The notes under the pieces are model-generated. The model was not told the origin of the DNA. It did no database searches and saw nothing but the letters and a program-made list of their open reading frames with translations. Made by a program: the position numbers and the translations under genes. Positions 1-64,000 of a DNA stretch of 64,000 nucleotides are shown here, in pieces; the stretch's first letter is position 1, and every line of letters starts with the position of its first letter. The stretch comes from Dicyema japonicum (taxonomy: Eukaryota > Dicyemida > Rhombozoa > Dicyemidae), in contig RDEW01000056.1 of NCBI GenBank assembly GCA_011109175.1, positions 124,001 through 188,000 of the forward strand. Direction: 5' to 3'.

Positions 1-1257
1 CTCGCTGCTAAACTACTACATAGGTGTTGTGGAGTTTGAGCCCAAAGAGTATGATGAGATGGATGTTATGATCCGTGGAGTACTCAGAGAGAACCATGTC
101 CATGTGTTGGCAGCCAATAAGGAGAGACTATATTTACCCCGTGATAAATTCGGCCGTGGACTGTGTGGAGTAGTCCAACTAAGTGAGCGTATCCTAATGC
201 GAATGCACGACACCCTGATAGCTGGGTCAAGTGTGTCTGCTAGGAAGCACGCCATAATAACGACCGAGAAAACACGGGCAACCCACCTAGGCACTATCAG
301 ACCTTTTTTGTCTGCTAAGTATGGTGTTGATGATGGTGGGCTAGTAAATGTGAAGGCGTTGATCGAATTACAATATAATAATTTGATGGAAAAGATCAAC
401 TTAAAAAGCCTTCATAAGGTCCTCTTCAGAGCATTGGACAACCCACATGTCGACCTTAAGTCGTCGACAATATGGCTAAAATACGGTGACAACTCACCTC
501 GATCGGAGGCGTTGTACACGTATATGCAAGACCGCAATATTTTTTGGGGTCGATCAACAAATACATGTCCCCACTGTAAGTCAAGGAGCATGTCGGTTGA
601 TCATTTAGCCACTCGATGTGGATCCATGCTCTGCCACGACTATGTGTGGAGGCATAACGAGGTAGTAAGGAGTCTTCATCTTCTACTATGCAATAAGTAT
701 GGTATTCGCCACACCAGAAAGTTGCGGACTCATAAGGTGCAATCTGTAGTAGAGAACACCAGGTTCTAAATTAAGGTAGACAGTGTTATCCGTACCTCGG
801 TGCTAATCAAGCACAATAAACCGGACATTGTGGTACACGATAAGGAGTCTGGCCAAGTCCTTATCATAGAGTTGGCATCACGTCTCAAGACCGTTTGCAG
901 ACTGTGGAGGTGGAGAAAAAAAGGAAGTATGACTTTCTTGCAAACGAGATGGGGCAGATTAGTTGCAAAGTCCTCATTATTCCTATAGTAATGACGTGGG
1001 AAGGAATTGCATCAAAGTACCACAAGGGTTATCTGAAGCAGTTAGGGGTAGATAGGAAGCTCCAGGCCTATCTACAGTCCACTGTGTTAAAGCGGACCCT
1101 AGAGAGCTTGACACTGGAGTATAGGAGGAAGAGCCCTGAGATGCCATACGGGCAGAGGGTTCAATTTGACAATGCGCTCTCGGAGTTGTTTCAGCAACCA
1201 GAATCGAACCTGCCTGAGGAGGCGGCGAACAGGCAGACGAGGATGGTTGTTGATTAA
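1..1257 (+). pseudogene. C-terminal half of an RLE-type (R2-like) LINE polyprotein
   Basis: The reading frame from 29 gives the end of a reverse transcriptase polyprotein, with a KERLYLPRDKFGRGL segment. It is followed by a CPHC...H...C zinc-binding cluster at about residue 185 and then the restriction-like endonuclease signature KPDIVVHD with IIE downstream. That order (RT thumb, CCHC, PD-D/E nuclease) is the R2/NeSL-type arrangement. The copy is broken: a TAA at 767-769 interrupts the frame, and one base seems lost near 870-873, so the nuclease continues in another frame (895-1257) and ends DNALSELFQQPESN...VVD. The 5' part lies outside the window. The 3' end recurs at 21655-21905 and, as a short tip, near 30048-30110. 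Confidence 0.75.
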
Positions 1258-1380
1258 TAAATATATTAACTTTTTTATTGTTTGTTAAATAAAGGTGGTA
1301 AATAAGTTATTGTCTCTTTTATTTTCTTTTATTATAATAAATTTTTTGAATAATTTAATTAATTAATTGATTCACTATTG

Positions 1381-2072
1381 CATGCCGTTTCTCGTTAACC
1401 AAAAGGGAAATAGAAGTTTAGAACATGATGGAATTTTATATCATTTGAATATGACACAATGCTTCAAATAATTAAACGTCTCATTCCGGATTTAGAACCA
1501 AGAGTTATTGTCTCAGATTTTGAAAAAGGAGCAATAAACTCTTTTCAAAAATCATTTCCAAACGCACGGATAAATTGCTGCATGTTCCATCTAGGACAAA
1601 ATATTAATAAAAAAAATATTGGAACTAGGAATTTTCAACGACATAAATAATGAAGATATAAATAGGTTAAATGTGATTTAAAATTAACGATAGATTTGTA
1701 AAACTGTTGAAATGCCTCTCCTTTATTCCTACACATTCTGTAAAGAACACTTTTGATTGTATAGTGTCGAGATCAGATTTTCCTGAAATTCTAAATCCAT
1801 TATATCAATATTTTTCAATCAATTATATTGGAAATCAAGAAAATGCATTTATTCCAAGATTTCCAATTAATTATTGGAATAATCGGGTTAATTTATATGA
1901 GGACTTACATCGGACAAATAGCTCAATTGAATGCTGGCACAACGTTTTTAGAAGTACATTTGGGACACTAAACAAGTCGCCAAGAAATTTTGTAAAGAAA
2001 TTGATAAAAGAAGGCATAATGATTAAATTCTTAAGATTACAAAATGGTGAAAAAATTCTTAGAAAAACTTAA
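1381..2072 (+). pseudogene. Mutator-like (MULE) transposase remnant
   Basis: Two out-of-frame pieces read as consecutive parts of a MULE DDE transposase. The first (1459-1650) holds the catalytic-region pattern VIVSDFEKGAINSF followed by CCMFHLGQNI, matching the D...C..FH signature. The second (1707-2072) has the downstream block with PINYWNNRV and NSSIECWHNVF, the usual W-N and E-x-W-H-N elements near the family C-terminus. Between them frameshifts and stops break the frame, and no N-terminal DNA-binding domain or terminal inverted repeat was found. It is a dead fragment. Confidence 0.7.
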
Positions 2073-2074
2073 TA

Positions 2075-2640
2075 TATCGCTTTATCTGAGAATATATTGA
2101 GATTTGTTCAAGAACAAATATTACTTAATATGAATCCGACAGAATATATATTCAATTTAGTAGAATATGTGTTCTATTAACATTTATAATCATTTTCTTT
2201 TTTTTCTTTTAAAAATAAATATTTCAATTTAAACTTATATAAAAATATTAAAAAAGATGACTTTTTTAGCTAAAGATGTCGAGGACCTTGGTAAAATGTT
2301 CCACTTAGCCATAGGACCCCTTAAAATCAATTTTTATAAGATTTAAAAAAAATGACTTTTTTACCTAAAGATGTCGAGGACCTTGGTAAAATATCTCGTG
2401 ATGTTTATTGATGAACTTATCCAAAACTTGAGAAAATTTATCGGAGGCCATTTTGAATGGGAACCGCAGCAACGTATTGCAATGAAACGAATTCGCGTTG
2501 TGTAACAGAGATGATAATCGGGTTCCGTGCTAGTAGGTCATCACGGTAGAAGAGGGAGGTTCCCGTACCGGCATTGGTATTGCTATTGAGCTACATTCCT
2601 CCGTTGTAGTAGTATTGGTCTTTTTTATCTTGGTCTCGTT
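2075..2640. repeat. AT-rich gap with a 45-bp direct repeat
   Basis: No gene is visible. Two nearly identical segments, about 2255-2302 and 2340-2392, share the core AAAGATGTCGAGGACCTTGG and its flanks and lie about 85 bp apart in direct orientation. The remainder is low-complexity sequence. Confidence 0.5.
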
Positions 2641-2990
2641 GACCACCAGGAAGTCAATCCTGGTGGGCCGATTTTTCTTACCTTCTGTCTTGATTCCATT
2701 TTATTGTTGCGAGTATCAAATTTTTGTTTAGCATCTAATATCACTGGGCATCCTCCATATTTGCCCCGTGTTTAGAAGATCAAAAGTTGACACAGTTTGT
2801 TTTCGATCTCGGATCTATCTTGCATTCGGAGATATCTTGTTCCCCTGGACATCGGATACAATTCTTCCTCTCATTGCATTTGTATGCAAAGTGTCCAATT
2901 TGTTGGCAGCTATAGCAAATCGAAGGCACTCTTCGCATCCATTTGCAAGTGACCACGTTTCCTCCAATGAAAAAGCCGCAACGGTCTATC
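2640..2990 (-). pseudogene. LINE ORF1 (Gag-like) zinc-knuckle fragment
   Basis: On the minus strand the frame reads WMRRVPSICYSCQQIGHFAYKC and then CIRC...ECK. This is a CX2CX4HX4C knuckle followed by a second CX2C cluster, the pattern of ORF1 nucleic-acid chaperone proteins in Jockey/CR1-type LINEs. Stops follow, so only the knuckle region survives. It abuts an RLE-type RT fragment at about 2990, which belongs to a different element. Confidence 0.55.
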
Positions 2991-3440
2991 GATTGTGGCA
3001 ATGTGTGTTTTCCTAGATTCAAGGAACAGCTGGATTCCATTCTTTCTGAGACAAATGTTAAACTTTCGTTCCAAATCAGTCATGAACTGATACAACATAC
3101 ATTCAATTTTATAAGAAATTGGAACAAGCTGTCCCCGTTCAAAATTAGAATTACTTTCCATTAGCTAATTAGTCCATTTAAAACCCCCCAATCCACGTTG
3201 AGGCTAGAACAGTACAAACATTATAGAGAAAGCTATGGTCCACCGATCGTACCCTTTCTTTACATCAATTAAACTGTTGAACAAACTTTTTCCATTTTGG
3301 TTTACTAAGAGAGAGTATTCTACTTCAGTAATCTGCCTTCCAATGATATTGAGCGACTTTAAATTTTTATCTATTCCCACACCGTCTCCCAAAACGAGAG
3401 GTGTTTGTCATTTTCAAATCCAAACTCAGTTCTCTGGTCC
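2990..3440 (-). pseudogene. RLE-type LINE reverse transcriptase fragment
   Basis: The minus strand holds DVKKGYDRW, a degenerate RT motif A (compare DEKEAYDSV in the sister copy at 17990-18620), then RGQLVPISYKIECML, which corresponds to the GRGL... thumb region of the element at the window start. Nucleotide similarity to 18030-18170 is plain by eye over more than 130 bp in the same orientation. Frameshifts and stops are frequent. Confidence 0.55.
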
Positions 3441-3779
3441 TCATTGGTAGGGTTAGAATAGAATCTCCACAATTTTCTTAAAAAGCACAATTATCATTCC
3501 TGAGTGCCTTCTTCTCTTCATAAAATTATTATTTTCTCAATATCTTGATTCTGTGCTTGATAATAATAAAAACTCATGTTAGCTCGCCTTTCTCAGATTT
3601 CTTATATCCATAACATATCTATCCTTTTCCCTTGGTTTTTGATTAGGAAAGGTATTGGGAAGAATAAGGTTCTCATAAAGTCCAGAAATTTTCTTTTCTG
3701 GATTTTCTTTTTAAAAACTTGTCGTTGATATTCTTCATATTAGAAAACCATAAATCCCATTTGGCAACACCGGTAAATT
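3441..3779. other. AT-rich spacer, no gene seen
   Basis: No frame with family resemblance was found on either strand, and no terminal repeat or tandem array is evident. Confidence 0.4.
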
Positions 3780-4130
3780 TCTGTGAGTCACATTCAAAAT
3801 GCGCATGCGTTACTCACGTCGAGTCGAAAACATGATACGAGCATTACGTCAAACCATTCATTTCATATGCTATGCTTCATAGGCGCGTCTTGCTCTTGGA
3901 CAAATTCCATGAAAATCGAGGCTTGCAAAAAAATGGCTTCCAAAATTACGAATAGATGAACTTATAGAAATTCGCAGTCTTCAATGGCTCTCAAAACCTT
4001 AATAAGTAAGAACCGAGGAACGTGTCGTTGAGACTACATGGAACCAGTTATTCGTAGACTTGCGTAGACATGAGGGAGGATCCAAGCTGAAGTCTCTTTT
4101 GGACCTGCTAGGATCACTTGATTAGTTTAT
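3780..4130 (+). mobile_element. LINE C-terminus and 3' end (VRACVGSREEH family), degraded
   Basis: The plus strand retains WTNSMKIEACKKMASKIT, resembling the LINE segment 'WTNMRKIEEMQ' seen in the copy near 63900. It is followed by a 3' terminal block ending GGATCACTTGATTAGTT. The same terminal block recurs at 19230-19345, 37385-37490, 52370-52460 and twice after 63440, so this is the shared 3' end of one LINE family. Many stops are present. Confidence 0.45.
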
Positions 4131-4474
4131 TTCGTGTTACTGTTGTCTTTAGAATTCATTTTCTTTAAAAAATAAAATTTCTTTGATAAAGTTATTTTTA
4201 ATAAATTTGTCACTTCATCGCTCATATAAATTAAATTATTCATCTCTGATAGAATAAAATTATCATGTTTATTGGATGTCTGAGAAAAAATATTGTTTTT
4301 AAGTTTTTTGATTGTTATTTGTATATTGTTGAAGTTTTTTGGTCCAAGAAAATCCAGCATATGTGTCATCGCTCTCAAGTGGAAGCCTTTTGGTCCAATA
4401 TTCCTACGTATTACAACCGGACTCTCTTGGGAAAAAGTCTTCGACAAAGCTCGTTGCGAATGGTGTGAAACAGT

Positions 4475-4735
4475 TTGGATATGGCGAACGATCCTTCGAG
4501 GCAACGTGACTGGGATGATATTTACTCTAAGAATATCTTCGATGTGCTAAAGTCTGAAGCCAACCAGCATCGTCTTGCATGCCTTATGTCCGCCGCCAAC
4601 CATGGGAGCGGAGTGTGGCTGGATGCATCCCGTTTTCCTCCCTGGGGACCCATTGGACGATGACTGTATTCGGATTGGGATCGCACAACGCCTGCGAGCT
4701 GATGATGGCGTCGAACACCAATGTCGCTGTGGATC
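4475..4735 (+). pseudogene. LINE C-terminal domain fragment (SGVWLDA...CRCG)
   Basis: The frame from 4475 carries RLACLMSAANHGSGVWLDA, and after a one-base frame change LDDDCIRIGIAQRLRAD...CRCG. This pattern (serine-glycine-tryptophan-leucine block, then R-IA--LRL, then C-CG) is typical of the region just before the nuclease-like tail of some animal LINE polyproteins. The matching next piece, EPTGLSRDDGK, occurs at 48170-48610. The copy stops abruptly at about 4735, where a different LINE begins on the opposite strand. Confidence 0.5.
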
Positions 4736-4970
4736 CCATTCGTATTCAGTTGTATAATTGTAAAACCTCTCCATGGACAAGGATTGGTTTCGACGTCTCC
4801 ACATAGAAGAATCAGAAGTCTGAACAAATGGGGATACCAGACAGGGTCGAACACACAGGAGATGAAAAGACCACTGGACGGTGAGGAGAAGCTGTTGGCT
4901 ATTTTCGTTCCTTTTTGGAATGGATGAAACCATTTCTGGTGTGCCACATGACACCACGCTAACAACATTT
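4735..4970 (-). pseudogene. LINE ORF N-terminus with degenerate 2A-like motif
   Basis: On the minus strand the frame reads LLILLCGDVETNPCP followed at once by FTIIQLNTNGI, the start of an AP-type endonuclease domain. DVETNPCP is one residue away from the 2A-like consensus D(V/I)ExNPGP known upstream of endonuclease domains in some trypanosome and sea-urchin LINEs. The glycine needed for the NPG/P skip is cysteine here. The endonuclease frame then degenerates. A second, independent example is at 58832-59167. Confidence 0.6.
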
Positions 4971-4983
4971 ATTCCTCGAACCT

Positions 4984-5542
4984 TTTATAATTATAATTTT
5001 AGACTTTTTTGATTAATGAATTAATGAAAATTAGATTATTATAATTATAAAATTATTATAAATATCATTTTTTTAATTATTAATACTAAATTCATCAATA
5101 TAACAAGTAGATAATTCAACCAATTAGCCACGTAATAATAATAACCAATTAGCCTCTTAAACCAACAAATTATGTGATCCCGGTACGCCTCAACAGGAGC
5201 GAGAGGATTTTATATGTGCTAGTTTGCCAAATAGGGGATTGATCTTGATGAATTTGATTTCGAAGCTCCATAGGCCCATGAGGCACAAGCATACTCAATC
5301 GTCGGTTTTAGGAGTTGATTGAACACGACAAGGGCGCATTCCTGTCACGACCTTGACTTCAAGAGCAGTTTAATTATATTCAGTTTCCTTAGACCCTTTG
5401 TCAAAACGTTTTTCACATGTTGAGAAAATGTCATCAAAGGGTCAATTATAATTTTAGACTTTTTTGATTAATCAATTAATGAAAATTAAATTATTATAAT
5501 TATAAAATTAATATAAATATCATTTTTTTAATGATTAAAAGT
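4984..5542. repeat. ~95-bp direct repeats bracketing a LINE scrap
   Basis: The blocks 4984-5086 and 5445-5542 are nearly identical over about 95 bp, both beginning ATTATAATTTTAGAC and ending in ATCATTTTTTTAA. They lie in the same orientation and bracket sequence that includes a minus-strand LINE RT fragment. This could be a large target duplication, an LTR-like pair of a small element, or an unequal-exchange product. Confidence 0.5.
5170..5444 (-). pseudogene. LINE reverse transcriptase C-terminal fragment
   Basis: The minus strand reads TFSQHVKNVLTKGLRKLNII and, after one stop, LLKPTIEYACASWAYG. This is the post-RT 'F..H...L..R..LN.L..L......LRP.IEY.S..W' stretch common to Jockey/CR1-type LINEs. 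It is short and isolated between the two direct repeats. Confidence 0.5.
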
Positions 5543-5619
5543 TTATTGCAAAATACGGTTACAAATGTAATTTATAAATAATAATGGTAGACAAGCGATA
5601 ATTCAATTGAACAGATTTT

Positions 5620-6635
5620 CATTTTTTTGAGGATGTTATGCCGTATACAATCGAAATGAATAACTTGATCTACCAATTTTTTATTGAATTCTCAGAAGAA
5701 TTTTACAACATCTCAATAAAAATAAAATTAAATTCTAGTATTTAATAGTTAACACATAAAGATAATCGAATCTATACAAATACAACAAATGTTCAGAATA
5801 TTAAACAAGGAAATTATTACAGATGCGGATTTATATCAGTAAATTTTAAGAATCGTGATACTCTCACATTATATTCTTTGGTGATAGAATTTTACACTAA
5901 TGGATCACATCCAGCTTTAATTGGAAAAGGTTTTATATAATTTAATTCAGCACATGACTGTGATCCATCTAACAATCCAAAAGTTCGAAATTGGTATTTT
6001 ATTGCGGAAAATCGACTGAAAGCTATATTAAGTGGGCATTTTAAAATCATAATTTTTCATAAACGTAGTGTTGAAATAGTAAGTTGTATATTTTAATATT
6101 AGATTAATGATTTATAAGTTTTTTTGAAAATGTGAAAACGAAGATTAATTTTGATAACAAAAGTGTTGAGTTAACTCTTAAGGGGAGACATTTTGAAATA
6201 CTTTTTACATTTATTTTGTCTCAAGACAAATATTATATGTCTAAAATTCAGTTAATCGTCAATAATATCTATATTGTGTCTTGGATTCTTAAAAAGACCA
6301 AATTGATTGATGTTGAAAATTCATGTTACTTTGAATTCTCTCTCACTAAATTTTCTGATGAAATATATGCTGAGTTTTCACAATTTAAGGCACAAATTCT
6401 TCGGGATGACTATAATTTCCATTTTACTGGAAAAGGTTTGATTTTTCATGAATTTTAGAGTTGAAATGTTTTGAAAAAATAACTCCCGGAAAAAATACAA
6501 TTTCTAATCATTCAAAAATGTATATAATTGTAGGATCTACACTCACCGTTTTAACATTTACAATCATCGGAGTCATCGCATTTGTTTTTAAGCGCCGAAA
6601 TGTGATAAGACAAATGGTATATGTTCCTATTCTTT
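5620..6635 (+). pseudogene. Decayed Ig-like type I membrane protein gene
   Basis: Fragments of one membrane protein are readable in order. 5790-6080 holds a domain with GNYYRCGFI, the G-x-Y-x-C pattern ending an Ig-like fold, then an acidic/polar stretch rich in N and S. 6132-6458 holds a 108-residue beta-rich segment. 6520-6620 holds IVGSTLTVLTFTIIGVIAFVF followed by KRR, a classical transmembrane helix plus stop-transfer charge. A TAA at about 5938 breaks the first piece, whereas the inverted copy at 48740-49095 has a sense codon there. Some frame changes may be short introns (possible donor at 6079). I cannot name the protein. A cell-surface role is inferred. Confidence 0.5.
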
Positions 6636-6684
6636 AACTGTTGTAATTTTCTGTTGTTTCTTTTTTTAAATACTCCCAAGCACG

Positions 6685-6900
6685 TTACATAATAATTTCG
6701 TTAATTATCCTCTTCCAATTAGCTCTTTCTTGTTTTCTGTATTCTGCAATTTCAACTCTTTCTGATATCGTGATTTTGGGATACTCGCAGACAAGATCAT
6801 ATTTTTTTTCTCTGGAAAATCTGACTCGTAATGTGGCATCTGCATACACCTTTTTGCATTCAAAATTATAGATTTTCCAAATTGAATGCTTAGGAGGCAT
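6685..6900 (-). CDS. Small unassigned ORF, 71 residues
   Basis: The ORF begins MPPKHSIWKIYNFECKK and ends in a basic, hydrophilic helix-like tail (EYRKQERANWKRIINEIIM). No domain is recognised and no repeat relationship was noticed, so it is not obviously transposon-derived. It points toward the decayed Ig-like gene, tail to tail. It may be a whole small gene or an exon. Confidence 0.3.
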   Translation of the reverse strand: MPPKHSIWKIYNFECKKVYADATLRVRFSREKKYDLVCEYPKITISERVEIAEYRKQERANWKRIINEIIM

Positions 6901-6989
6901 CGCTAGTATTCGAGAACTTTAAATAACCAAATACAACAGCCTCTGACCAGATTTCATCAGTAGACCGTCGTCGTCCATACGAGTGAAGT

Positions 6990-8560
6990 CATAGGGCCTT
7001 AGAAGATCTCTTTTTAAGATTGCTTAGGTCAATGATATCAAAAACAACAACGATTTATTAAGAAAAGAGTTAAGGAGTTTTCTGTAGGGTATTACATCTG
7101 AGTCCTACCATAAGGCATGGAATCCACACCTGGACCATTATTCCTTTTTTTATTAATTTTTTTCAGGACGTTTTTCCCAGCTTTATATACGTGTCCTGGA
7201 TCTTTGATCTTCTCCTGAATCCATTGATCTAATCCTCCATAATCCTGCTAATCGGTTCTAAGAGCTTGTTTTCGTCATCGCTTAGACAGTCTTTCAATTT
7301 CTTGTTTAAGGAGAGCTTAATTGCAGCTCTCCTAGTCTTCTCTAAGAGGGATAAAATCTTCTCCCTTTTCAGAGAGAAAAACCACCCTTCGCACCCATAA
7401 AGTAGGCTAGGAAGAATAACTTCCTTGAAGATGAACGTGTAACTTTAGGTAGGTGTCGCAGCTAACATGTAACTTACGTGTACATAGGAGAGACTGAAAG
7501 GCTCTCTTTCTCCTCCCTTTTATGTCGTCCATGTAATCTCCTGCGTGTCCATAGTCGACCCCCAGGTAGCGCAGACTGTGTGAATTGTTTACTCCTAGTG
7601 TGTATTCTTGTTTCAGGTGCTTTTTCACATTGCTTATTCTGAGTGCGCAGGATTTTTCAGCAGAAAGCTTTAGCCCTCTCAAGTTGCACCAATGCTCAAT
7701 CTGGTCAACATACTCCCGAATTTTTTCTTCAGATATAGAAGATTTTAGAGATGTGTCTACCACGATTACGTCATCCGCATAAATAAGAAGACTCGTATTA
7801 ATATTCCTCGGACGCGGAGAACTCGCCATGAATATATTAAACAAAATAGGACTCAACACCGAACCTTGTGGTACTCCCCCCTTGAATGATATTGCATCGG
7901 ATATATTTCCACACACCTTCACAAAAGATTGTCTTTCCTGAAGATAATTTTTTAGCCAAACAAATGGGTATCTTGGAACACATGCTGATACAAGCTGCTT
8001 TAACAACGCTTCATGCATCACTGTCGAATACTTTCGAGATATCAAGACATAATAAGTTTTTTGCATCTTGGAATCCCTTGCTTCATGATTTCAGAATTCA
8101 GTAGATAGAAACAGTCTGCACAGCCTCTTCCGGGACGAAAACCCCACTGCTCCGAAATCAGAAAGTTATTCTCTTCTATATGTCTGCTTAGCCTTTTGAA
8201 ATGATACGTTCACTCACTTTCGCTAAAGAACATATTAAGCTAATTGGTCTGTAGCTTGCCGGATCTCTCTTGGCATCCCTGGTTTTGGAATCATCCTCAC
8301 AACAGCTTTCTTCCATATTAAAGGGAGGTGGCCAAGTCGTAAACACCCATCATAAAGACATCGCAGATAATCAAATAAAATATCCGACCCTTTTTGATAA
8401 GTTTCATTGATATGTGGTCATATCCTAAAGCATTGACCTTGCATTCCCTGATAGCTCTCATCACTTCCAAAACGCTGACAATGCTTTCAGCAATAGGCAG
8501 TTCCTCGTCGAAGTGTTTAAATATATCGCCAGACACCTTCTTTTGTCATCAGGAATCAAA
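6990..8560 (-). mobile_element. Degenerate AP-type LINE (family B), RT and C-terminus
   Basis: Minus-strand frames show consecutive RT blocks: AIRECKVNALGYDHISMKLI (8460-8400), GVPQGSVLSPILFN motif B and LLIYADDVIVV motif C inside 7407-8066, then SLRYLGVDY and, after frameshifts, VILPSLLYGCEGW-like sequence near 7390. The order and motifs are those of a Jockey/CR1-like LINE polymerase. Several frameshifts make it inactive. A rearranged copy in opposite orientation lies at 49102-49800 and a small piece at 24640-24890. Confidence 0.75.
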
Positions 8561-8619
8561 CTCAACGGAACCACACCATGATTTTTGGAGCTGATCCCTG
8601 AATATATAAATATGTTTCC

Positions 8620-9290
8620 TCCGTTATGCATACTCCCCCGTCTGGTTTATTCAATATAATTTTTTTGGAGCCATTGAGTTGCTGCCTCAATGACCGGTTT
8701 GAGCGAATACCAGTTCATTGTGAGGGAGTTTGTTTCAGAACAAATCACCTTCTTTTTATCTATGACCTGAAGATGTATGCTCGAACAGCCGAGGAGCTCC
8801 ACTCCATGGGAGTCTGTGCCAGGGAATTCGGTACTTTTGCAATACATGATCGACGAAATAAGGCTCTAAATGAATTAATGAATTTTTTTTGAATTTCAAA
8901 ATTTTATTTTAAAAAAATTATAATAATTTTTACTAATTCGACATTGTTTAATTTTTTTTAATTTTGGATCGAATATTCAAAAAAATTTTATTAATTCATT
9001 TAGAGTCTTATTTCGTGAAGCATGTATTGCAAAAGTACCGGGAATTTTTTGAGAGTATAGGACTAGATTTGAATTATTCAAAGTCTGCGACTAACACGCA
9101 AGTATCTAGCGAGTTAATAAGAGTCCTAGAGGAACACGAAAAATATACGTATCTGGGTGTTACCGAATCTCCGAAGTCTCTTATAATGCCTGAGACAAAG
9201 CGACAATTTACTGAAGGCATCCTTAAAAGAGCAGCGTTATTATGTAAGACGTCTCTAAATCAAAGGAATTTGTGAACCGGACTATCTTGG
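8620..9290 (+). pseudogene. RLE-type LINE RT core interrupted by a fold-back
   Basis: The plus strand gives TNHLLFIYDLKMYARTAEEL, where the catalytic YADD/IDD position is changed to IYDL, and then, after an interruption, YREFFESIGLDLNYSKSATN and YTYLGVTES. These are consecutive blocks of an R2/NeSL-like RT. Between them lies an inverted repeat: arm 8821-8892 is complementary to arm 8977-9045 around an AT-rich loop. The active-site change and the fold-back mark it as dead. Confidence 0.65.
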
Positions 9291-9399
9291 ATGTGAGATG
9301 TGGCAAATCGGCATTTTTTTATTTACCCCAATATCACCGGATTAGAAAAAGATAACTAAGTGATCCCTGTTTTCGGAGTTCTGGCTCACATAAGGACCA

Positions 9400-10960
9400 T
9401 AAGAAGTAGGATGTATCCCCGAAATATTTCAGTGAACCGAAAAAGGAACCGGATACGATTCACTTCACTGAAGATGACGTGAGATATACATTGAAAGCCA
9501 TTAAAACAACCTATTCTAACGGACCGGATAAGATCCCAATGATCCTCCTAAAGAATCTTGGAGACTAACAGCATTTATAGAGATCTCTCTAGAAGAGCTG
9601 AAGATAGCAATAAGAGATGTCAAGAATCAAGCTTCGGGCAGTGATTTCATCAAAGCTAGGATGTTCAAAGAAGGTCCAGAAATTTTAATCTGTTCATAAA
9701 GATATGTTCAATGCATGCATAAAAATTGGTCATGCTTCACACGAATGGCAAAAAACTATTGTACGGATGGTAGCGAAGACAGGAAGATCGAAGAATGATC
9801 ATTCAATTATCGCTCGATAAGCCTGATTCGGTCAATTTCGAAAATTATAGAAAAATTGTCTTCTGGAGGCTTATAAATCAGCTGGAAAAAAAGACTACTT
9901 AAGAAATGATCAATTTGGTGTTCGCCCAGGGCGGTCATGCGGTGACTGGATATTTCATATCAACTCCAAGTTATGCAAAGACAGAGAATCCAAATGTTTT
10001 CTGAATGTCATATGTCTCGACATATCAAAAGCATTTGACAGTGTTAACTACAGAATCATAATCGTTCAGTTATTTCGGACGAAAAACCTAAAGGAACTAG
10101 TGAATTGGGTGAAAGTAGGAAAAAAATCCTATGCTAGATGCGGACGCTAATTTTCAAGTATGATGTTATTGAAGAGAGGAGTTCCACAATTTGAGCCCTC
10201 TATTAATTAACGTTCTAGTGGCCGGCTACCCGTCTCCGACTACACCAAAAACGAGATCTCTGATATACGCAGACGACGTGCTACTGTCTGTTGTGTCGAG
10301 ATCGAGCATGATCTCAGAGAAGAGACTCAATGTGTACATGGAAGAGATAAAAGACTCGTGCTGTCTTCATGGATTAAAACTGTCAGAAAAAAATTTAGTG
10401 CAATGAGGTTTTTCAATCGGAATGGTAAAGGAAATCAGAAAGACTCCATATGCGGAATTAACATTGTGAGCTCCTTGAAGTATCTCGGAACAGATTTTGA
10501 TAAATCTTGGAGCACATTGTGCAATTTTAAACTCAAAAGGAAAAAAGCCCACCATGCAATATTGTGTATGAGGAAATTGAGACTCTAAACGGATATGTTT
10601 TTATTCATTTTTTCACGTACGATCATTCCATCATTCCATTATGGACTGTTAGGATGGTATTACACTGCATACAAAGAGTTTTTTTTATCTTGCTTCTTGA
10701 AAAATCGAGGAGAGCAGGGATCAAGATTGCCCTACATTAAAGGCTCGACGAGAAGCTAGATGATGAAAATTTGCTAGTAAAGTCGATAAGAGATGAAGCA
10801 GAAAAAAATAGAAAACTTCCTAAAATGAGATGCCATCATTGACTCGTATGTTGCAGCACAGAATAATTGATAAGAGGGGTCTGAGAGCGCAGAAAAGAGT
10901 CCAAGATTTTGCAAAACTTGCGGTATGAGGCCAACTGACTCCCTCTTTAATTTTTTTGCT
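9400..10960 (+). mobile_element. Degenerate AP-type LINE (family C), RT region to 3' end
   Basis: Translated pieces in order are TLKAIKTTYSNGPDKIP, NDQFGVRPGRSCGDW, LNVICLDISKAFDSVN (motif A), LLKRGVPQ (motif B, damaged), LIYADDVLLSVVS (motif C, 10255-10295) and SLKYLGTDF. Stops and frameshifts are many. A second copy in inverse orientation occupies 45894-47345. Comparing the two places the element's 3' terminus at the CTCCCTCTTTAA shared by both (about 10940-10955), after which they diverge. Confidence 0.75.
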
Positions 10961-11389
10961 AATAAAGTTATTAAAGTTAAAGACAAGGGTGAAGCCAAAC
11001 TAATTAATTCTTTGATCCTGATGAGTTCACAAGAACTTCACACAATAACAATGATTCAAAGGAATGTTTGGAAAGCTGAGGTCGATTCTAGAACTCGTAG
11101 TCAGAAAACGAAATTGTATCAATTTCAAAATTGCCAAATTAAAGAGTGGCAAATTCAAGAAAGTTTCTGTATGTAATATTCAACTCTGAAATAAATAAAT
11201 TATTCATCGCTGATAAATTATTCATCACAGATATAAATAAATTATTCATCGTTAATAAAAATAAATTCACATGGGTAGTGGACATATCAGCAAAAATATC
11301 ATTTTCTTGCTTTGTTTGATCGTTATTTGTATATTGTTTGTGGAAAATTGATGTAAAGAGTTTATAATATTTAGAAGAATGACAGAGCT
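10960..11389 (+). repeat. Unassigned frame and short tandem repeat
   Basis: An open frame (10961-11176) continues from the LINE end with QELHTITMIQRNVWKAEVDS. No family was recognised, and part of it (about 10985-11060) resembles 40117-40185, so it may be repeat-derived. At 11190-11265 three imperfect units of about 20-27 bp sharing AAATTATTCATC lie in tandem, and a related stretch occurs near 4185-4290. Confidence 0.35.
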
Positions 11390-12195
11390 TACAACAAAGT
11401 CATCTTATTAGTCAGTGGATACTATAATATAGGAGGTTTTATGAAACCAGGTGGGTTTCGTAGACCTCAAGAGTATTTTATGTTTATGAAAAAATTTGCC
11501 TTTATTGAAAACCATCTTGTATTTTTCTCAGACGACGAACAAAATCCTCAGACGCATGGGTAAGATTAGAAAAAAACCTTCCTACCACTTTAATTAACCT
11601 AAACAGGTCAGAATTGATTGGGTTTAAAAAAATTGAAGAAATAAAGCATATTTTCACACTTCCTGGATTTGGCTTGTATTCTGAAGAAACTGGAAATTAT
11701 AACTACTCTGCGGTCACGAATTCCAAACACGATATTTTGAAAAGAGCAATCGTAATGTTCTCCATAATTTCTCATACGTCGCCTGGGTTGATGTCGGTCT
11801 TTTCCGCAACGTGAAAACTACAAAAATGTATAAACTGAAAAAACAAAATACGTGTACGATACACGTGTCACTATGAGTCAAGTAAAAAAATATGAAGAAT
11901 ATCCTATCGAAAATGTCATAAAAAATGCAAGAGTTTGGGTATCTGGAGCTGTATTTATAGTCCTGTTGACCTAATGTACAAATTATGTGATAATTACGAA
12001 AAGTTTTTTCTTAAATTGTTATCTCTGAAACTGATGGCGACTGACGAACAAGTACTATTCTCAATGTACAAATTCGAAGGAATCGGACTTTTGGATAATA
12101 AAGTAAAACTGAGCCTCTATCAATGCAATTATTATGTCACATGGCCAAGCGATACGTATGGGCTGCCTGTTACATTAACCTTGTACCAAGATTAA
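11390..12195 (+). CDS. HtrL/YibB-family protein (glycosyltransferase-like), short introns
   Basis: Pieces in order match the HtrL_YibB family. NKVILLVSGYYNIGG and EYFMFMKKFAFIENHLVFF form the N-terminal strand and 'L-dd-L--F' block. NSKHDILKRA is followed by SYVAWVDVGLFRN, the family's W-D-G-F core, and later VWVSGAVFI and ATDEQVLFSMYKF give the DEQ motif. Introns fit in frame at 11560-11606 (47 nt) and 11854-11882 (29 nt). Two single-base losses break the frame, near 11768 (CCC to CC) and near 11958 (GG to G). Both lie in short homopolymers, so either sequence error or early decay is possible. The first exon and start codon are not located. Enzymatic role is inferred from the family only. 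Confidence 0.65.
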
Positions 12196-12640
12196 CTTCA
12201 ATTAATTTTATAAATGATTTATTAACCACAAAAAATTAAATTTAAGTAACTTTATTTAGTCTACTCATTAATACAGTCGATATGTCTCCTTTCAAATTTT
12301 TATCTATCAAATTGAATCTGTTCGCATTCGATATAAATTTTTAAAAAATTGAATCTGTTCGCATTCGGAATTATCTAGATATAAATTTTTTAAATCAAAC
12401 TACGTGAATTTTCAATAGATTTTGGAGTCAAACAATTAACCAAATCGTCAATTTGTTCTGGAATCGCACACTCATCACTTAAATTATCTAAGTCATAATG
12501 TTAAGTATAACCATTAATTATTGAATTTATTCCCTTAATTCTCGATATCTTTCGAAAGGACTTTCGTTAGAAAATAAATGGACCGATATGTTATAACTGT
12601 AGACAGCACTTTCTAATTTATCAAGCCACTTTTTTCACTG
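12196..12640. other. 3' flank of the HtrL-like gene, partly duplicated elsewhere
   Basis: No gene is seen. 12133-12305 is repeated at 54975-55165 and 12365-12463 at 58500-58620. In that second location the two halves are separated by a full-length LINE, so a segment running from the last exon into the 3' flank was duplicated before the LINE landed. Confidence 0.55.
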
Positions 12641-13080
12641 TTATCCAGCATTTTGACAACTTTCTCGTGATCGTCTAGGACGCGAAAATTTGCAGACTTC
12701 ACAATTTCGAATGACTTTTCTAATAATCTCATTCTTTACAGTGAAGTATCTTTGTCGACATTCATACTTAATTTTATTGACTCCTCCGTGTGAAAACTCG
12801 TGCAACGATTTCGCACATGCTCCATTTCGGTTTCATTATCCAGGGATATGACTAACTTGGGATCAGTTGATTTAAGATACAGTCTAAAATTATTGCAAAT
12901 TTACAATACCTGTCATTGATAATAGAAAAATTCTCTATCTTCTTTACAAGTCTATATTTTCTGTGCCTCAAAAGATTTTCGGAAATTTATCATGCAAAGC
13001 ATCTTTTAAAGTTTGATATTCAACGCAATCTTTCACAAAACCCTTGTATGAAGCCATTGCAACAAAATAATCTTCCATGC
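12640..13080 (-). pseudogene. Integrase-like (zinc-binding) remnant, KRBA2/Ginger-like
   Basis: The minus strand reads MEDYFVAMASYKGFVKDC near 13078 and, after stops, FSHGGVNKIKYECRQRYFTV...IRNCEVCKFSRP. The H-x3-x..H/C-x2-C pattern (HGG...RYF...I..C.VC) resembles the H2C2 zinc finger that precedes DDE integrase cores in LTR elements and Ginger transposons. No catalytic core was found. The intact LINE was inserted immediately upstream of this frame. Confidence 0.4.
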
Positions 13081-13107
13081 TATAAATCACGGTAGAAATC
13101 TAGGTTT

Positions 13108-16100
13108 TATTTATTATTATTATTTAAAGCACTCCCGAGAAGTCATAAAATTAATCAAGCCTCCCTTGTGCCGTATTTCTAGCCATCCTCTCTATCAGCC
13201 TTTTCCAGGACCCTCTACTTCGTGCCAGTTCCCTTAAGGTATCTAGGTCGTCTGCGGAAGTGAGCTTCAGTCCCACAGCCGACAGGTCTCCATTCAAAAT
13301 AGTTGGGAGTGTGACTCTTGGTCTTCCACGGAAACCGGCTCCCGTATGCATTAAGTAGTTTTCCATGGCGATATTCGCGGGTACTTGAGCATTTAGACGT
13401 AAGATATGTCCAAAGAGACTCCATCTTGATCTGAAGATCTCCTCGGATAGTATACCAGATTTGCACTTCGAGTAGAGGTCATTGTTTGAGATCTTCTTAG
13501 GCCACTTGATCTTGATTACTGATTTCAATTGTGTCCTGTGGAAAGCGTCAAGACGGTCCATCTCTTGTTTAGAGATTCCCCAAGTGCCTGAATTGTAGGT
13601 CAGGACGGGGATGACAAAAGCCTTATATATTCTGAGTTTGGTGTTTAATCCCATCCTCTTCTTATGACCCCACATATTCGATACTTTCTTTAGTGCACAC
13701 ATTGCGAGGATTTTCCTCCGAGAAACATCTTCTGAGTCCCCGAGAAGCGAACCCACCTTCTTTTGCTTTCTCCAAGACTCGTCCGATCTTCGATCATTGC
13801 GTGTAAGTGTTGTGAACTCTGTTTTATCGGTGTTAACGGTTAAGAACCATTTCGAGAATACGTGTGGAAGAACGTTAAGCATGTGTTGAAGTACTTGAAT
13901 ATCCTCAGAAACAAAGTCCAGGTCGTCCGCGTAGATTATCTCGTTATAATTGTTGCCAACCAGGGGTCTGAACTCTCTTAGTGCGGCCTCAAGGTAGACA
14001 ATAAAGAGGACCGGGGATAGTGAGTCCCCCTGTGGAACTCCACGTGAGGTCGAAAAAAAGTTAGAGGTAGAGTCACCAATTTTGACGGCAAGTTGAGTGT
14101 TCCGCATGAGTAAGTGTATTATTTTGACATCGTCAGGCAGTAGAAAACTCTCCAACACTTCCATAAGTTTTCCACGGTCCACCGAGTCGAACGCACGGGA
14201 CATGTCGATACCAAGTATCTCAATAGATTTTTTGTATTTTTGGCACAGGGCACAATACCACCTGTGCCCCCATACCACGTCAGCCGTGGACCTGCCCGTC
14301 CGGAATCCACTTTGGCCGTCCGAAAGAAATATGTTCACCCTCTCCTTTATTCGGTTTAAAGCAATGAGGGATAATGTTTTTCGTATGGAGGTTAGGAGTA
14401 TAATAGGTCTGAAGTTGTGAGGGGGGCCTTTACTTTTTCCCGGTTTTTGTAGTGGAATTAGCCACCCTTTTCCCAGTTCCAGTTCATCTGCACCCTCGAG
14501 AGACCGGTTGAAAATGTTAGTAATCATTTCAATTAGCTCCTCCGGGCCGTATTGTAAAAGTTCTGCAGTAATGAAGTCTGGTCCGGCAGATCTTCCGGTA
14601 TTTAATTTTTTAATAGCTTGTTGAGTTTCGGATATGGTAATAGGGCTAGTTAGAGTGTACTTGTAAGACTTCCGAGATTTCATTGCTTGGTCAGCCGCGT
14701 CCTGTTTGTTGAACATAAGGTCAAAATGGGATGCCAGAACGTTTGCTTTGTTAATGGTCCCGATAACGTCGTGACCAAGGTTGTCATGGACAGTTAACGA
14801 AATTGGACAGTTTTCTCTGCTAAGAAGCCGGATTGCTTTGAACATTCTTGGTCCGTTCTTGTACTTTAATATGTCTGAGATTTTCTCCTCAGCTTCATTT
14901 TTGGCAAGGAATCTTTGTATTTGTTTGATCTTCGTTAAGACTCTCCCTCTCTGGGTGCGCAGTACTTTGATATCTTCCGGAGCGTTTGTGTTTTCCATCC
15001 GGAGTCTGAGCTCTTTCTGTGTTACAGAGAGTTGTCCGATATCCGGATTACATTGTTTGTGACGAGATTTGGTGATGTGACCAAGCACACTAAAGGCTGT
15101 GTTTTGGATAGCAACCACTATTTCATCCCATAAGCTGTTTGTCGGCTGATTTTGGTTAATACTGTTGATGCTATCTCTCAGAACTGCACTATAACGACAT
15201 TTGGTGGATTCTTCGTAGCGTAACCTCTCAGTGTCGAAACGTACTGAGGTAAGGCCTTTGTGTTTCCCGTGTATTCCATGGATTCTTTTAAGTACTAGCC
15301 GGGCGACCACAAGTTTATGATCGCTACTTGTTTCAAGTCCACCGTAAGATCTCGAGTCCTGTAGGAGGGCCTTCTGATGTTGCTTGCAGATAATATAGTC
15401 GATCTGATTGTATATATTGACTGTGTTTCCAGATTTGCCTTTTCTGGTACCAACCCACGTGGTCCTGTGTCTTGCCGGGTGCTTGAAACAAGTGTTGCAT
15501 ATGAGTAGGTTGAATGCCGTGCAAAATTGTATTAATGCCTCTCCGGGGATGTTACGGCGGTTTCTACCGTGGGATCCAATACACGTTTCACCAGGTCTTG
15601 CTTTTCCGGCCCTGGCGTTCCAGTCCCCGGCGATAAAAAGAAAGTAAGAGGATGAAAGTGAGTTGTACACACTTGTGAGAGTAGAGTAAAACGTATCCAG
15701 TTCTTCGATATTCGTTGATACACGTGCTCCGGTTGGGGCATATACGTTTATGATGGAGATCACTGAGTTGAGTTTGTTTCCGCATTTGATTTGTAACACC
15801 GCGACACGGTCAGATACTGCCCATACTCTTGAGACACAGTGAAACAAGTGCCGATGAACAGCAAATCCGAGCCCATAGTGCCTGCAGTCTGGTGTGAGGG
15901 TCAAAAGGTAAAAATTCTTTAACAGTTCTGCAGATTGTTCGGTTATTTTCGTCTCTTGCAAACAACAGACAGAGATGTTGTATTTACTCAGATCACGCGC
16001 CAATTGTTGTTTCTTGTAGCACTGATTGAGGCCTCGGCAGTTGAGGGATCCAAGAGTGAGGGGAGAAACTGGTAAGCAATACGAAGAAGACATAGTGCAA

Positions 16101-16138
16101 GTAGAGGGACGTCACCACCTCAACCAATATTAACCAAT
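13108..16138 (-). mobile_element. Full-length AP-type LINE, copy 1, with 12-bp TSD
   Basis: The element is transcribed right to left. Its 5' end has GGTTGAGGTGGTGACG about 30 bp before the ATG, and its 3' end is a short (AAT)n-like tail at 13108-13135. The flanks 13096-13107 and 16139-16150 are both AAATCTAGGTTT, a 12-bp target-site duplication. It is about 99.8% identical to copy 2 (30541-33543); six differences were found by eye. This implies recent transposition. Confidence 0.9.
13151..16093 (-). CDS. Intact LINE polyprotein: AP endonuclease plus reverse transcriptase, 980 aa
   Basis: One uninterrupted frame encodes both activities needed for target-primed reverse transcription. The N-terminal 270 residues are an endonuclease/exonuclease/phosphatase fold with LGSLNCRGLNQ, CCLQETKI (catalytic E), AGDWNAR (D-x-N) and SDHKLV (D-H). 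The RT follows with QSGFRTGRSTADVVW, LGIDMSRAFDSVD (motif A aspartate), SRGVPQGDSLSPVLF (motif B) and IIYADDLDFV (motif C, YADD). The C-terminus carries RWSLFGHILRL and a GRPR stretch common in animal LINEs. No separate ORF1 is seen upstream. The start ATG sits about 30 bp after the conserved 5' motif. Clade assignment needs a tree. Confidence 0.93.
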   Translation of the reverse strand: MSSSYCLPVSPLTLGSLNCRGLNQCYKKQQLARDLSKYNISVCCLQETKITEQSAELLKNFYLLTLTPDCRHYGLGFAVHRHLFHCVSRVWAVSDRVAVLQIKCGNKLNSVISIINVYAPTGARVSTNIEELDTFYSTLTSVYNSLSSSYFLFIAGDWNARAGKARPGETCIGSHGRNRRNIPGEALIQFCTAFNLLICNTCFKHPARHRTTWVGTRKGKSGNTVNIYNQIDYIICKQHQKALLQDSRSYGGLETSSDHKLVVARLVLKRIHGIHGKHKGLTSVRFDTERLRYEESTKCRYSAVLRDSINSINQNQPTNSLWDEIVVAIQNTAFSVLGHITKSRHKQCNPDIGQLSVTQKELRLRMENTNAPEDIKVLRTQRGRVLTKIKQIQRFLAKNEAEEKISDILKYKNGPRMFKAIRLLSRENCPISLTVHDNLGHDVIGTINKANVLASHFDLMFNKQDAADQAMKSRKSYKYTLTSPITISETQQAIKKLNTGRSAGPDFITAELLQYGPEELIEMITNIFNRSLEGADELELGKGWLIPLQKPGKSKGPPHNFRPIILLTSIRKTLSLIALNRIKERVNIFLSDGQSGFRTGRSTADVVWGHRWYCALCQKYKKSIEILGIDMSRAFDSVDRGKLMEVLESFLLPDDVKIIHLLMRNTQLAVKIGDSTSNFFSTSRGVPQGDSLSPVLFIVYLEAALREFRPLVGNNYNEIIYADDLDFVSEDIQVLQHMLNVLPHVFSKWFLTVNTDKTEFTTLTRNDRRSDESWRKQKKVGSLLGDSEDVSRRKILAMCALKKVSNMWGHKKRMGLNTKLRIYKAFVIPVLTYNSGTWGISKQEMDRLDAFHRTQLKSVIKIKWPKKISNNDLYSKCKSGILSEEIFRSRWSLFGHILRLNAQVPANIAMENYLMHTGAGFRGRPRVTLPTILNGDLSAVGLKLTSADDLDTLRELARSRGSWKRLIERMARNTAQGRLD

Positions 16139-16150
16139 AAATCTAGGTTT

Positions 16151-16848
16151 ACCGCTATAAAAATAAAATCTTTATTCATAACATTATGAATAAAACTAAT
16201 TAACAGGTTAAATACGATATAAATCGGATATACAAAATTAAATGTCGGATAATCAAAAGACCTTTTCAAGGTCGAAAAAATGTAACAGGCTGCCATGCGT
16301 TACGCGCCGCCCATGTGACATATTATCCACTTTACACGCTTCTAACAAACGTGAAATCATCTGATCATTGTTACACTTAGTTTTATTTTCTAAATATGGG
16401 TTTATTTGGTGTTTTACTGATTATTTATTAGTTTGCTATTTATAATCAGCTTTAGGATAAATTAATTGTTCATATCATGGGGAATACACAGTTTCTCCGA
16501 ATTTAGTTATCCCAAATACTGAGGTGCATGGATTATTAGTACTGTGGATATTTTATTCTGATTATAAAAAAATTTATCGTCTGCATTTTTTAAATACAAT
16601 CCACCCAATTAAATTAAAATTATTATCGATTCTTCCACTCAGACCTTTCTCTTCTTAGAAGAGGAGCAAATACCAGATAATTCTCCGTTACCTCCTCACC
16701 ACCGTTGTCTAACTGAGTTTTAGTTCAATTAAGTGATTGGTTACTGCAACAAAGTTCTAGATAGTGGATACTTCGTATTTAACTCAGCCAAACATACTCT
16801 CCAACGTTTTTGAAGACGACGGATTAAATTTACGTGAAATTTATAATA
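16151..16848. other. Spacer, no gene seen
   Basis: About 700 bp of AT-rich sequence without a convincing frame. It directly follows the right-hand target duplication of the intact LINE. Confidence 0.4.
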
Positions 16849-17700
16849 CAGTAAACTCTCAAATTTTGGCACTCTTAAATTTGTCATTTTAATCGAGTTT
16901 TTTTTATTTTTTTAAATATTTTAAAAAGTTAAATAATTTAAAGCAAGCATAGGTCGGAATGTTGCTGTCGGAGGCTACACCAGATATTCAATTGCTCAAA
17001 AAGTGGAAATATTGCGGTATAAAGAAACTAAAAATCAGCTTCACGTCATTCGATGTGCAACAGATTTTCCTCTATTTTTAAAAAGAGAATCTCAAGAAGG
17101 ACAGTCAATGCAATATTGATGAATGCAGAATCGTTTTTATTTCAGTTCAAGAACAGAAATACTAAACTAAAAACTTGTAAAAAATTAAAATATCAGAGCT
17201 TGACGAAAATCTAGTAGATTGGATGTATTCAATGGAATCAAAAAGTACACTATTTACTCTAACATTTATTTTCTTTATTGACCGATTCTCTAATATTTCA
17301 TAGTGCAGAATTTTTCGCTAAAGAACTTACGTTATTAATTTTGAAAATTTTTTGGGTTTTTGGAGAAATTTAAAAAAAGACATGGATTTCGAATGCGTAA
17401 ATTGCACGACGAAATGCGCACTGAGAAACACTGAATATTGATGGCTTTCTAAAAAAATTTGAAGAAGTTTCAGAGTTACTCGTCTGAGAAATATCTATAA
17501 TTTGGAATCATATAAGAGGTTAAATCTTAGGGATAAAATCTCACAATTTCAAACTGTTTTAAACGTATTTAACGTGCAGAATGCGAATCAGCAAGACATC
17601 TTTTTCGAATTGATCACCCCTGGAGGACACTTCAGAAGATGAACGGATACATTATCAGAGCAGCTAATGGTGAAATTATCAATGAATGTATAATTTTTTG
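16849..17700 (+). pseudogene. pogo/Tigger-like transposase N-terminal remnant
   Basis: A possible terminus TA-CAGTAAACTCTCAAA lies at 16847-16862. Downstream the plus strand reads RYSIAQKVEILRYKE, close to the first helix of the CENP-B/pogo DNA-binding domain, and later WFLEKFKKRHGFR..KLHDE, which resembles the second HTH block W..RFKKRH. The rest is frameshifted and no DDD core was recognised. The right terminus was not found. Confidence 0.45.
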
Positions 17701-17989
17701 TGCTTAAGTAGTATTGCTGAAAAAATTAATTTTCTGGCGTTATTGATTGACCACGTGTCTATATTGGTTGACGAAATGTCGCTGTTTATTGACTATTGTC
17801 GTTATTGACTGATCGAATTTGCAAATATCAGTTTCCTGTCTTGAAAAAAATACTATGCCTCAGACCTCGGACTATTGTTTCCACTGACAACCACTCTGAG
17901 GATCCAGCAACATCCATATTTTCGTCCTAATAGCAATTATAAAGTATAAAGCGACTTGGTGGTACTATTTCTGTTGATTCTCCCTGATA

Positions 17990-18620
17990 GGGCTTACTTG
18001 GGCGGGGTCCATCTTATATTAAAAAATGGAATCCAGTAATTGTGGCCATATGTGTTTTCCTAGATTCAAAGAACCGCATGATTCCATTCTTTCTGAAACA
18101 AATGTTGGACTTTCGTTCCAAATCAGTCAGGACAACATACATTCAACTTTATGAGAAATCGGAACAAGTCCTCTCCCAAGTTTAGCACTATCAATGTACA
18201 ACCTCTCTTTGTCAGCAGGCTTTAAATGTATCTTATACTCCGATAAAATACCGCGAATTTCTGCATCAAAAATCAGACTCCTTGGTTCAATTTCGATTAA
18301 GCAGCATTGAACTTCGTGTGTACAAATCTCACGATTCTTCCGTTTTCCATGATCGTCCTCATAACATCCTGCTTCATGACGTTGTAGGTGCGATCTTCTA
18401 AAACTCAGATATAATGATTGCCTTCATCCCACTCATAAATTTAAATCCCTCATGCACTAGTAGATTTAAAAACCTTCCAATCCACGTTGTGAGACCAGAC
18501 CAGTCAGAAACAGTCCAGAGAAAGCCGTGGCCTACGGAATCGTACGCTTCCTTTTCATCAATCAAAGTGACGAATCTTCAATTTCAAGTATTGGGGGTCT
18601 GATGATTCAACTCAACTCCC
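17990..18620 (-). pseudogene. RLE-type LINE RT fragment, motif A to thumb
   Basis: The minus strand begins with SLIDEKEAYDSVGHGFLW, RT motif A, then LTTWIGRFLNLLVHEGFKF, and after stops IEPRSLIFDAEIRGIL...KERLYIDSAKLGRGLVPIS. The last block corresponds to KERLYLPRDKFGRGL in the element at the window start, so all are one RLE family. The fragment ends at about 17990 with the same junction sequence as the copy at 2990-3440. Confidence 0.6.
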
Positions 18621-19963
18621 AAAAAATATTTGATCTCATTCATCAGAAACCCGAATATCAGTGATTTAACGCTTACAATACCTCAAGCCATCCATAGTGA
18701 GGAATCCGACAAATCCCAACTAACTTCTCTCCCTCGCAAACTCCCTCATTTCACTCAACACTACTAATTACACTCTAAGGCACCCTCAACTGTTTCCTAA
18801 GAACTAGGGCGATATTTGTCAATAAAGTACAAAATTCATGTTCTTTAAAATTGTTTAAAACTTATAAAAATGTGATTTTTAATAAAATATTATATAAATC
18901 AAAAGTTTAAAGTCAAAAGTTTAAAGTCAAAAAAGTCAATATTTTGAGTCATGTTAAGAAAAATCAAAATTTAATTTTTTAGGACAATAAAGTCAGAATT
19001 TTTATTAATTTTTATTTATTTATTAATTTTTAAAGTTTTTGAATAAAATAGTAACGTGTCATCAACTGTTGTGCATTCAAATCATGAAGGTCATTGAAAG
19101 GTTAAGACTGTTATTAGAAAATATCCTGGTGAATTTTCTATCAACTCACGAATTTTCTAGCAACAGCTTTTTATAGAATCTTTTGTCTAATTTAACTGTA
19201 TTTGCATGGGGAAGGTGGCCCTGCAAATACAGTCAGCCGCCCAGTACGAGCTTGTGTGGGCACGAGGGAGAAGCACCGGGAAAGAATGAGGATTTTGGTA
19301 GAACGCATTGGATCACGTGATAGCTAGTTTGGTTTTACCGTGGTCTTGGGTGTTAAATAATAAAAACTAACAGGTCTATCATTTTTATTAGTATTTCACA
19401 GGTGCTACTGTAAAAATATCCGATTTTCTCATTCCATCTACCGACTCTAGGATCAAAGAGGTCACTAATGGTTAGTCAAATATGATTTTCCTTGCATAGG
19501 CGAACATTAAAGTTTACTAAGCTTTTTTGAAGGTATTGGACGTTAATTTACTTCCTTCTATGCAAAAATGTAGAAAATTTATGCCAGAGGTGACTTGACC
19601 GAAGCTATTTTTGAGTTTTTTACATGCATTTATTATAGAGTTGGAAAAATTGGTTTGATCTACGAAATCGACATAAAAATACGTGAATAAATTTTTTCCA
19701 TAAAAATAGAAAGTTTATTGAAATTGGCTAAATTTTTAAAGTCAAAAATGTCAAAATTTCGGATTTATAAAGTGAAAAAATCGCCCTAATAATAACCATA
19801 AACAGGCACGTGCACCTAGCAACTACCTAATCTGCCATAATATTCACAAAACTTTAATAAATGATATTTAAATCCTAACCAATCCATTATTCTTCATTAC
19901 AATGTATTTGTGGCGTCGGGGGTTGTATCTGCTCCCCTTTTCGAAAAGTTCAGATAAAATTTT
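18621..19963 (+). mobile_element. AT-rich gap containing one LINE 3' end (19195-19345)
   Basis: Most of this stretch has no gene. At 19195-19345 the plus strand carries the repeated LINE terminus: a frame related to RPVRACVGSREEH, then GGATCACGTGAT and a CCGTGGTCTTGGGT tail. The sequence from 19346 to 19960 shows nothing further. Confidence 0.5.
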
Positions 19964-21375
19964 CTATTTATCAGCCTTGGGAAGTACCTTGTTGTACAAC
20001 TTTCTCTGGAGACGATTTTTTGAGTAGTACTCCTCTCTTTGCTGGTCCTCCTTCTTCTTTATCACTTCGGGCAGTCTTTTATAGATCTTTTCGTTTTGAG
20101 CACGGATCTCAGTCATTGACATCTTCTTCCGTTTCCCGGGATTCAAGGGACAGGTCACTAAGTATTATAAAGGTAGGGTACCGTTCGGATATTTATCACT
20201 GCTCTTTCTGTGGTTCACCTGATTTGAGTCACTTTGGCGGAGCTTTATTGTCTCCTCAACATTTTCTGCCTCCCACGTGAGTTTTTGACGAAGTAGGACT
20301 GTGAACCTCGAAAGCTTCTTGTAGGGACATATGAGGACTCGATTCATCCTACAGAGGAATGTCCCAGGCTAAGGGACTTCTTTGAACGTTGGATTCGATC
20401 GTAAGCTGGGACGAGTAGTGGGAGTGAGAGTGAGTGGAAAATGAGTCAGACTCAGTTATTTGGGATAACAAGTGATTCTCGAACTCTTTGAATATCGAAA
20501 TCACCCCCAGCCCCTTTTTTACGAGATCTGGTCTCCTCTTGTTGGCAGAAACCCAAAGTTTCCACAGTCTGCTAGTTATTGGAGGCATTTTGGTTTCGGT
20601 CTCCGACATTTCCTCGTCCATCGGCATTTGTCCACAGTCGGATGGTTCCGAATCCACGTCTGAACAGACCGATTCCTTTTCCGTGACTTCCCCGTTAACC
20701 TTGGCATCCTTGAAGTACACCACGGTCCCTAACTTGCGGAATTATGGCCAAACCTGTTGTGTTGGTTGTCTCGTCGGTTCTGAAACACGTTAAACCAAGG
20801 ATACCTGTTAGTTAAGCGAGATTCCTGGGATTCGTTCCGTCTAGGGATCTGGAGCAGTTCCTCACAAGTGTTTATGAATGATTCCGCTCGCACGTGGGTC
20901 ATCCTCTTGCATATAGTTGGAGTCTATATTTAGAAACTTGGCGAACCACGGGTAGCTCAAAATTGAGGAAGTCTTCCTGAAGCATTAGTCTGGCCTGTTG
21001 AAGGGCGCCGTTGAAAAGATCAGTCGGTTCTTGGGAGGTTTCCGTGATTTCGAGCAAAACGTCGTCGATATTGACGGTCTTTGCGTCAAAGATGTGTTTG
21101 AGTTCGTCCTCAGAACTGATGTCGTTGTTTATGTAGTTATTTCTCGCCAAAGGATCAAACAAGCTGCTAATTTCATCCAATGTGCTCAATTCCGTCGTGG
21201 AATTCTCTGACATTGCGTCGTTCTTAGAGCAGTTTGACCAAATGGAAGTTGAGTCTGATGTGGGCCCCGCTATGTCCTCTTCAGTAAAGCAAATCAAATC
21301 CCTTGTTTCCATCATCGAGGTTGCGGAAGGAGGGGACGTGTCTGCATTGGCCAGTCTAGATCTATCTCCCGGCCT
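19964..21375 (-). CDS. ALMS-motif centrosomal protein (ALMS1/CEP295-like), six exons
   Basis: The C-terminal exons carry the ALMS motif: SLQEAFEVHSP..FVKNSRGRQK, then EKIYKRLPEVIKKKE and NRLQRKLYNKVL before the stop at 19964-19966. This motif targets ALMS1 and CEP295 to centrioles in other animals. Upstream exons are acidic and serine-rich with no domain recognised. In-frame introns are 20906-20937 (32 nt), 20780-20804 (25), 20729-20753 (25) and 20158-20181 (24); a TAG at about 20350 disappears if 20338-20352 (15 nt) is spliced. Two single-base losses inside the motif (about 20296 and 20246) break the frame, both at short runs. The 5' end abuts a LINE fragment at about 21375, so the N-terminus may be missing; the first ATG in frame is at 21315. 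Confidence 0.72.
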
Positions 21376-21540
21376 TCTTCCTAATGGTGTTCCTCAAGGA
21401 TCCACTTTGTCTCCATTACTATTCAATCTATTCATGGCGGATCTCCCCACAACGGACGTCGGAAATGATATTCTGATTTTTTGCCGACGATATTAACATT
21501 GCGTCACGTGATCAGGACATCCAGATTGTTACCTAGAGAT
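21375..21540 (+). pseudogene. LINE RT fragment, motifs B and C
   Basis: The frame reads LPNGVPQGSTLSPLLFNLFM and, after one extra T, ADDINIASRD. These are RT motifs B and C of a Jockey-like LINE. Nothing of the rest is attached. It directly abuts the 5' end of the ALMS-motif gene on the other strand. Confidence 0.6.
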
Positions 21541-21562
21541 TGCACAAATCTAGACCGTCTAG

Positions 21563-21655
21563 TCCAGTGGTTTCTTAACCTTATTTAAGTCCCCCTTTTG
21601 ATACAATTTTGAATCTTCAAAATTTTCAGTTCCTCTTAAGATTTTTTTTGGGGGG
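21563..21655. mobile_element. hAT terminal fragment
   Basis: The sequence CAGTGGTTTCTTAACCT begins a block typical of hAT (ZBED5/SCAND3-like) ends, where a CAGNGGTTC terminus is followed by a C-rich 'CCCCC' stretch. No partner end was located nearby. Confidence 0.4.
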
Positions 21656-21905
21656 TAAATAGGAAGCTAAATAGGAAGGGGTAAATAGGAAGCTCCAGGC
21701 CTATTTCTACAGTTCCACTGTATTAAAGCGAACCCTAGAGAGCCTGACACTGGAGTATAAGCAGGCAGAGCCTGGATATGCATATTGGCAGGGTTCAATT
21801 GGACAAGGCGCTCTCGGAGTTGTTTCAGCAACCAGAATCGAACCTGCCTGACAATGCTGGCGAACAGGCAGGCGATGAAGGTTGTTGATTATTAAATATT
21901 AACTT
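21655..21905 (+). mobile_element. 3' end of the RLE-type LINE
   Basis: This copies the last 220 bp of the element at 1-1257 with a few substitutions and indels (for example CTCTCGGAGTTGTTTCAGCA in both) and ends at the same GGTTGTTGATTA. It is 5'-truncated, as expected of LINE insertions. Confidence 0.75.
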
Positions 21906-22469
21906 TTTTTCTTTTTTTAAATAGCCTTTTCACGAGAGCCATAATATTTATAGCTCAGCATAGGCAGGACACACACTTTATTCAAGTAAAGAAAAGTTAA
22001 TTTTAACTATTCGTAGAACCAAGGAATTATCTTCACTTCTTTTTTCTTTTTCTTGTGTGTTCTTTCTAGACAATATTATTTTTTTATCAAAATAATATTT
22101 TAACTCAAGCTGTCTTTTATTTTTTAAAATCTTATTTTGATCTCGTCCATATTTTAAATTTCGTCTTCTTTATACTGTTTGGAAATTTCTACAAATCCTT
22201 ATCGGTCAGGTTGTTGCCCATGTAATTTATGCATTCGAAAACCATTTATTTTTTTGAATCTTGTATGAAATCCTTTTGAATTCTTGATATTACTAATTGA
22301 TAAATTTTCAGCAATATTTTGTGCTTTAATGATATTAGTGCATCATTTAACAAGGCACCCAACATAAATTAAAAATACCCTTAAATTCCATAAATCCATC
22401 CATCCAACAAGCATAGTATGAAGTTCAGGAAATTTCAACAATTTGCGTGTCTTTGTTGGAGGAAAACAA
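21906..22469. repeat. AT-rich gap with a recurring LINE-tail-like block
   Basis: No gene is seen. 21925-22075 resembles 43095-43205 and 61840-61960 (shared words GGACAC, CACTTTAT and CAAGTAAAGA), so it is one of at least three copies of a dispersed repeat. Confidence 0.4.
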
Positions 22470-22620
22470 TTTTTATTATTATCAGCACTGCCGAGAACAC
22501 ATAAAAAAACAAAAGTCAATTAAGGTTCCCTTGTGCCGCGCCGGCCACCCTTTGCACCAATCGCATCCAAAGGCCTCTCCGTTTCGCAAGATCTCTTAGT
22601 TCATCGAAACAATTTTTAGA
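22470..22620 (-). mobile_element. 3' end fragment related to the full-length LINE
   Basis: The minus strand repeats the end of the intact LINE in diverged form: the codons for the GRGL.....G.A-type tail and the terminal AGCACT-GCCGAGAA block next to an AT-rich tail. It is heavily truncated. Confidence 0.45.
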
Positions 22621-23058
22621 TGTTTTTAATATCGACTATAAAGAATTTTTTAGTTTGAAATTTTCATTTTTTAATAAAATAATTGAAAAAGATTAGTAAT
22701 TTTATGTTTTTTAATAATGTGTGGCCAATTAGAGGGACTTGACTGTATATCCAAAGATTTCTTTGATGGTTATCGAAAGCTTGATTGACAGATGGTCAGA
22801 TTTCAAATCTATTATGTCTACTTGTATCTCGATCTCAACTGTGGAAAGCTTTACATTGAAATGATCAATAATCCATGGCCGAATAACTAAGTTGAAGAGA
22901 TCAGTATATCGTGTTTGAAAATCGTTTTAAATATTCTTAAGATGTAACTTTTAAATCCTCCTCCCTATTTTGTATTAAAAAATATTTTTTTCTGATTTAT
23001 GCTTAAGTGTCCAGCCAACGGCGTCTAGGCTATGGACGATGACATTATATATTAATTT
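22621..23058. other. AT-rich spacer, no gene seen
   Basis: No frame or repeat worth naming was found in this interval. Confidence 0.35.
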
Positions 23059-23690
23059 TCACCAGTTTTTTTTATTAAAAATCTTTTTTTCTGTAGCTGG
23101 TCTATTTGATTGAAGATGTTGACTATTTTCCCAGTGGAACAAATTTTTTTCCAGTCCCCGTATTTTTATGACAAGTGAAATGCTGAAAGCAAGTGTTGCA
23201 TAAAGAAGACTAAATGATTGGCATAAGTTGGTCAGTGTCGATCCAGGGAAGTTTCTGAGTCCTCTTCCATGCCGCCGATAATGGCCTATCTCCTCTTCAA
23301 ACTCATACCTTCGCATTCCAGTCTCCAACAAGTTCAGTCATTGTCCTCCCCAATCCCTTGTAGAACAAATAAGATCTTCTAAATTCCTCATAAAACGGCC
23401 ACTGTGTGGAACATAGATTTTTATGATCGTAGTAAGTCTCCTCGACTCTATTAGCATCCATTTTTAATTGCAATACACAGATCCTGTCGTTGACTTTCCA
23501 GTATCTGTACAAACATGGGACAATGTCTTTATGTATAGAAAATCCTTGAACATAGAATCTCGAATCCGAGGAAGCAACTTTAACACGTAGTTTCCTACAG
23601 GCAGCATACCGATCCGCCATATTTTGGAATGTCCGAACACAATGTGCGTCTCTTCGTAAAATCTTTGTGTCCATTGGTGTTGAAGATAAG
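23059..23690 (-). pseudogene. AP-endonuclease fragment of a LINE related to the intact one
   Basis: The frame 23303-23674 has LYRYWKVNDRICVLQLK and ends VGDWNAKV, the D-W-N catalytic block. After a frame change, 23059-23331 continues RRHGRGLRNFPGSTLTNLCQSF. These align with LHRYWKIDDRIYV, AGDWNAKA and GRGIRNYSGTALAYFCESF of the third full-length LINE (55304-58366). The RT half is absent. Confidence 0.65.
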
Positions 23691-24104
23691 AAAGGTTAGT
23701 TCATTTTGAAGTCTCAAACTCTTTTAGACATTTATGCAATTAAGGCGCGTAAACACCTCAGACAATTTTTTATCTTAAATATTAATTTAAAAAATTTCTA
23801 TTTAAAAAAACTTTAGTTAAATTTATTATTTTATAAATAATTTAGTGAGAAATCGATTCGTTTCCTAAAGAAACTTGGACGCCTAGCTACACTAAAAAAG
23901 CCAAGACGCACGTGAGACTCGGTGGCTTCTCCAGTTGATTTCTGTTGCGATCGGAGAGGCAACTCAACGTCGATTATGTAGACAGGGACCGCTTTTGATT
24001 GATTTTTGTATTTTTTGTTAATGATTTATTGCCTTTAATTTAAAATTGAATAAAACAAAATTAAAAAAAACAATGAATTCAACCAATTTGCCAGAGACAG
24101 GATT

Positions 24105-24670
24105 TCTTAGAATCGATTTCCATTTCGCTGAGGACAGTTTACTCCGTCCTTGACATATCTCCTCCCAGACTGGTCAGAGAGATCATCTCGGTGGACGGAG
24201 CAAAGGATCTTGGTATTTACTCATATTTATGCAAAGAACAACTGATTAGCCTTTCTTTGGAGATTTATATTGAACGAACCTTCAATCCATGTGAAGCTTA
24301 TTCGTATACCAAAAAAGGGCGGCTGGACTGATTCGAGTGAGATTGAAGGGGCCAAGGACGCTACGGGGGATGTCCTCATTTTTCTTGACTCACATTGTGA
24401 GGCAACATCTGGTAGAAGACACTCTAACATTTGAGGGGAGAGAACTTGGAAATATCCTTCAGAGTATAAAATAACTAAATATGTTACTTGGATGTGCGGG
24501 GGATCTCTCCAAATCCACTCCTGCTTGTTAGTGGGGCATATCTTCTGCACCAAGAATCCATATCAGTAGGGAATAAAAATGGACGTCTTTACTCTAAATT
24601 AACTACGACTAGCCCACGTGTGGATTGATGAGTACAAGAATTACTACATAAATTCTTCTGGTCCTTATTA
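24105..24670 (+). pseudogene. Polypeptide GalNAc-transferase pseudogene with internal deletion
   Basis: Readable GALNT blocks are LRTVYSVLDISPPRLVREII, then VKLIRIPKKGG and ATGDVLIFLDSHCE. The D-S-H is the Mn-binding DXH motif of these Golgi enzymes, which start mucin-type O-glycosylation. The first blocks join in frame if 24214-24250 (37 nt) is an intron. Next comes WMCGGSLQIHSC..VGHIF and LRLAHVWIDEYKNYY, normally more than 80 residues further on. The stretch that should lie between (with the GGxxW and acceptor-binding region) is missing, and stops interrupt the end. No lectin domain follows; LINE sequence begins at about 24640. It is a dead gene piece. Confidence 0.7.
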
Positions 24671-24890
24671 ACTTAGCGTCGCACCTCATAGTGAGAGCAA
24701 ACTTTGTAGTGGATCCTGATCTTTTCCAACAAGATAATTTTTCCGTAGAGGAAAAAACCACCCCCACATACATATAATAGTGATGGGAGAATGACTCGTT
24801 GGAAGACAAAGAAAAAAGTATCCAACCAAGCATTCGTAGACACAACATTGCTTGAAAGCCTTCTACCTCCTTGCTGCAATCTCTACCTTT
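24640..24890 (-). pseudogene. Fragment of LINE family B C-terminus
   Basis: The minus strand reads FQRVILPSLLYVCGGGFF, equivalent to VILPSLLYGCEGW in the family B copy at 6990-8560. It is a short remnant overlapping the end of the GalNAc-transferase pseudogene. Confidence 0.5.
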
Positions 24891-25245
24891 GCTTGTCTTA
24901 ATGATTAAAATATAAATCTCTTGAGAGTTCCCTTTGGGAGTTAGTTTCCTGTTTAATTAAACGTGGCACGTGATCGTTGAATCTCTCTGCTCTTCTTCGG
25001 TAAGAAAGGGCACGGTGTCCGTATATATCGACTGCTCCGTGGTGTGCTCAATATTTTTCAATCCCAGTCGAGTGGGAGTCCAGATGCAGACTGTCTCGTC
25101 GAGGCGTGTTTCACTACTAATTTCTCTCACTACCAATTCTCCCTAAAGAACCCAGTCCAATAGGTCACGTGATATGTAATACATGTCTTAATCTAAGTTT
25201 TTCCTTCTAAGACCATCTGGAAAATAACATGGCTCATGTGGTAAC
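24891..25245. other. Spacer before the hAT element, no gene seen
   Basis: No supported coding frame was found. The last eight bases (25246-25253, just after this spacer) form the left target duplication of the hAT element. Confidence 0.35.
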
Positions 25246-25253
25246 ACCTAAGG

Positions 25254-27132
25254 CAGAGGTTCCCAAACTTATTCAGGTCATCGCCCCCTTTAACAAACTT
25301 TTAAAAAATATCGCCCACCAGGAAAACCTATATGGCAACGAGTTGGAAATAAAAAATTTAATAATTAATGTGAACAATGATGTTGCAAAAAGTTAGACAC
25401 ATTTTTCTCAATATTTAGGTTCAGTTTTGTAAGCCTAATCCGTAGATCTTCTCTTTCAACAATATCCAAGCGGTTTCTCCTTTTGGTAATTAGCTGTGAT
25501 ACAATACTGAAGCCTCTCTCAACCAAATAAGAAGTGGGGAAAACAATAAAAACAATTTTGATTTTTTCCATAACATAGGATATTTTTCAGGAATATCTTT
25601 TTTTAACCAAAAATCTTGATACGACGGTTGTTTAAAAGTGAATTTAGTTTAACTTCGCCTAAATTAATTTAAAAAGTAATTATGTTATCCAATTAAGTCG
25701 TGTCCGACCCTTGGAGATCTCATGAACGAGTTTCCTTCACTCTCCCCGATCCGTTGCAATTTGGAGTAGCCTTTACATAGGCATTCCCGTGACGTCTTCC
25801 ACCGTGGATAGCCACCGAGTCCTCGGTCGACCAGGTCTTCTTTTCCTAGTAATATTGGTCAACATAATGGTTCTTTCCAGGGAGTCAGAGCGGACAACAT
25901 GCCCAAAGAACGCTAATCTGTGTTTTACGATTCTTCCTTCTAGCGAAATGTCCGTCTCCACCCGTTTGAGTACATCGGTGTTTGTTATTTGGAAGTCCAA
26001 GGGATTCTTAGTAACCTCCTCCAGCATATTACCTTGATTAAATTAATATCAGCAAATTGTAATTTCACATTAATTCATTAACTTAGCAAAAATATCCGCT
26101 AAGTAAGCCAGATCATGTTTAACGGATTCTAGTTCCGGGCCAATTTGAGAAAATCTACAACAGTGCTGAAAAGAGAGAAAATCCGCGCCAAACAGTCGCC
26201 CTTTGATTACCACCGTACTTCAGTGTGTATTAATAATCGTATAAAATCTTCATCATTTTCAATACATAGCTCTCGACTAAGATGTGAATTTAATTTTGTT
26301 AATAGCAGAAATAACTGTATTGAGAGAGTCATGTAGACGACCATTTGTATTTTTAGCAACCAGATGCTGTCGATGGATTACGAAATGAATAGTCATTACA
26401 TTTGGTACGTGTTCTTTTAAGTATGCCACAAACCGCGATAGCGACCAATTATTGAAGGTGCCCATCAGTTGCACATGCAACTATATTTGTTAATGGTATA
26501 TCTGTAAGACAGAAAAATTCATGGACTGTCGAACATTGATTTCCCCTTTGTATCAGTTTCAAGCTTTCGAGCAAAAAGTAATTGTTGAATAATAAAAATA
26601 CACCGCAAATCACGCTAGTGTTAATTTAAAATTACAAGTTCACCATACTGAATTTCTATTATATTAATTTATTTTATTTATTAACCCAGGATATACCGAT
26701 AAATAAGTTAAAGTAAACGACTAATTAAGTGAATCCAGTTTCCACTTCTACAGAAACAGAGTCCATCCGGAATCAGCATAAAAGGTAAAAGACGTCCATT
26801 ACATGCAGTTGTGGAAACCCCTCCAGTGGAGTGGGGAAGAGCAAGTGATTTTTTTCGTGCCGGCCTGGCACTGGACGTCACCTAAACAGGTGGATCACGT
26901 GACGCCACACTATTAGGAAGAGAGAGGAGGGACAGACAAGCAGAAAACTTCAACCAATTAACCACGCAGAATCACATGGCGCCATGCGGCTAAATTTTAA
27001 ATTAATTAAATGTATTATATAAATTTTACGAATAATTTATTATCGCCCCTTGAAATTAAAAATGCCCCCGATAAACGATTTACTCATAAACGCCACCTTT
27101 GAATTTCTTATCGCCCACTTTGGGAATCCCTG
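25254..27132 (-). mobile_element. Bounded hAT element with 8-bp TSD and nested LINE
   Basis: The left end is CAGAGGTTCCCAAAC (25254) and the right end, on the other strand, CAGGGATTCCCAAAG (27132). The flanks ACCTAAGG (25246-25253) and ACCTAAGA (27133-27140) match at 7 of 8 bases, as expected for hAT target duplication. Transposase pieces lie on the minus strand: 26277-26480 and its continuation give LKEHVPNVMTIHFVIHRQHL and CIENDEDFIRLL, and 25365-25571 gives the dimerisation domain FPTSYLVERGFSIVSQLI..KRRNRLD. These match ZBED5/SCAND3-type hAT transposases. The two pieces are separated by a LINE insertion. The transposase is broken. Confidence 0.8.
25640..26035 (-). mobile_element. LINE 3' fragment nested in the hAT element
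   Basis: The minus strand reads RLAFFGHVVRSDSLERTIML followed by KRRPGRPRTRWLSTVEDVTG, the 'GH..R.......G...GRP..RW.D' C-terminus of an AP-type LINE. It sits exactly between two pieces of the hAT transposase, so it was inserted later than the hAT. Confidence 0.7.
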
Positions 27133-27140
27133 ACCTAAGA

Positions 27141-27832
27141 AGATAAAATAGCTCTTTAATCCCTCAAACACTCTTGACCAACTAAAGAGTTTTTCGATTG
27201 GGCTTAATTTGACATCGATGACCTTAAACAACAATTTTTAAACTTCACACTACAGGATAGTCTAGTAACCACCAAAAAAGCCACATTGGACTGTTAACCA
27301 TTGGTTCCCTTAGGAAGAAAAGACTGGAGTAAATAAATAAACTGTAATATTTTCATTGCGTAACAAGAATTTCTGATATAAGCCACCACGTGATGTGATT
27401 AAGGTTAACAACATAAATATTGACACCGTCATGAATAGACGCAATATTGATTCTTCAGTCGACTGCTTTAACAACTCTTGAATTATATTGGGCACTGGAA
27501 ATGTCTCCACTGAATTTTTGCCTTTTTAATTCCTAAGAAGAGTCATGCGGTTTACCTAGCCAAGGAGATCCCCAGTGACTGGCTGGCATCCAAAAAATCT
27601 ATATCTTCCTTAGGGTGTTGGAATGGACAAGATTCGAACCCGGATCCGACGTGCATCCGACACTTCTCTTGTTCAGAATTTGGTTTTCAATGCCTCCGTG
27701 CCGCGACACCTCTTTCGTGCTCAATTAGAAAAGGAAGACAAGGAGACCACCCACGTGGCAAATATCATAATTCAGCTTACATCACACCAAAAAATCAAAA
27801 TTAATACTAATAAACTAATCCACGACCACCCC
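27141..27832. other. Spacer, no supported gene
   Basis: The long plus-strand frame that begins here (27623) runs antisense through ARPC2 exons and is dismissed as a shadow. Nothing else is supported. Confidence 0.4.
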
Positions 27833-28960
27833 TCACTTGGGCTCAAATGTCCTCCCCCTAAAATGAACAACCAATGCTTACGAGGCTGTCTTCTTCTCCA
27901 CAGGTTTTTCATATTTGCACCGATTTATCCTCTTCATCAACCCCACACTCTGGTCCCTCAACCTCGATATGAAGAACATCTAAGAATCACCCACATCCCC
28001 CACATTGTAGTTGGAGACCGAATAGTAGATTTGCATAGGCATAATTGTAAGTATCTTAGCCACCATCTCCCTCTTCGAGAAAAGCCTCCCATCGACCACT
28101 TTTAACATATTTTAGGGGACCAACTCATGGATAAGTAAATTGTGTTGCTGTTGGGTGACACATTGAACGCCTTCTTAAGCTCCTTTGGGGGATCTCTTTC
28201 ATTGTATGTCACCAAGGGGGCCATATTGTTGTACTTCTGGAGGTTCTTCAATTCCTTAAACTACCAAACACGTGACAACCTGAGCAAACTGTTTCAAAAA
28301 CAGGAAGTAGATTGAATCCTCACTGTAGATGGAGAAGAACATCCAGAAAACCTGATTCTCGACCATGAGGTACCTATTCAGTCACAACAACTTGAGTACA
28401 GCTTGTCCGACCTTCCAAGGGGGAGAGTCAGTTTCTCAGGTGTCTTAGAGTTAGCAGCAGCGTCGACGAAGTGGTTAACAAGAGCAGAGATGCACTGAAT
28501 TTGAGAAACTGGGCCTTCTTGATCTCCTCAGAAATCTCCTCACTGAGTGGGGGAGTCAAGTCGTACTTGAGGACCGCAGTTGAATTTGATTCAAAGGAGA
28601 TGGACTCCTTGTAATATTGTTTTAATGACTAATAATTAATTTAATTATCACATTTTGAATAATATCAGTTAAATTATTCATAAGGGGAAACAAAATTTTA
28701 AGCTGAAATAAAATAATGAGACACCTGGATAACGTAGCGACTGTCTCCCAAGTTGCTAAATTTGTAGACAATGTCGAAAAAATCTAACTTAATTACACTT
28801 TGAAGGGCTTACCGTGTGCTTCTCCCTTGATGGGGTCTGGCTTGTTGCTATTGGTTAAACAGTGGTATTACCCTTTCTGTACAGCATTGAGCCTCGATTC
28901 CAGTATCTCGCTGATCACTTTAGTGCCAATGCTTAATATTGCCTGATTGGTCGAGTCCAT
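27833..28960 (-). CDS. ARPC2: Arp2/3 complex subunit 2 (p34-Arc), nine exons
   Basis: This is the actin-nucleating Arp2/3 complex subunit that with ARPC4 forms the structural core and contacts the mother filament. The spliced frame starts MDSTNQAILSIGTKV and contains GNKPDPI, FFDIVYKFSN, SLKQYYKE, YDLTPPL, LVNHFVDAA, YLMVENQVFW, YNERDPPKELK and the C-terminal FFISRLR...SGRTFEPK. All align in order with animal ARPC2 (GNKPE, LKFYKEL, LLYDLENLP, HREPPLELK, THTRMR, GKTF). In-frame introns are 28848-28871 (24 nt), 28784-28812 (29), 28629-28724 (96), 28374-28399 (26), 28255-28279 (25), 28099-28124 (26), 27980-28003 (24) and 27858-27881 (24). One base is missing near 28495 (codon before CISALV). A loop of about 20 residues in the middle is shorter than usual. 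Confidence 0.85.
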
Positions 28961-29074
28961 CAGAATATTGCTTTTTATGGTATTTAAATTGGTTTTATTT
29001 ATTTTTTGAATTATTATTTTTTAATTAATATTTAATTTAATAATAATTCATAATTATACCTTTTCTAAAATCAC

Positions 29075-29567
29075 TCATGATATTATATTATTGACCCCAT
29101 CATCTTTAATTCCCTCATTGGTGAGATTATTCGACTGCCATGTAGTACTAGTCACCCACGTGCCGCAGTTGTATGTTTTCTTAGCTAACTCCCTCCCAGT
29201 TCTTACAACCAGATATGAAGCATTCATCTTCCCTATGGAGATTTTCTCTGTTAGGCCAATGTTCCACCAATTCAACTTACTATGGCGGTTAACTCTCGCA
29301 TGGCGGGCAAACTTTTGGATCGATCATCTACCAACGGAAGCTACGACCCGTCGGATAATCTTAGAACTTAGTCTACCAGCATTCATACACGGTCGGGTGG
29401 TCCCAAATCCGTATGGAAGCGTCCGTCTGACTTTTATGCTCTCGTTGACAAGCGTTTTCCTTCAGTTGAGGAAGTACCTGACACTGGTTTCTTATATCCC
29501 CCGTATCGATTTTGCGTTAGCTGCATATCAAGATCCTTTACTATTCTTCTCAACGTCCGATATTTAG
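29075..29567 (-). CDS. Candidate uS2-like (mitochondrial ribosomal S2) gene piece
   Basis: The minus-strand frame 29275-29075 contains ASYLVVRTGRELAKKTYN and then CGTWVTSTTWQSNNLTN. The spacing of G, W and LTN matches the uS2 motif G-x7-W-x4-LTN exactly. Upstream, RRTLPYGFGTTRPCMNAGRL may be an earlier part but contains a TGA before the join. No targeting peptide or complete protein could be assembled, so this is a family suggestion rather than a firm call. Confidence 0.35.
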
Positions 29568-29992
29568 AATTAAATTAAGTGGTCTCTTCAGTAAGACTGC
29601 CTCATGGGGGTGGAGGCAGAACAAGGACCAAGCATATAAGGTGGCCTAAGACATAGTTCAGACATCATTTGATGAGAAGGCGCAGACAATAGTCTTGGAA
29701 AAATGAATAAACTGAGATGGAAGTAACTCAAACAAGAGGGGCAATTAACTCCAAATATGAATTCGGATAACACGTCAAATGCGGTATATTCCTCGAGTCA
29801 ATCTTTAACTAGTATCAAATCAAAGTCCATATTTGAATCACTCGGTAGATATATATATTTCACGGTTCTCGAAGCAATTTTCGTCTCCTATCAGTATAGA
29901 CATCATATAGAAAGTATCTCCTTCCACCAGGACATAAAATACCTCTAGCATTAAATATAAGAAGTTTCATACGGAAACATTCTCTTGTACAG

Positions 29993-30264
29993 TCCGACCT
30001 CGAAATGGAGCAAAAATTCCCCAATTTTGAGGTTTTCCAGAATGGAATTTGCTTATGAGGCTGGCGGACAGGCATGCTAAAAAAGTTGTTGATTGCTATA
30101 TAACTTTTTCGTTGGTTAAATAAAACTGGGTTTGAATTTAGTTACTAATTTCCCTAATTTTGGGTTTTATTTATAAAAAATTCATATTACTATTAAAATG
30201 ATAAGTCACAATAAAATTGAGGTTTTCCCCGCAATTTGTGTATCCCGAAACGAAGGTCGGACTG
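29993..30264. mobile_element. Small pogo/Tigger-like MITE
   Basis: The left end CAGTCCGACCTCG at 29993 and the right end, read from the other strand at 30264, CAGTCCGACCTTCG, form terminal inverted repeats 270 bp apart. Such CAGT..CCTCG ends are typical of pogo/Tigger elements. TA precedes the left end but does not follow the right end. The inside contains the last about 60 bp of the RLE-type LINE (30048-30110). Confidence 0.45.
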
Positions 30265-30320
30265 TTTCTTTTTACATATTCTCCTCAATTTTATACTTGA
30301 CAAATTGGGGGGACTCAATT

Positions 30321-30512
30321 TTACACGAGTATGAGGAGAGAGGTGATGTCGTATCTCAACTTTGCAAGATCACCCCGTATACTACCAAGGACTTTTAATT
30401 CCCAATCACTTATTTTCAGAGGTAACTTGTCATGTAGTTCGTTCACTGAGTACATTGGTGGAGTTAGTCGCAATTTTTTGAGTTTGGGAAAGATAATAAT
30501 GGCTCCACTCAT
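30321..30512 (-). CDS. Unassigned exon-like frame, 63 residues
   Basis: The frame reads MSGAIIIFPKLKKLRLTPPM...KISDWELKVLGSIRGDLAKL and ends at 30321. It has protein-like composition and no repeat relationship was noticed, but no family is recognised. The second full-length LINE copy begins 29 bp away, so a gene may have been interrupted here. Confidence 0.25.
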   Translation of the reverse strand: MSGAIIIFPKLKKLRLTPPMYSVNELHDKLPLKISDWELKVLGSIRGDLAKLRYDITSLLILV

Positions 30513-30540
30513 TATTTTTTAAGAGACCTTTTATTTTTTA

Positions 30541-33500
30541 TTTAAAGCACTCCCGAGAAGTCATAAAATTAATCAAGCCTCCCTTGTGCCGTATTTCTAG
30601 CCATCCTCTCTATCAGCCTCTTCCAGGACCCTCTACTTCGTGCCAGTTCCCTTAAGGTATCTAGGTCGTCTGCGGAAGTGAGCTTCAGTCCCACAGCCGA
30701 CAGGTCTCCATTCAAAATAGTTGGGAGTGTGACTCTTGGTCTTCCACGGAAACCGGCTCCCGTATGCATTAGGTAGTTTTCCATGGCGATATTCGCGGGT
30801 ACTTGAGCATTTAGACGTAAGATATGTCCAAAGAGACTCCATCTTGATCTGAAGATCTCCTCGGATAGTATACCAGATTTGCACTTCGAGTAGAGGTCAT
30901 TGTTTGAGATCTTCTTAGGCCACTTGATCTTGATTACTGATTTCAATTGTGTCCTGTGGAAAGCGTCAAGACGGTCCATCTCTTGTTTAGAGATTCCCCA
31001 AGTGCCTGAATTGTAGGTCAGGACGGGGATGACAAAAGCCTTATATATTCTGAGTTTGGTGTTTAATCCCATCCTCTTCTTATGACCCCACATATTCGAT
31101 ACTTTCTTTAGTGCACACATTGCGAGGATTTTCCTCCGAGAAACATCTTCTGAGTCCCCGAGAAGCGAACCCACCTTCTTTTGCTTTCTCCAAGACTCGT
31201 CCGATCTTCGATCATTGCGTGTAAGTGTTGTGAACTCTGTTTTATCGGTGTTAACGGTTAAGAACCATTTCGAGAATACGTGTGGAAGAACGTTAAGCAT
31301 GTGTTGAAGTACTTGAATATCCTCAGAAACAAAGTCCAGGTCGTCCGCGTAGATTATCTCGTTATAATTGTTGCCAACCAGGGGTCTGAACTCTCTTAGT
31401 GCGGCCTCAAGGTAGACAATAAAGAGGACCGGGGATAGTGAGTCCCCCTGTGGAACTCCACGTGAGGTCGAAAAAAAGTTAGAGGTAGAGTCACCAATTT
31501 TGACGGCAAGTTGAGTGTTCCGCATGAGTAAGTGTATTATTTTGACATCGTCAGGCAGTAGAAAACTCTCCAACACTTCCATAAGTTTTCCACGGTCCAC
31601 CGAGTCGAACGCACGGGACATGTCGATACCAAGTATCTCAATAGATTTTTTGTATTTTTGGCACAGGGCACAATACCACCTGTGCCCCCATACCACGTCA
31701 GCCGTGGACCTGCCCGTCCGGAATCCACTTTGGCCGTCCGAAAGAAATATGTTCACCCTCTCCTTTATTCGGTTTAAAGCAATGAGGGATAATGTTTTTC
31801 GTATGGAGGTTAGGAGTATAATAGGTCTGAAGTTGTGAGGGGGCCTTTACTTTTTCCCGGTTTTTGTAGTGGAATTAGCCACCCTTTTCCCAGTTCCAGT
31901 TCATCTGCACCCTCGAGAGACCGGTTGAAAATGTTAGTAATCATTTCAATTAGCTCCTCCGGGCCGTATTGTAAAAGTTCTGCAGTAATGAAGTCTGGTC
32001 CGGCAGATCTTCCGGTATTTAATTTTTTAATAGCTTGTTGAGTTTCGGATATGGTAATAGGGCTAGTTAGAGTGTACTTGTAAGACTTCCGAGATTTCAT
32101 TGCTTGGTCAGCCGCGTCCTGTTTGTTGAACATAAGGTCAAAATGGGATGCCAGAACGTTTGCTTTGTTAATGGTCCCGATAACGTCGTGACCAAGGTTG
32201 TCATGGACAGTTAACGAAATTGGACAGTTTTCTCTGCTAAGAAGCCGGATTGCTTTGAACATTCTTGGTCCGTTCTTGTACTTTAATATGTCTGAGATTT
32301 TCTCCTCAGCTTCATTTTTGGCAAGGAATCTTTGTATTTGTTTGATCTTCGTTAAGACTCTCCCTCTCTGGGTGCGCAGTACTTTGATATCTTCCGGAGC
32401 GTTTGTGTTTTCCATCCGGAGTCTGAGCTCTTTCTGTGTTACAGAGAGTTGTCCGATATCCGGATTACATTGTTTGTGACGAGATTTGGTGATGTGACCA
32501 AGCACACTAAAGGCTGTGTTTTGGATAGCAACCACTATTTCATCCCATAAGCTGTTTGTCGGCTGATTTTGGTTAATACTGTTGATGCTATCTCTCAGAA
32601 CTGCACTATAACGACATTTGGTGGATTCTTCGTAGCGTAACCTCTCAGTGTCGAAACGTACTGAGGTAAGGCCTTTGTGTTTCCCGTGTATTCCATGGAT
32701 TCTTTTAAGTACTAGCCGGGCGACCACAAGTTTATGATCGCTACTTGTTTCAAGTCCACCGTAAGATCTCGAGTCCTGTAGGAGGGCCTTCTGATGTTGC
32801 TTGCAGATAATATAGTCGATCTGATTGTATATATTGACTGTGTTTCCAGATTTGCCTTTTCTGGTACCAACCCACGTGGTCCTGTGTCTTGCCGGGTGCT
32901 TGAAACAAGTGTTGCATATGAGTAGGTTGAATGCCGTGCAAAATTGTATTAATGCCTCTCCGGGGATGTTACGGCGGTTTCTACCGTGGGATCCAATACA
33001 CGTTTCACCAGGTCTTGCTTTTCCGGCCCTGGCGTTCCAGTCCCCGGCGATAAAAAGAAAGTAAGAGGATGAAAGTGAGTTGTACACACTTGTGAGAGTA
33101 GAGTAAAACGTATCCAGTTCTTCGATATTCGTTGATACACGTGCTCCGGTTGGGGCATATACATTTATGATGGAGATCACTGAGTTGAGTTTGTTTCCGC
33201 ATTTGATTTGTAACACCGCGACACGGTCAGATACTGCCCATACTCTTGAGACACAGTGAAACAAGTGCCGATGAACAGCAAATCCGAGCCCATAGTGCCT
33301 GCAGTCTGGTGTGAGGGTCAAAAGGTAAAAATTCTGAAACAGTTCTGCAGATTGTTCGGTTATTTTCGTCTCTTGCAAACAACAGACAGAGATGTTGTAT
33401 TTACTCAGATCACGCGCCAATTGTTGTTTCTTGTAGCACTGATTGAGGCCTCGGCAGTTGAGGGATCCAAGAGTGAGGGGAGAAACTGGTAAGCAATACG

Positions 33501-33543
33501 AAGAAGACATAGTGCAAGTAGAGGGACGTCACCACCTCAACCA
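30541..33543 (-). mobile_element. Full-length AP-type LINE, copy 2
   Basis: It is collinear with copy 1 from the 5' motif GGTTGAGGTGGTGACG (right end) to the 3' TTTAAAGCACTCCCGAGA (left end). I found six differences, including one base fewer in a G run. The tail is A/T rich, but no convincing target duplication was found. It ends 100 bp upstream of the MePCE-like gene. Confidence 0.88.
30569..33510 (-). pseudogene. LINE polyprotein of copy 2, one frameshift
   Basis: Residues 1 to about 558 (33510 down to about 31838) match the intact polyprotein. A run of five G at about 31840, versus six in copy 1 (14411), then shifts the frame, so the two open pieces are 566 and 395 residues. The second contains motifs A (LGIDMSRAFDSVD), B (GVPQGDSLSP) and C (IIYADDLDFV). 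Everything else is intact, so this copy is one base from full coding capacity if the G run is real. Confidence 0.85.
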
Positions 33544-33642
33544 AAAAAAAAATAAATTATGTTTATTAAAATAAATGTAAACTAATATATAAAAATAAAC
33601 AATATTTAGAAATAAGAGGGAATATTTAAAAATTGTCTTGTT

Positions 33643-34361
33643 ATGGAATTAAGTTATAAAGTAAAGAAGCGATTTCCATACGGCAATTATGACCGTTATT
33701 ACGGCTATAGAATTGGAAATAAGGAGGACCCCAGGATAGAGGCAATGAAGGATGTCTGGTTCAGAGACAAAAAAGTATTAGACATTGGCTGCAATGTTGG
33801 CTATGTAACCATCATGATCGCCAAAACGTTTCTGCCCCGCCACATTCTCGGAATCGACATCGACAGGAGTCTATTACTCAAAGCCTCCCGTAAGATCCTG
33901 CATCAAACGCCATCTGACTCATTTCCTTCCAATATTGCCTTCCACTATGTAACTATCCTTATATCTTCCATTTTACTGATAAATATGTAATTTAACAGGA
34001 AAATTACGTTCCATGTGACTTTGAGGAGTACATCCCAGTGAGACGGTACGACACGATATTGGCCTTATCTCTCACTAAGTGGATTCATCTAATAAATGGG
34101 GATAAGGGCCTCAGAAGTACGTTTAGACGAATGCATGATGATCTGGTCCCTGGAGGACTTATTATTGAGATTCAGCGTGGGAAAGCTATGAGAAGAATCG
34201 AAACTCGTCGGTTTACGTTTGTCTTATTTTACTAGGAAAAGGCCTCTTTGAATTACCCGAATTTGAAGTTCATGCCTGAAGATTTTAGGAGGTACTTGGT
34301 TGAAGATTTGATGTTTGTATTTGTTGAAGACGTCGTTTGTGATGAGTGTACAATGGGTTAG
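33643..34361 (+). CDS. Bin3/MePCE-type RNA 5'-methylphosphate capping methyltransferase
   Basis: Three exons (33643-33948, 33999-34220, 34236 or 34242-34361) give about 217 residues, the catalytic core only. FPYGNYDRYYGYRI at the start is the Bin3 signature, VLDIGCNVGYVTIMIAK is SAM motif I and GIDIDRSLL motif II. LALSLTKWIHL is the family's SLTKWIHLN block, followed by LVPGGLIIEI and FMPEDFRRYL. MePCE caps the 7SK snRNA gamma-phosphate and BCDIN3D methylates tRNA/miRNA 5' phosphates; which role applies here cannot be told. The long N-terminal extension of vertebrate MePCE is absent. Intron 1 is 50 nt with TTTTACTGATA. Intron 2 must be 15 nt (34221-34235) or 21 nt (34221-34241) to keep frame. 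Confidence 0.88.
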
Positions 34362-34896
34362 GGACCTCTCTCTATTTAGGTTTCTCGAGGCCTCTCTCAG
34401 TTTTTCAAAAGTGATTTGTTTCTCTCAGTTTTTCAAAAAGTTTGTTTTCACGTAATTGATGACTCCCTTGTCTCCCTAAGGCATATTTTCCAGGTTCCTC
34501 CATTTTGTGGGAGATGGGATCCGAATTAGGATGTTGGCGTATCCTATGCTTTGTTAGTTCACGTGTGTATTCTGAGTCCATTAGGGAGGAGGTAAGATGG
34601 CGTATCCACCATGAGTAGATGAAGAAATATAGTGTAAGGGAGCTCATCTGATGTGATAAATCAAAGGGGACAATACAAGAGATGAGGTGACCGTTTAGAT
34701 GGCAGAGAGGACACAGCGACTGAGCCCATCGTCATGTGGTCATGTAAATCAATGCAATTAAGGATACAAACTTCCCGGGATAGGGAAGTTCTCTTTCATT
34801 GGTAACCGTAAATTGAGGGACCACGTGGGCGGGTTCTTAGATAGAAGTGGTCGAAATTTTGATTTGCATATTATAGCTAAAATGCGATTTTGGAGA
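34362..34896. other. Spacer, no supported gene
   Basis: Frames here are short and overlap on both strands without family resemblance. Confidence 0.35.
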
Positions 34897-35500
34897 TTAA
34901 TTCGACGAAAATGCGATTTTGAAAATTAATTTGATAAGAGTCACGTGTCGTGACGGTAAGGACGTGTGGAGAAAATGAAAGGGAGGACCTACTTCTTCAC
35001 CTCTCTTCAGAAGCGGAAGCCTGTAATGGATTATTGGAGGATGAATTTGATCGTCACAAGCAGACGTTCTCCCGTACATTCCCTCCATGATTAATTGACT
35101 CTTTGTGCTAGTGCTTACCAAAGATTGTACACCTGTAATCATCAAATAATTAAATAACTCTTCATATCCATCTTCACCTATTGACACATCCAGAAGTTTT
35201 GTATACGACGCTCTAACATGGCTTTGTTCCATAATTGGCTATTGTGTCTTGAATCACCGTTTTCATTAGCTCTATCAAGTAGTTTTCTTCAGTGCTGAGG
35301 ACATTCTTTAATCGATATTTTCTATCACTTTAACCAGTATATCCACCCACGTGGTTCATATGGTTTATTGGAACTTGCATTTTTTGGAGAATTGAACTTT
35401 TAGACTTTCTTTTATTGTTTGAAGTGTAAGCAGCTCATCGCTATACTGAAAGAGCACAGCCTAAAAAGGAATTATTAATCTAATCATCGATCATAAACTT
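34897..35500 (-). CDS. Unassigned multi-exon gene candidate
   Basis: Consecutive minus-strand pieces look like one protein: SDELLTLQTIKESLKVQFSK (about 35440-35370), then WVDILVK joined through a 23-nt intron starting GTGATAGAAA to NVLSTEENYLIELMKTVIQD, then HVRASYTKLLDVSIGEDGYE and LFNYLMITGVQSLV, ending near 34900. The composition is protein-like and acidic-amphipathic. One frame change near 35232 is unexplained. I do not recognise the family. Confidence 0.35.
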
Positions 35501-35519
35501 ATTTCGAAAGAATTAAGTT

Positions 35520-36809
35520 TGCTATTAACCAAGAAGGTTCAATGCGTGTTTTAAAGGTAAATGAATTGCAAAAAAGATTTAACTACGTTACAGACTCATT
35601 TCACAAAAAATCATAATCGAAGTACTGCATCAGTTACTGCAAGCTATGAATGCGATGGTAATTTCATAAAGCTAGTAAAAACAGCAAAAATTATTTGTCC
35701 AGACAACGCCCACTTGTTTAAAGATTTTTCATTTACCAGAAACACTGTTTGACTTTATTCAATTGCGATCAGTGAAACAGTTAACGTTGTGGAATTGCAC
35801 AATTATCAATCCTTGTTAGAGCCTGTGATTCAAATTGTAATAATTATGTGGAATTTCTCGAACTGGTGCACGATAATAACACAAGTAAAGATATCTCTGT
35901 AAAACTACTACAAACACTCTTTGACTATGGGATTTATTTGAAGAAGCTTGTATGTTTGTGCTCCGGAGGTGCTCGGAATATGGTCGGACGATTGCTGGCG
36001 TTGCTGCCAAATGCGATCTGAGATAGAAAAGTTTAAACCCGGGTTATCATTTCTCACATTCATTGTATTTTTCATGAAAAAAAATTTATGCTCAAATATT
36101 TAAAAAATGGAAAATACGACTAGTTTGGTCAGGAGAACAGTAAACTATACAAGAAATCATGCCTTCAACCACGGGCAGTTTTGTAAACTAAGAAATATAT
36201 GAATAATCAATTCAGCGACTTTCCATTTTATACTCCAGTCCGCTGATTATCGCTTCACAAAGTTGTTAATAGATTTTATTTGTTGAGACAGGAAATAATT
36301 ATATTTATGGAAATTAAAGGCTAAACACAGACGAAATGAAAAGCAGATGAATGCTTACAAATGGAACTATTGGAAATCAATCAGATTCTGTATTTAAGCT
36401 AAATATTTGGAAGTTGGAATACCTGCTTTTTTATATCTTCCTAAAGTTTAAACTAAAAATTTTGCAACAAAAATCATTGGTATGTTTGGTTCGACATATG
36501 TGTGTGAACAGCTTTTCTATTTATGAATTTTTCAAAAACTGCTCAAAGAACAAGATTCACTAATGAAAATTTATTCGCTTTAATAAAAGTCGGAACTACA
36601 CGAATAGCTGAGCCCGAAATATCAAAAATTAAATCCAAAAAAATGTCAACTAGCTCTCACCAAAATTAAAAAGTGGTGATAAAATAATTATTTTGGTTTT
36701 TCATTATAATAAATAAATTCTTAAAAAATAATATATCAGAGCTAATCCTCCCTTGATGAGAAATTATTATAAATGCGGCCCTCGAAGCGAAATGAGTTTG
36801 ACACCCCTG
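35520..36809 (+). pseudogene. hAT transposase relic (GTF2IRD2-like) with right terminal repeat
   Basis: Readable pieces in order are LQTHFTKNHNRSTASVTASY, IKLVKTAKIICPDN followed by FKDFSFTRNTV (first third of GTF2IRD2/EPM2AIP1-type hAT proteins), and near 36480-36660 MFGSTYVCEQLF and PEISKIKSKKMSTSSH (C-terminus). The right terminus at 36809, read outward, is CAGGGGTGTCAAACTCATTT, the classic end of this hAT group. The left terminus was not found. Stops are frequent. Confidence 0.7.
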
Positions 36810-37779
36810 ATCTTGGGGATCAGCCCACGTGACTCATATCGTCGAATTTATCTATTAAATCATATTTTAACGATAATATAAAAATAAAAATTTTGACCTC
36901 TTTTATCAAGAACCCGACCACGTGGTCGCTTGAATTCACCGGCGATGAATTTACCTAGAATCCTCCTATACACCTCGTAGAAGTTTGTCAATGCCAAGGC
37001 TTTCGGCGGCTTTAGTATAAACCCAGTGGTAAATTGTTTGAGGCACGACTGAGTGGGTTCAGTGATTCGAAATCAAAGTGTATTGCTTCACAATCTGTGG
37101 ACAAGATCAAGTTACGTTGATCAAACAGAATTAAAGTTTCTAATGATTGAAATATCTATTGTTGCTGATCTAAAAATAGGCTGAACACAATTATTGCCAT
37201 TTTGGTAGAGACAGGTTATATAGTCTTTATAGAAGAAAATATACATTTTAACGAAAAAGAAGTTCAAGAAGCAATAAATAAGTGATCTTTTGTCAAGCCA
37301 AAAGAATGATGTCGACTAAACTTCCAATCACGAAGATAATATTGGAGACAACCTTACTGCAAAGGTCCAGTCAAGGTCCAGTCACTCGACCGGTACGTGC
37401 TTGTGTGGGGTCGAGGGAGGAGCATCGGGCCAATATGAGGTCCCTGCTAGAGCGTGCTGGGATCACGTGATTAGTTAGTTTGTATAACCGTGGTCTCTGG
37501 TGTTATCATTATTGTTAAAAACGTGTCACATTATTTGCTTGTTGTTCTTGTTTCACTGTCAATTATTAACAATATTGTCAGAAATATTGAAAATATCTGA
37601 ATAATGTGAATTACTTTGGACTTAGAATTAAAATATGTAAGTTTTTTTCCAGAAAATTAGTGAAATTAGTTAAGTGATCCGGCAAATGGCGGGTCCGTTA
37701 AATGGACGCTCAAAAATAATATTATTTAAAATCAAATTTATTTTTTTTAAATAATAAATAAAATTACTAAGCAACTACG
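36810..37779 (+). mobile_element. Spacer containing a LINE 3' end (37300-37490)
   Basis: A frame ending TRPVRACVGSREEHRANMRS...ERAGIT with stop at about 37470 is the C-terminus of the LINE family whose 3' end is repeated across the window. It is followed by the terminal block GGATCACGTGATTAG and CCGTGGTCTCTGGTG. Outside it the stretch has no gene. Confidence 0.55.
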
Positions 37780-39634
37780 ATGGACAAAGCACAAATTCGA
37801 GTCATTTCTGGTCTCATTAACCAGGGAATCGAGACTAAAGACATGATTAACACCCTAATCAAAATATTTGGGACCGACTCTCCCAATAATGTAAGGACCA
37901 TAAGTGACTCTCAGTTCGAAGAGATGATCAACCATGTAAGGCTGAGTCAACGTCAAGATGTTAACAATATGACCAGGAAAACTGCCACCTGTCCTCCTAA
38001 GGATTTTACCGGAATATCAGAGTCTACCAACGATCCACCAGACACCTCCCATTATAGCCGGGCTTCAACCGGCAACAAAAATAGGTTTAACTAAGCTCTT
38101 TTGTTCAACGTCGATTTAAATTTCTAATCAATTAGTGAGATCCTGAATATCTGCGTGATCGACAAGGTCAGGGATGGTTGGGTTTATTTGACATCTCTAG
38201 TCAACATCTATTTCAAATGTGAGGAACACGTGATCACCAGCCAGATGAAATATTTTGCCTGCAATCTCCCCAAAGACAGGAAGAACAGAAAAGTCGACAT
38301 TTCAGTACATTGTGACGTGGATGTCTTCGAATTTTTGCTTAACTATGCCCAACGTGCGAATTCCGGCAACCAAAATTGCCACGAAGACATAAGTTTATGA
38401 GATATAACATTCAGACTACCAAAATGTCGTCTCCCTGTTGATTTCCGCCGACTTTTTGGGGATGGAGACACTGGTAGTCGTTAAATGGATTTATTAGGTC
38501 GACCACTGCGTTGAAGTATTTTGGCGGGAAATTCGATCCATTATTCCATTTAAAATCAATCTGAATTGTATTAACGATGGGTTAGTACGGAGGATCTCTG
38601 ACAGATTCACAGCCCTTGAGATCGACTCACTTTCTGACGAGGCTGAGAAGATCAAACAGTCGCTGTTGTTGTGAGTATAGACGTCTGTTCTTCTGGAAAA
38701 TCGTTAGTCTCTTCGATTCCTCGAGTGGGGACTCTTATGCGTCGACCTTATTCAAGTCATCTTTTGATTGAGCCCAGATGTATCCACTGTGGGAAGTTAC
38801 TGACCTTAAAGACCGCCAAACTGTTCATTTGTGGACCAAAAAGGTGACCTTATACCTAACCCACCAGATATATAATTTCAAGGAGTGGGGAGATCGAGCA
38901 CTGTCATCAACCTGATGCCAACTGGGATGTCAACGAGTTTGTAGTCAACAGCAAACAGACACTGGAGGACTGGAGACTCGTGTACTGGTGGATCTGGAGT
39001 ATTATAAACTACTTTAAATGTGCGAACTGTCAGAAATACTTCCCTTGCTACAAAAAAGTCGCCGAGGAAGGGAATTTTGTGCCCCCCACGAGGACTGACT
39101 TTGATTCCCTGACCAACTCTGTGAGTAATTATTGGTCACTTCTCAGGGATGTGCACATCTTGACCATACTCTAGAATTTAGTGGCGGGATTTTTAAGGGA
39201 GAAGATCTCATTGGCAAGGAATTGTTAGAGGGACTTAAGATCAGTGACGGCTACCATTGCTCGGTGGGGAGTGATGAGTTAGCAGTGCAGTTATTTTAAG
39301 ATGTTTGGACCCCTCTGTTATTTTCCCCCTACAAAGTTTACCTTGCGAGAAACAATCCCCAAAAAAGCTGGTTATTGTTTTTCTAACAAATCAGAGTAGT
39401 GGGAGAAGGCAATCCTCTCATAATGGACGGAAGATGAGCATTGAAGAGAAGTGGGACTGCCAAAAGTCAGTGAGACAAAACCAGGACATGCAAAGACGAC
39501 AAGGTTACAACAAATGGAAATACTTAGAATACCTAAGAATGACAACCACGTCCAGTTTGGGGGAAAGGAAGACGTTTAGGAGTATTTACCACAGATTGGA
39601 AAGTGAATACTGTAAGAGTAATTGTGGACGATAA
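37780..39634 (+). CDS. SANBR/KIAA1841-like BTB-domain protein, nine exons
   Basis: The spliced frame (about 536 residues) matches the SANBR (KIAA1841) family along most of its length. KVDISVHCDVDVFEFLLNYA is the BTB-like core. NVVSLLISADFLGMETL, CINDGLVRRISDRF, CIHCGKLLT, NWDVNEF, WWIWSIINYFKCANC and a C-terminal KWDCQKSVRQNQDMQRR...IYHRLESE follow in the family order. In-frame introns are 38085-38135 (51 nt), 38393-38414 (22), 38474-38497 (24), 38671-38707 (37), 38756-38777 (22), 38844-38882 (39), 39121-39146 (26) and 39278-39300 (23), with an optional 24-nt one at 39371-39394. No frameshift is needed. Mammalian SANBR restrains class-switch recombination, so a general ancestral role must differ and is unknown. 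The N-terminal SANT-like part is not evident. Confidence 0.85.
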
Positions 39635-41040
39635 TCAGACGTATAAGTTCAATAACCACGATTTAACGGTTCATTTATTTATATGTTTCTCAGTGACGCA
39701 GTGTAGCTTAGTGTGAGGACACGTGACTTTGTAGGATTTGTTCCATGATTAGAAGATTCTCAGGACAGGGTAGCTTAGTATGGCGACGTCGATTCCTTTT
39801 TAGAAGGAAGTCAGGGAAACTCACTAAGAGCCTATGAAGGATAGGGTCTTTACAACCTCAGCACTCCACCACGTCATGGTTGTTTAGTTAGAGAACAACG
39901 ATCCCGACCTTGTAGAATAAAATCAAGGGGACATCTGATAGAGAGGTCCCAATGAGGAAAGGAAGGGTATTTTTGTCGTTACTCGAGAAAAAACGTCAGC
40001 CTCCTCCACGAGAAAATGAACACGCATCGAAATTATATTTATTAAATGTTATTTTGTGATTTCTGTTAACGATATTTTCTGGAGTTTTAGTTAAAATTAA
40101 AATAATTCCAAAGACCAAAGGTAACTAAACTAACTAACTCCTTGATCCTGACTCGTTCCAGAACTTGTCTTAAGGTAACAACATTGTCCCCTGGGAAAGA
40201 ATAGCTGGATCCTCTTGATGTCGGCCAGGCATTGGGCGTCTCATCAGTAAGGTGGATCCAATGACGCCATCGAAGGAAGAAAATAATTTTTGACCAACTA
40301 GCAACATAGCACCACACGGTGCCACGCGGCCATATGTAACATTTTTTCAGGCATCTCATCCATAGCTCACCGTGGACTTTTAATTAAATTACTTATAATT
40401 AATTTATAACTATTGATTTTAATAGACTAAACAATTTTTTTCTAGGCGAGTATTCTCTCATCGAAAAGCCGGAAAGGAAGGGTCATTTTGTCTTCATGCA
40501 AGGATAAAGTCAGTCTCCTCCACGAGGAGATGAACACAGATCGAAGAACACTAACTCCTATACACTAATGATATTCGCTAGATCCCCTAATCATTAAGAA
40601 AATATATTTCATATCCCTAGCAGTCCCTACGTTTCACTTTGGAGTAACAGTCTCTGTTCAATACAGTGATCTTAGACCCCACTGTTTGACGTTGAAAACT
40701 CAGCTAGAATTCTATAATTCTATCAATCACTCTCCTCTCGCAGTGTCTCCTCCATAGCTCACCTGTATTCTTAATAAAAATCTACAATCACTCCATCTCG
40801 TTTGTTGACGACGATAATGGAGGGTCGTTGGCCAATATGAGGATCTTCCAGGATCTAACAAGTTCGCAGAAAAGTGACTGTTTCCCCAATTCCAGTCCTC
40901 TAAAGATGAGCTGGAGTGTTACGTGGATTATATACAAGTATATGTAGCTCAATGACTTGAGTTTTGTCAAACAGGTCTTAAGCTACAATATAAATAATGC
41001 TTACATGACTAACATCAGAGTTTTGCAGAATACATTTTTT
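39635..41040. repeat. Non-coding stretch with spaced direct repeats
   Basis: No gene is supported. About 39957-40031 and 40468-40541 are similar 75-bp blocks (shared GGAAAGGAAGGGT and TCCTCCACGAG), 510 bp apart in the same orientation, and both are followed further on by a CATAGCTCACC word (40365, 40754). 40117-40185 resembles 10985-11060 and 40195-40260 resembles 26845-26895, so dispersed repeats make up much of it. Confidence 0.45.
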
Positions 41041-41925
41041 TTATTTTTTTAACCCCGGGAACACCGAGGAAGAAAGACAAACAGTTAGATGATCCCAGTC
41101 CTCGCAATCAATTGAGCCATTCGACGTCTGTGATCTTACATTGTCCCCACTACTTTCCGGAAGAGCCTTCTCACGGTCTTGCAAAGAAATCCGATTGGGG
41201 AATTTCTTATCCAATCGGTTTTCTCTTGCCATGGAAAGGATCAGGCGAAGCAGGTTTCCATCTTCCTCACAAACGCGAAGAAATCCGGAGCAACGACTAC
41301 GGATCTTAGCTTCGATGAGTAGTGGGTGGACTGTTGCTCCATTACGTGGGCAAAGCATACTGATTGTTTTCTGTTGTATTGAGTTGACTCTTTGGACCAT
41401 AGACTCCTATAGCGCGAATCTCCATGCAACAGAGGCATACCCAACGGCTGGGCGATTGTTTGTTGGTAGAATAAAAACATAAAAGTCCATGTTCCTCGGG
41501 GTCCTCCGACAAGGGCGCGTAAAACGTTAATTTTCTGGAGGCCCCTGGTAATCATGTCTTTTACGTGTTGTTGAAATTGAGTAGACTGTCGTACTTGACT
41601 TCAAGTACAGTGGGAAACCTTGTCACTGGAATCCGAGGGGGACCAATAAAGATACTCGGTTCATCCTTAGAACGACAGTTTTAAGTGAAGTGGAACAGAT
41701 GGACTTGGTTGCAGAAATCGTAAGTCGATTACCAACAATCCAATGGTGGAGAGTGTTCAATTTTGCCTGAGTCTTAAAGGATGCGACTTGCGTCGAGCGG
41801 TTCCGTATTGCAATGACTACATCGTCTGCGTAGGATAATAGCAGGGAATCTTCGTCTCCGTCATTAGGTAGGTCGTGTAGGAATAAGTTGAATAGAATTG
41901 GTGAAAGTAGAGACCACTAATAGTA
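41041..41925 (-). pseudogene. LINE (family D) RT motif C to C-terminus
   Basis: The minus strand gives SPILFNLFLHDLPNDGDED, LLLSYADDVVIAIRNR (motif C), NTLHHWIVGNRLTISATKS, RGLQKINVLRALVGGPRGT and WRFALIGVYG-type C-terminal sequence, in order but in changing frames. This is a Jockey-like LINE polymerase. A second fragment of the same family is at 43360-43895. Confidence 0.65.
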
Positions 41926-42119
41926 TCCATACACAAACTAACTTGACAGTTCTTTTATTTAAATTTAATATTTTTATTAGTAGTAAATAATAGCAATAAT
42001 TATTAAATTTAATATTAGATGGCTTAGATGAGATCCCCAAGATATCAGAAACTGAAATAGCAAAGAAAAGGTAATTGCACTTTTGGAGAAAATACTTATA
42101 AAATGGCTGAATGGTCATT

Positions 42120-42760
42120 AAAAGTAAACACAATCAAAACCGAAATCACGGAGCTAAAAAGAAGTGAGGAAAGGACCGAGGACAACTGGCGCAGATCAAA
42201 AAACTAGGATCCTTTCTCGGTGACACCGAAGATATAACACGAAAGAAGACATTAAATAACGTCGCTTTCAACAAAATGAAGAAGACCTGGCTTCTGCACA
42301 AAAGGCTTGACCCTAAAACTCGAATGAGACTATACAATGCCATAGTGAAGCTAATCCTAATATATAATGCCGGTACATAGGGATGTACAATGCAGGAACT
42401 TGAAAAGTTGAATTCTTTTCACAGAAATCATCTCCGAGCACTCCTGTATTCTTGAAGATTTTTCAAAATGCCGTCCAAAATCTTAGACAAGAGAACCATG
42501 TGATATTACTGATTCAAGATGGAGGCTGCTTGGACACATTTTCCCCCACGATATGGGGACCCTGCCAACATAGCAATAAAGGAGTATTTTGTTTTAGAGG
42601 CTTCGTGTTTCCGCCGTCGGCCAAAGACAACACTGCCGGTAATCTTAGATGAAGATCTCAGGAGGATAGGAAAGTGGGGATAATCTAGATTTGCTACGGA
42701 GTATGGCAACAAATCGTAAAAAATGGGCGATGTTAATTAGATTGTTAACTTTTCGTGTTG
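42120..42760 (+). pseudogene. C-terminal fragment of a relative of the full-length LINE
   Basis: The plus strand reads RSKKLGSFLGDTEDITRKK, KKTWLLHKRLDPKTRMRLYN and KLNSFHRNHLRALL, aligning with KKVGSLLGDSEDVSRRK and RLDAFHRTQLKSVI in the intact LINE. The RW-GHI and GRPR blocks follow in broken frames to about 42750. Confidence 0.6.
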
Positions 42761-43359
42761 CACATGCTTTGTCATGACCTTGGAATCAAGCACGTGCCTA
42801 TAATAATCAGAAACTGAAACTTCTGTCATACTCGGAAGCTATGAAAGCCAATGGCTCCTAATTTGATCTTTATTGCTATCGCTAGAAGCAATATTATATC
42901 AGTTATGCTGGCGGAGGTCACTATTTTCAAAGACTTTTCAGTGCATAAAATTCAAAATTACATGAATTGTCAAGATTTTACGTAAAAAGTCGTCTGAGAG
43001 AGAAATTGCAAAAACGCATGAAATTTTAGGGTCACTGGTGACATGGGTCGACGTAGCATTATTATTAGCAACTGCACTTTTTTACGCAGAGCCACATTAG
43101 CTAAAGCTCCTTCCAGGCAGGACACTCACTTTATTTAAGTAAAGACCAGTATGATAACTAATCGACGAGGGAGAACAAAGGATTGTTTTTCAGTTCTTTT
43201 TGTCGCGTGTATGTCCTTTATAGACGGTTCCGCAGTGAAATGTTCACTGATGACGGCGTCACTCGTCAAACCAAAGCATTGTAGATGCGTGGAACCTACA
43301 CTAGAGTAGTGAAGAGTGGGATTCTTCTGAATATCGGGCACTGGGCGTCTCCTGAATGG
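42761..43359. repeat. Spacer with a dispersed repeat (43095-43300)
   Basis: 43095-43205 resembles 21925-22075 and 61840-61960. In the last location an hAT element interrupts the repeat, so this copy may represent the empty site (CACTGATGACGGCGTCACTC here versus GTGACGATGTCACTC beyond the hAT). Confidence 0.4.
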
Positions 43360-43895
43360 GGTGGATCCAGTAAGGTAAATCGTGTAAAAATAAGTTAAAT
43401 AGAAAAGAGACAAAGGGGAACCTTGTGGAGCCTTATTTGGGAGTAGTCTTGATTTTGAAGTAATTTTTCCAATCCGAAATCTTCACATCGGTCAGTTAAG
43501 AAATTTTCCAGACATAGTCGCAGACTTTCTGTATATTGATAGACACCAGAGCCTCCTTTAGTAAGTCCGTCTTAATTTTAAAGCCATGTGATGAACTGCG
43601 AGACAGATCCCAAATGAGTCGTTGCAGAACGGTCTGCTCTAAAGCCATGTTGAAAATCGAGAAATGTCATAGGGAGTAAAGAAGGCAGCACATGACGTCT
43701 GTTGTGGACCACATTGTTTGACATGCAGGGAGCGAGAAATATTCTTGTGAGTTATCAACACAATATTTCATAAGATTATTTGCAAGTTCCCGTGCAGGTT
43801 CCGAGGAAATAGGGGTAACGATTTCCACCCCACCGCCATCTTCGTTTATAAGACTGTTAATACTTCTCAATGTCTTCCAGAAGGTACCAAACATA
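43360..43895 (-). pseudogene. LINE family D RT fragment with internal deletion
   Basis: The minus strand holds RSINSLINEDGGGVEIVTPI, then FKIKTDLLKEALVSINIQK and FLFNLFLHDLPYWI. FLFNLFLHDLP matches the motif B region of the family D copy at 41041-41925. Segments between RT blocks are missing. Confidence 0.5.
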
Positions 43896-44205
43896 TTTTT
43901 GTGGCATAATCGACCAATAAGCGAGCTCCACTAATGTCTGTGGTTATCACTGATTAGATTGGAAATTCAGTAATTGAGAGAGCGTATGGCCGATATAGAG
44001 TCATCTGATTGCATTTTGGTTTTCTTCAAGGCATCCCGTATCTTGATAAATGCTAGGATACCCGAAGATAGTTTCGAATTTATTTATTTAGATTTTTAAG
44101 ACAATAGGGGGATAATTATTTAATTTAATTTTGTTAATATTAAATCTAATTTAAATAATATAAAAATAATTTTTAACCTAAACTGTAATAAAATAAAAAT
44201 ATTTG
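43896..44205. other. AT-rich upstream region of transketolase
   Basis: No gene or clear promoter element is seen. The last 130 bp before the ATG are almost pure A/T, as often in the 5' flanks here. Confidence 0.35.
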
Positions 44206-45893
44206 ATGACTTTAATGCAGGTGTTGTCCTCCATTGCTAACCGGATTCGAGTAAATTCAATACTTTCAACTTCTGCTGCCAATTCTGGGTACATTTAGTA
44301 TTTCATCATAGTCACCCAACTTCATGCTGTTCTATTGCTGAGATTATGAGTGTCCTATTCTTCAAAGAAATGAGTTATTTCCCTGACTCCCCTAAGGATC
44401 CCTCAAATGACAGATTTATTCTATCAAAGGGGCACGCTGCTCCAATTTTACGCAGTTTGGACAGAACTAAGCCTCTATAACGAGGAGGACCTCCTAAATC
44501 TCCGTAAGATAGACTCTCCCTTGGAAAGACATCCAACCCCAGTACTATTACTTCCCATCGATTATTTTACTGATATTTCTATAATTTCAGAAACTCCCGT
44601 TCGTTGATGTAGCCACTGGTTCCCTTGGACAGGGCCTCAGTTCGGCTGTGGGAATGGCCTATGTCGGGAAATATATCGACAAAGCCTCGTATGTGTTGTT
44701 AAAAATCAAGATATCGAGTGTAATGCATCGTCGGTGACGGGGAATCGGCTGAGGGATCTGTTTGGGAGGCCATGGCTTTGGCTAGTTACTACAAATTGGA
44801 CAATCTTGTGGTCATTATCGACTGCAACTTTTATGGTCAGTCCCAAGAGACTATGCTTGGTCATGATGTGCAGACATATGCTGCCAGATGCTCTGCCTTT
44901 GGGTTTAACTCGATTGTGGTGGATGGACATGCCATCCCTGACATCGTTTTTGCCTTTGAGAGTGCTAGGAGAAAGAAAGACATGCCGACCGCTTTGGTTG
45001 CAAAGACTATGAAGGGGAAGGGCTTCCCTGGTGTGGAAAACCTTAATGGATGGCATGGAAAGGTCCTCGGTGATAAATCTGCTGCCGTTCTGGAGCTTCT
45101 GAGATCTGACTCTTCACGGACATCGGTGGTTGAATTGGTTCCCAAGCCGTTGGACGCTGTGCCTACAGTTGATTCCTCGAGGAAAACTTGTCTTTCATCA
45201 CCCCCAGACTACAGTATTGGAAAAATGGTGGGAGTGTGGCTTATGGTAGGTGGCAACAAGGACAGCATATGGGGACGCTCTTTTAAAGCTCGGGAAAGCA
45301 TCCCCCTGGGTGATGGCCATGGACGGAGACACTAAAAACTCAACCTTTGCATCCAAATTTGCGGTTTATTAGTGTTATCTATAAAAGGAGGCATTCAGTG
45401 GAGATAATCGTTTTATTGAATGCTTCATAGCAGAACAGAACATGGCTGGGGTAGCTATTGGGGCAGCCACTAGGGAAAGAGCTGTTGTGTTTGCCAGCAC
45501 ATTTGCCGCCTTTTGGACTAGGGCTTTCGATTAGATAAGGATGGGAGCTATTTCGATGACGAATGCTAATTTTGTGGGTTCTCATGCTGGAGTGTCTATT
45601 GGGGAGGATGGTCCTTCACAGATGGCCTTAGAAGACATTGCAATGTTCCGTTCTATTCCCGGGTCTACTGTCTTCTATCCAAGTGATGCTGTCTCTACTG
45701 AACGAGCTGTCGAGTTGGCTGCCAATACTCAGGGTATTTGCTTTATAAGGACCTCTCGACCTAATTTCCCAGTTATTTACGGCAATGATGAGTCATTTGC
45801 AGTAGGACATCCCAAAGTATGGCTGATAATTATGGTTAGGTTGTCAGAAGTAGTCCTAATGTTGTCTGTACTGTGATTGCTGCGGGTGTGACC
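44206..45893 (+). pseudogene. TKT: Animal-type transketolase, disrupted
   Basis: Transketolase moves two-carbon units in the pentose phosphate pathway using thiamine diphosphate. Seen in order are [59 protein letters not shown] (ThDP-binding GDG), [21 protein letters not shown] and [16 protein letters not shown] (catalytic Glu) with ICFIRTSRP. In-frame introns are 44289-44311 (23 nt), 44542-44590 (49), 45364-45387 (24) and 45817-45839 (23); 45250-45265 (16 nt) may be another. Defects are a frameshift at about 44446-44451, an unclear junction at 44693-44723 with TAA in the RVYC block, a TAG at 45532-45534 for the conserved Q of AFDQIRM, and truncation by a LINE after AAGVT. The C-terminal domain is absent. 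Confidence 0.85.
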
Positions 45894-47345
45894 TTAAAGA
45901 GGGAGTTAGTTGGCCTCATGCTGCAAATCTTGCCATATCTTGGACTTTTCTCTGCACTCTCAGACCCCTCTTATCTTTTATTCTGTGCAGCAACATGCGA
46001 GTTAATGATGGCATCTCTTTTTAGGAATTTTTCGTTCCTTATACTGATGCATCTCTTATTGACATTATTAGCAAATTTTCATCTTGATCTAGCTTCTCGT
46101 CGAGCCTTTAGTGTAGGGCAATCTTGATCCCTGCTCTCCTCGGTTTTCAAGAAGCAAGATAAAAAGCTCTTTGTATGCAGTGTAATACCATCTTGAATGA
46201 TCATAATGGAATGATCGTACGCGAAAAATAAATAAAAACACATCCGTTTCGTGTCTCAATTTCCTCATACACTACATCACATCGTGGGCTATCTTCCTTT
46301 GAGTTTAAAATCGCACAATGACTTCCCAGATTTCTCAAAATCTGTTCCAAGATATCTCAGGAAGCTAACAATGCTAATTCCGCATACGAAGTCTTTCTGA
46401 TTTCCTTTACAAATCCGATTGAAGAACCTCATAGCACTAAATTTTTCTTCTGACAGTTTAATCCATGAAGACAGCACGAGTCTTTTATCTCTTCCATGTA
46501 CACATTGAGTCTCTTCTCTGAGATCATGCTCGATCTTGACACAATAGACAGTAGCACGTCGTCTGCATATATCAGAGTTCTCGTACTTGGTGTAGTCTGA
46601 GATAGGTAATCGGCCATTAGAACGTTAAATAATACAGGGCTCAAAATTGATCCTTGTGAGACTCTTCTCTTCAAAAATATCATATTAAAAATAGCGTCCG
46701 CATCTAACATAGGATTTTATTTTTACTTTCACCCAATTCACTAGTTCCTATGGGCTTCCGTCCGAGATAACTGACCGATTATGGCTCTGTGGTTAACACT
46801 GTCAAATTCTTTTGATAAGCCGAACATATGACATTCACGAAACATTTGGATTCTCTGGCGTTGCATAACTGGAGTTGAGATGAAATAACCAATCACCGCA
46901 TGACCGTCCTAGGCGAAAACCAAATTGATTATTTCAGAAGTAGTCTTTTTTTCAGCTGATTTGTAAGCATCCAGAAGATAGTTTTTTCTATAATTTTCGA
47001 AATTGACCGAATCAGGTTGATAGGGCCATAATTGAAGGATCATTCTTCGATTTTTTTGTCTTCGCTACCATCCATACAATTGTCTTCTTCCATTCGTGTG
47101 GAGTATAACCAATTTTTATGCATGCGTTGAATATATCTTTGAGAACAGATTAAAATGTCGGGCCTTCTTTGAACATCCTATCTTTGATGAAATCACTGCC
47201 CGGAGGTTTTTTCTTGACAGCTCTTATTTCTATCTTCAGCTTTTTTAGAGAGATCTCTATAAATGCTGTTAGTCTCCAAGATTCTTTAGGAGGATATTGG
47301 GATCTTAGACGGTCCGTTAGAATAAGTTGTTTTAATGGCTTTCAA
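45894..47345 (-). mobile_element. 5'-truncated LINE family C inserted in transketolase
   Basis: The minus strand repeats 9480-10955 in inverse orientation: RVSQGSILSPVLFNVLMADY (motif B), LIYADDVLLSIVS (motif C), SFLRYLGTDF. Its 3' end CTCCCTCTTTAA abuts the transketolase codons, and its 5' end stops at 47345 in mid-RT, as in normal 5'-truncated LINE insertion. No target duplication was found because the downstream transketolase exon does not resume. Confidence 0.78.
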
Positions 47346-47810
47346 TGCTGATTTAAGTTTCTTTATAATAATTATTATTATTAGCACTTGGCTGGCACAA
47401 AAAAAGATTATTTGTTATTCCCCACTCTACTGGAAGGGTTTCCACAACTGCAAATATGTAATTTTTAATCTTTTTGCTGATTCCGTATATACTCTGTTTC
47501 TGTAGAAGTGGAAACTGGGTACACTTAATTAGTTGATTATGTTAACTTCTTTCTCAGGGGTTCCGGGGTTAATAAATTAAATCTAAATTTCGAAAATAGG
47601 CAAAGCCATTACGTCATTCGTAATTGACCCTCATGCTTACCCAAAAGCCGTTTTGATAAAATCAGACGTGCTCAAAAACGCCAGATATTTTATTTTTCCA
47701 TCGACATCCTTTTTATATATTTGTATTCTCCAGTTTTATATTTACTACTTTTTTGTGTATCTTTGTCTAACATTAATACATTCGCCTTATTTAGATTTTA
47801 TCGAGAAGCA
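47346..47810. repeat. Spacer with an inverted copy of 26690-26890
   Basis: 47375-47585 resembles 26690-26890 read from the other strand (shared CTGTTTCTGTAGAAGTGGAA). No gene is seen. Confidence 0.4.
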
Positions 47811-48029
47811 TCATAGGTGCTTAGACATAAGTGCTTTTATTGTCCAAGGTTCAAGCACGTAAGACGTCTCAACGGAAATCGGCTGGAAGAGGAACCAAAA
47901 TGCTACGGTACTTACTTTTTTTCGAATCTTCAGCACTACTATCTGCAAACCCACGCACAACGATGACTCTAGCGGAATCGCGTATGAGAAATTATCCGTG
48001 AACGTTGAATCGTAAGAAAGACATCTCAA
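47811..48029 (-). CDS. Unassigned two-exon frame
   Basis: The minus strand has FLIRDSARVIVVRGFADSSA then SAEDSKK, joined in frame through a 33-nt GTAAGT...CCAG intron to PISVETSYVLEPWTIKAL, stop at 47811. GTAAGTA is a canonical donor. FLIRDS recalls SH2 cores, but the rest does not support that. The start codon is unclear because a TAA precedes FLIRDS. Confidence 0.3.
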   Translation of the reverse strand: MRCLSYDSTFTDNFSYAIPLESSLCVGLQIVVLKIRKKVSTVAFWFLFQPISVETSYVLEPWTIKALMSKHL

Positions 48030-48169
48030 TTGGCTCTGTTGTATTTGGTTTGTTTAAAAATTGGGAATTCTCATTAAAATATAATTTTTTGTACCTGTTG
48101 ATTAATTTTAAAAATATTTATAATTATAAACAATTTATTATTAGGAAACATGAGTAGTTTTAATTATTG

Positions 48170-48610
48170 AGTCCAGCGGATATGATCGAGTGGCTGATAC
48201 CTCTGACTACTGCCAGGGATATCCTTTGGAAAAGCCACTCGGTTTCCCGACGCTCCCTAAAGGCTTTGGTCAATAGACACCCAAGTGCTCTAAGGAAAGA
48301 GACCCGCTCGTCTCGATGACCACTGGCTGTACATGAAACGGTTTAGGAGGCTGCTGTATTTCTTTATTTTTGAGTTTTCATATAAACGGGCGGACTCTCC
48401 CGCTTTCATTGTCGACCTCAAAAGTTTCGACTGGGAAAAGCTGTCAGGACATGCAGCATCCCAAATTAAGCATTTGCCCCGAGAGAAGGGGAAGACAGCA
48501 ATTCCATCGGTTCTAGGCTTCCCATCATCCCTACTCAAGCCCGTTGGTTCTAGAATGGATGAGTATCTCGCCAACTCGAGGGCGCGCTTCACCATATATA
48601 ATTATTATGC
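48170..48610 (-). pseudogene. LINE C-terminal nuclease-like domain fragment
   Basis: The frame contains EPTGLSRDDGKPRTDGIAV and FSRGKCLIWDAACPDSFS, then KIKKYSSLLNRF. EP-GL-R-DGKRPDG followed by WD-T--D is a hallmark tail of some animal LINE polyproteins. It is the downstream counterpart of the fragment at 4475-4735. The catalytic status is unknown. Confidence 0.6.
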
Positions 48611-48739
48611 ATTCGAAAAATAATATATTATGTTAGATTAATAAATGGGCGCATAATGCTATGTGGTGCCACATGGCTATTTGATTAAAGATTTAATCTT
48701 AAAAAAATATAAAACTCGCATTAAACTACATCCCTAATA

Positions 48740-49101
48740 GACTTTAAAATGCCCTCTTAATATTGCTTTCAGTCGATTTTCTGATATAAAATATCAATTT
48801 AGAACTTTTGGATTGTTAGATGGATCATTTTCATGTGCTGAATTAAATAAAATAAAACCTTTTCCAATTAAAGGTGAATATGATTGATTATTGTAAAATT
48901 CTATTACCAAAGAATATAATGTGAGAGTATTAACACTCTCAAAATTTACGGATATATATCCGCATCAGTTATAATTTCCTTGTTTAATATTCTGAACATA
49001 TGTTGTTTTGTTTGATTCGATTATCTTTATGTGTTAACTATTAAATACTAGAATTTAATTTTATATTTATTGAGATGTTGTAAAATTCGTCTGAGAATTT
49101 A
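48740..49101 (-). repeat. Inverted copy of the decayed Ig-like gene piece
   Basis: Read on the minus strand this matches 5690-6030 over about 340 bp, including SNNPKV and AENRLKAIL-type sequence (SENRLKAIL here). Where the first copy has TAA this one encodes leucine (GKGFILFNSAH), but it has other stops. It joins LINE family B at about 49102. Confidence 0.6.
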
Positions 49102-49800
49102 CTTGTCAAAAAGGTCCGGATATTTTATTTGACTATCCGCGATGTCTATATGATGGGTGTTTACGACTTGGCACCTCACTTTAATATGGAAGAAAGCTGT
49201 TGTGAGGATAATTCCAAAACCAGAGAAGCCAAACAGAGATCCGGCAAGCTACAGACAAAATAGCTAAATATGTTCTTTTGCGAAAGTAAGTGAACGTATC
49301 ATTTTCAAAAGGCTAAGCAGACAGATAGAAGGGAATGACTTTCTGATTTTGGAGCAGTGAAGATTTCGTCCCGGAAAAGGCTGTGCAGACTGTTTCTTTT
49401 TACTGAAATCTGAAATCATGAAAGCGTGGGATTCCAAGAATCAAATAAACTTATTATGTCTTGATATTCCGAGGAAGATTAATACTAGCCTTTTTATTTA
49501 TGCGGATGACGTAATCGTGGTGGACACATCTCTAAAATCATCCAATTCTGATGAAAGAATCCGGGAGTATGTTGACCAGATTGATGATTGGTGCAACTGA
49601 GAGGGATAAAGCTTTTTTCTGAAAAATCTTGTAACTCCATTTAAGCAATGTGAAAAAGCACCAGAAACAAGAATACAAACTGGGAGAAAACAATGTACAC
49701 AGTCTGCACTACGTGGATGTCGATTATGGACACTTAGGAAATTACATGGACGACATAAAGGTGAGGAGAAAGAGAGCCTTTTAGTTGCTCCGGAAGATTA
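49102..49800 (+). mobile_element. LINE family B copy with RT-core deletion
   Basis: The plus strand repeats the family B copy (6990-8560) in opposite orientation, but about 240 bp between the segment equal to 8040 and that equal to 7808 are missing. Motifs A and B are thereby lost, while LFIYADDVIVVDTSLKSS (motif C) remains. Confidence 0.65.
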
Positions 49801-50799
49801 TGATCTCCAAGAGGATACATCGTAACTTAGAATATTTGAAAAAACACAATACATAGAAGATATCGATGTTCAAAGATTTCTCAACTTTGGGCGAAATAAC
49901 GGATCTACGATGCAACATTTTTTTTCTCAACTTACCCAAAAATCAAATAGACATTAAAGCTTCCCTGTTATTTTCACTCAATAACATAAGGAACAAATTG
50001 ATGATATCTCCGAGTTGGGCCAATTGATCACTCGGTGCGAAAGATGCGAAAGTGAAACGGATCAGATGTACTTCTATAAGCATCTCAGTTAATTTTGGAC
50101 TAATTCCCTATCCTTAACTTTACTAGCATATCTTGATTTCTTTACCTCTTCTGGTGTCATAGTCTCCAACTTACTAACTCCTATTTGAGGATCACCAAGG
50201 AAACTTAGATAATGTTCTTACAAGTTTTGGTAGTTTTTAGTATACAGATGAACACGTTTGTGGTCTCTGTTGTCTGCAGTCATTTATATCCCTTACAGTA
50301 CTGAGACCTCGCTAACGGAGATTGTTCTCACAACATTCTAAAATGGCCATGGTTAGTGCCAATGGATACTGTCTCTAACAGCTTGATTTGTTCAATAGAA
50401 GAGAGCTTGATTATTGTCATTATGAGAAGTGCAATTGATTTTTCGTCACTTAAATTGACATTATCGCTGTGATTAGTTTTAAAGATTCTTTTGTAATTGG
50501 GTCAATCAACTGCCTATAAGTCTGGAATGGTTGTGGTCGTTCAACCAAGTGTGGTAGATAGACTGAATAGTTGAAAACAAGGAGACTGAAGGAGTCTAAA
50601 TTACCCACACAATTATCTCCTTCGAAAAGAAAAAGCGTGCTTCTAGCGAAACGAATATGGTTCATACAGAGATGACTCTTGACATGATCAAAATGCAGCA
50701 AACCCTCATAAATCCGAACAAAAAAATTTGGATGCCTTTTGGATTGTGAAGGGAATAAATGTACTAATTTCATTGTAGTTAATATTTATGTCTTCATAT
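49801..50799. other. Spacer with one unassigned minus-strand frame
   Basis: A 107-residue minus-strand frame (50450-50773), with NFFVRIYEGLLHFDHV, was noted but has no recognised family and may be chance. Otherwise the stretch is empty. Confidence 0.3.
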
Positions 50800-52260
50800 A
50801 TCTCTCTTTTTCGGAATCAATATTTTGCACGTCAACATTATAATCTTCACAAAGAATTGCAATTTCGTTATCGTTGAGCATTCAAAACAAAATCTTGCAT
50901 GATATCTTCATTTTTCTATGATAATGCATAAGTTATTGATTATGCCTGCATTCATTGGTTTAAGATGTGCAGTTGCGTTTTAGAAAAGAATAAAATTTCA
51001 ATATTTTCAAAAAAATTGTGTTAAACGTGGCTTTGAGCATTATTAATTAGTAAAAAGAAAGCATCTAGTTTACCATATATTGACATTAGTGGTAACAATG
51101 TGATCTTCTACTATCAGAAAACTTGAAAACGTTCGTCAAAGTTTTTATATAACTCCAAGAGTATATCGCATAATTTTCCAAGACATTTCCTAACGACTGC
51201 AGCGTTGGAAGGTGCGCAATATAATCAAATTGCATTACCCATAATGAAAGTTTGCATTCGAAGCATTTTATTCAGCCATCACCCTAATAATCTGTTTCGG
51301 ACCCTAAAGGCTGCCATTAAGTTTGATAAGTGATTCGTGAGGAATGTAAGATTTGTTGTAAAAGAAGGAACATCATTGTCTTTCATTATAAAAAAATTCT
51401 TTTTTAGAGACAAAAAAATTTTTCAGTAAATTTCCTCATTTAACCATCTCACTTTATGATTCAGAGATATCCACGGATAAAGATAACACATTTAGCGACA
51501 CTATTCACAACGTCTTGCACTAATATTTTTTCCACATAGTGCCTCTTGATAGGCAATTTATTGCAGAGATACCAATGGTGGCAAGTCTATTTTTCAGATC
51601 AACCGCACTCGGGTAGAACACAGTGCACGCCCACCAAAATGATCTCCTTGATCAGTCTGTCGCCACTGAAAAAAGTTTTGACCAGTCCAGTTCGTTCAAT
51701 ACACATTTCCAGTTCCATAAATATTTCCTCACCAGTCACTCTTCCTTTCAATGTAAGCAGATCTAATAATCCTTCAATATGATCTTTTATTGACCCCACA
51801 AATCAAAACAGCACAAAACGAAGTGTCTCTCTATTACATGTACTTTCATCAAGTGAAAGAGAAAAACTTTCAATTAGTAGAATTGATGCGCTTGGAATAA
51901 CAATTGTTTGACAATTCAGTGATTCTGCTAGCAACAATGTTTGCTGATAAACCAAGACTCTGTAATCAAATTTTCATTTGTAAATGGTTATGACGACTTT
52001 ACGATCAATTCGCATACAATATAACTGTACCACATTCTCAGTCGAATTATTCATATTTTTGACAAAATTTCGCTGATTTAATATAGAAAATTTAGTTTCT
52101 GTGCTTTTTCAAATCGCAATTGTCCACAATAAATTTCATAGTCATCTTTATGGTTAGACACGTATGCCTTTTTATACTCTATTCGTACACAGTTGTATCC
52201 ATACAGATCATGCATTGAAATTTTTGTTTCAAATCTGTAACAAATTATAAATGCTCCCAT
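50800..52260 (-). pseudogene. hAT transposase relic (GTF2IRD2-like)
   Basis: Minus-strand blocks in order are YEIYCGQLRFEKAQKL (BED-side region), SFSLSLDEST (the conserved LDESTD catalytic block), IEGLLDLLTLKGRVTGEEIF and MELEMCIERTGL, then degraded QEALCGK and VRWLNE sequence. These follow GTF2IRD2/ZBED-type hAT proteins. Frameshifts are common and no terminal repeats were located. Confidence 0.6.
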
Positions 52261-52369
52261 TTTTTTGAAAAGTTCTGTTTTCTAGTTATATTTTCCTTTT
52301 TTGAGGTACATACATTTATCCAGAACACAAAAAACAGATTAATGATAATAGCTCGAGAGGACACTGTTA

Positions 52370-52650
52370 CATAAACTAACTAATCACGTGATCCCAGCAC
52401 GCACTAACAGGGCCTCATCTTGGCCTGATGCTCCTCCCTCGACCCCACACAAGCACGTATCGGTCGAGTGACTAAACCTTCGCAGTCAAGACGGCGCGTT
52501 CCATGGATCATTCGTATCAAGGCTTCAAGTTGCAATGGTGGCTGGAACTCTCCAGAAATCCAGCGTTCCGTGATTTTGGAGGCTCTTTTCCAGCTTACCT
52601 CGATCTTCAAGACATTCGTCCATAGATTAGAAAGCATGACTGTCAAAATT
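52370..52650 (-). mobile_element. LINE 3' end, VRACVGSREEH family
   Basis: The minus strand reads LSNLWTNVLKIEVSWKRASK, PPLQLEALIRMIHGTRRL and TRPIRACVGSREEHQAKMRP, then the terminal block ending TCACGTGATTAGTTAG. It is the longest readable version of this shared C-terminus in the window. Confidence 0.6.
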
Positions 52651-52689
52651 ATTTTATTTCAAAATAAATAACATAATTTAAAAATTATA

Positions 52690-53640
52690 TTAATTTTTTA
52701 GATTATTTTTTGGGCCGCGTGGTTGAGACCCCTTGGTTAGAAGGACTACTTCTGGGAGTATTGCCTACAAAATCATTTGTAGCCCTTTTTACATCTTGTA
52801 AACAACGTTATACAAATAGACCTAAGACCATATCGGCCTGGGGTCTCTTAGGAACTTTCTGTCCTTTTAATCTGGTGATCCTGGATAACAATTATACAGA
52901 GATGGTTGAAATCATTTCTGTCTGGCTCACTGGGACATACTTACCCCCCCCCCCAAACGGAGTCCCGAAAAGCTTTGCACTCTCTACGGCTTTGTTCAAT
53001 TTCTACCTGAGTACCATATCCAAGCTGGAAGATACTCTGGTCCTTGTCCAATGCGGATGATTTGATCCTCGCGGCTCAAGATAGAAACATCAGTTCCACC
53101 TTAGCTCCTCTCCAAACAGACTAGATTCTCTAGAGTCTTGGTTGTCAACCAATCACCACTTCCCCTCCAATTCCAGCTTCAAACATAAAATTGTAGCTGA
53201 AAATTTTCTTGGGAAGTCTCAAAAACTCAAAAATCGTGGGAGTAATCTACGACAAATGTTTTACATTCTCCTCCACGTGGACCACGTGGTTGGAAAAGCA
53301 AAAAAGAAATTGAACGCCCTCCATCGGTGACCGGATCAATCTTTGGCTAACACAAGGAAACCTCTAGAATAATCTATAAACAGTATATCAAGACCACCTT
53401 GAACCACGCGAACCATTCGGGCCTCATCCTTTGCAGCTTGCAACATCAAATGAAACACATGCACACCGTCCGACCACCTTCACTGAGAATCCACCATTTT
53501 CCTTGTGGAAGATCACCTTTGCTCTAGGAACCTCGAATTTTTAGACGAAACTACGGAACCAGAACATCTTTTCCATTTCCTGACTTCATGAAGAACATCA
53601 GGAAGATAATTCCGATCATGAGGAGCCTGTTTTGTTAAGT
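52690..53640 (+). pseudogene. LINE RT fragment, motifs B and C to C-terminus
   Basis: The plus strand gives PNGVPKSFALSTALFNFYLS (degenerate motif B; the expected PQGS is PKSF), ADDLILAAQDRNISSTLAPL (motif C) and later TLNHANHSGLILCSLQ. It is preceded by a run of nine or more C at about 52945. Several frameshifts are present. Confidence 0.55.
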
Positions 53641-54984
53641 GGCTAAAATCCCTCAGCTACCTTCCGATAAAACCAAGTCAAAGAGTAGACATGACCACAT
53701 CTCTACCAAGGCCACCCAAAAACTTATTTTAAACGATAACTCTCCCCATTGACGGATGACTCGGAGACTAGACAAACTACGTTCTGGACTCTTCTTATTT
53801 TTGACTAGTTTGTCTCGGCTTTTATAACCAGACCAACTGTCAATGATACCACAAGAAACTTTCTCCTGTCCGTGACCTCCAGTACACATCGAAGACTTGT
53901 AGAAGCGGCTTGGACCATCTGGGGCTACTAACTAATCTAATTGACATCTATAAAACAGAGGTTATATTTACGTCATTTGGAGACTTATTGACTTTTCCCC
54001 CTTGCATCTATTCCCATTCCCCACTCTTATCTAAAATATAAAATGTTTCCACTAACCTCACATTGATATAGTTTGTCATAATTACTTTCCGGATTACATC
54101 TTTTTTAGAAGATAAATGATGAGTCATTCAATTACTTTGACCCAGCGGGAAATTTAGATAGCGTATCTTTATCATGAATGCCCCGTATAGTGGCCGCGTT
54201 TCTAAAGACCTGGAGGAATTGGATGCCGAGATTGTATCTCACTACAAGTCTTCCTCATTAGATTAAGGTAACGCAATAGGTTGTATGTTTTTCTGATACT
54301 GAAAACATATAGAGGAGCTGAAGGTAAAAAAAGGTTGAATTTATTATTTATAGATCAAAATAAGAGAGATATGTTAAAATTGGAAAAATCGATCGGGGAC
54401 CACCAACGGCATAAGCACAAAAGCGGATTGTACCATTAATATTTTTAATTAGATTTTGGGGGTCAATTCGTATTTTGAGGCTACAAGGGATTGGCATTAA
54501 AAAAAGAGATTATTTTGATGTTGGAAGACAAGAGGAGATCTCCATAAAGTTAGCTCTCCGGATGATATCTGACGCGAAAGTTAATGAGGAACAGTGATAT
54601 TACTGAGACAGGTGAGAATTATTGTCGAAGAAAAGCAAAAATGAGAGAAGACTTATCCATCTCTTTATTCAACCGGGAAACAATTTCGTTCCATGACGAC
54701 GAATTTTGACTTCGATTCAACTTATTGACAATGTCCTCTAGCTCACTGTGTTTTGATAATGTTTCTACTAGAATGCACCTGGATCAAGGGATCAGTAAGT
54801 TTGGTATTACATTTGGTCTTTGTAATAATTTTGTCTTATTCATTTCAGTTTATATTCCATTTAAATTTAAGAGAAAGCAGTTCCAGTTAAGAGCTTCAGG
54901 ATGACGATGAATCCCAAGCTCAGTCACAAAGTGTTAGGTCTTAATTAAGAAACAGGTTGTTTTTCTCTTTCAGGTAATAATATG
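53641..54984 (+). other. Spacer with a LINE endonuclease scrap at 54174-54264
   Basis: At 54174 the frame MNAPYSGRVSKDLEELDAEI matches VYAPHSGRVSKNPEELDVFY in the third full-length LINE. Only 30 codons survive. Nothing else is supported in this stretch. Confidence 0.45.
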
Positions 54985-55165
54985 TCACATGGGCCAAGCG
55001 ATACCTATGGGCTGCCTGTTAGATTAACCTTGAACCAAGATTAACTTGAATTAATTTTATAAATAATTTATTAACCACAAAAAATTAAATTTAAGTAATT
55101 TTTTTAGTCTACTCATTAATACAGTCGATATTTCTCCTTTCGAATTTTTTATCTATCAAATTAAA
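54985..55165 (+). repeat. Duplicated tail of the HtrL-like gene
   Basis: This copies 12140-12305: the codons for SDTYGLPV...LYQD-type C-terminus (altered here) and the following 3' flank. Its continuation, equivalent to 12365-12463, lies at 58500-58620 beyond the LINE. Confidence 0.7.
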
Positions 55166-55303
55166 CTATTTAAAACTACCTCCACGCGATTATTCGATAA
55201 AACATTAATTATTTCTGCTACTGGATAATACTGAGACTCAAACTTATACAGTCGCAATGAGGGATTTGTTCCAAAGTCTTTTTTAGCCCAAACCTATTTA
55301 TTT

Positions 55304-58300
55304 ATTATTATAAGCAACTACATAGAATCATATAAACTATAATTCTATTCGTTCCGCGTCTGAACAATCCTCTTAATTAGCTTTTCCCATCCCCTCCTGT
55401 CCGATGCCAAGTGCCGCAGACTACCAAGGTCTTCACCGTCCTTTAGTAGTCTGGTTACTGATCTCAGGTCACCATTAAGGACTTCCAGAAGAATTATTCT
55501 TGGACGACCTCTGAACTTCTCCCCTGACGTATCGAAGTATTCTTCTATGACGACGTTTGCTGGCGTGTCTTGTTCTAATCTGAGAATATGGCCAAACAAT
55601 CTCCAGCGAGCCTTCATGATCATGGTGCTCAGAGGTCCGGAACCGCATCTTCTATATAAATTTTCACTCCCTACACGCATTGGCCACTTTAGTCCCAAGA
55701 GAGATCGAAGTTTCCTTCTGTGAAAGGAGTCAAGGTTTTGTTCGTCCGTTTTCGAAATTCCCCACGTCCCAGAGTTGTATGTTAGTATGGGCTTCACGAA
55801 CGCCTTATACAACCTGATTTGGAGTGATGGCCCGACCGAGCATTTTCTTATCCAACATTTCATAAGTTTTTGCATAGTAACCGTAGATAACAATTTTCTT
55901 CTTGCAATGTCTTCGGAGTCTCCGAGAAGAGAGCCAAGCTTTACGGTCTTCCTCCAACATTCACTATTGCGTAGTTCAATCCACTTAATTTCAACAATAT
56001 CCGTTTTCTGAACATTCAGTGATAGACATCATTTGGCCAAACAGCCTGATGCAACCTCCAAGAGACGTAAGAGTGCTTCTTTGTCAGTCGAGATAAAGTC
56101 AACATCATCGGCATACACGATCTCCATAATATCATTGTTGTAATACTTCCGGAGGTCTTGCAGAGCCGATTCAAGGTATATAGCAAACAATACTGGGGAA
56201 AGGGAATCTCCTTGGGGTGTGCCCACTGTTGAAATAATTTCCCGTGACAAACATTTTCCAATACGCACTCGTAACCTCGTGTTTGATAAGAGTATCCGTA
56301 TCAGAATAACCGAGTCCTTATCCAGGAAACTTTCAAGCACTTCAATGAGTTTTCCCCGACGGACAGTGTCGAAAGCTCTGGTCAGATCAATTCCAAGGAT
56401 AGTCTTTGAGCTCCGGAATCTTTGTTGAATAGCACATTGCCATCTATGGCACCATACTACATCAGCCGTTGATCTCCCTGTCCTAAAACCACTCTGGCTC
56501 TGGGCCAAGTACCCGTCCACCGGCTCTTGGATCCGATTAAGAGTAATTAGGGCAAGGATCTTCCTTAAGGTGTTTAGAAGGATGACAGGGCGCAGGTTTT
56601 CAACTGGCCCAGGGGGTTTATTACCTTTTTGAACTGGTACTAGTATCCCCTTTCCAATTTCTGAAAAGTCCTTGTTTTCTATCATGTCATTCAGCAATTT
56701 TGAGAGTTTATCTGCAAGTTCTGGAGGGCCAAATTTTAGCAATTCAGATGGTATATTATCTGGTCCTGGAGAGCGCCCAGATTTAAGTTTCCTTATCGCC
56801 ATGCAAACCTCCTCCGGTGAAATGATCCGTTCAAGTGTTGTGTTCTTAGGCGTGAAATCTGATTTTTCTCCTTTTACAAAGAACAGTTGTTCAATATGCG
56901 ATGCTATGAACTCTGTCTGTTCTGCAACATTTCCTATTGTTTTTCCATTTCTGTCATGCAAAATAAGTTTCACTGATTGGCTCTTCCTCCGTATTAGTCG
57001 TATAGCCATGAATGTCGCAGCATTGTCTTTAAGGTTTTCTACCTCTCTGATCTTGCTTTCCAACTGACTAGTGTGATGTAGTCTGTTTAGGAGTTTGATT
57101 TTTCTCTCAATTTGCCTTCGTTCTTGTTTCAGTTTGCAAACAGTCTGAGGATCGACAGTATTTTCGGATCTAAGCCTTAAGTTCTTCTGCAAATTCAATA
57201 GGGCTGACACTTCCGGGTGACGCTGACTGCTATGGGGTTTAAGTTCCCCCAAATGTTTGTCAGCAGCGGAAATGATCCCTCTCATAGTTTCGAGCCATGC
57301 CTTTCCTGGTGAAAGATCCGATGCCGTATTATTAATTGAATCCGATACACATTCTTTATAGTCTGCTTGTACTTTTGGTGAAGAGCCCAAGAGTTCAGTC
57401 ATATACCTTCTTGATCGCGTGGAATCTCCACCACGATGTGTTTGGAAGAAGCATCTTCTATTAGTTATCCCGTAGAGGAACTCCTCCGCAGTTGGACCAA
57501 GTCTTAAGCTGAATCTTGCTGACACAATTTTGTGATCACTGTTAACAGTTAGTCCTCCATAAGATCTCGAGTCCCGTAAGAGAGATTTGTCTTTTACTCG
57601 ACACAGAATATAATCGATCTGATTATAAATCCTTATCAGATTTCCGGTGGTCGATAGTCTAGTGCCCATCCACGTTGTCTTGTGGCGTGCGGAATGTTGG
57701 AATTGAGTATTGCACAGGAATAAATCAAAGGATTCGCAGAAATATGCCAGAGCAGTACCAGAATAGTTCCTGATCCCCCTTCCATCTGGTCCAATAAAAC
57801 GTTCGTGTCCTTGATGTACCCCAGCTTTAGCATTCCAATCACCAGCGATAAAGAGGAACGTTGAAAACTTCAGAGAAGATACGACCCCGACAAGTTCTTT
57901 GTAGAAAACGTCCAATTCCTCTGGGTTTTTGGAAACACGGCCACTATGTGGGGCGTACACGTTCACAATGGAAATTAGTTGCCTGGACTTCCTTTTGGGT
58001 CCAATATGAAATTGAATAACATATATCCTGTCATCAATTTTCCAATATCGATGTAATCTGGGGAGCAAATTCTTGTGAACAGCGAAACCCTGTCCATAGT
58101 TTTTATTGTACGATGGAAGGAGGATTAGTCTGTATTCTCCAAGGTTTTCATCGAGTCCTTTTCTGAGCTTCGTCTCTTGGAGACAGCAAACAGAGCATCC
58201 ATATTTTGCAAGGTCCAGACATAGTTGGTGCCTCTTTGATCAGTCATTAAAACCCCTGGCATTGAAGGTAAGGGTAGAAAACCAGAAAGGATTATTCAAA

Positions 58301-58366
58301 TACGTATTAGACATATGTGCTATAGAGGGACGTCACCACCTCAACCAAAATATCACCACCTCAACC
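55304..58366 (-). mobile_element. Third full-length LINE (diverged subfamily), 13-bp TSD
   Basis: The flanks 55291-55303 and 58367-58379 are both AAACCTATTTATT. The 5' end has GGTTGAGGTGGTGA twice (58325-58366), the second running into GACGTCCCTCTA, the same leader as copies 1 and 2. The 3' tail is (AAT)n-like. It landed within a duplicated HtrL-gene tail. Confidence 0.88.
55345..58314 (-). pseudogene. LINE polyprotein of the third copy, two TGA stops only
   Basis: From ATG at 58314 one frame runs to the stop at 55345, interrupted only by TGA at about 58239 and TGA at about 56031. Aligned with the intact LINE, the first replaces a Cys-position residue in LNQCYKK and the second the Trp of KWFLTVN. 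Domains are intact: CCLQETKL, AGDWNAKA, SDHKIV, QSGFRTGRSTADVVW, LGIDLTRAFDTV, GTPQGDSLSPVLF, IVYADDVDFIS, RWRLFGHILRL. The protein differs clearly from copies 1 and 2, so it is a sister subfamily. Confidence 0.85.
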
Positions 58367-58379
58367 AAACCTATTTATT

Positions 58380-58831
58380 AATGTTTTTAATTCATACTTT
58401 ATCTCCCATGTTAAAAGTATATTTACTATATGAACATTCATTTTCCTCTTCATAGCTTTTTAATAATTAGAATTTTCTTCAATCGATTTAATTTCGAAAT
58501 TGAATCTCTTATCTGACTGAGAATTATCTAGATATAAATTTTTTAAATCAAACTACGTGAATTTTCAATAAATTCTGGAGTCGAACAATTAACCAAATCG
58601 TTAATTTGTTCTGGACCTTATCGGGTGAGCCACAAGACCGGGTGGTGGGATGTAAATATTTACGAATGTTTACGGTGACATGGACGGAATTATGTCCAAT
58701 GTGACCTTCAATCAAAGCGTGAGTCCGAGTAGAAGTATCACAAAATGGAATAGACTTGTTTTAAGGATGAGTACATCGCTTCCCAAGTCTGAATTAGGTC
58801 GGTCTCGGCGAATTATACAATAATCTTTGAA
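58380..58831. repeat. Continuation of the duplicated HtrL-gene flank
   Basis: 58500-58620 repeats 12365-12463 (shared CTACGTGAATTTTCAATA). Beyond 58620 nothing is recognised until the LINE fragment. Confidence 0.55.
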
Positions 58832-59190
58832 TTAAGGAAAAATTGATTTTCCAGATAGTTTCGTTTCTTGTAGGAAGAAAATATCGATTTTGTGGATGGT
58901 GAGAAAGGCAATAAGCTCAGTGGAGTTGTATGCGAGGCCTTTTATGTTAAATTGCATGACATTAAGGAATTTCCCATTTTTATGAGGCACGGGGTTCTTT
59001 TCGATGTCCTCATCGAGGATTAAGAGTATCAAATAGGATTTTTGGGAGCGAAAGCCATGCGCCCGCTCAGTATCCCCTATCATCCAGTCCGACTTCCCGA
59101 GATCGTTGAACAGGTTGACAGGGGGTAATTGTAATTCTTTTTGTTGCCAGATTGAAAATGGTATCAAACTATCCCCACGTGAAGGTGAAC
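58832..59190 (-). pseudogene. LINE ORF start with 2A-like motif and endonuclease N-terminus
   Basis: The frame reads YLILLILDEDIEKNPVPHKN, then LNVMQFNIKGLAYN and IFFLQETKLSGKS. DIEKNPVP differs from the 2A-like consensus D(V/I)ExNPGP only at G to V. FNIKG and LQETKL are the first two AP-endonuclease blocks. The rest of the element is missing. Confidence 0.65.
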
Positions 59191-59254
59191 CACATCAAAA
59201 ATTAATCTTTTATTGTCTAGAAACAAAAATAAAATTGCGGAAAACAAATTAATT

Positions 59255-59880
59255 ATTAAAAGCACTCCCGAGAAAACTTAAATTAGTTAAATTTTCCTTG
59301 TGCCGTATTCCTAGTCATCCTTCCGTCAACCTCGACCATGATCCACTGTTGCGCGCTTGTTCTTCTAGGTAGTCTAGATCGTCAGCCGAAGTTAGTCCCA
59401 TACCATCTGCCGATGGGTCTTCGTTCAAGATAGTCGGGAGTGTTGTTTTGGTCTTCCGCGAAATCTGAATCCTGTGTGTGCGAAGTAGTTGACCAGTGCG
59501 AAATTTGATGGGATCTAATCATTTGGAAGTGAAAATATCATCTGACAGCACGCCATATTTGCATTTATTATAAAAGTTTGCATCAGAGATCTTCATAGAC
59601 CAGTTAATCTTGATTTTTGAGCTGAGCTATGTGGAAAGAGTCAAGACGGTCCATTTCCCGTTTAGAGATTTCCCAAATCCCAGAGTTGTAGGTCAGTACC
59701 GGGATGACAAAAGCTTTGTATATTCTAAACCTGGTATTTAGTTCTATCCTCTTCTTGTGTCTATGTCGCATACCAGTTGGTGCTTCTTTTGATGTCGTTT
59801 AAGTCCTCTGCAATTGAAAGTTCACAGAATAAACGGAGTAGTCGGTAAAGAATACGAATGACAAACAATTCTACAACGAC
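59255..59880 (-). mobile_element. Diverged 3' part of the full-length LINE family
   Basis: The left end AAAAGCACTCCCGAGAA equals the 3' end of copies 1 and 2, and the minus strand continues with the codons for the C-terminal GRPR and RLDSFH..-type blocks in broken frames up to about 59770. The 5' end is truncated, followed by a scrap of the endonuclease start. Confidence 0.6.
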
Positions 59881-60460
59881 GCAAATTTTATGGGTTTTTT
59901 GTAAATAAATTTATTTTATTTAAATTTAATTTAATTATTAGGGAGCTTGAATGACCAGCTATTTCCTCTGACAATGGCTATCGAGATTCGCTCTCGAAAC
60001 TGTCCAGCCTCATGGAGAGTCTAGGTGACCCTTTGGATCATTGAGTCGATCCAACGGACTAGATCGTTCTCTTTTGGACTATGGATTCCTGACGTCCTAA
60101 AAGCAAATAGGACAAACAAATGATCCTTCAAAATACTTCAGTACTTCATTCACTGATCCTCGGCTTGCTTAGAAGCATTACCTGGTTCTGGGAAGGAAAG
60201 ACCAGTCCTTGTAGTCGTTGGAACCCCTCCAATGCACTGGACAGAACAAATAATCCTATTTGTGTAATTTTAACACTGGACATCGCCTGAGACACGTAGA
60301 TAAGGAAAAAAAAGAAAACCTTCCACCAAATAGCCAATAGGAGAATTGTACCCATAGCCATTCACCTGATCCATAAATTGATATGGGAGAGGATAAATTA
60401 CCGAAGCATAACAAATCAATAAGCCTTTGTTAAATTATACAAAAGAATAATGTGATAAAC
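59881..60460. other. Spacer, no supported gene
   Basis: No family resemblance or clear repeat was found in this stretch, apart from a short resemblance of 60240-60310 to the repeat at 26850-26890. Confidence 0.3.
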
Positions 60461-61197
60461 TCACTCCACCATTATAGAGGTTAATATATTGATTGTTATG
60501 GAGGATACAAGGATGGTAACCAACGTTAAGACAAAATTACTGTTTTGAACACGTGTGACCGCAATATATCCAAAAACGTGCATATCATCGCTTAATCTGT
60601 TCTTTACAATGCAAATATAGACTCCACTCGATTTACTCTCCAGTGATGTTTTGTTTTGGACAAAATCGTTTGTAAAGTCACTGACAAATTTGCCGTCCAA
60701 CTTCCAAAAGACTTCAACTTGGTCTCCTTTGAACTTGCACCAATATTGAACAATCTCTCCACGTGAGGTTTTTTTAAAATCAACAACTTTGGCTTTTCTT
60801 AAAATCAAAAAACAAGAGACCGACGGAGTAAACATGTGCGGTAAGAAAAGGTCTCTCAGCGAAAGATCAGACGTGCCAATGCAGTAAAAGTCTTGTTCTT
60901 CTCCTTAAAGTTCCGTATTTTTAAAATCGACGTATCTCCTGAGACTTGGACGGAAAAATCGTCCGACTGGTTAATGGAGAATGAAACATTTCCACAAAGT
61001 GAACAGAGGCCTTCCTGTCGTCCCCGTAGTAGTCCTTCCACACCAACTGAGAATTACTTCAAAACCGACTTTCTTAGCATTGGACTGGAACAAACCAATT
61101 TTACGGATTTGTTTTTAAGGACATAGTGAATCTTGGGGAAAATGTTCAGTTGTACCCCGTTTTCAGTAATCGAGTTGGCTTTTACATGGAGAGTCAT
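60461..61197 (-). CDS. Two-Ig-domain type I membrane protein
   Basis: Read on the minus strand, domain 1 has SVKLVCSS (first Cys), LVWKDYY (core Trp) and LKIRNF..EEQDFYCIG (D-x-Y-C end). Domain 2 has QYWCKFKGDQVEVFWKLDG and SGVYICIVKN, followed by a membrane helix FVLTLVTILVSSITINIL and a very short tail. This is the layout of animal Ig-superfamily receptors or adhesion proteins; ligand unknown. Introns fit at 61047-61065 (19 nt) and 60967-60995 (29 nt), and one base is missing in a G run near 60901. A signal peptide is not visible; an upstream exon joined by a 23-nt intron starting GTATGACACG is likely, so 61197 may not be the true start. Confidence 0.6.
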
Positions 61198-61964
61198 TAA
61201 TACCACTAAGCATAAAGACGTGTCATACAGGTATTGAGGGAATAATTTGATTGCTAATTTATATTTTTAATTATTCCAGATGGCGACTCCAATTGAGTGC
61301 TCTAAGAGGACTATTAGTAAATTAATTTATTATAAAGATTTGGGGGTTGTTGGGGTTGGTATTGAAAGTAAATGAAGGTGCCTAGTGTACGCACGTGTGG
61401 AGTTGTTTAGGTTTTACTCGATATTTGGTTATTTTATTTGATTTTTTACTCTCGTGGATGGAACAGATTTTCTGAATTGTTAAATTTTAATGTTACGTCT
61501 GTGGGAATTGTGCTATCTAATTGTGCATTACTCTTTAATTAAAAATAATTAAAACTGACTTTTTTCGCGCCCTCATTTTGGAAGGTGTTCCTCCATTAAG
61601 GGCGTGGATGTGTAATCGAAACATTCTCTAATACAACTCATTCAACAAGGAATATTAAGTTACAGTGGAGGTTTTTCTCCTGTCCAGGGCCTCCGTTGAC
61701 AATCAAGTACTTGGGCTACCTGCTGCTCGCTTTCTACAAGCTGCTGATGTCGTGGCTATCTATTGTAACTAATATTCATAGTGATAAAAAGATGTTGTCC
61801 ATGTAAGCATCCTACTTTTCTTAGATAGTAGCACTTTCATGAGAAACTTATAGCTTCCCATGTGCGGGAACACGATTTATTTTAAGTAAAGAACAGTTAT
61901 GTTAATTAATTGTTGAAAGAAGGCATGCTCTTAACTTCTTTGGTTTCGTGTGAGTCCCTGTGAG
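61198..61964. repeat. Upstream flank plus dispersed repeat (61840-61964)
   Basis: 61840-61964 belongs to the repeat also seen at 21925-22075 and 43095-43205; here the hAT element interrupts it. The rest is AT-rich and empty. Confidence 0.4.
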
Positions 61965-63366
61965 CAGTGTTTCCTAATATGGGTTCCGCGAAGTATAACA
62001 AATTTTTTTTATTTTTTTTAAAAAAATAATTTTTCGAAACTAAGTAATTTAATTCGCGGAGTTTTGTGACAGTGCATATCTAAAATTTCGATCGTATAGA
62101 TAAAGTAATATTGGCTTTGGTTTCACATGGACTGGAGACATGGATTTCCTTCTACCACTTTGTGTTGTTTGCGGTGAAAAACGTACGAATAGTGCTATGG
62201 TTCCAAAAAACTTTGACGTCATTTTTCTACCACGCACCCTGAACTTTCAAAGAAAAAAAAGAATATTTTATGCGGAAATTGGACCAAAATAAAGTTCAAG
62301 CATCCCGTTTTACAAAAAATTCAAAATAAACGAAAAAGTAGTGCATGCTAGTTGTGTTGTTAATTTTCGCTAAAATATGAAATCACATATCATCGTCGAA
62401 ACTGTTATTTTACCTGCAAACAAAAAATTAGTGAAGATAATGTTCGAAGAAATTGCTGCCGCTGAGCTCGACTTAATTCATATTTCTAATAATTCTGTGA
62501 GCAGACAAATCAAGCATATGTCTGATGATATTAAACCACATTGGTTAAGCGAAAAAAAATCTCTGTTTTTTGCGCTTAAGTGGATAAAAGCTTAAATAAG
62601 ACGGGAAGAATTCAATCCTTGTTTTCGTGACTCAATGTTTTCAATTGGTAGCATGCAAGGAACAAATGAAAATCTATTGAGTTGCGCAACAAAATAACTG
62701 TTTTTCTGAAAAAAAATACAAATATGGAAACGACATATCAAGAATGGAAACTTGGAAATGTTCCCTCATTTGAAAGAAAGAAATTTTAAAGAAATTGTTC
62801 CACAATTTGTAGACCATTTGGAGTCACTATTTACATGTACAAAAATTATTTTCCACCCAAATCAGTTGAACTCTATGATAGGGTAAGGAATCCTTTTGCT
62901 GAGTACGAAACTACTGGAAACGAGCTATCATTAAAAGGAAGAAGAACTTGCGTTTGTTTCAAGTGACAGAACGTTTAAAATGGAATATTTACAGCTTGCT
63001 GTTGATTCTTTTTTATCTGATCATTAAAAAATAATATCCTATTCTGACAAACAAAGCTTTAAGGGGTTTGATGCAGTTTTCAACGACATATCTCTTGAAA
63101 GTGGATGTTCTGCTTTAACAAATATAAACCATAAAAACGCGCGAACCTACTGTATGTGGATGAAAACCTACGTTTATCCCTGTCAAAGACAAGGTTAAAT
63201 ATCACATAGTTATGCAAGAGACATCAGCCTCAACAATATCATAACTAGTATTTTATTTTTTTTATATTAGTAAAATACTGATATTTGCTAAAAACTATAT
63301 AAGGGTTCAGCATAAAATGAAAAATGTCGTTAGGGTTTCGTGCTTTCAAAAAGTTGGGAACCACTG
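61965..63366 (+). mobile_element. hAT element relic (ZBED5/SCAND3-like), both ends present
   Basis: The left end is CAGTGTTTCCTAATATGGG (61965). The right end read from the other strand is CAGTGGTTCCCAACTTTTTG (63366), with matching hAT termini. The plus strand retains PLCVVCGEKRTNSAMVPKNF (BED-type zinc finger), ILPANKKLVKIMFEE and ISNNSVSRQIKHMSDDI, and later FKMEYLQLAVDSFLSDH, in family order but with many stops. An 8-bp target duplication was not convincing (CCTGTGAG versus GTGACGAT). Confidence 0.68.
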
Positions 63367-63419
63367 GTGACGATGTCACTCGTCAAGGCAAGAAGCGTGG
63401 TAGATGAATTTAATATTTA

Positions 63420-63570
63420 GCTAGAATAGACTGCAGAGAGACTTATGAACTAACTAATCACGTGATCCAGGCATGCTGCAACAGTGACCTCATCTTGGTC
63501 TAATGTTCCTTCCCCAAAACCAGACAGCACGTATAGGACGTAAAATTGGATATCCATAGTTGCACAGGCA
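63420..63570 (-). mobile_element. LINE 3' terminal block
   Basis: This carries the shared terminal sequence AACTAACTAATCACGTGATC followed by degraded codons for the VRACVGSREEH region, as at 52370. Confidence 0.5.
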
Positions 63571-63634
63571 CGTCCCTCGGTTTTCACTGATTAGTAATCA
63601 GTAGGCCAACTAATTGCAATAAATTTCAATTTTT

Positions 63635-64000
63635 ATTTATTTAACCCAAGACCACGGTAAAACCAAACTAATTATCACGTGATCCCGATGCATTCTAACA
63701 GAGACCTCATTTTTGCCCGGTATTCTTCCTTCGTGCCTACGCGTGAAAGTACAGGACAGCTGCCTGAATTTTCAAGGTCACCTTCCGTGATCTAGAGTCT
63801 AGTCTCATAAGGGCCTCCAGAGGCGTAGGTCCGGTTCGGTGATCTTCACAACTTTAACGCTCCGTTACTCTGAAAGCCCTATTGCATTTCCTCGATTTTC
63901 CTCATATTTGTCCAAGATATGGGCGGTCTCCACACAGCGCATGCATATGAGAAACATAACTCGATGTACTGTTTGTACACGTCCATCAAGACTGGGTGAG
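63635..64000 (-). mobile_element. LINE C-terminus and 3' end, running off the window
   Basis: The minus strand reads YKQYIELCFSYACAVWRPP and WTNMRKIEEMQ, the 'LY...V....YA..VW.P......KIE..Q' post-RT block. Later come degraded terminal codons and the 3' block CACGTGATAATTAGTTTGG with CCGTGGTCTTGGGTT. The RT itself lies beyond the window. Confidence 0.6.

What the first reader, a model, noticed from the sequence alone, without database searches (positions are those of the whole stretch)
11560..61065. Ultra-short spliceosomal introns dominate every host gene
About 30 GT-AG intervals restore a conserved reading frame when removed, most of them 22-29 nt: ARPC2 (24, 29, 26, 25, 26, 24, 24), SANBR-like (22, 24, 22, 26, 23), ALMS-motif (32, 25, 25, 24), TKT (23, 24, 23), Ig protein (29). 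The alignment to known protein families across the junctions is direct. Intron populations this small are reported in animals mainly from dicyemid mesozoans; assigning the organism to that group is inference.
Basis: partly seen in the sequence, partly recalled or inferred. Interest (0 to 1): 0.8.

Follow-up and report, generated by a model that had tools for sequence, protein, structure and literature searches.

The report
Animal genes with 23-letter introns
The genes of this animal, most likely a dicyemid (a tiny parasite of octopus and squid kidneys), are cut by introns of about 23 letters; this is already known for the group, but here the introns show a weak branch-point signal that an earlier study of the group did not find.

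Summary
By aligning proteins across the junctions I placed 71 introns in 11 genes of this genome: 67 are 30 nt or shorter, 66 are 26 nt or shorter, and the short ones average 23.5 nt. Fifteen of the 71 lie in the window (ARPC2 and TKT). One ALMS and the Ig intron were not. The TKT copy is decayed.

The genome (64.7 Mb, Pax genes, LINEs) fits a dicyemid, for which introns of about 25 nt have been in print since 2007. The species was not placed: the SSU search did not complete. The spliceosome looks ordinary: U1, U2, U12, U2AF65, SF1 and PUF60 are all encoded. Two points go beyond the passages I read: a T.A motif 7-9 nt from the 3' end (56 seen, 24.5 expected), where a 2008 study of 41 dicyemid introns found no branch signal; and short introns of length 3n nearly always carry an in-frame stop (16 of 18; 10.2 expected), as recalled for Paramecium. 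Samples are small, and no RNA was examined.

The parts
27844..28939 (-). ARPC2 (Arp2/3 complex 34 kDa subunit) gene, aligned part, 9 introns of 22-29 nt; one 2-base codon at 28499
   Evidence: spliced alignment; product of the model: Pfam P34-Arc 2.8e-12, PDB ARPC2 4.8e-13
28848..28871 (-). ARPC2 intron 1, 24 nt
28784..28812 (-). ARPC2 intron 2, 29 nt
28703..28724 (-).
   Evidence: also chosen by the HMM; not
28629..28651 (-).
   Evidence: also chosen by the HMM; part of a 63-nt interval
28374..28399 (-). ARPC2 intron 5, 26 nt
28255..28279 (-). ARPC2 intron 6, 25 nt (the HMM prefers other boundaries here)
28099..28124 (-). ARPC2 intron 7, 26 nt
27980..28003 (-). ARPC2 intron 8, 24 nt
27858..27881 (-). 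ARPC2 intron 9, 24 nt
37780..39634 (+). SANBR-like gene with BTB domain (3' end uncertain)
   Evidence: HMM; BTB_SANBR E 3e-16 and 1.3e-18
38393..38414 (+). SANBR-like intron, 22 nt (HMM)
   Evidence: matches reader
38474..38497 (+). SANBR-like intron, 24 nt (HMM; two other settings give a 21-nt intron in its place)
   Evidence: differ
38659..38680 (+). SANBR-like intron, 22 nt (HMM)
   Evidence: matches reader
39121..39146 (+). SANBR-like intron, 26 nt (HMM)
   Evidence: matches reader
39278..39300 (+). SANBR-like intron, 23 nt (HMM)
   Evidence: matches reader
19964..21435 (-). ALMS-motif gene
   Evidence: HMM; ALMS_motif E 3.5e-11
20780..20804 (-). ALMS-motif gene intron, 25 nt (HMM)
   Evidence: matches reader
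20729..20753 (-). ALMS-motif gene intron, 25 nt (HMM)
   Evidence: matches reader
20158..20181 (-). ALMS-motif gene intron, 24 nt (HMM)
   Evidence: matches reader
44215..45924 (+). Transketolase (TKT) copy, decayed: two in-frame stops, a frameshift, aligned only to human residue 521; introns kept
44289..44311 (+). TKT intron, 23 nt
44542..44590 (+). TKT intron, 49 nt
44689..44710 (+). TKT intron, 22 nt
45228..45249 (+). TKT intron, 22 nt
45364..45387 (+). TKT intron, 24 nt (the aligner chose a 27-nt alternative at 45372-45398; I replaced it because the 24-nt choice reads the exon better)
   Evidence: the HMM also takes 45364-45387
45817..45839 (+). TKT intron, 23 nt

Best explanation
These are genuine major-class (U2-type) spliceosomal introns shrunk to about 23 nt in an animal, most likely a dicyemid. 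Shown from sequence: removing them gives conserved proteins; their lengths cluster tightly at 21-26 nt; U1 with its ACTTACCTG 5' end, U2 with its GTAGTA branch-recognition element, U2AF65, SF1 and PUF60 are all encoded. Inferred: U1 picks out an almost bare GT, usually after a G; U2 pairs weakly with a T.A motif whose A lies 7-9 nt before the intron end, about 15 nt from the GT; the T-rich body marks the intron against similar GT-AG pairs in exons; and translation-coupled decay removes transcripts that keep an intron, which would explain why introns whose length is a multiple of three nearly always carry a stop. None of these steps was observed in RNA.
For: Lengths: 71 introns anchored to proteins in 11 genes; 66 are 26 nt or less. 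U2AF2 (7 introns), SF1 (7, partial query), CCT1 (6), CCT4 (2), PRCP (6), the C-terminal part of CCT2 (7) and the RRM part of PUF60 (2) read through with no frameshift and no stop. Exon spacings in the chaperonin family search also imply gaps of about 22-26 nt at many, not all, junctions (my arithmetic from the table, no script). The aligner allowed only GT-AG; that GT-AG is the right rule rests (best of 24 pairs in two genes). Machinery: U2AF65 (adjacent exon matches, none over the whole-protein cut-off; spliced alignment to human residues 30-474), U2 (25 matches listed, 22 over the cut-off; element read in one), SF1, U1 (11 matches, none over the cut-off, best 69.0 against 69.5 bits; 5' end read in one), PUF60. 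Branch-like signal: T.A with A at -9 to -7 seen 56 times against 24.5 in shuffles over 67 short introns; in a later set of 12 alone 9 against 5.0, P 0.039; in 40 HMM-only introns 23 against 15.0, P 0.022 (this set shares PRCP, CCT2 and PUF60 with the 12). Discrimination: a motif score trained with the tested gene left out separates 53 true introns from 317 same-length decoys with AUC 0.933; T content alone gives 0.88. Stops: 16 of 18 short introns of length 3n have an in-frame stop against 10.2 in shuffles, P 0.0025; 24 of 49 others do.
Against: No transcript was examined. In the 40 HMM-only introns, A at -7 itself is not enriched (14 of 40, P 0.30). The 3n-stop pattern is not significant in the later 12 alone (4 of 5, 2.9 expected, P 0.29), and 3n lengths are only mildly rarer than one third (13 of 55, P 0.08). 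Some genes need a 1-2 base frameshift in an exon (ARPC2, CCT5, the N-terminal part of CCT2, and CCT7 in an ambiguous stretch), which I read as assembly indels but could not check. Published dicyemid values differ somewhat: mean 38.2 nt in Dicyema japonicum, and about a third of predicted introns of Dicyema sp. are 30 nt or more, against 4 of 71 above 30 nt here. The dicyemid identity rests on agreement of general features only.
Confidence: 0.82

Rival explanations
1. The intervals are not introns: they are artefacts of patching frames in decayed genes or in an assembly with small insertions and deletions.
For: TKT in the window is decayed, and frameshifts occur in exons of ARPC2, CCT5, CCT2 and the TKT paralogue, so the assembly or the genes do carry indels. 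A permissive gene finder invents 932 introns in the reversed sequence.
Against: U2AF2, SF1, CCT1, CCT4 and PRCP need no frame repair at all, yet have 28 such intervals between them, 26 of them 21-25 nt long. GT-AG beats 23 other dinucleotide pairs in both genes tested. Indels would not cluster at 21-26 nt.
Confidence: 0.03
2. The introns are real but the organism is not a dicyemid: another reduced animal such as an orthonectid, or an unknown lineage.
For: No SSU rRNA or multi-gene placement was possible (the RF01960 search did not complete). Introns here (mean of the short ones 23.5 nt) are somewhat shorter than those published for dicyemids (means 26.2, 24.9 and 38.2 nt, a median of 27 nt).
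Against: Paired-domain matches in four places speak for an animal. The orthonectid Intoshia has a median intron of 57 nt. Genome size 64.7 Mb against 65-67.5 Mb for Dicyema japonicum, whose genome also holds LINEs. The near-absent 5' consensus is close to the dicyemid value.
Confidence: 0.12
3. The splice sites are found mainly by a molecular ruler: any GT followed by AG 21-26 nt on is spliced, whatever lies between.
For: Very narrow length spread (SD 1.4 nt among short introns) and weak site consensus.
Against: Nine gene spans hold 317 decoy GT-AG pairs of 21-26 nt against 53 true ones. In the spliced coding sequence of five genes such pairs are not depleted (143 seen, 144.0 with shuffled synonymous codons), so length plus GT-AG cannot be enough. 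T content and motifs separate them.
Confidence: 0.1
4. Recognition of the 3' end no longer uses U2AF65 but a U2AF-independent route like SPF45/RBM17 in human short introns.
For: The few nucleotides left between the branch-like A and AG cannot hold a normal polypyrimidine tract. In human cells short introns with truncated tracts depend on SPF45, not U2AF (PMC8363638, abstract read).
Against: A U2AF65 gene with its RRMs and C-terminal domain is present, and so are SF1 and PUF60. A few longer introns exist that could be their only clients, so presence does not decide. RBM17 was not searched for.
Confidence: 0.3

Closest known systems
Ultra-short introns of dicyemids (Aruga 2007 PMC2222250; Irimia and Roy 2008 PMC2483917; Zverkov 2019 PMC6543705; Lu 2019 PMC6736024, passages of each read; Ogino 2010, seen only as cited)
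   Same: Introns of about 25 nt in an animal, several per gene, almost no 5' splice-site consensus, some longer introns, genome of about 65 Mb with LINEs.
   Different: Here the short introns average 23.5 nt (SD 1.4) against 26.2 (n 16), 24.9 (n 41), a median of 27 and, over all introns of Dicyema japonicum, a mean of 38.2. Only 4 of 71 exceed 30 nt. A T.A signal at -9 to -7 is seen, where the 2008 paper reports no branch signature. Stops in 3n introns were tested.
Ultra-short introns of Paramecium and other ciliates
   Same: Size around 25 nt (quoted in PMC2222250; also the start of the abstract of PMC5014332 in a search listing). The in-frame-stop bias of 3n introns in Paramecium is recalled; I did not read it.
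   Different: An animal with Pax genes; genes read with the standard code; 3n lengths are not clearly depleted here (18 of 67).
Nucleomorph introns of Bigelowiella natans
   Same: Very short introns (18-21 nt, as quoted in PMC2222250) with a weak consensus (PMC2483917).
   Different: A vestigial algal nucleus; here a 64.7 Mb animal genome.
Human short introns spliced with SPF45/RBM17
   Same: Too little room for a full polypyrimidine tract.
   Different: The human model intron is 56 nt (abstract) and such introns are a subset; here about 23 nt is the rule. Whether SPF45 is involved was not tested.

Membership tests
U2-type spliceosomal introns | GT-AG ends, removal restores the reading frame of conserved proteins | tested here: met
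   GT-AG best of 24 dinucleotide pairs in ARPC2 and TKT; 71 introns in 11 genes found with GT-AG imposed by the aligner, one placed by hand as GC-AG
U2-type spliceosomal introns | U1 and U2 snRNAs with intact pairing regions | tested here: met
   U2: 22 of 25 listed over cut-off, GTAGTA in the one read; U1: 0 of 11 over cut-off, best 69.0 of 69.5 bits, ACTTACCTG at its 5' end
U2-type spliceosomal introns | branch point adenosine upstream of the 3' end | tested here: inconclusive
   statistical T.A signal at -9 to -7; A at -7 not enriched in the HMM-only set; no lariat data
U2-type spliceosomal introns | removed from mRNA | not testable with these tools
   no RNA-seq held
Dicyemid genome (Dicyemida) | placement by SSU rRNA or phylogenomics | not tested
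   17 tries of the RF01960 search of the own genome did not complete; no dicyemid reference compared
Dicyemid genome (Dicyemida) | introns around 25 nt in most genes | tested here: met
   67 of 71 anchored introns are 30 nt or less, in 11 genes
Dicyemid genome (Dicyemida) | animal (bilaterian) gene set such as Pax | tested here: met
   PF00292 matches over the cut-off in four places on four contigs; of the 14 control genomes one rings, below the cut-off
Dicyemid genome (Dicyemida) | genome of about 65 Mb with LINE-rich repeats | tested here: inconclusive
   64,672,829 bases fits 65-67.5 Mb; LINE-type frames seen in the window only, genome-wide repeats not measured
NMD-surveilled tiny introns (Paramecium type) | 3n introns without in-frame stop are rare (recalled) | tested here: inconclusive
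   16 of 18 have a stop against 10.2 expected, P 0.0025, but not significant in the later 12 alone
SPF45-dependent short introns | splicing needs SPF45, not U2AF | not testable with these tools
   U2AF65 is present; RBM17 not searched

The most novel reading that the evidence does not exclude
An animal has kept the classical intron-recognition kit (U1, U2, U12, U2AF65, SF1, PUF60) and fits it onto introns of 23 nt with a nearly fixed internal geometry: GT, about 15 T-rich nucleotides, a branch A 7-9 nt before the end, AG. The missing site information is made up by T-rich composition and by decay of unspliced messages (stops in introns of length 3n). If so, the published view that dicyemid introns have no branch signal is wrong, and this animal would lie near the lower size limit for a full metazoan spliceosome.
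Probability: 0.4. Interest if true: 0.6.

Novelty: new member of a known kind. Interest (0 to 1): 0.42.

Why it matters
Introns this small leave little room between the two splice sites and almost none for a polypyrimidine tract. If an animal with otherwise ordinary splicing parts removes them routinely, it sets a lower bound on what the metazoan spliceosome needs. The measurable claims (branch A 7-9 nt from the end, T-richness as the main label, stops in 3n introns) turn a curiosity known since 2007 into testable statements. For annotators, gene finders that forbid introns under about 30 nt would break most of the genes looked at here.

Tried and rejected
Rejected: a pure length ruler (decoys of the right length are common and not depleted in coding sequence). 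Loss of U2AF65 or SF1 as the cause (both present). TKT in the window as a working gene. Gene-finder runs with permissive settings or flat length priors, which invent introns in reversed sequence. A gene finder trained only on the anchored genes, which finds just the TKT copy and a LINE frame in the window. A third-codon-position story for the one-base gaps in the TKT paralogue: striking at first, but other essential genes also show exon frameshifts, one in a run of C, so assembly indels are simpler.

Rows dropped or changed before counting: the TKT paralogue's introns (left out); a 56-nt interval in an ambiguous part of CCT7; one misplaced CCT2 interval replaced by a GC-AG intron, and one TKT interval replaced by its 24-nt alternative, both by my judgement. 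HMM-only introns are not in the 71. No hits: Rfam on the window, tRNAs, LINE against phages, sugar transporter against PDB at E 1e-60.
Full report
The window is 64 kb of contig C144 of a 64.67 Mb assembly in 191 contigs. It holds LINE-type retroelements (an open APE-RT frame of 986 codons at 16111-13151; two interrupted copies recognised by eye from their translations) and a few cellular genes. The question was whether many GT-AG intervals of 22-29 nt are introns.

Check in the window. I wrote a spliced protein-to-DNA aligner (local, BLOSUM62, GT-AG introns of any phase from 15 nt, frameshifts and stops penalised) and used recalled human ARPC2 and TKT as queries. ARPC2 on the minus strand needs nine introns of 22-29 nt (seven, one of 63 nt, with a dearer intron cost). 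The product of the model is confirmed by Pfam (P34-Arc) and PDB sequences. It needs one 2-base codon. TKT needs introns of 23, 49, 22, 22, 24 and 23 nt, but this copy has two in-frame stops and a frameshift and aligns only to human residue 521. A second copy on contig C13, 98% identical over one exon, keeps the C-terminal part and the residues lost to stops, though it too needs seven frameshifts. So the window TKT is a decayed duplicate that kept its introns. Each of 23 other dinucleotide pairs gave a lower score than GT-AG in both genes. SANBR and the ALMS-motif gene were only modelled by HMMs; their spliced products hit the expected domains. The Ig intron was not settled.

Check elsewhere in the same genome. 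U2AF65 and SF1 each read through seven introns with no stop and no frameshift; lengths 23, 22, 22, 23, 68, 22, 23 and 25, 40, 23, 23, 23, 24, 25. Five chaperonin genes (CCT1, 2, 4, 5, 7), a lysosomal carboxypeptidase (PRCP) and part of PUF60 give the same picture; of these CCT5, the N-terminal part of CCT2 and an ambiguous stretch of CCT7 need one frameshift each. I looked through the printed alignments and saw no insertion of seven or more residues that would betray an intron kept as coding. In all, 71 introns in 11 genes: 21 nt (2), 22 (15), 23 (20), 24 (16), 25 (10), 26 (3), 29 (1), and 40, 49, 68 and 77 (one each). GT-AG was imposed by the aligner; one CCT2 intron was placed by hand as GC-AG. 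A strict gene finder called 58 introns in 124 kb and none in the reversed sequence; its loosest setting 133 against 25. Looser ones gave 675 against 932 and 108 against 63.

Sites. In the first 58 anchored introns G at -1 holds 60%, A or T at +3 83%, T or C at -3 78%. The information at +3 to +6 is 0.94 bits against equal base use, or about 0.4 bits against genomic composition (sum). The published value for dicyemid 5' boundaries is 0.5 bits, the weakest known in that study (PMC2483917, passages read). Against intron base composition, A stands out at -7 (28 of 55, P 6e-5, not corrected for the 11 positions looked at) and the pattern T.A at -7 to -9. On a later set of 12 anchored introns the pattern is 9 against 5.0 expected (P 0.039), and combined 56 against 24.5. 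In 40 HMM-only introns, chosen without any motif, it is 23 against 15.0 (P 0.022), but A at -7 alone is not enriched there (14 of 40, P 0.30); this set shares three genes with the 12. [quoted passage not shown]

What marks an intron. Inside nine gene spans there are 370 GT-AG pairs of 21-26 nt, 53 of them real. A motif score trained on the other genes separates them (AUC 0.933), and 47 of 53 true introns outscore every overlapping decoy. T content alone gives AUC 0.88. Coding sequence of five genes (6,045 nt) holds 143 such pairs against 144.0 in synonymous shuffles, so they are not avoided. A length ruler alone therefore cannot be the mechanism.

Quality control of splicing. Among 67 short introns, 18 have a length divisible by three, and 16 of these carry an in-frame stop, against 10.2 in shuffles (P 0.0025); of the other 49, 24 do. 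This fits a cell that removes messages with retained introns, as recalled for Paramecium. It is driven by the first 55 introns (12 of 13); the later 12 alone show 4 of 5 (not significant).

Machinery. U2: 25 matches listed, 22 over Rfam's cut-off, branch-recognition element GTAGTA intact in the one read. U1: 11 matches, none over the cut-off, the best half a bit under it, 5' end ACTTACCTG. U12: one match at 85.4 bits, over its cut-off, so at least this part of the minor spliceosome persists. U2AF65, SF1 and PUF60 are present. RBM17/SPF45, which a set of human short introns needs (PMC8363638, outline and abstract read), was not searched.

Who it is. Paired-domain matches over the cut-off lie in four places on four contigs. 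Size, GC of the window (33-45% in 2-kb steps, against 36.7% reported), LINEs and intron size agree with dicyemids (PMC6736024, PMC6543705 and PMC2222250, passages read), although published intron means and medians are higher (26.2, 24.9, 38.2; median 27). Orthonectid introns have a median of 57 nt. The SSU search did not complete, so this remains inference, at about 0.85.

Novelty. Tiny introns in dicyemids are established. A search of the open library for papers holding both 'dicyem' and 'nonsense-mediated' found none; for 'dicyem' and 'branch point' two, one being the 2008 study, the other seen in the listing only. Subscription papers, among them Ogino 2010, were not seen. The new details are the somewhat shorter size, the branch-like signal and the 3n-stop pattern, each on a small sample.

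Noticed in passing
L012 (contig C13, TKT paralogue, minus strand): The fuller TKT copy lacks single bases at seven places in exons with no in-frame stop in the alignment; read by eye, in all seven the gap can be placed at a third codon position. Probably assembly indels, since CCT5, CCT2 and ARPC2 also show single exon frameshifts, but unexplained without reads.
   Followed up: partly
L028 (CCT2 gene, contig C137): One 24-nt intron appears to have GC-AG ends (placed by hand from the reading frame).
   Followed up: partly
   Followed up: partly
window 24073-25530 +: Possible glycosyltransferase gene (polypeptide GalNAc-transferase-like motif from recall); Pfam Glycos_transf_2 only 17.2 bits, below cut-off.
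   Followed up: no
window 13151-16111 -, 30569-33528 -, 55345-58239 -: Three LINE-type copies; the first is open over 986 codons and has endonuclease and reverse transcriptase domains by Pfam, the second repeats its protein in two frames, the third is similar by eye and interrupted.
   Followed up: no
contig C68:163471-163599 of G000: A single U12 snRNA match (85.4 bits) suggests that at least this piece of the minor spliceosome is kept in a genome of tiny introns.
   Followed up: no
G000, U2 family: 22 U2-like loci over the Rfam cut-off among 25 listed, six of the 25 on contig C115.
   Followed up: no
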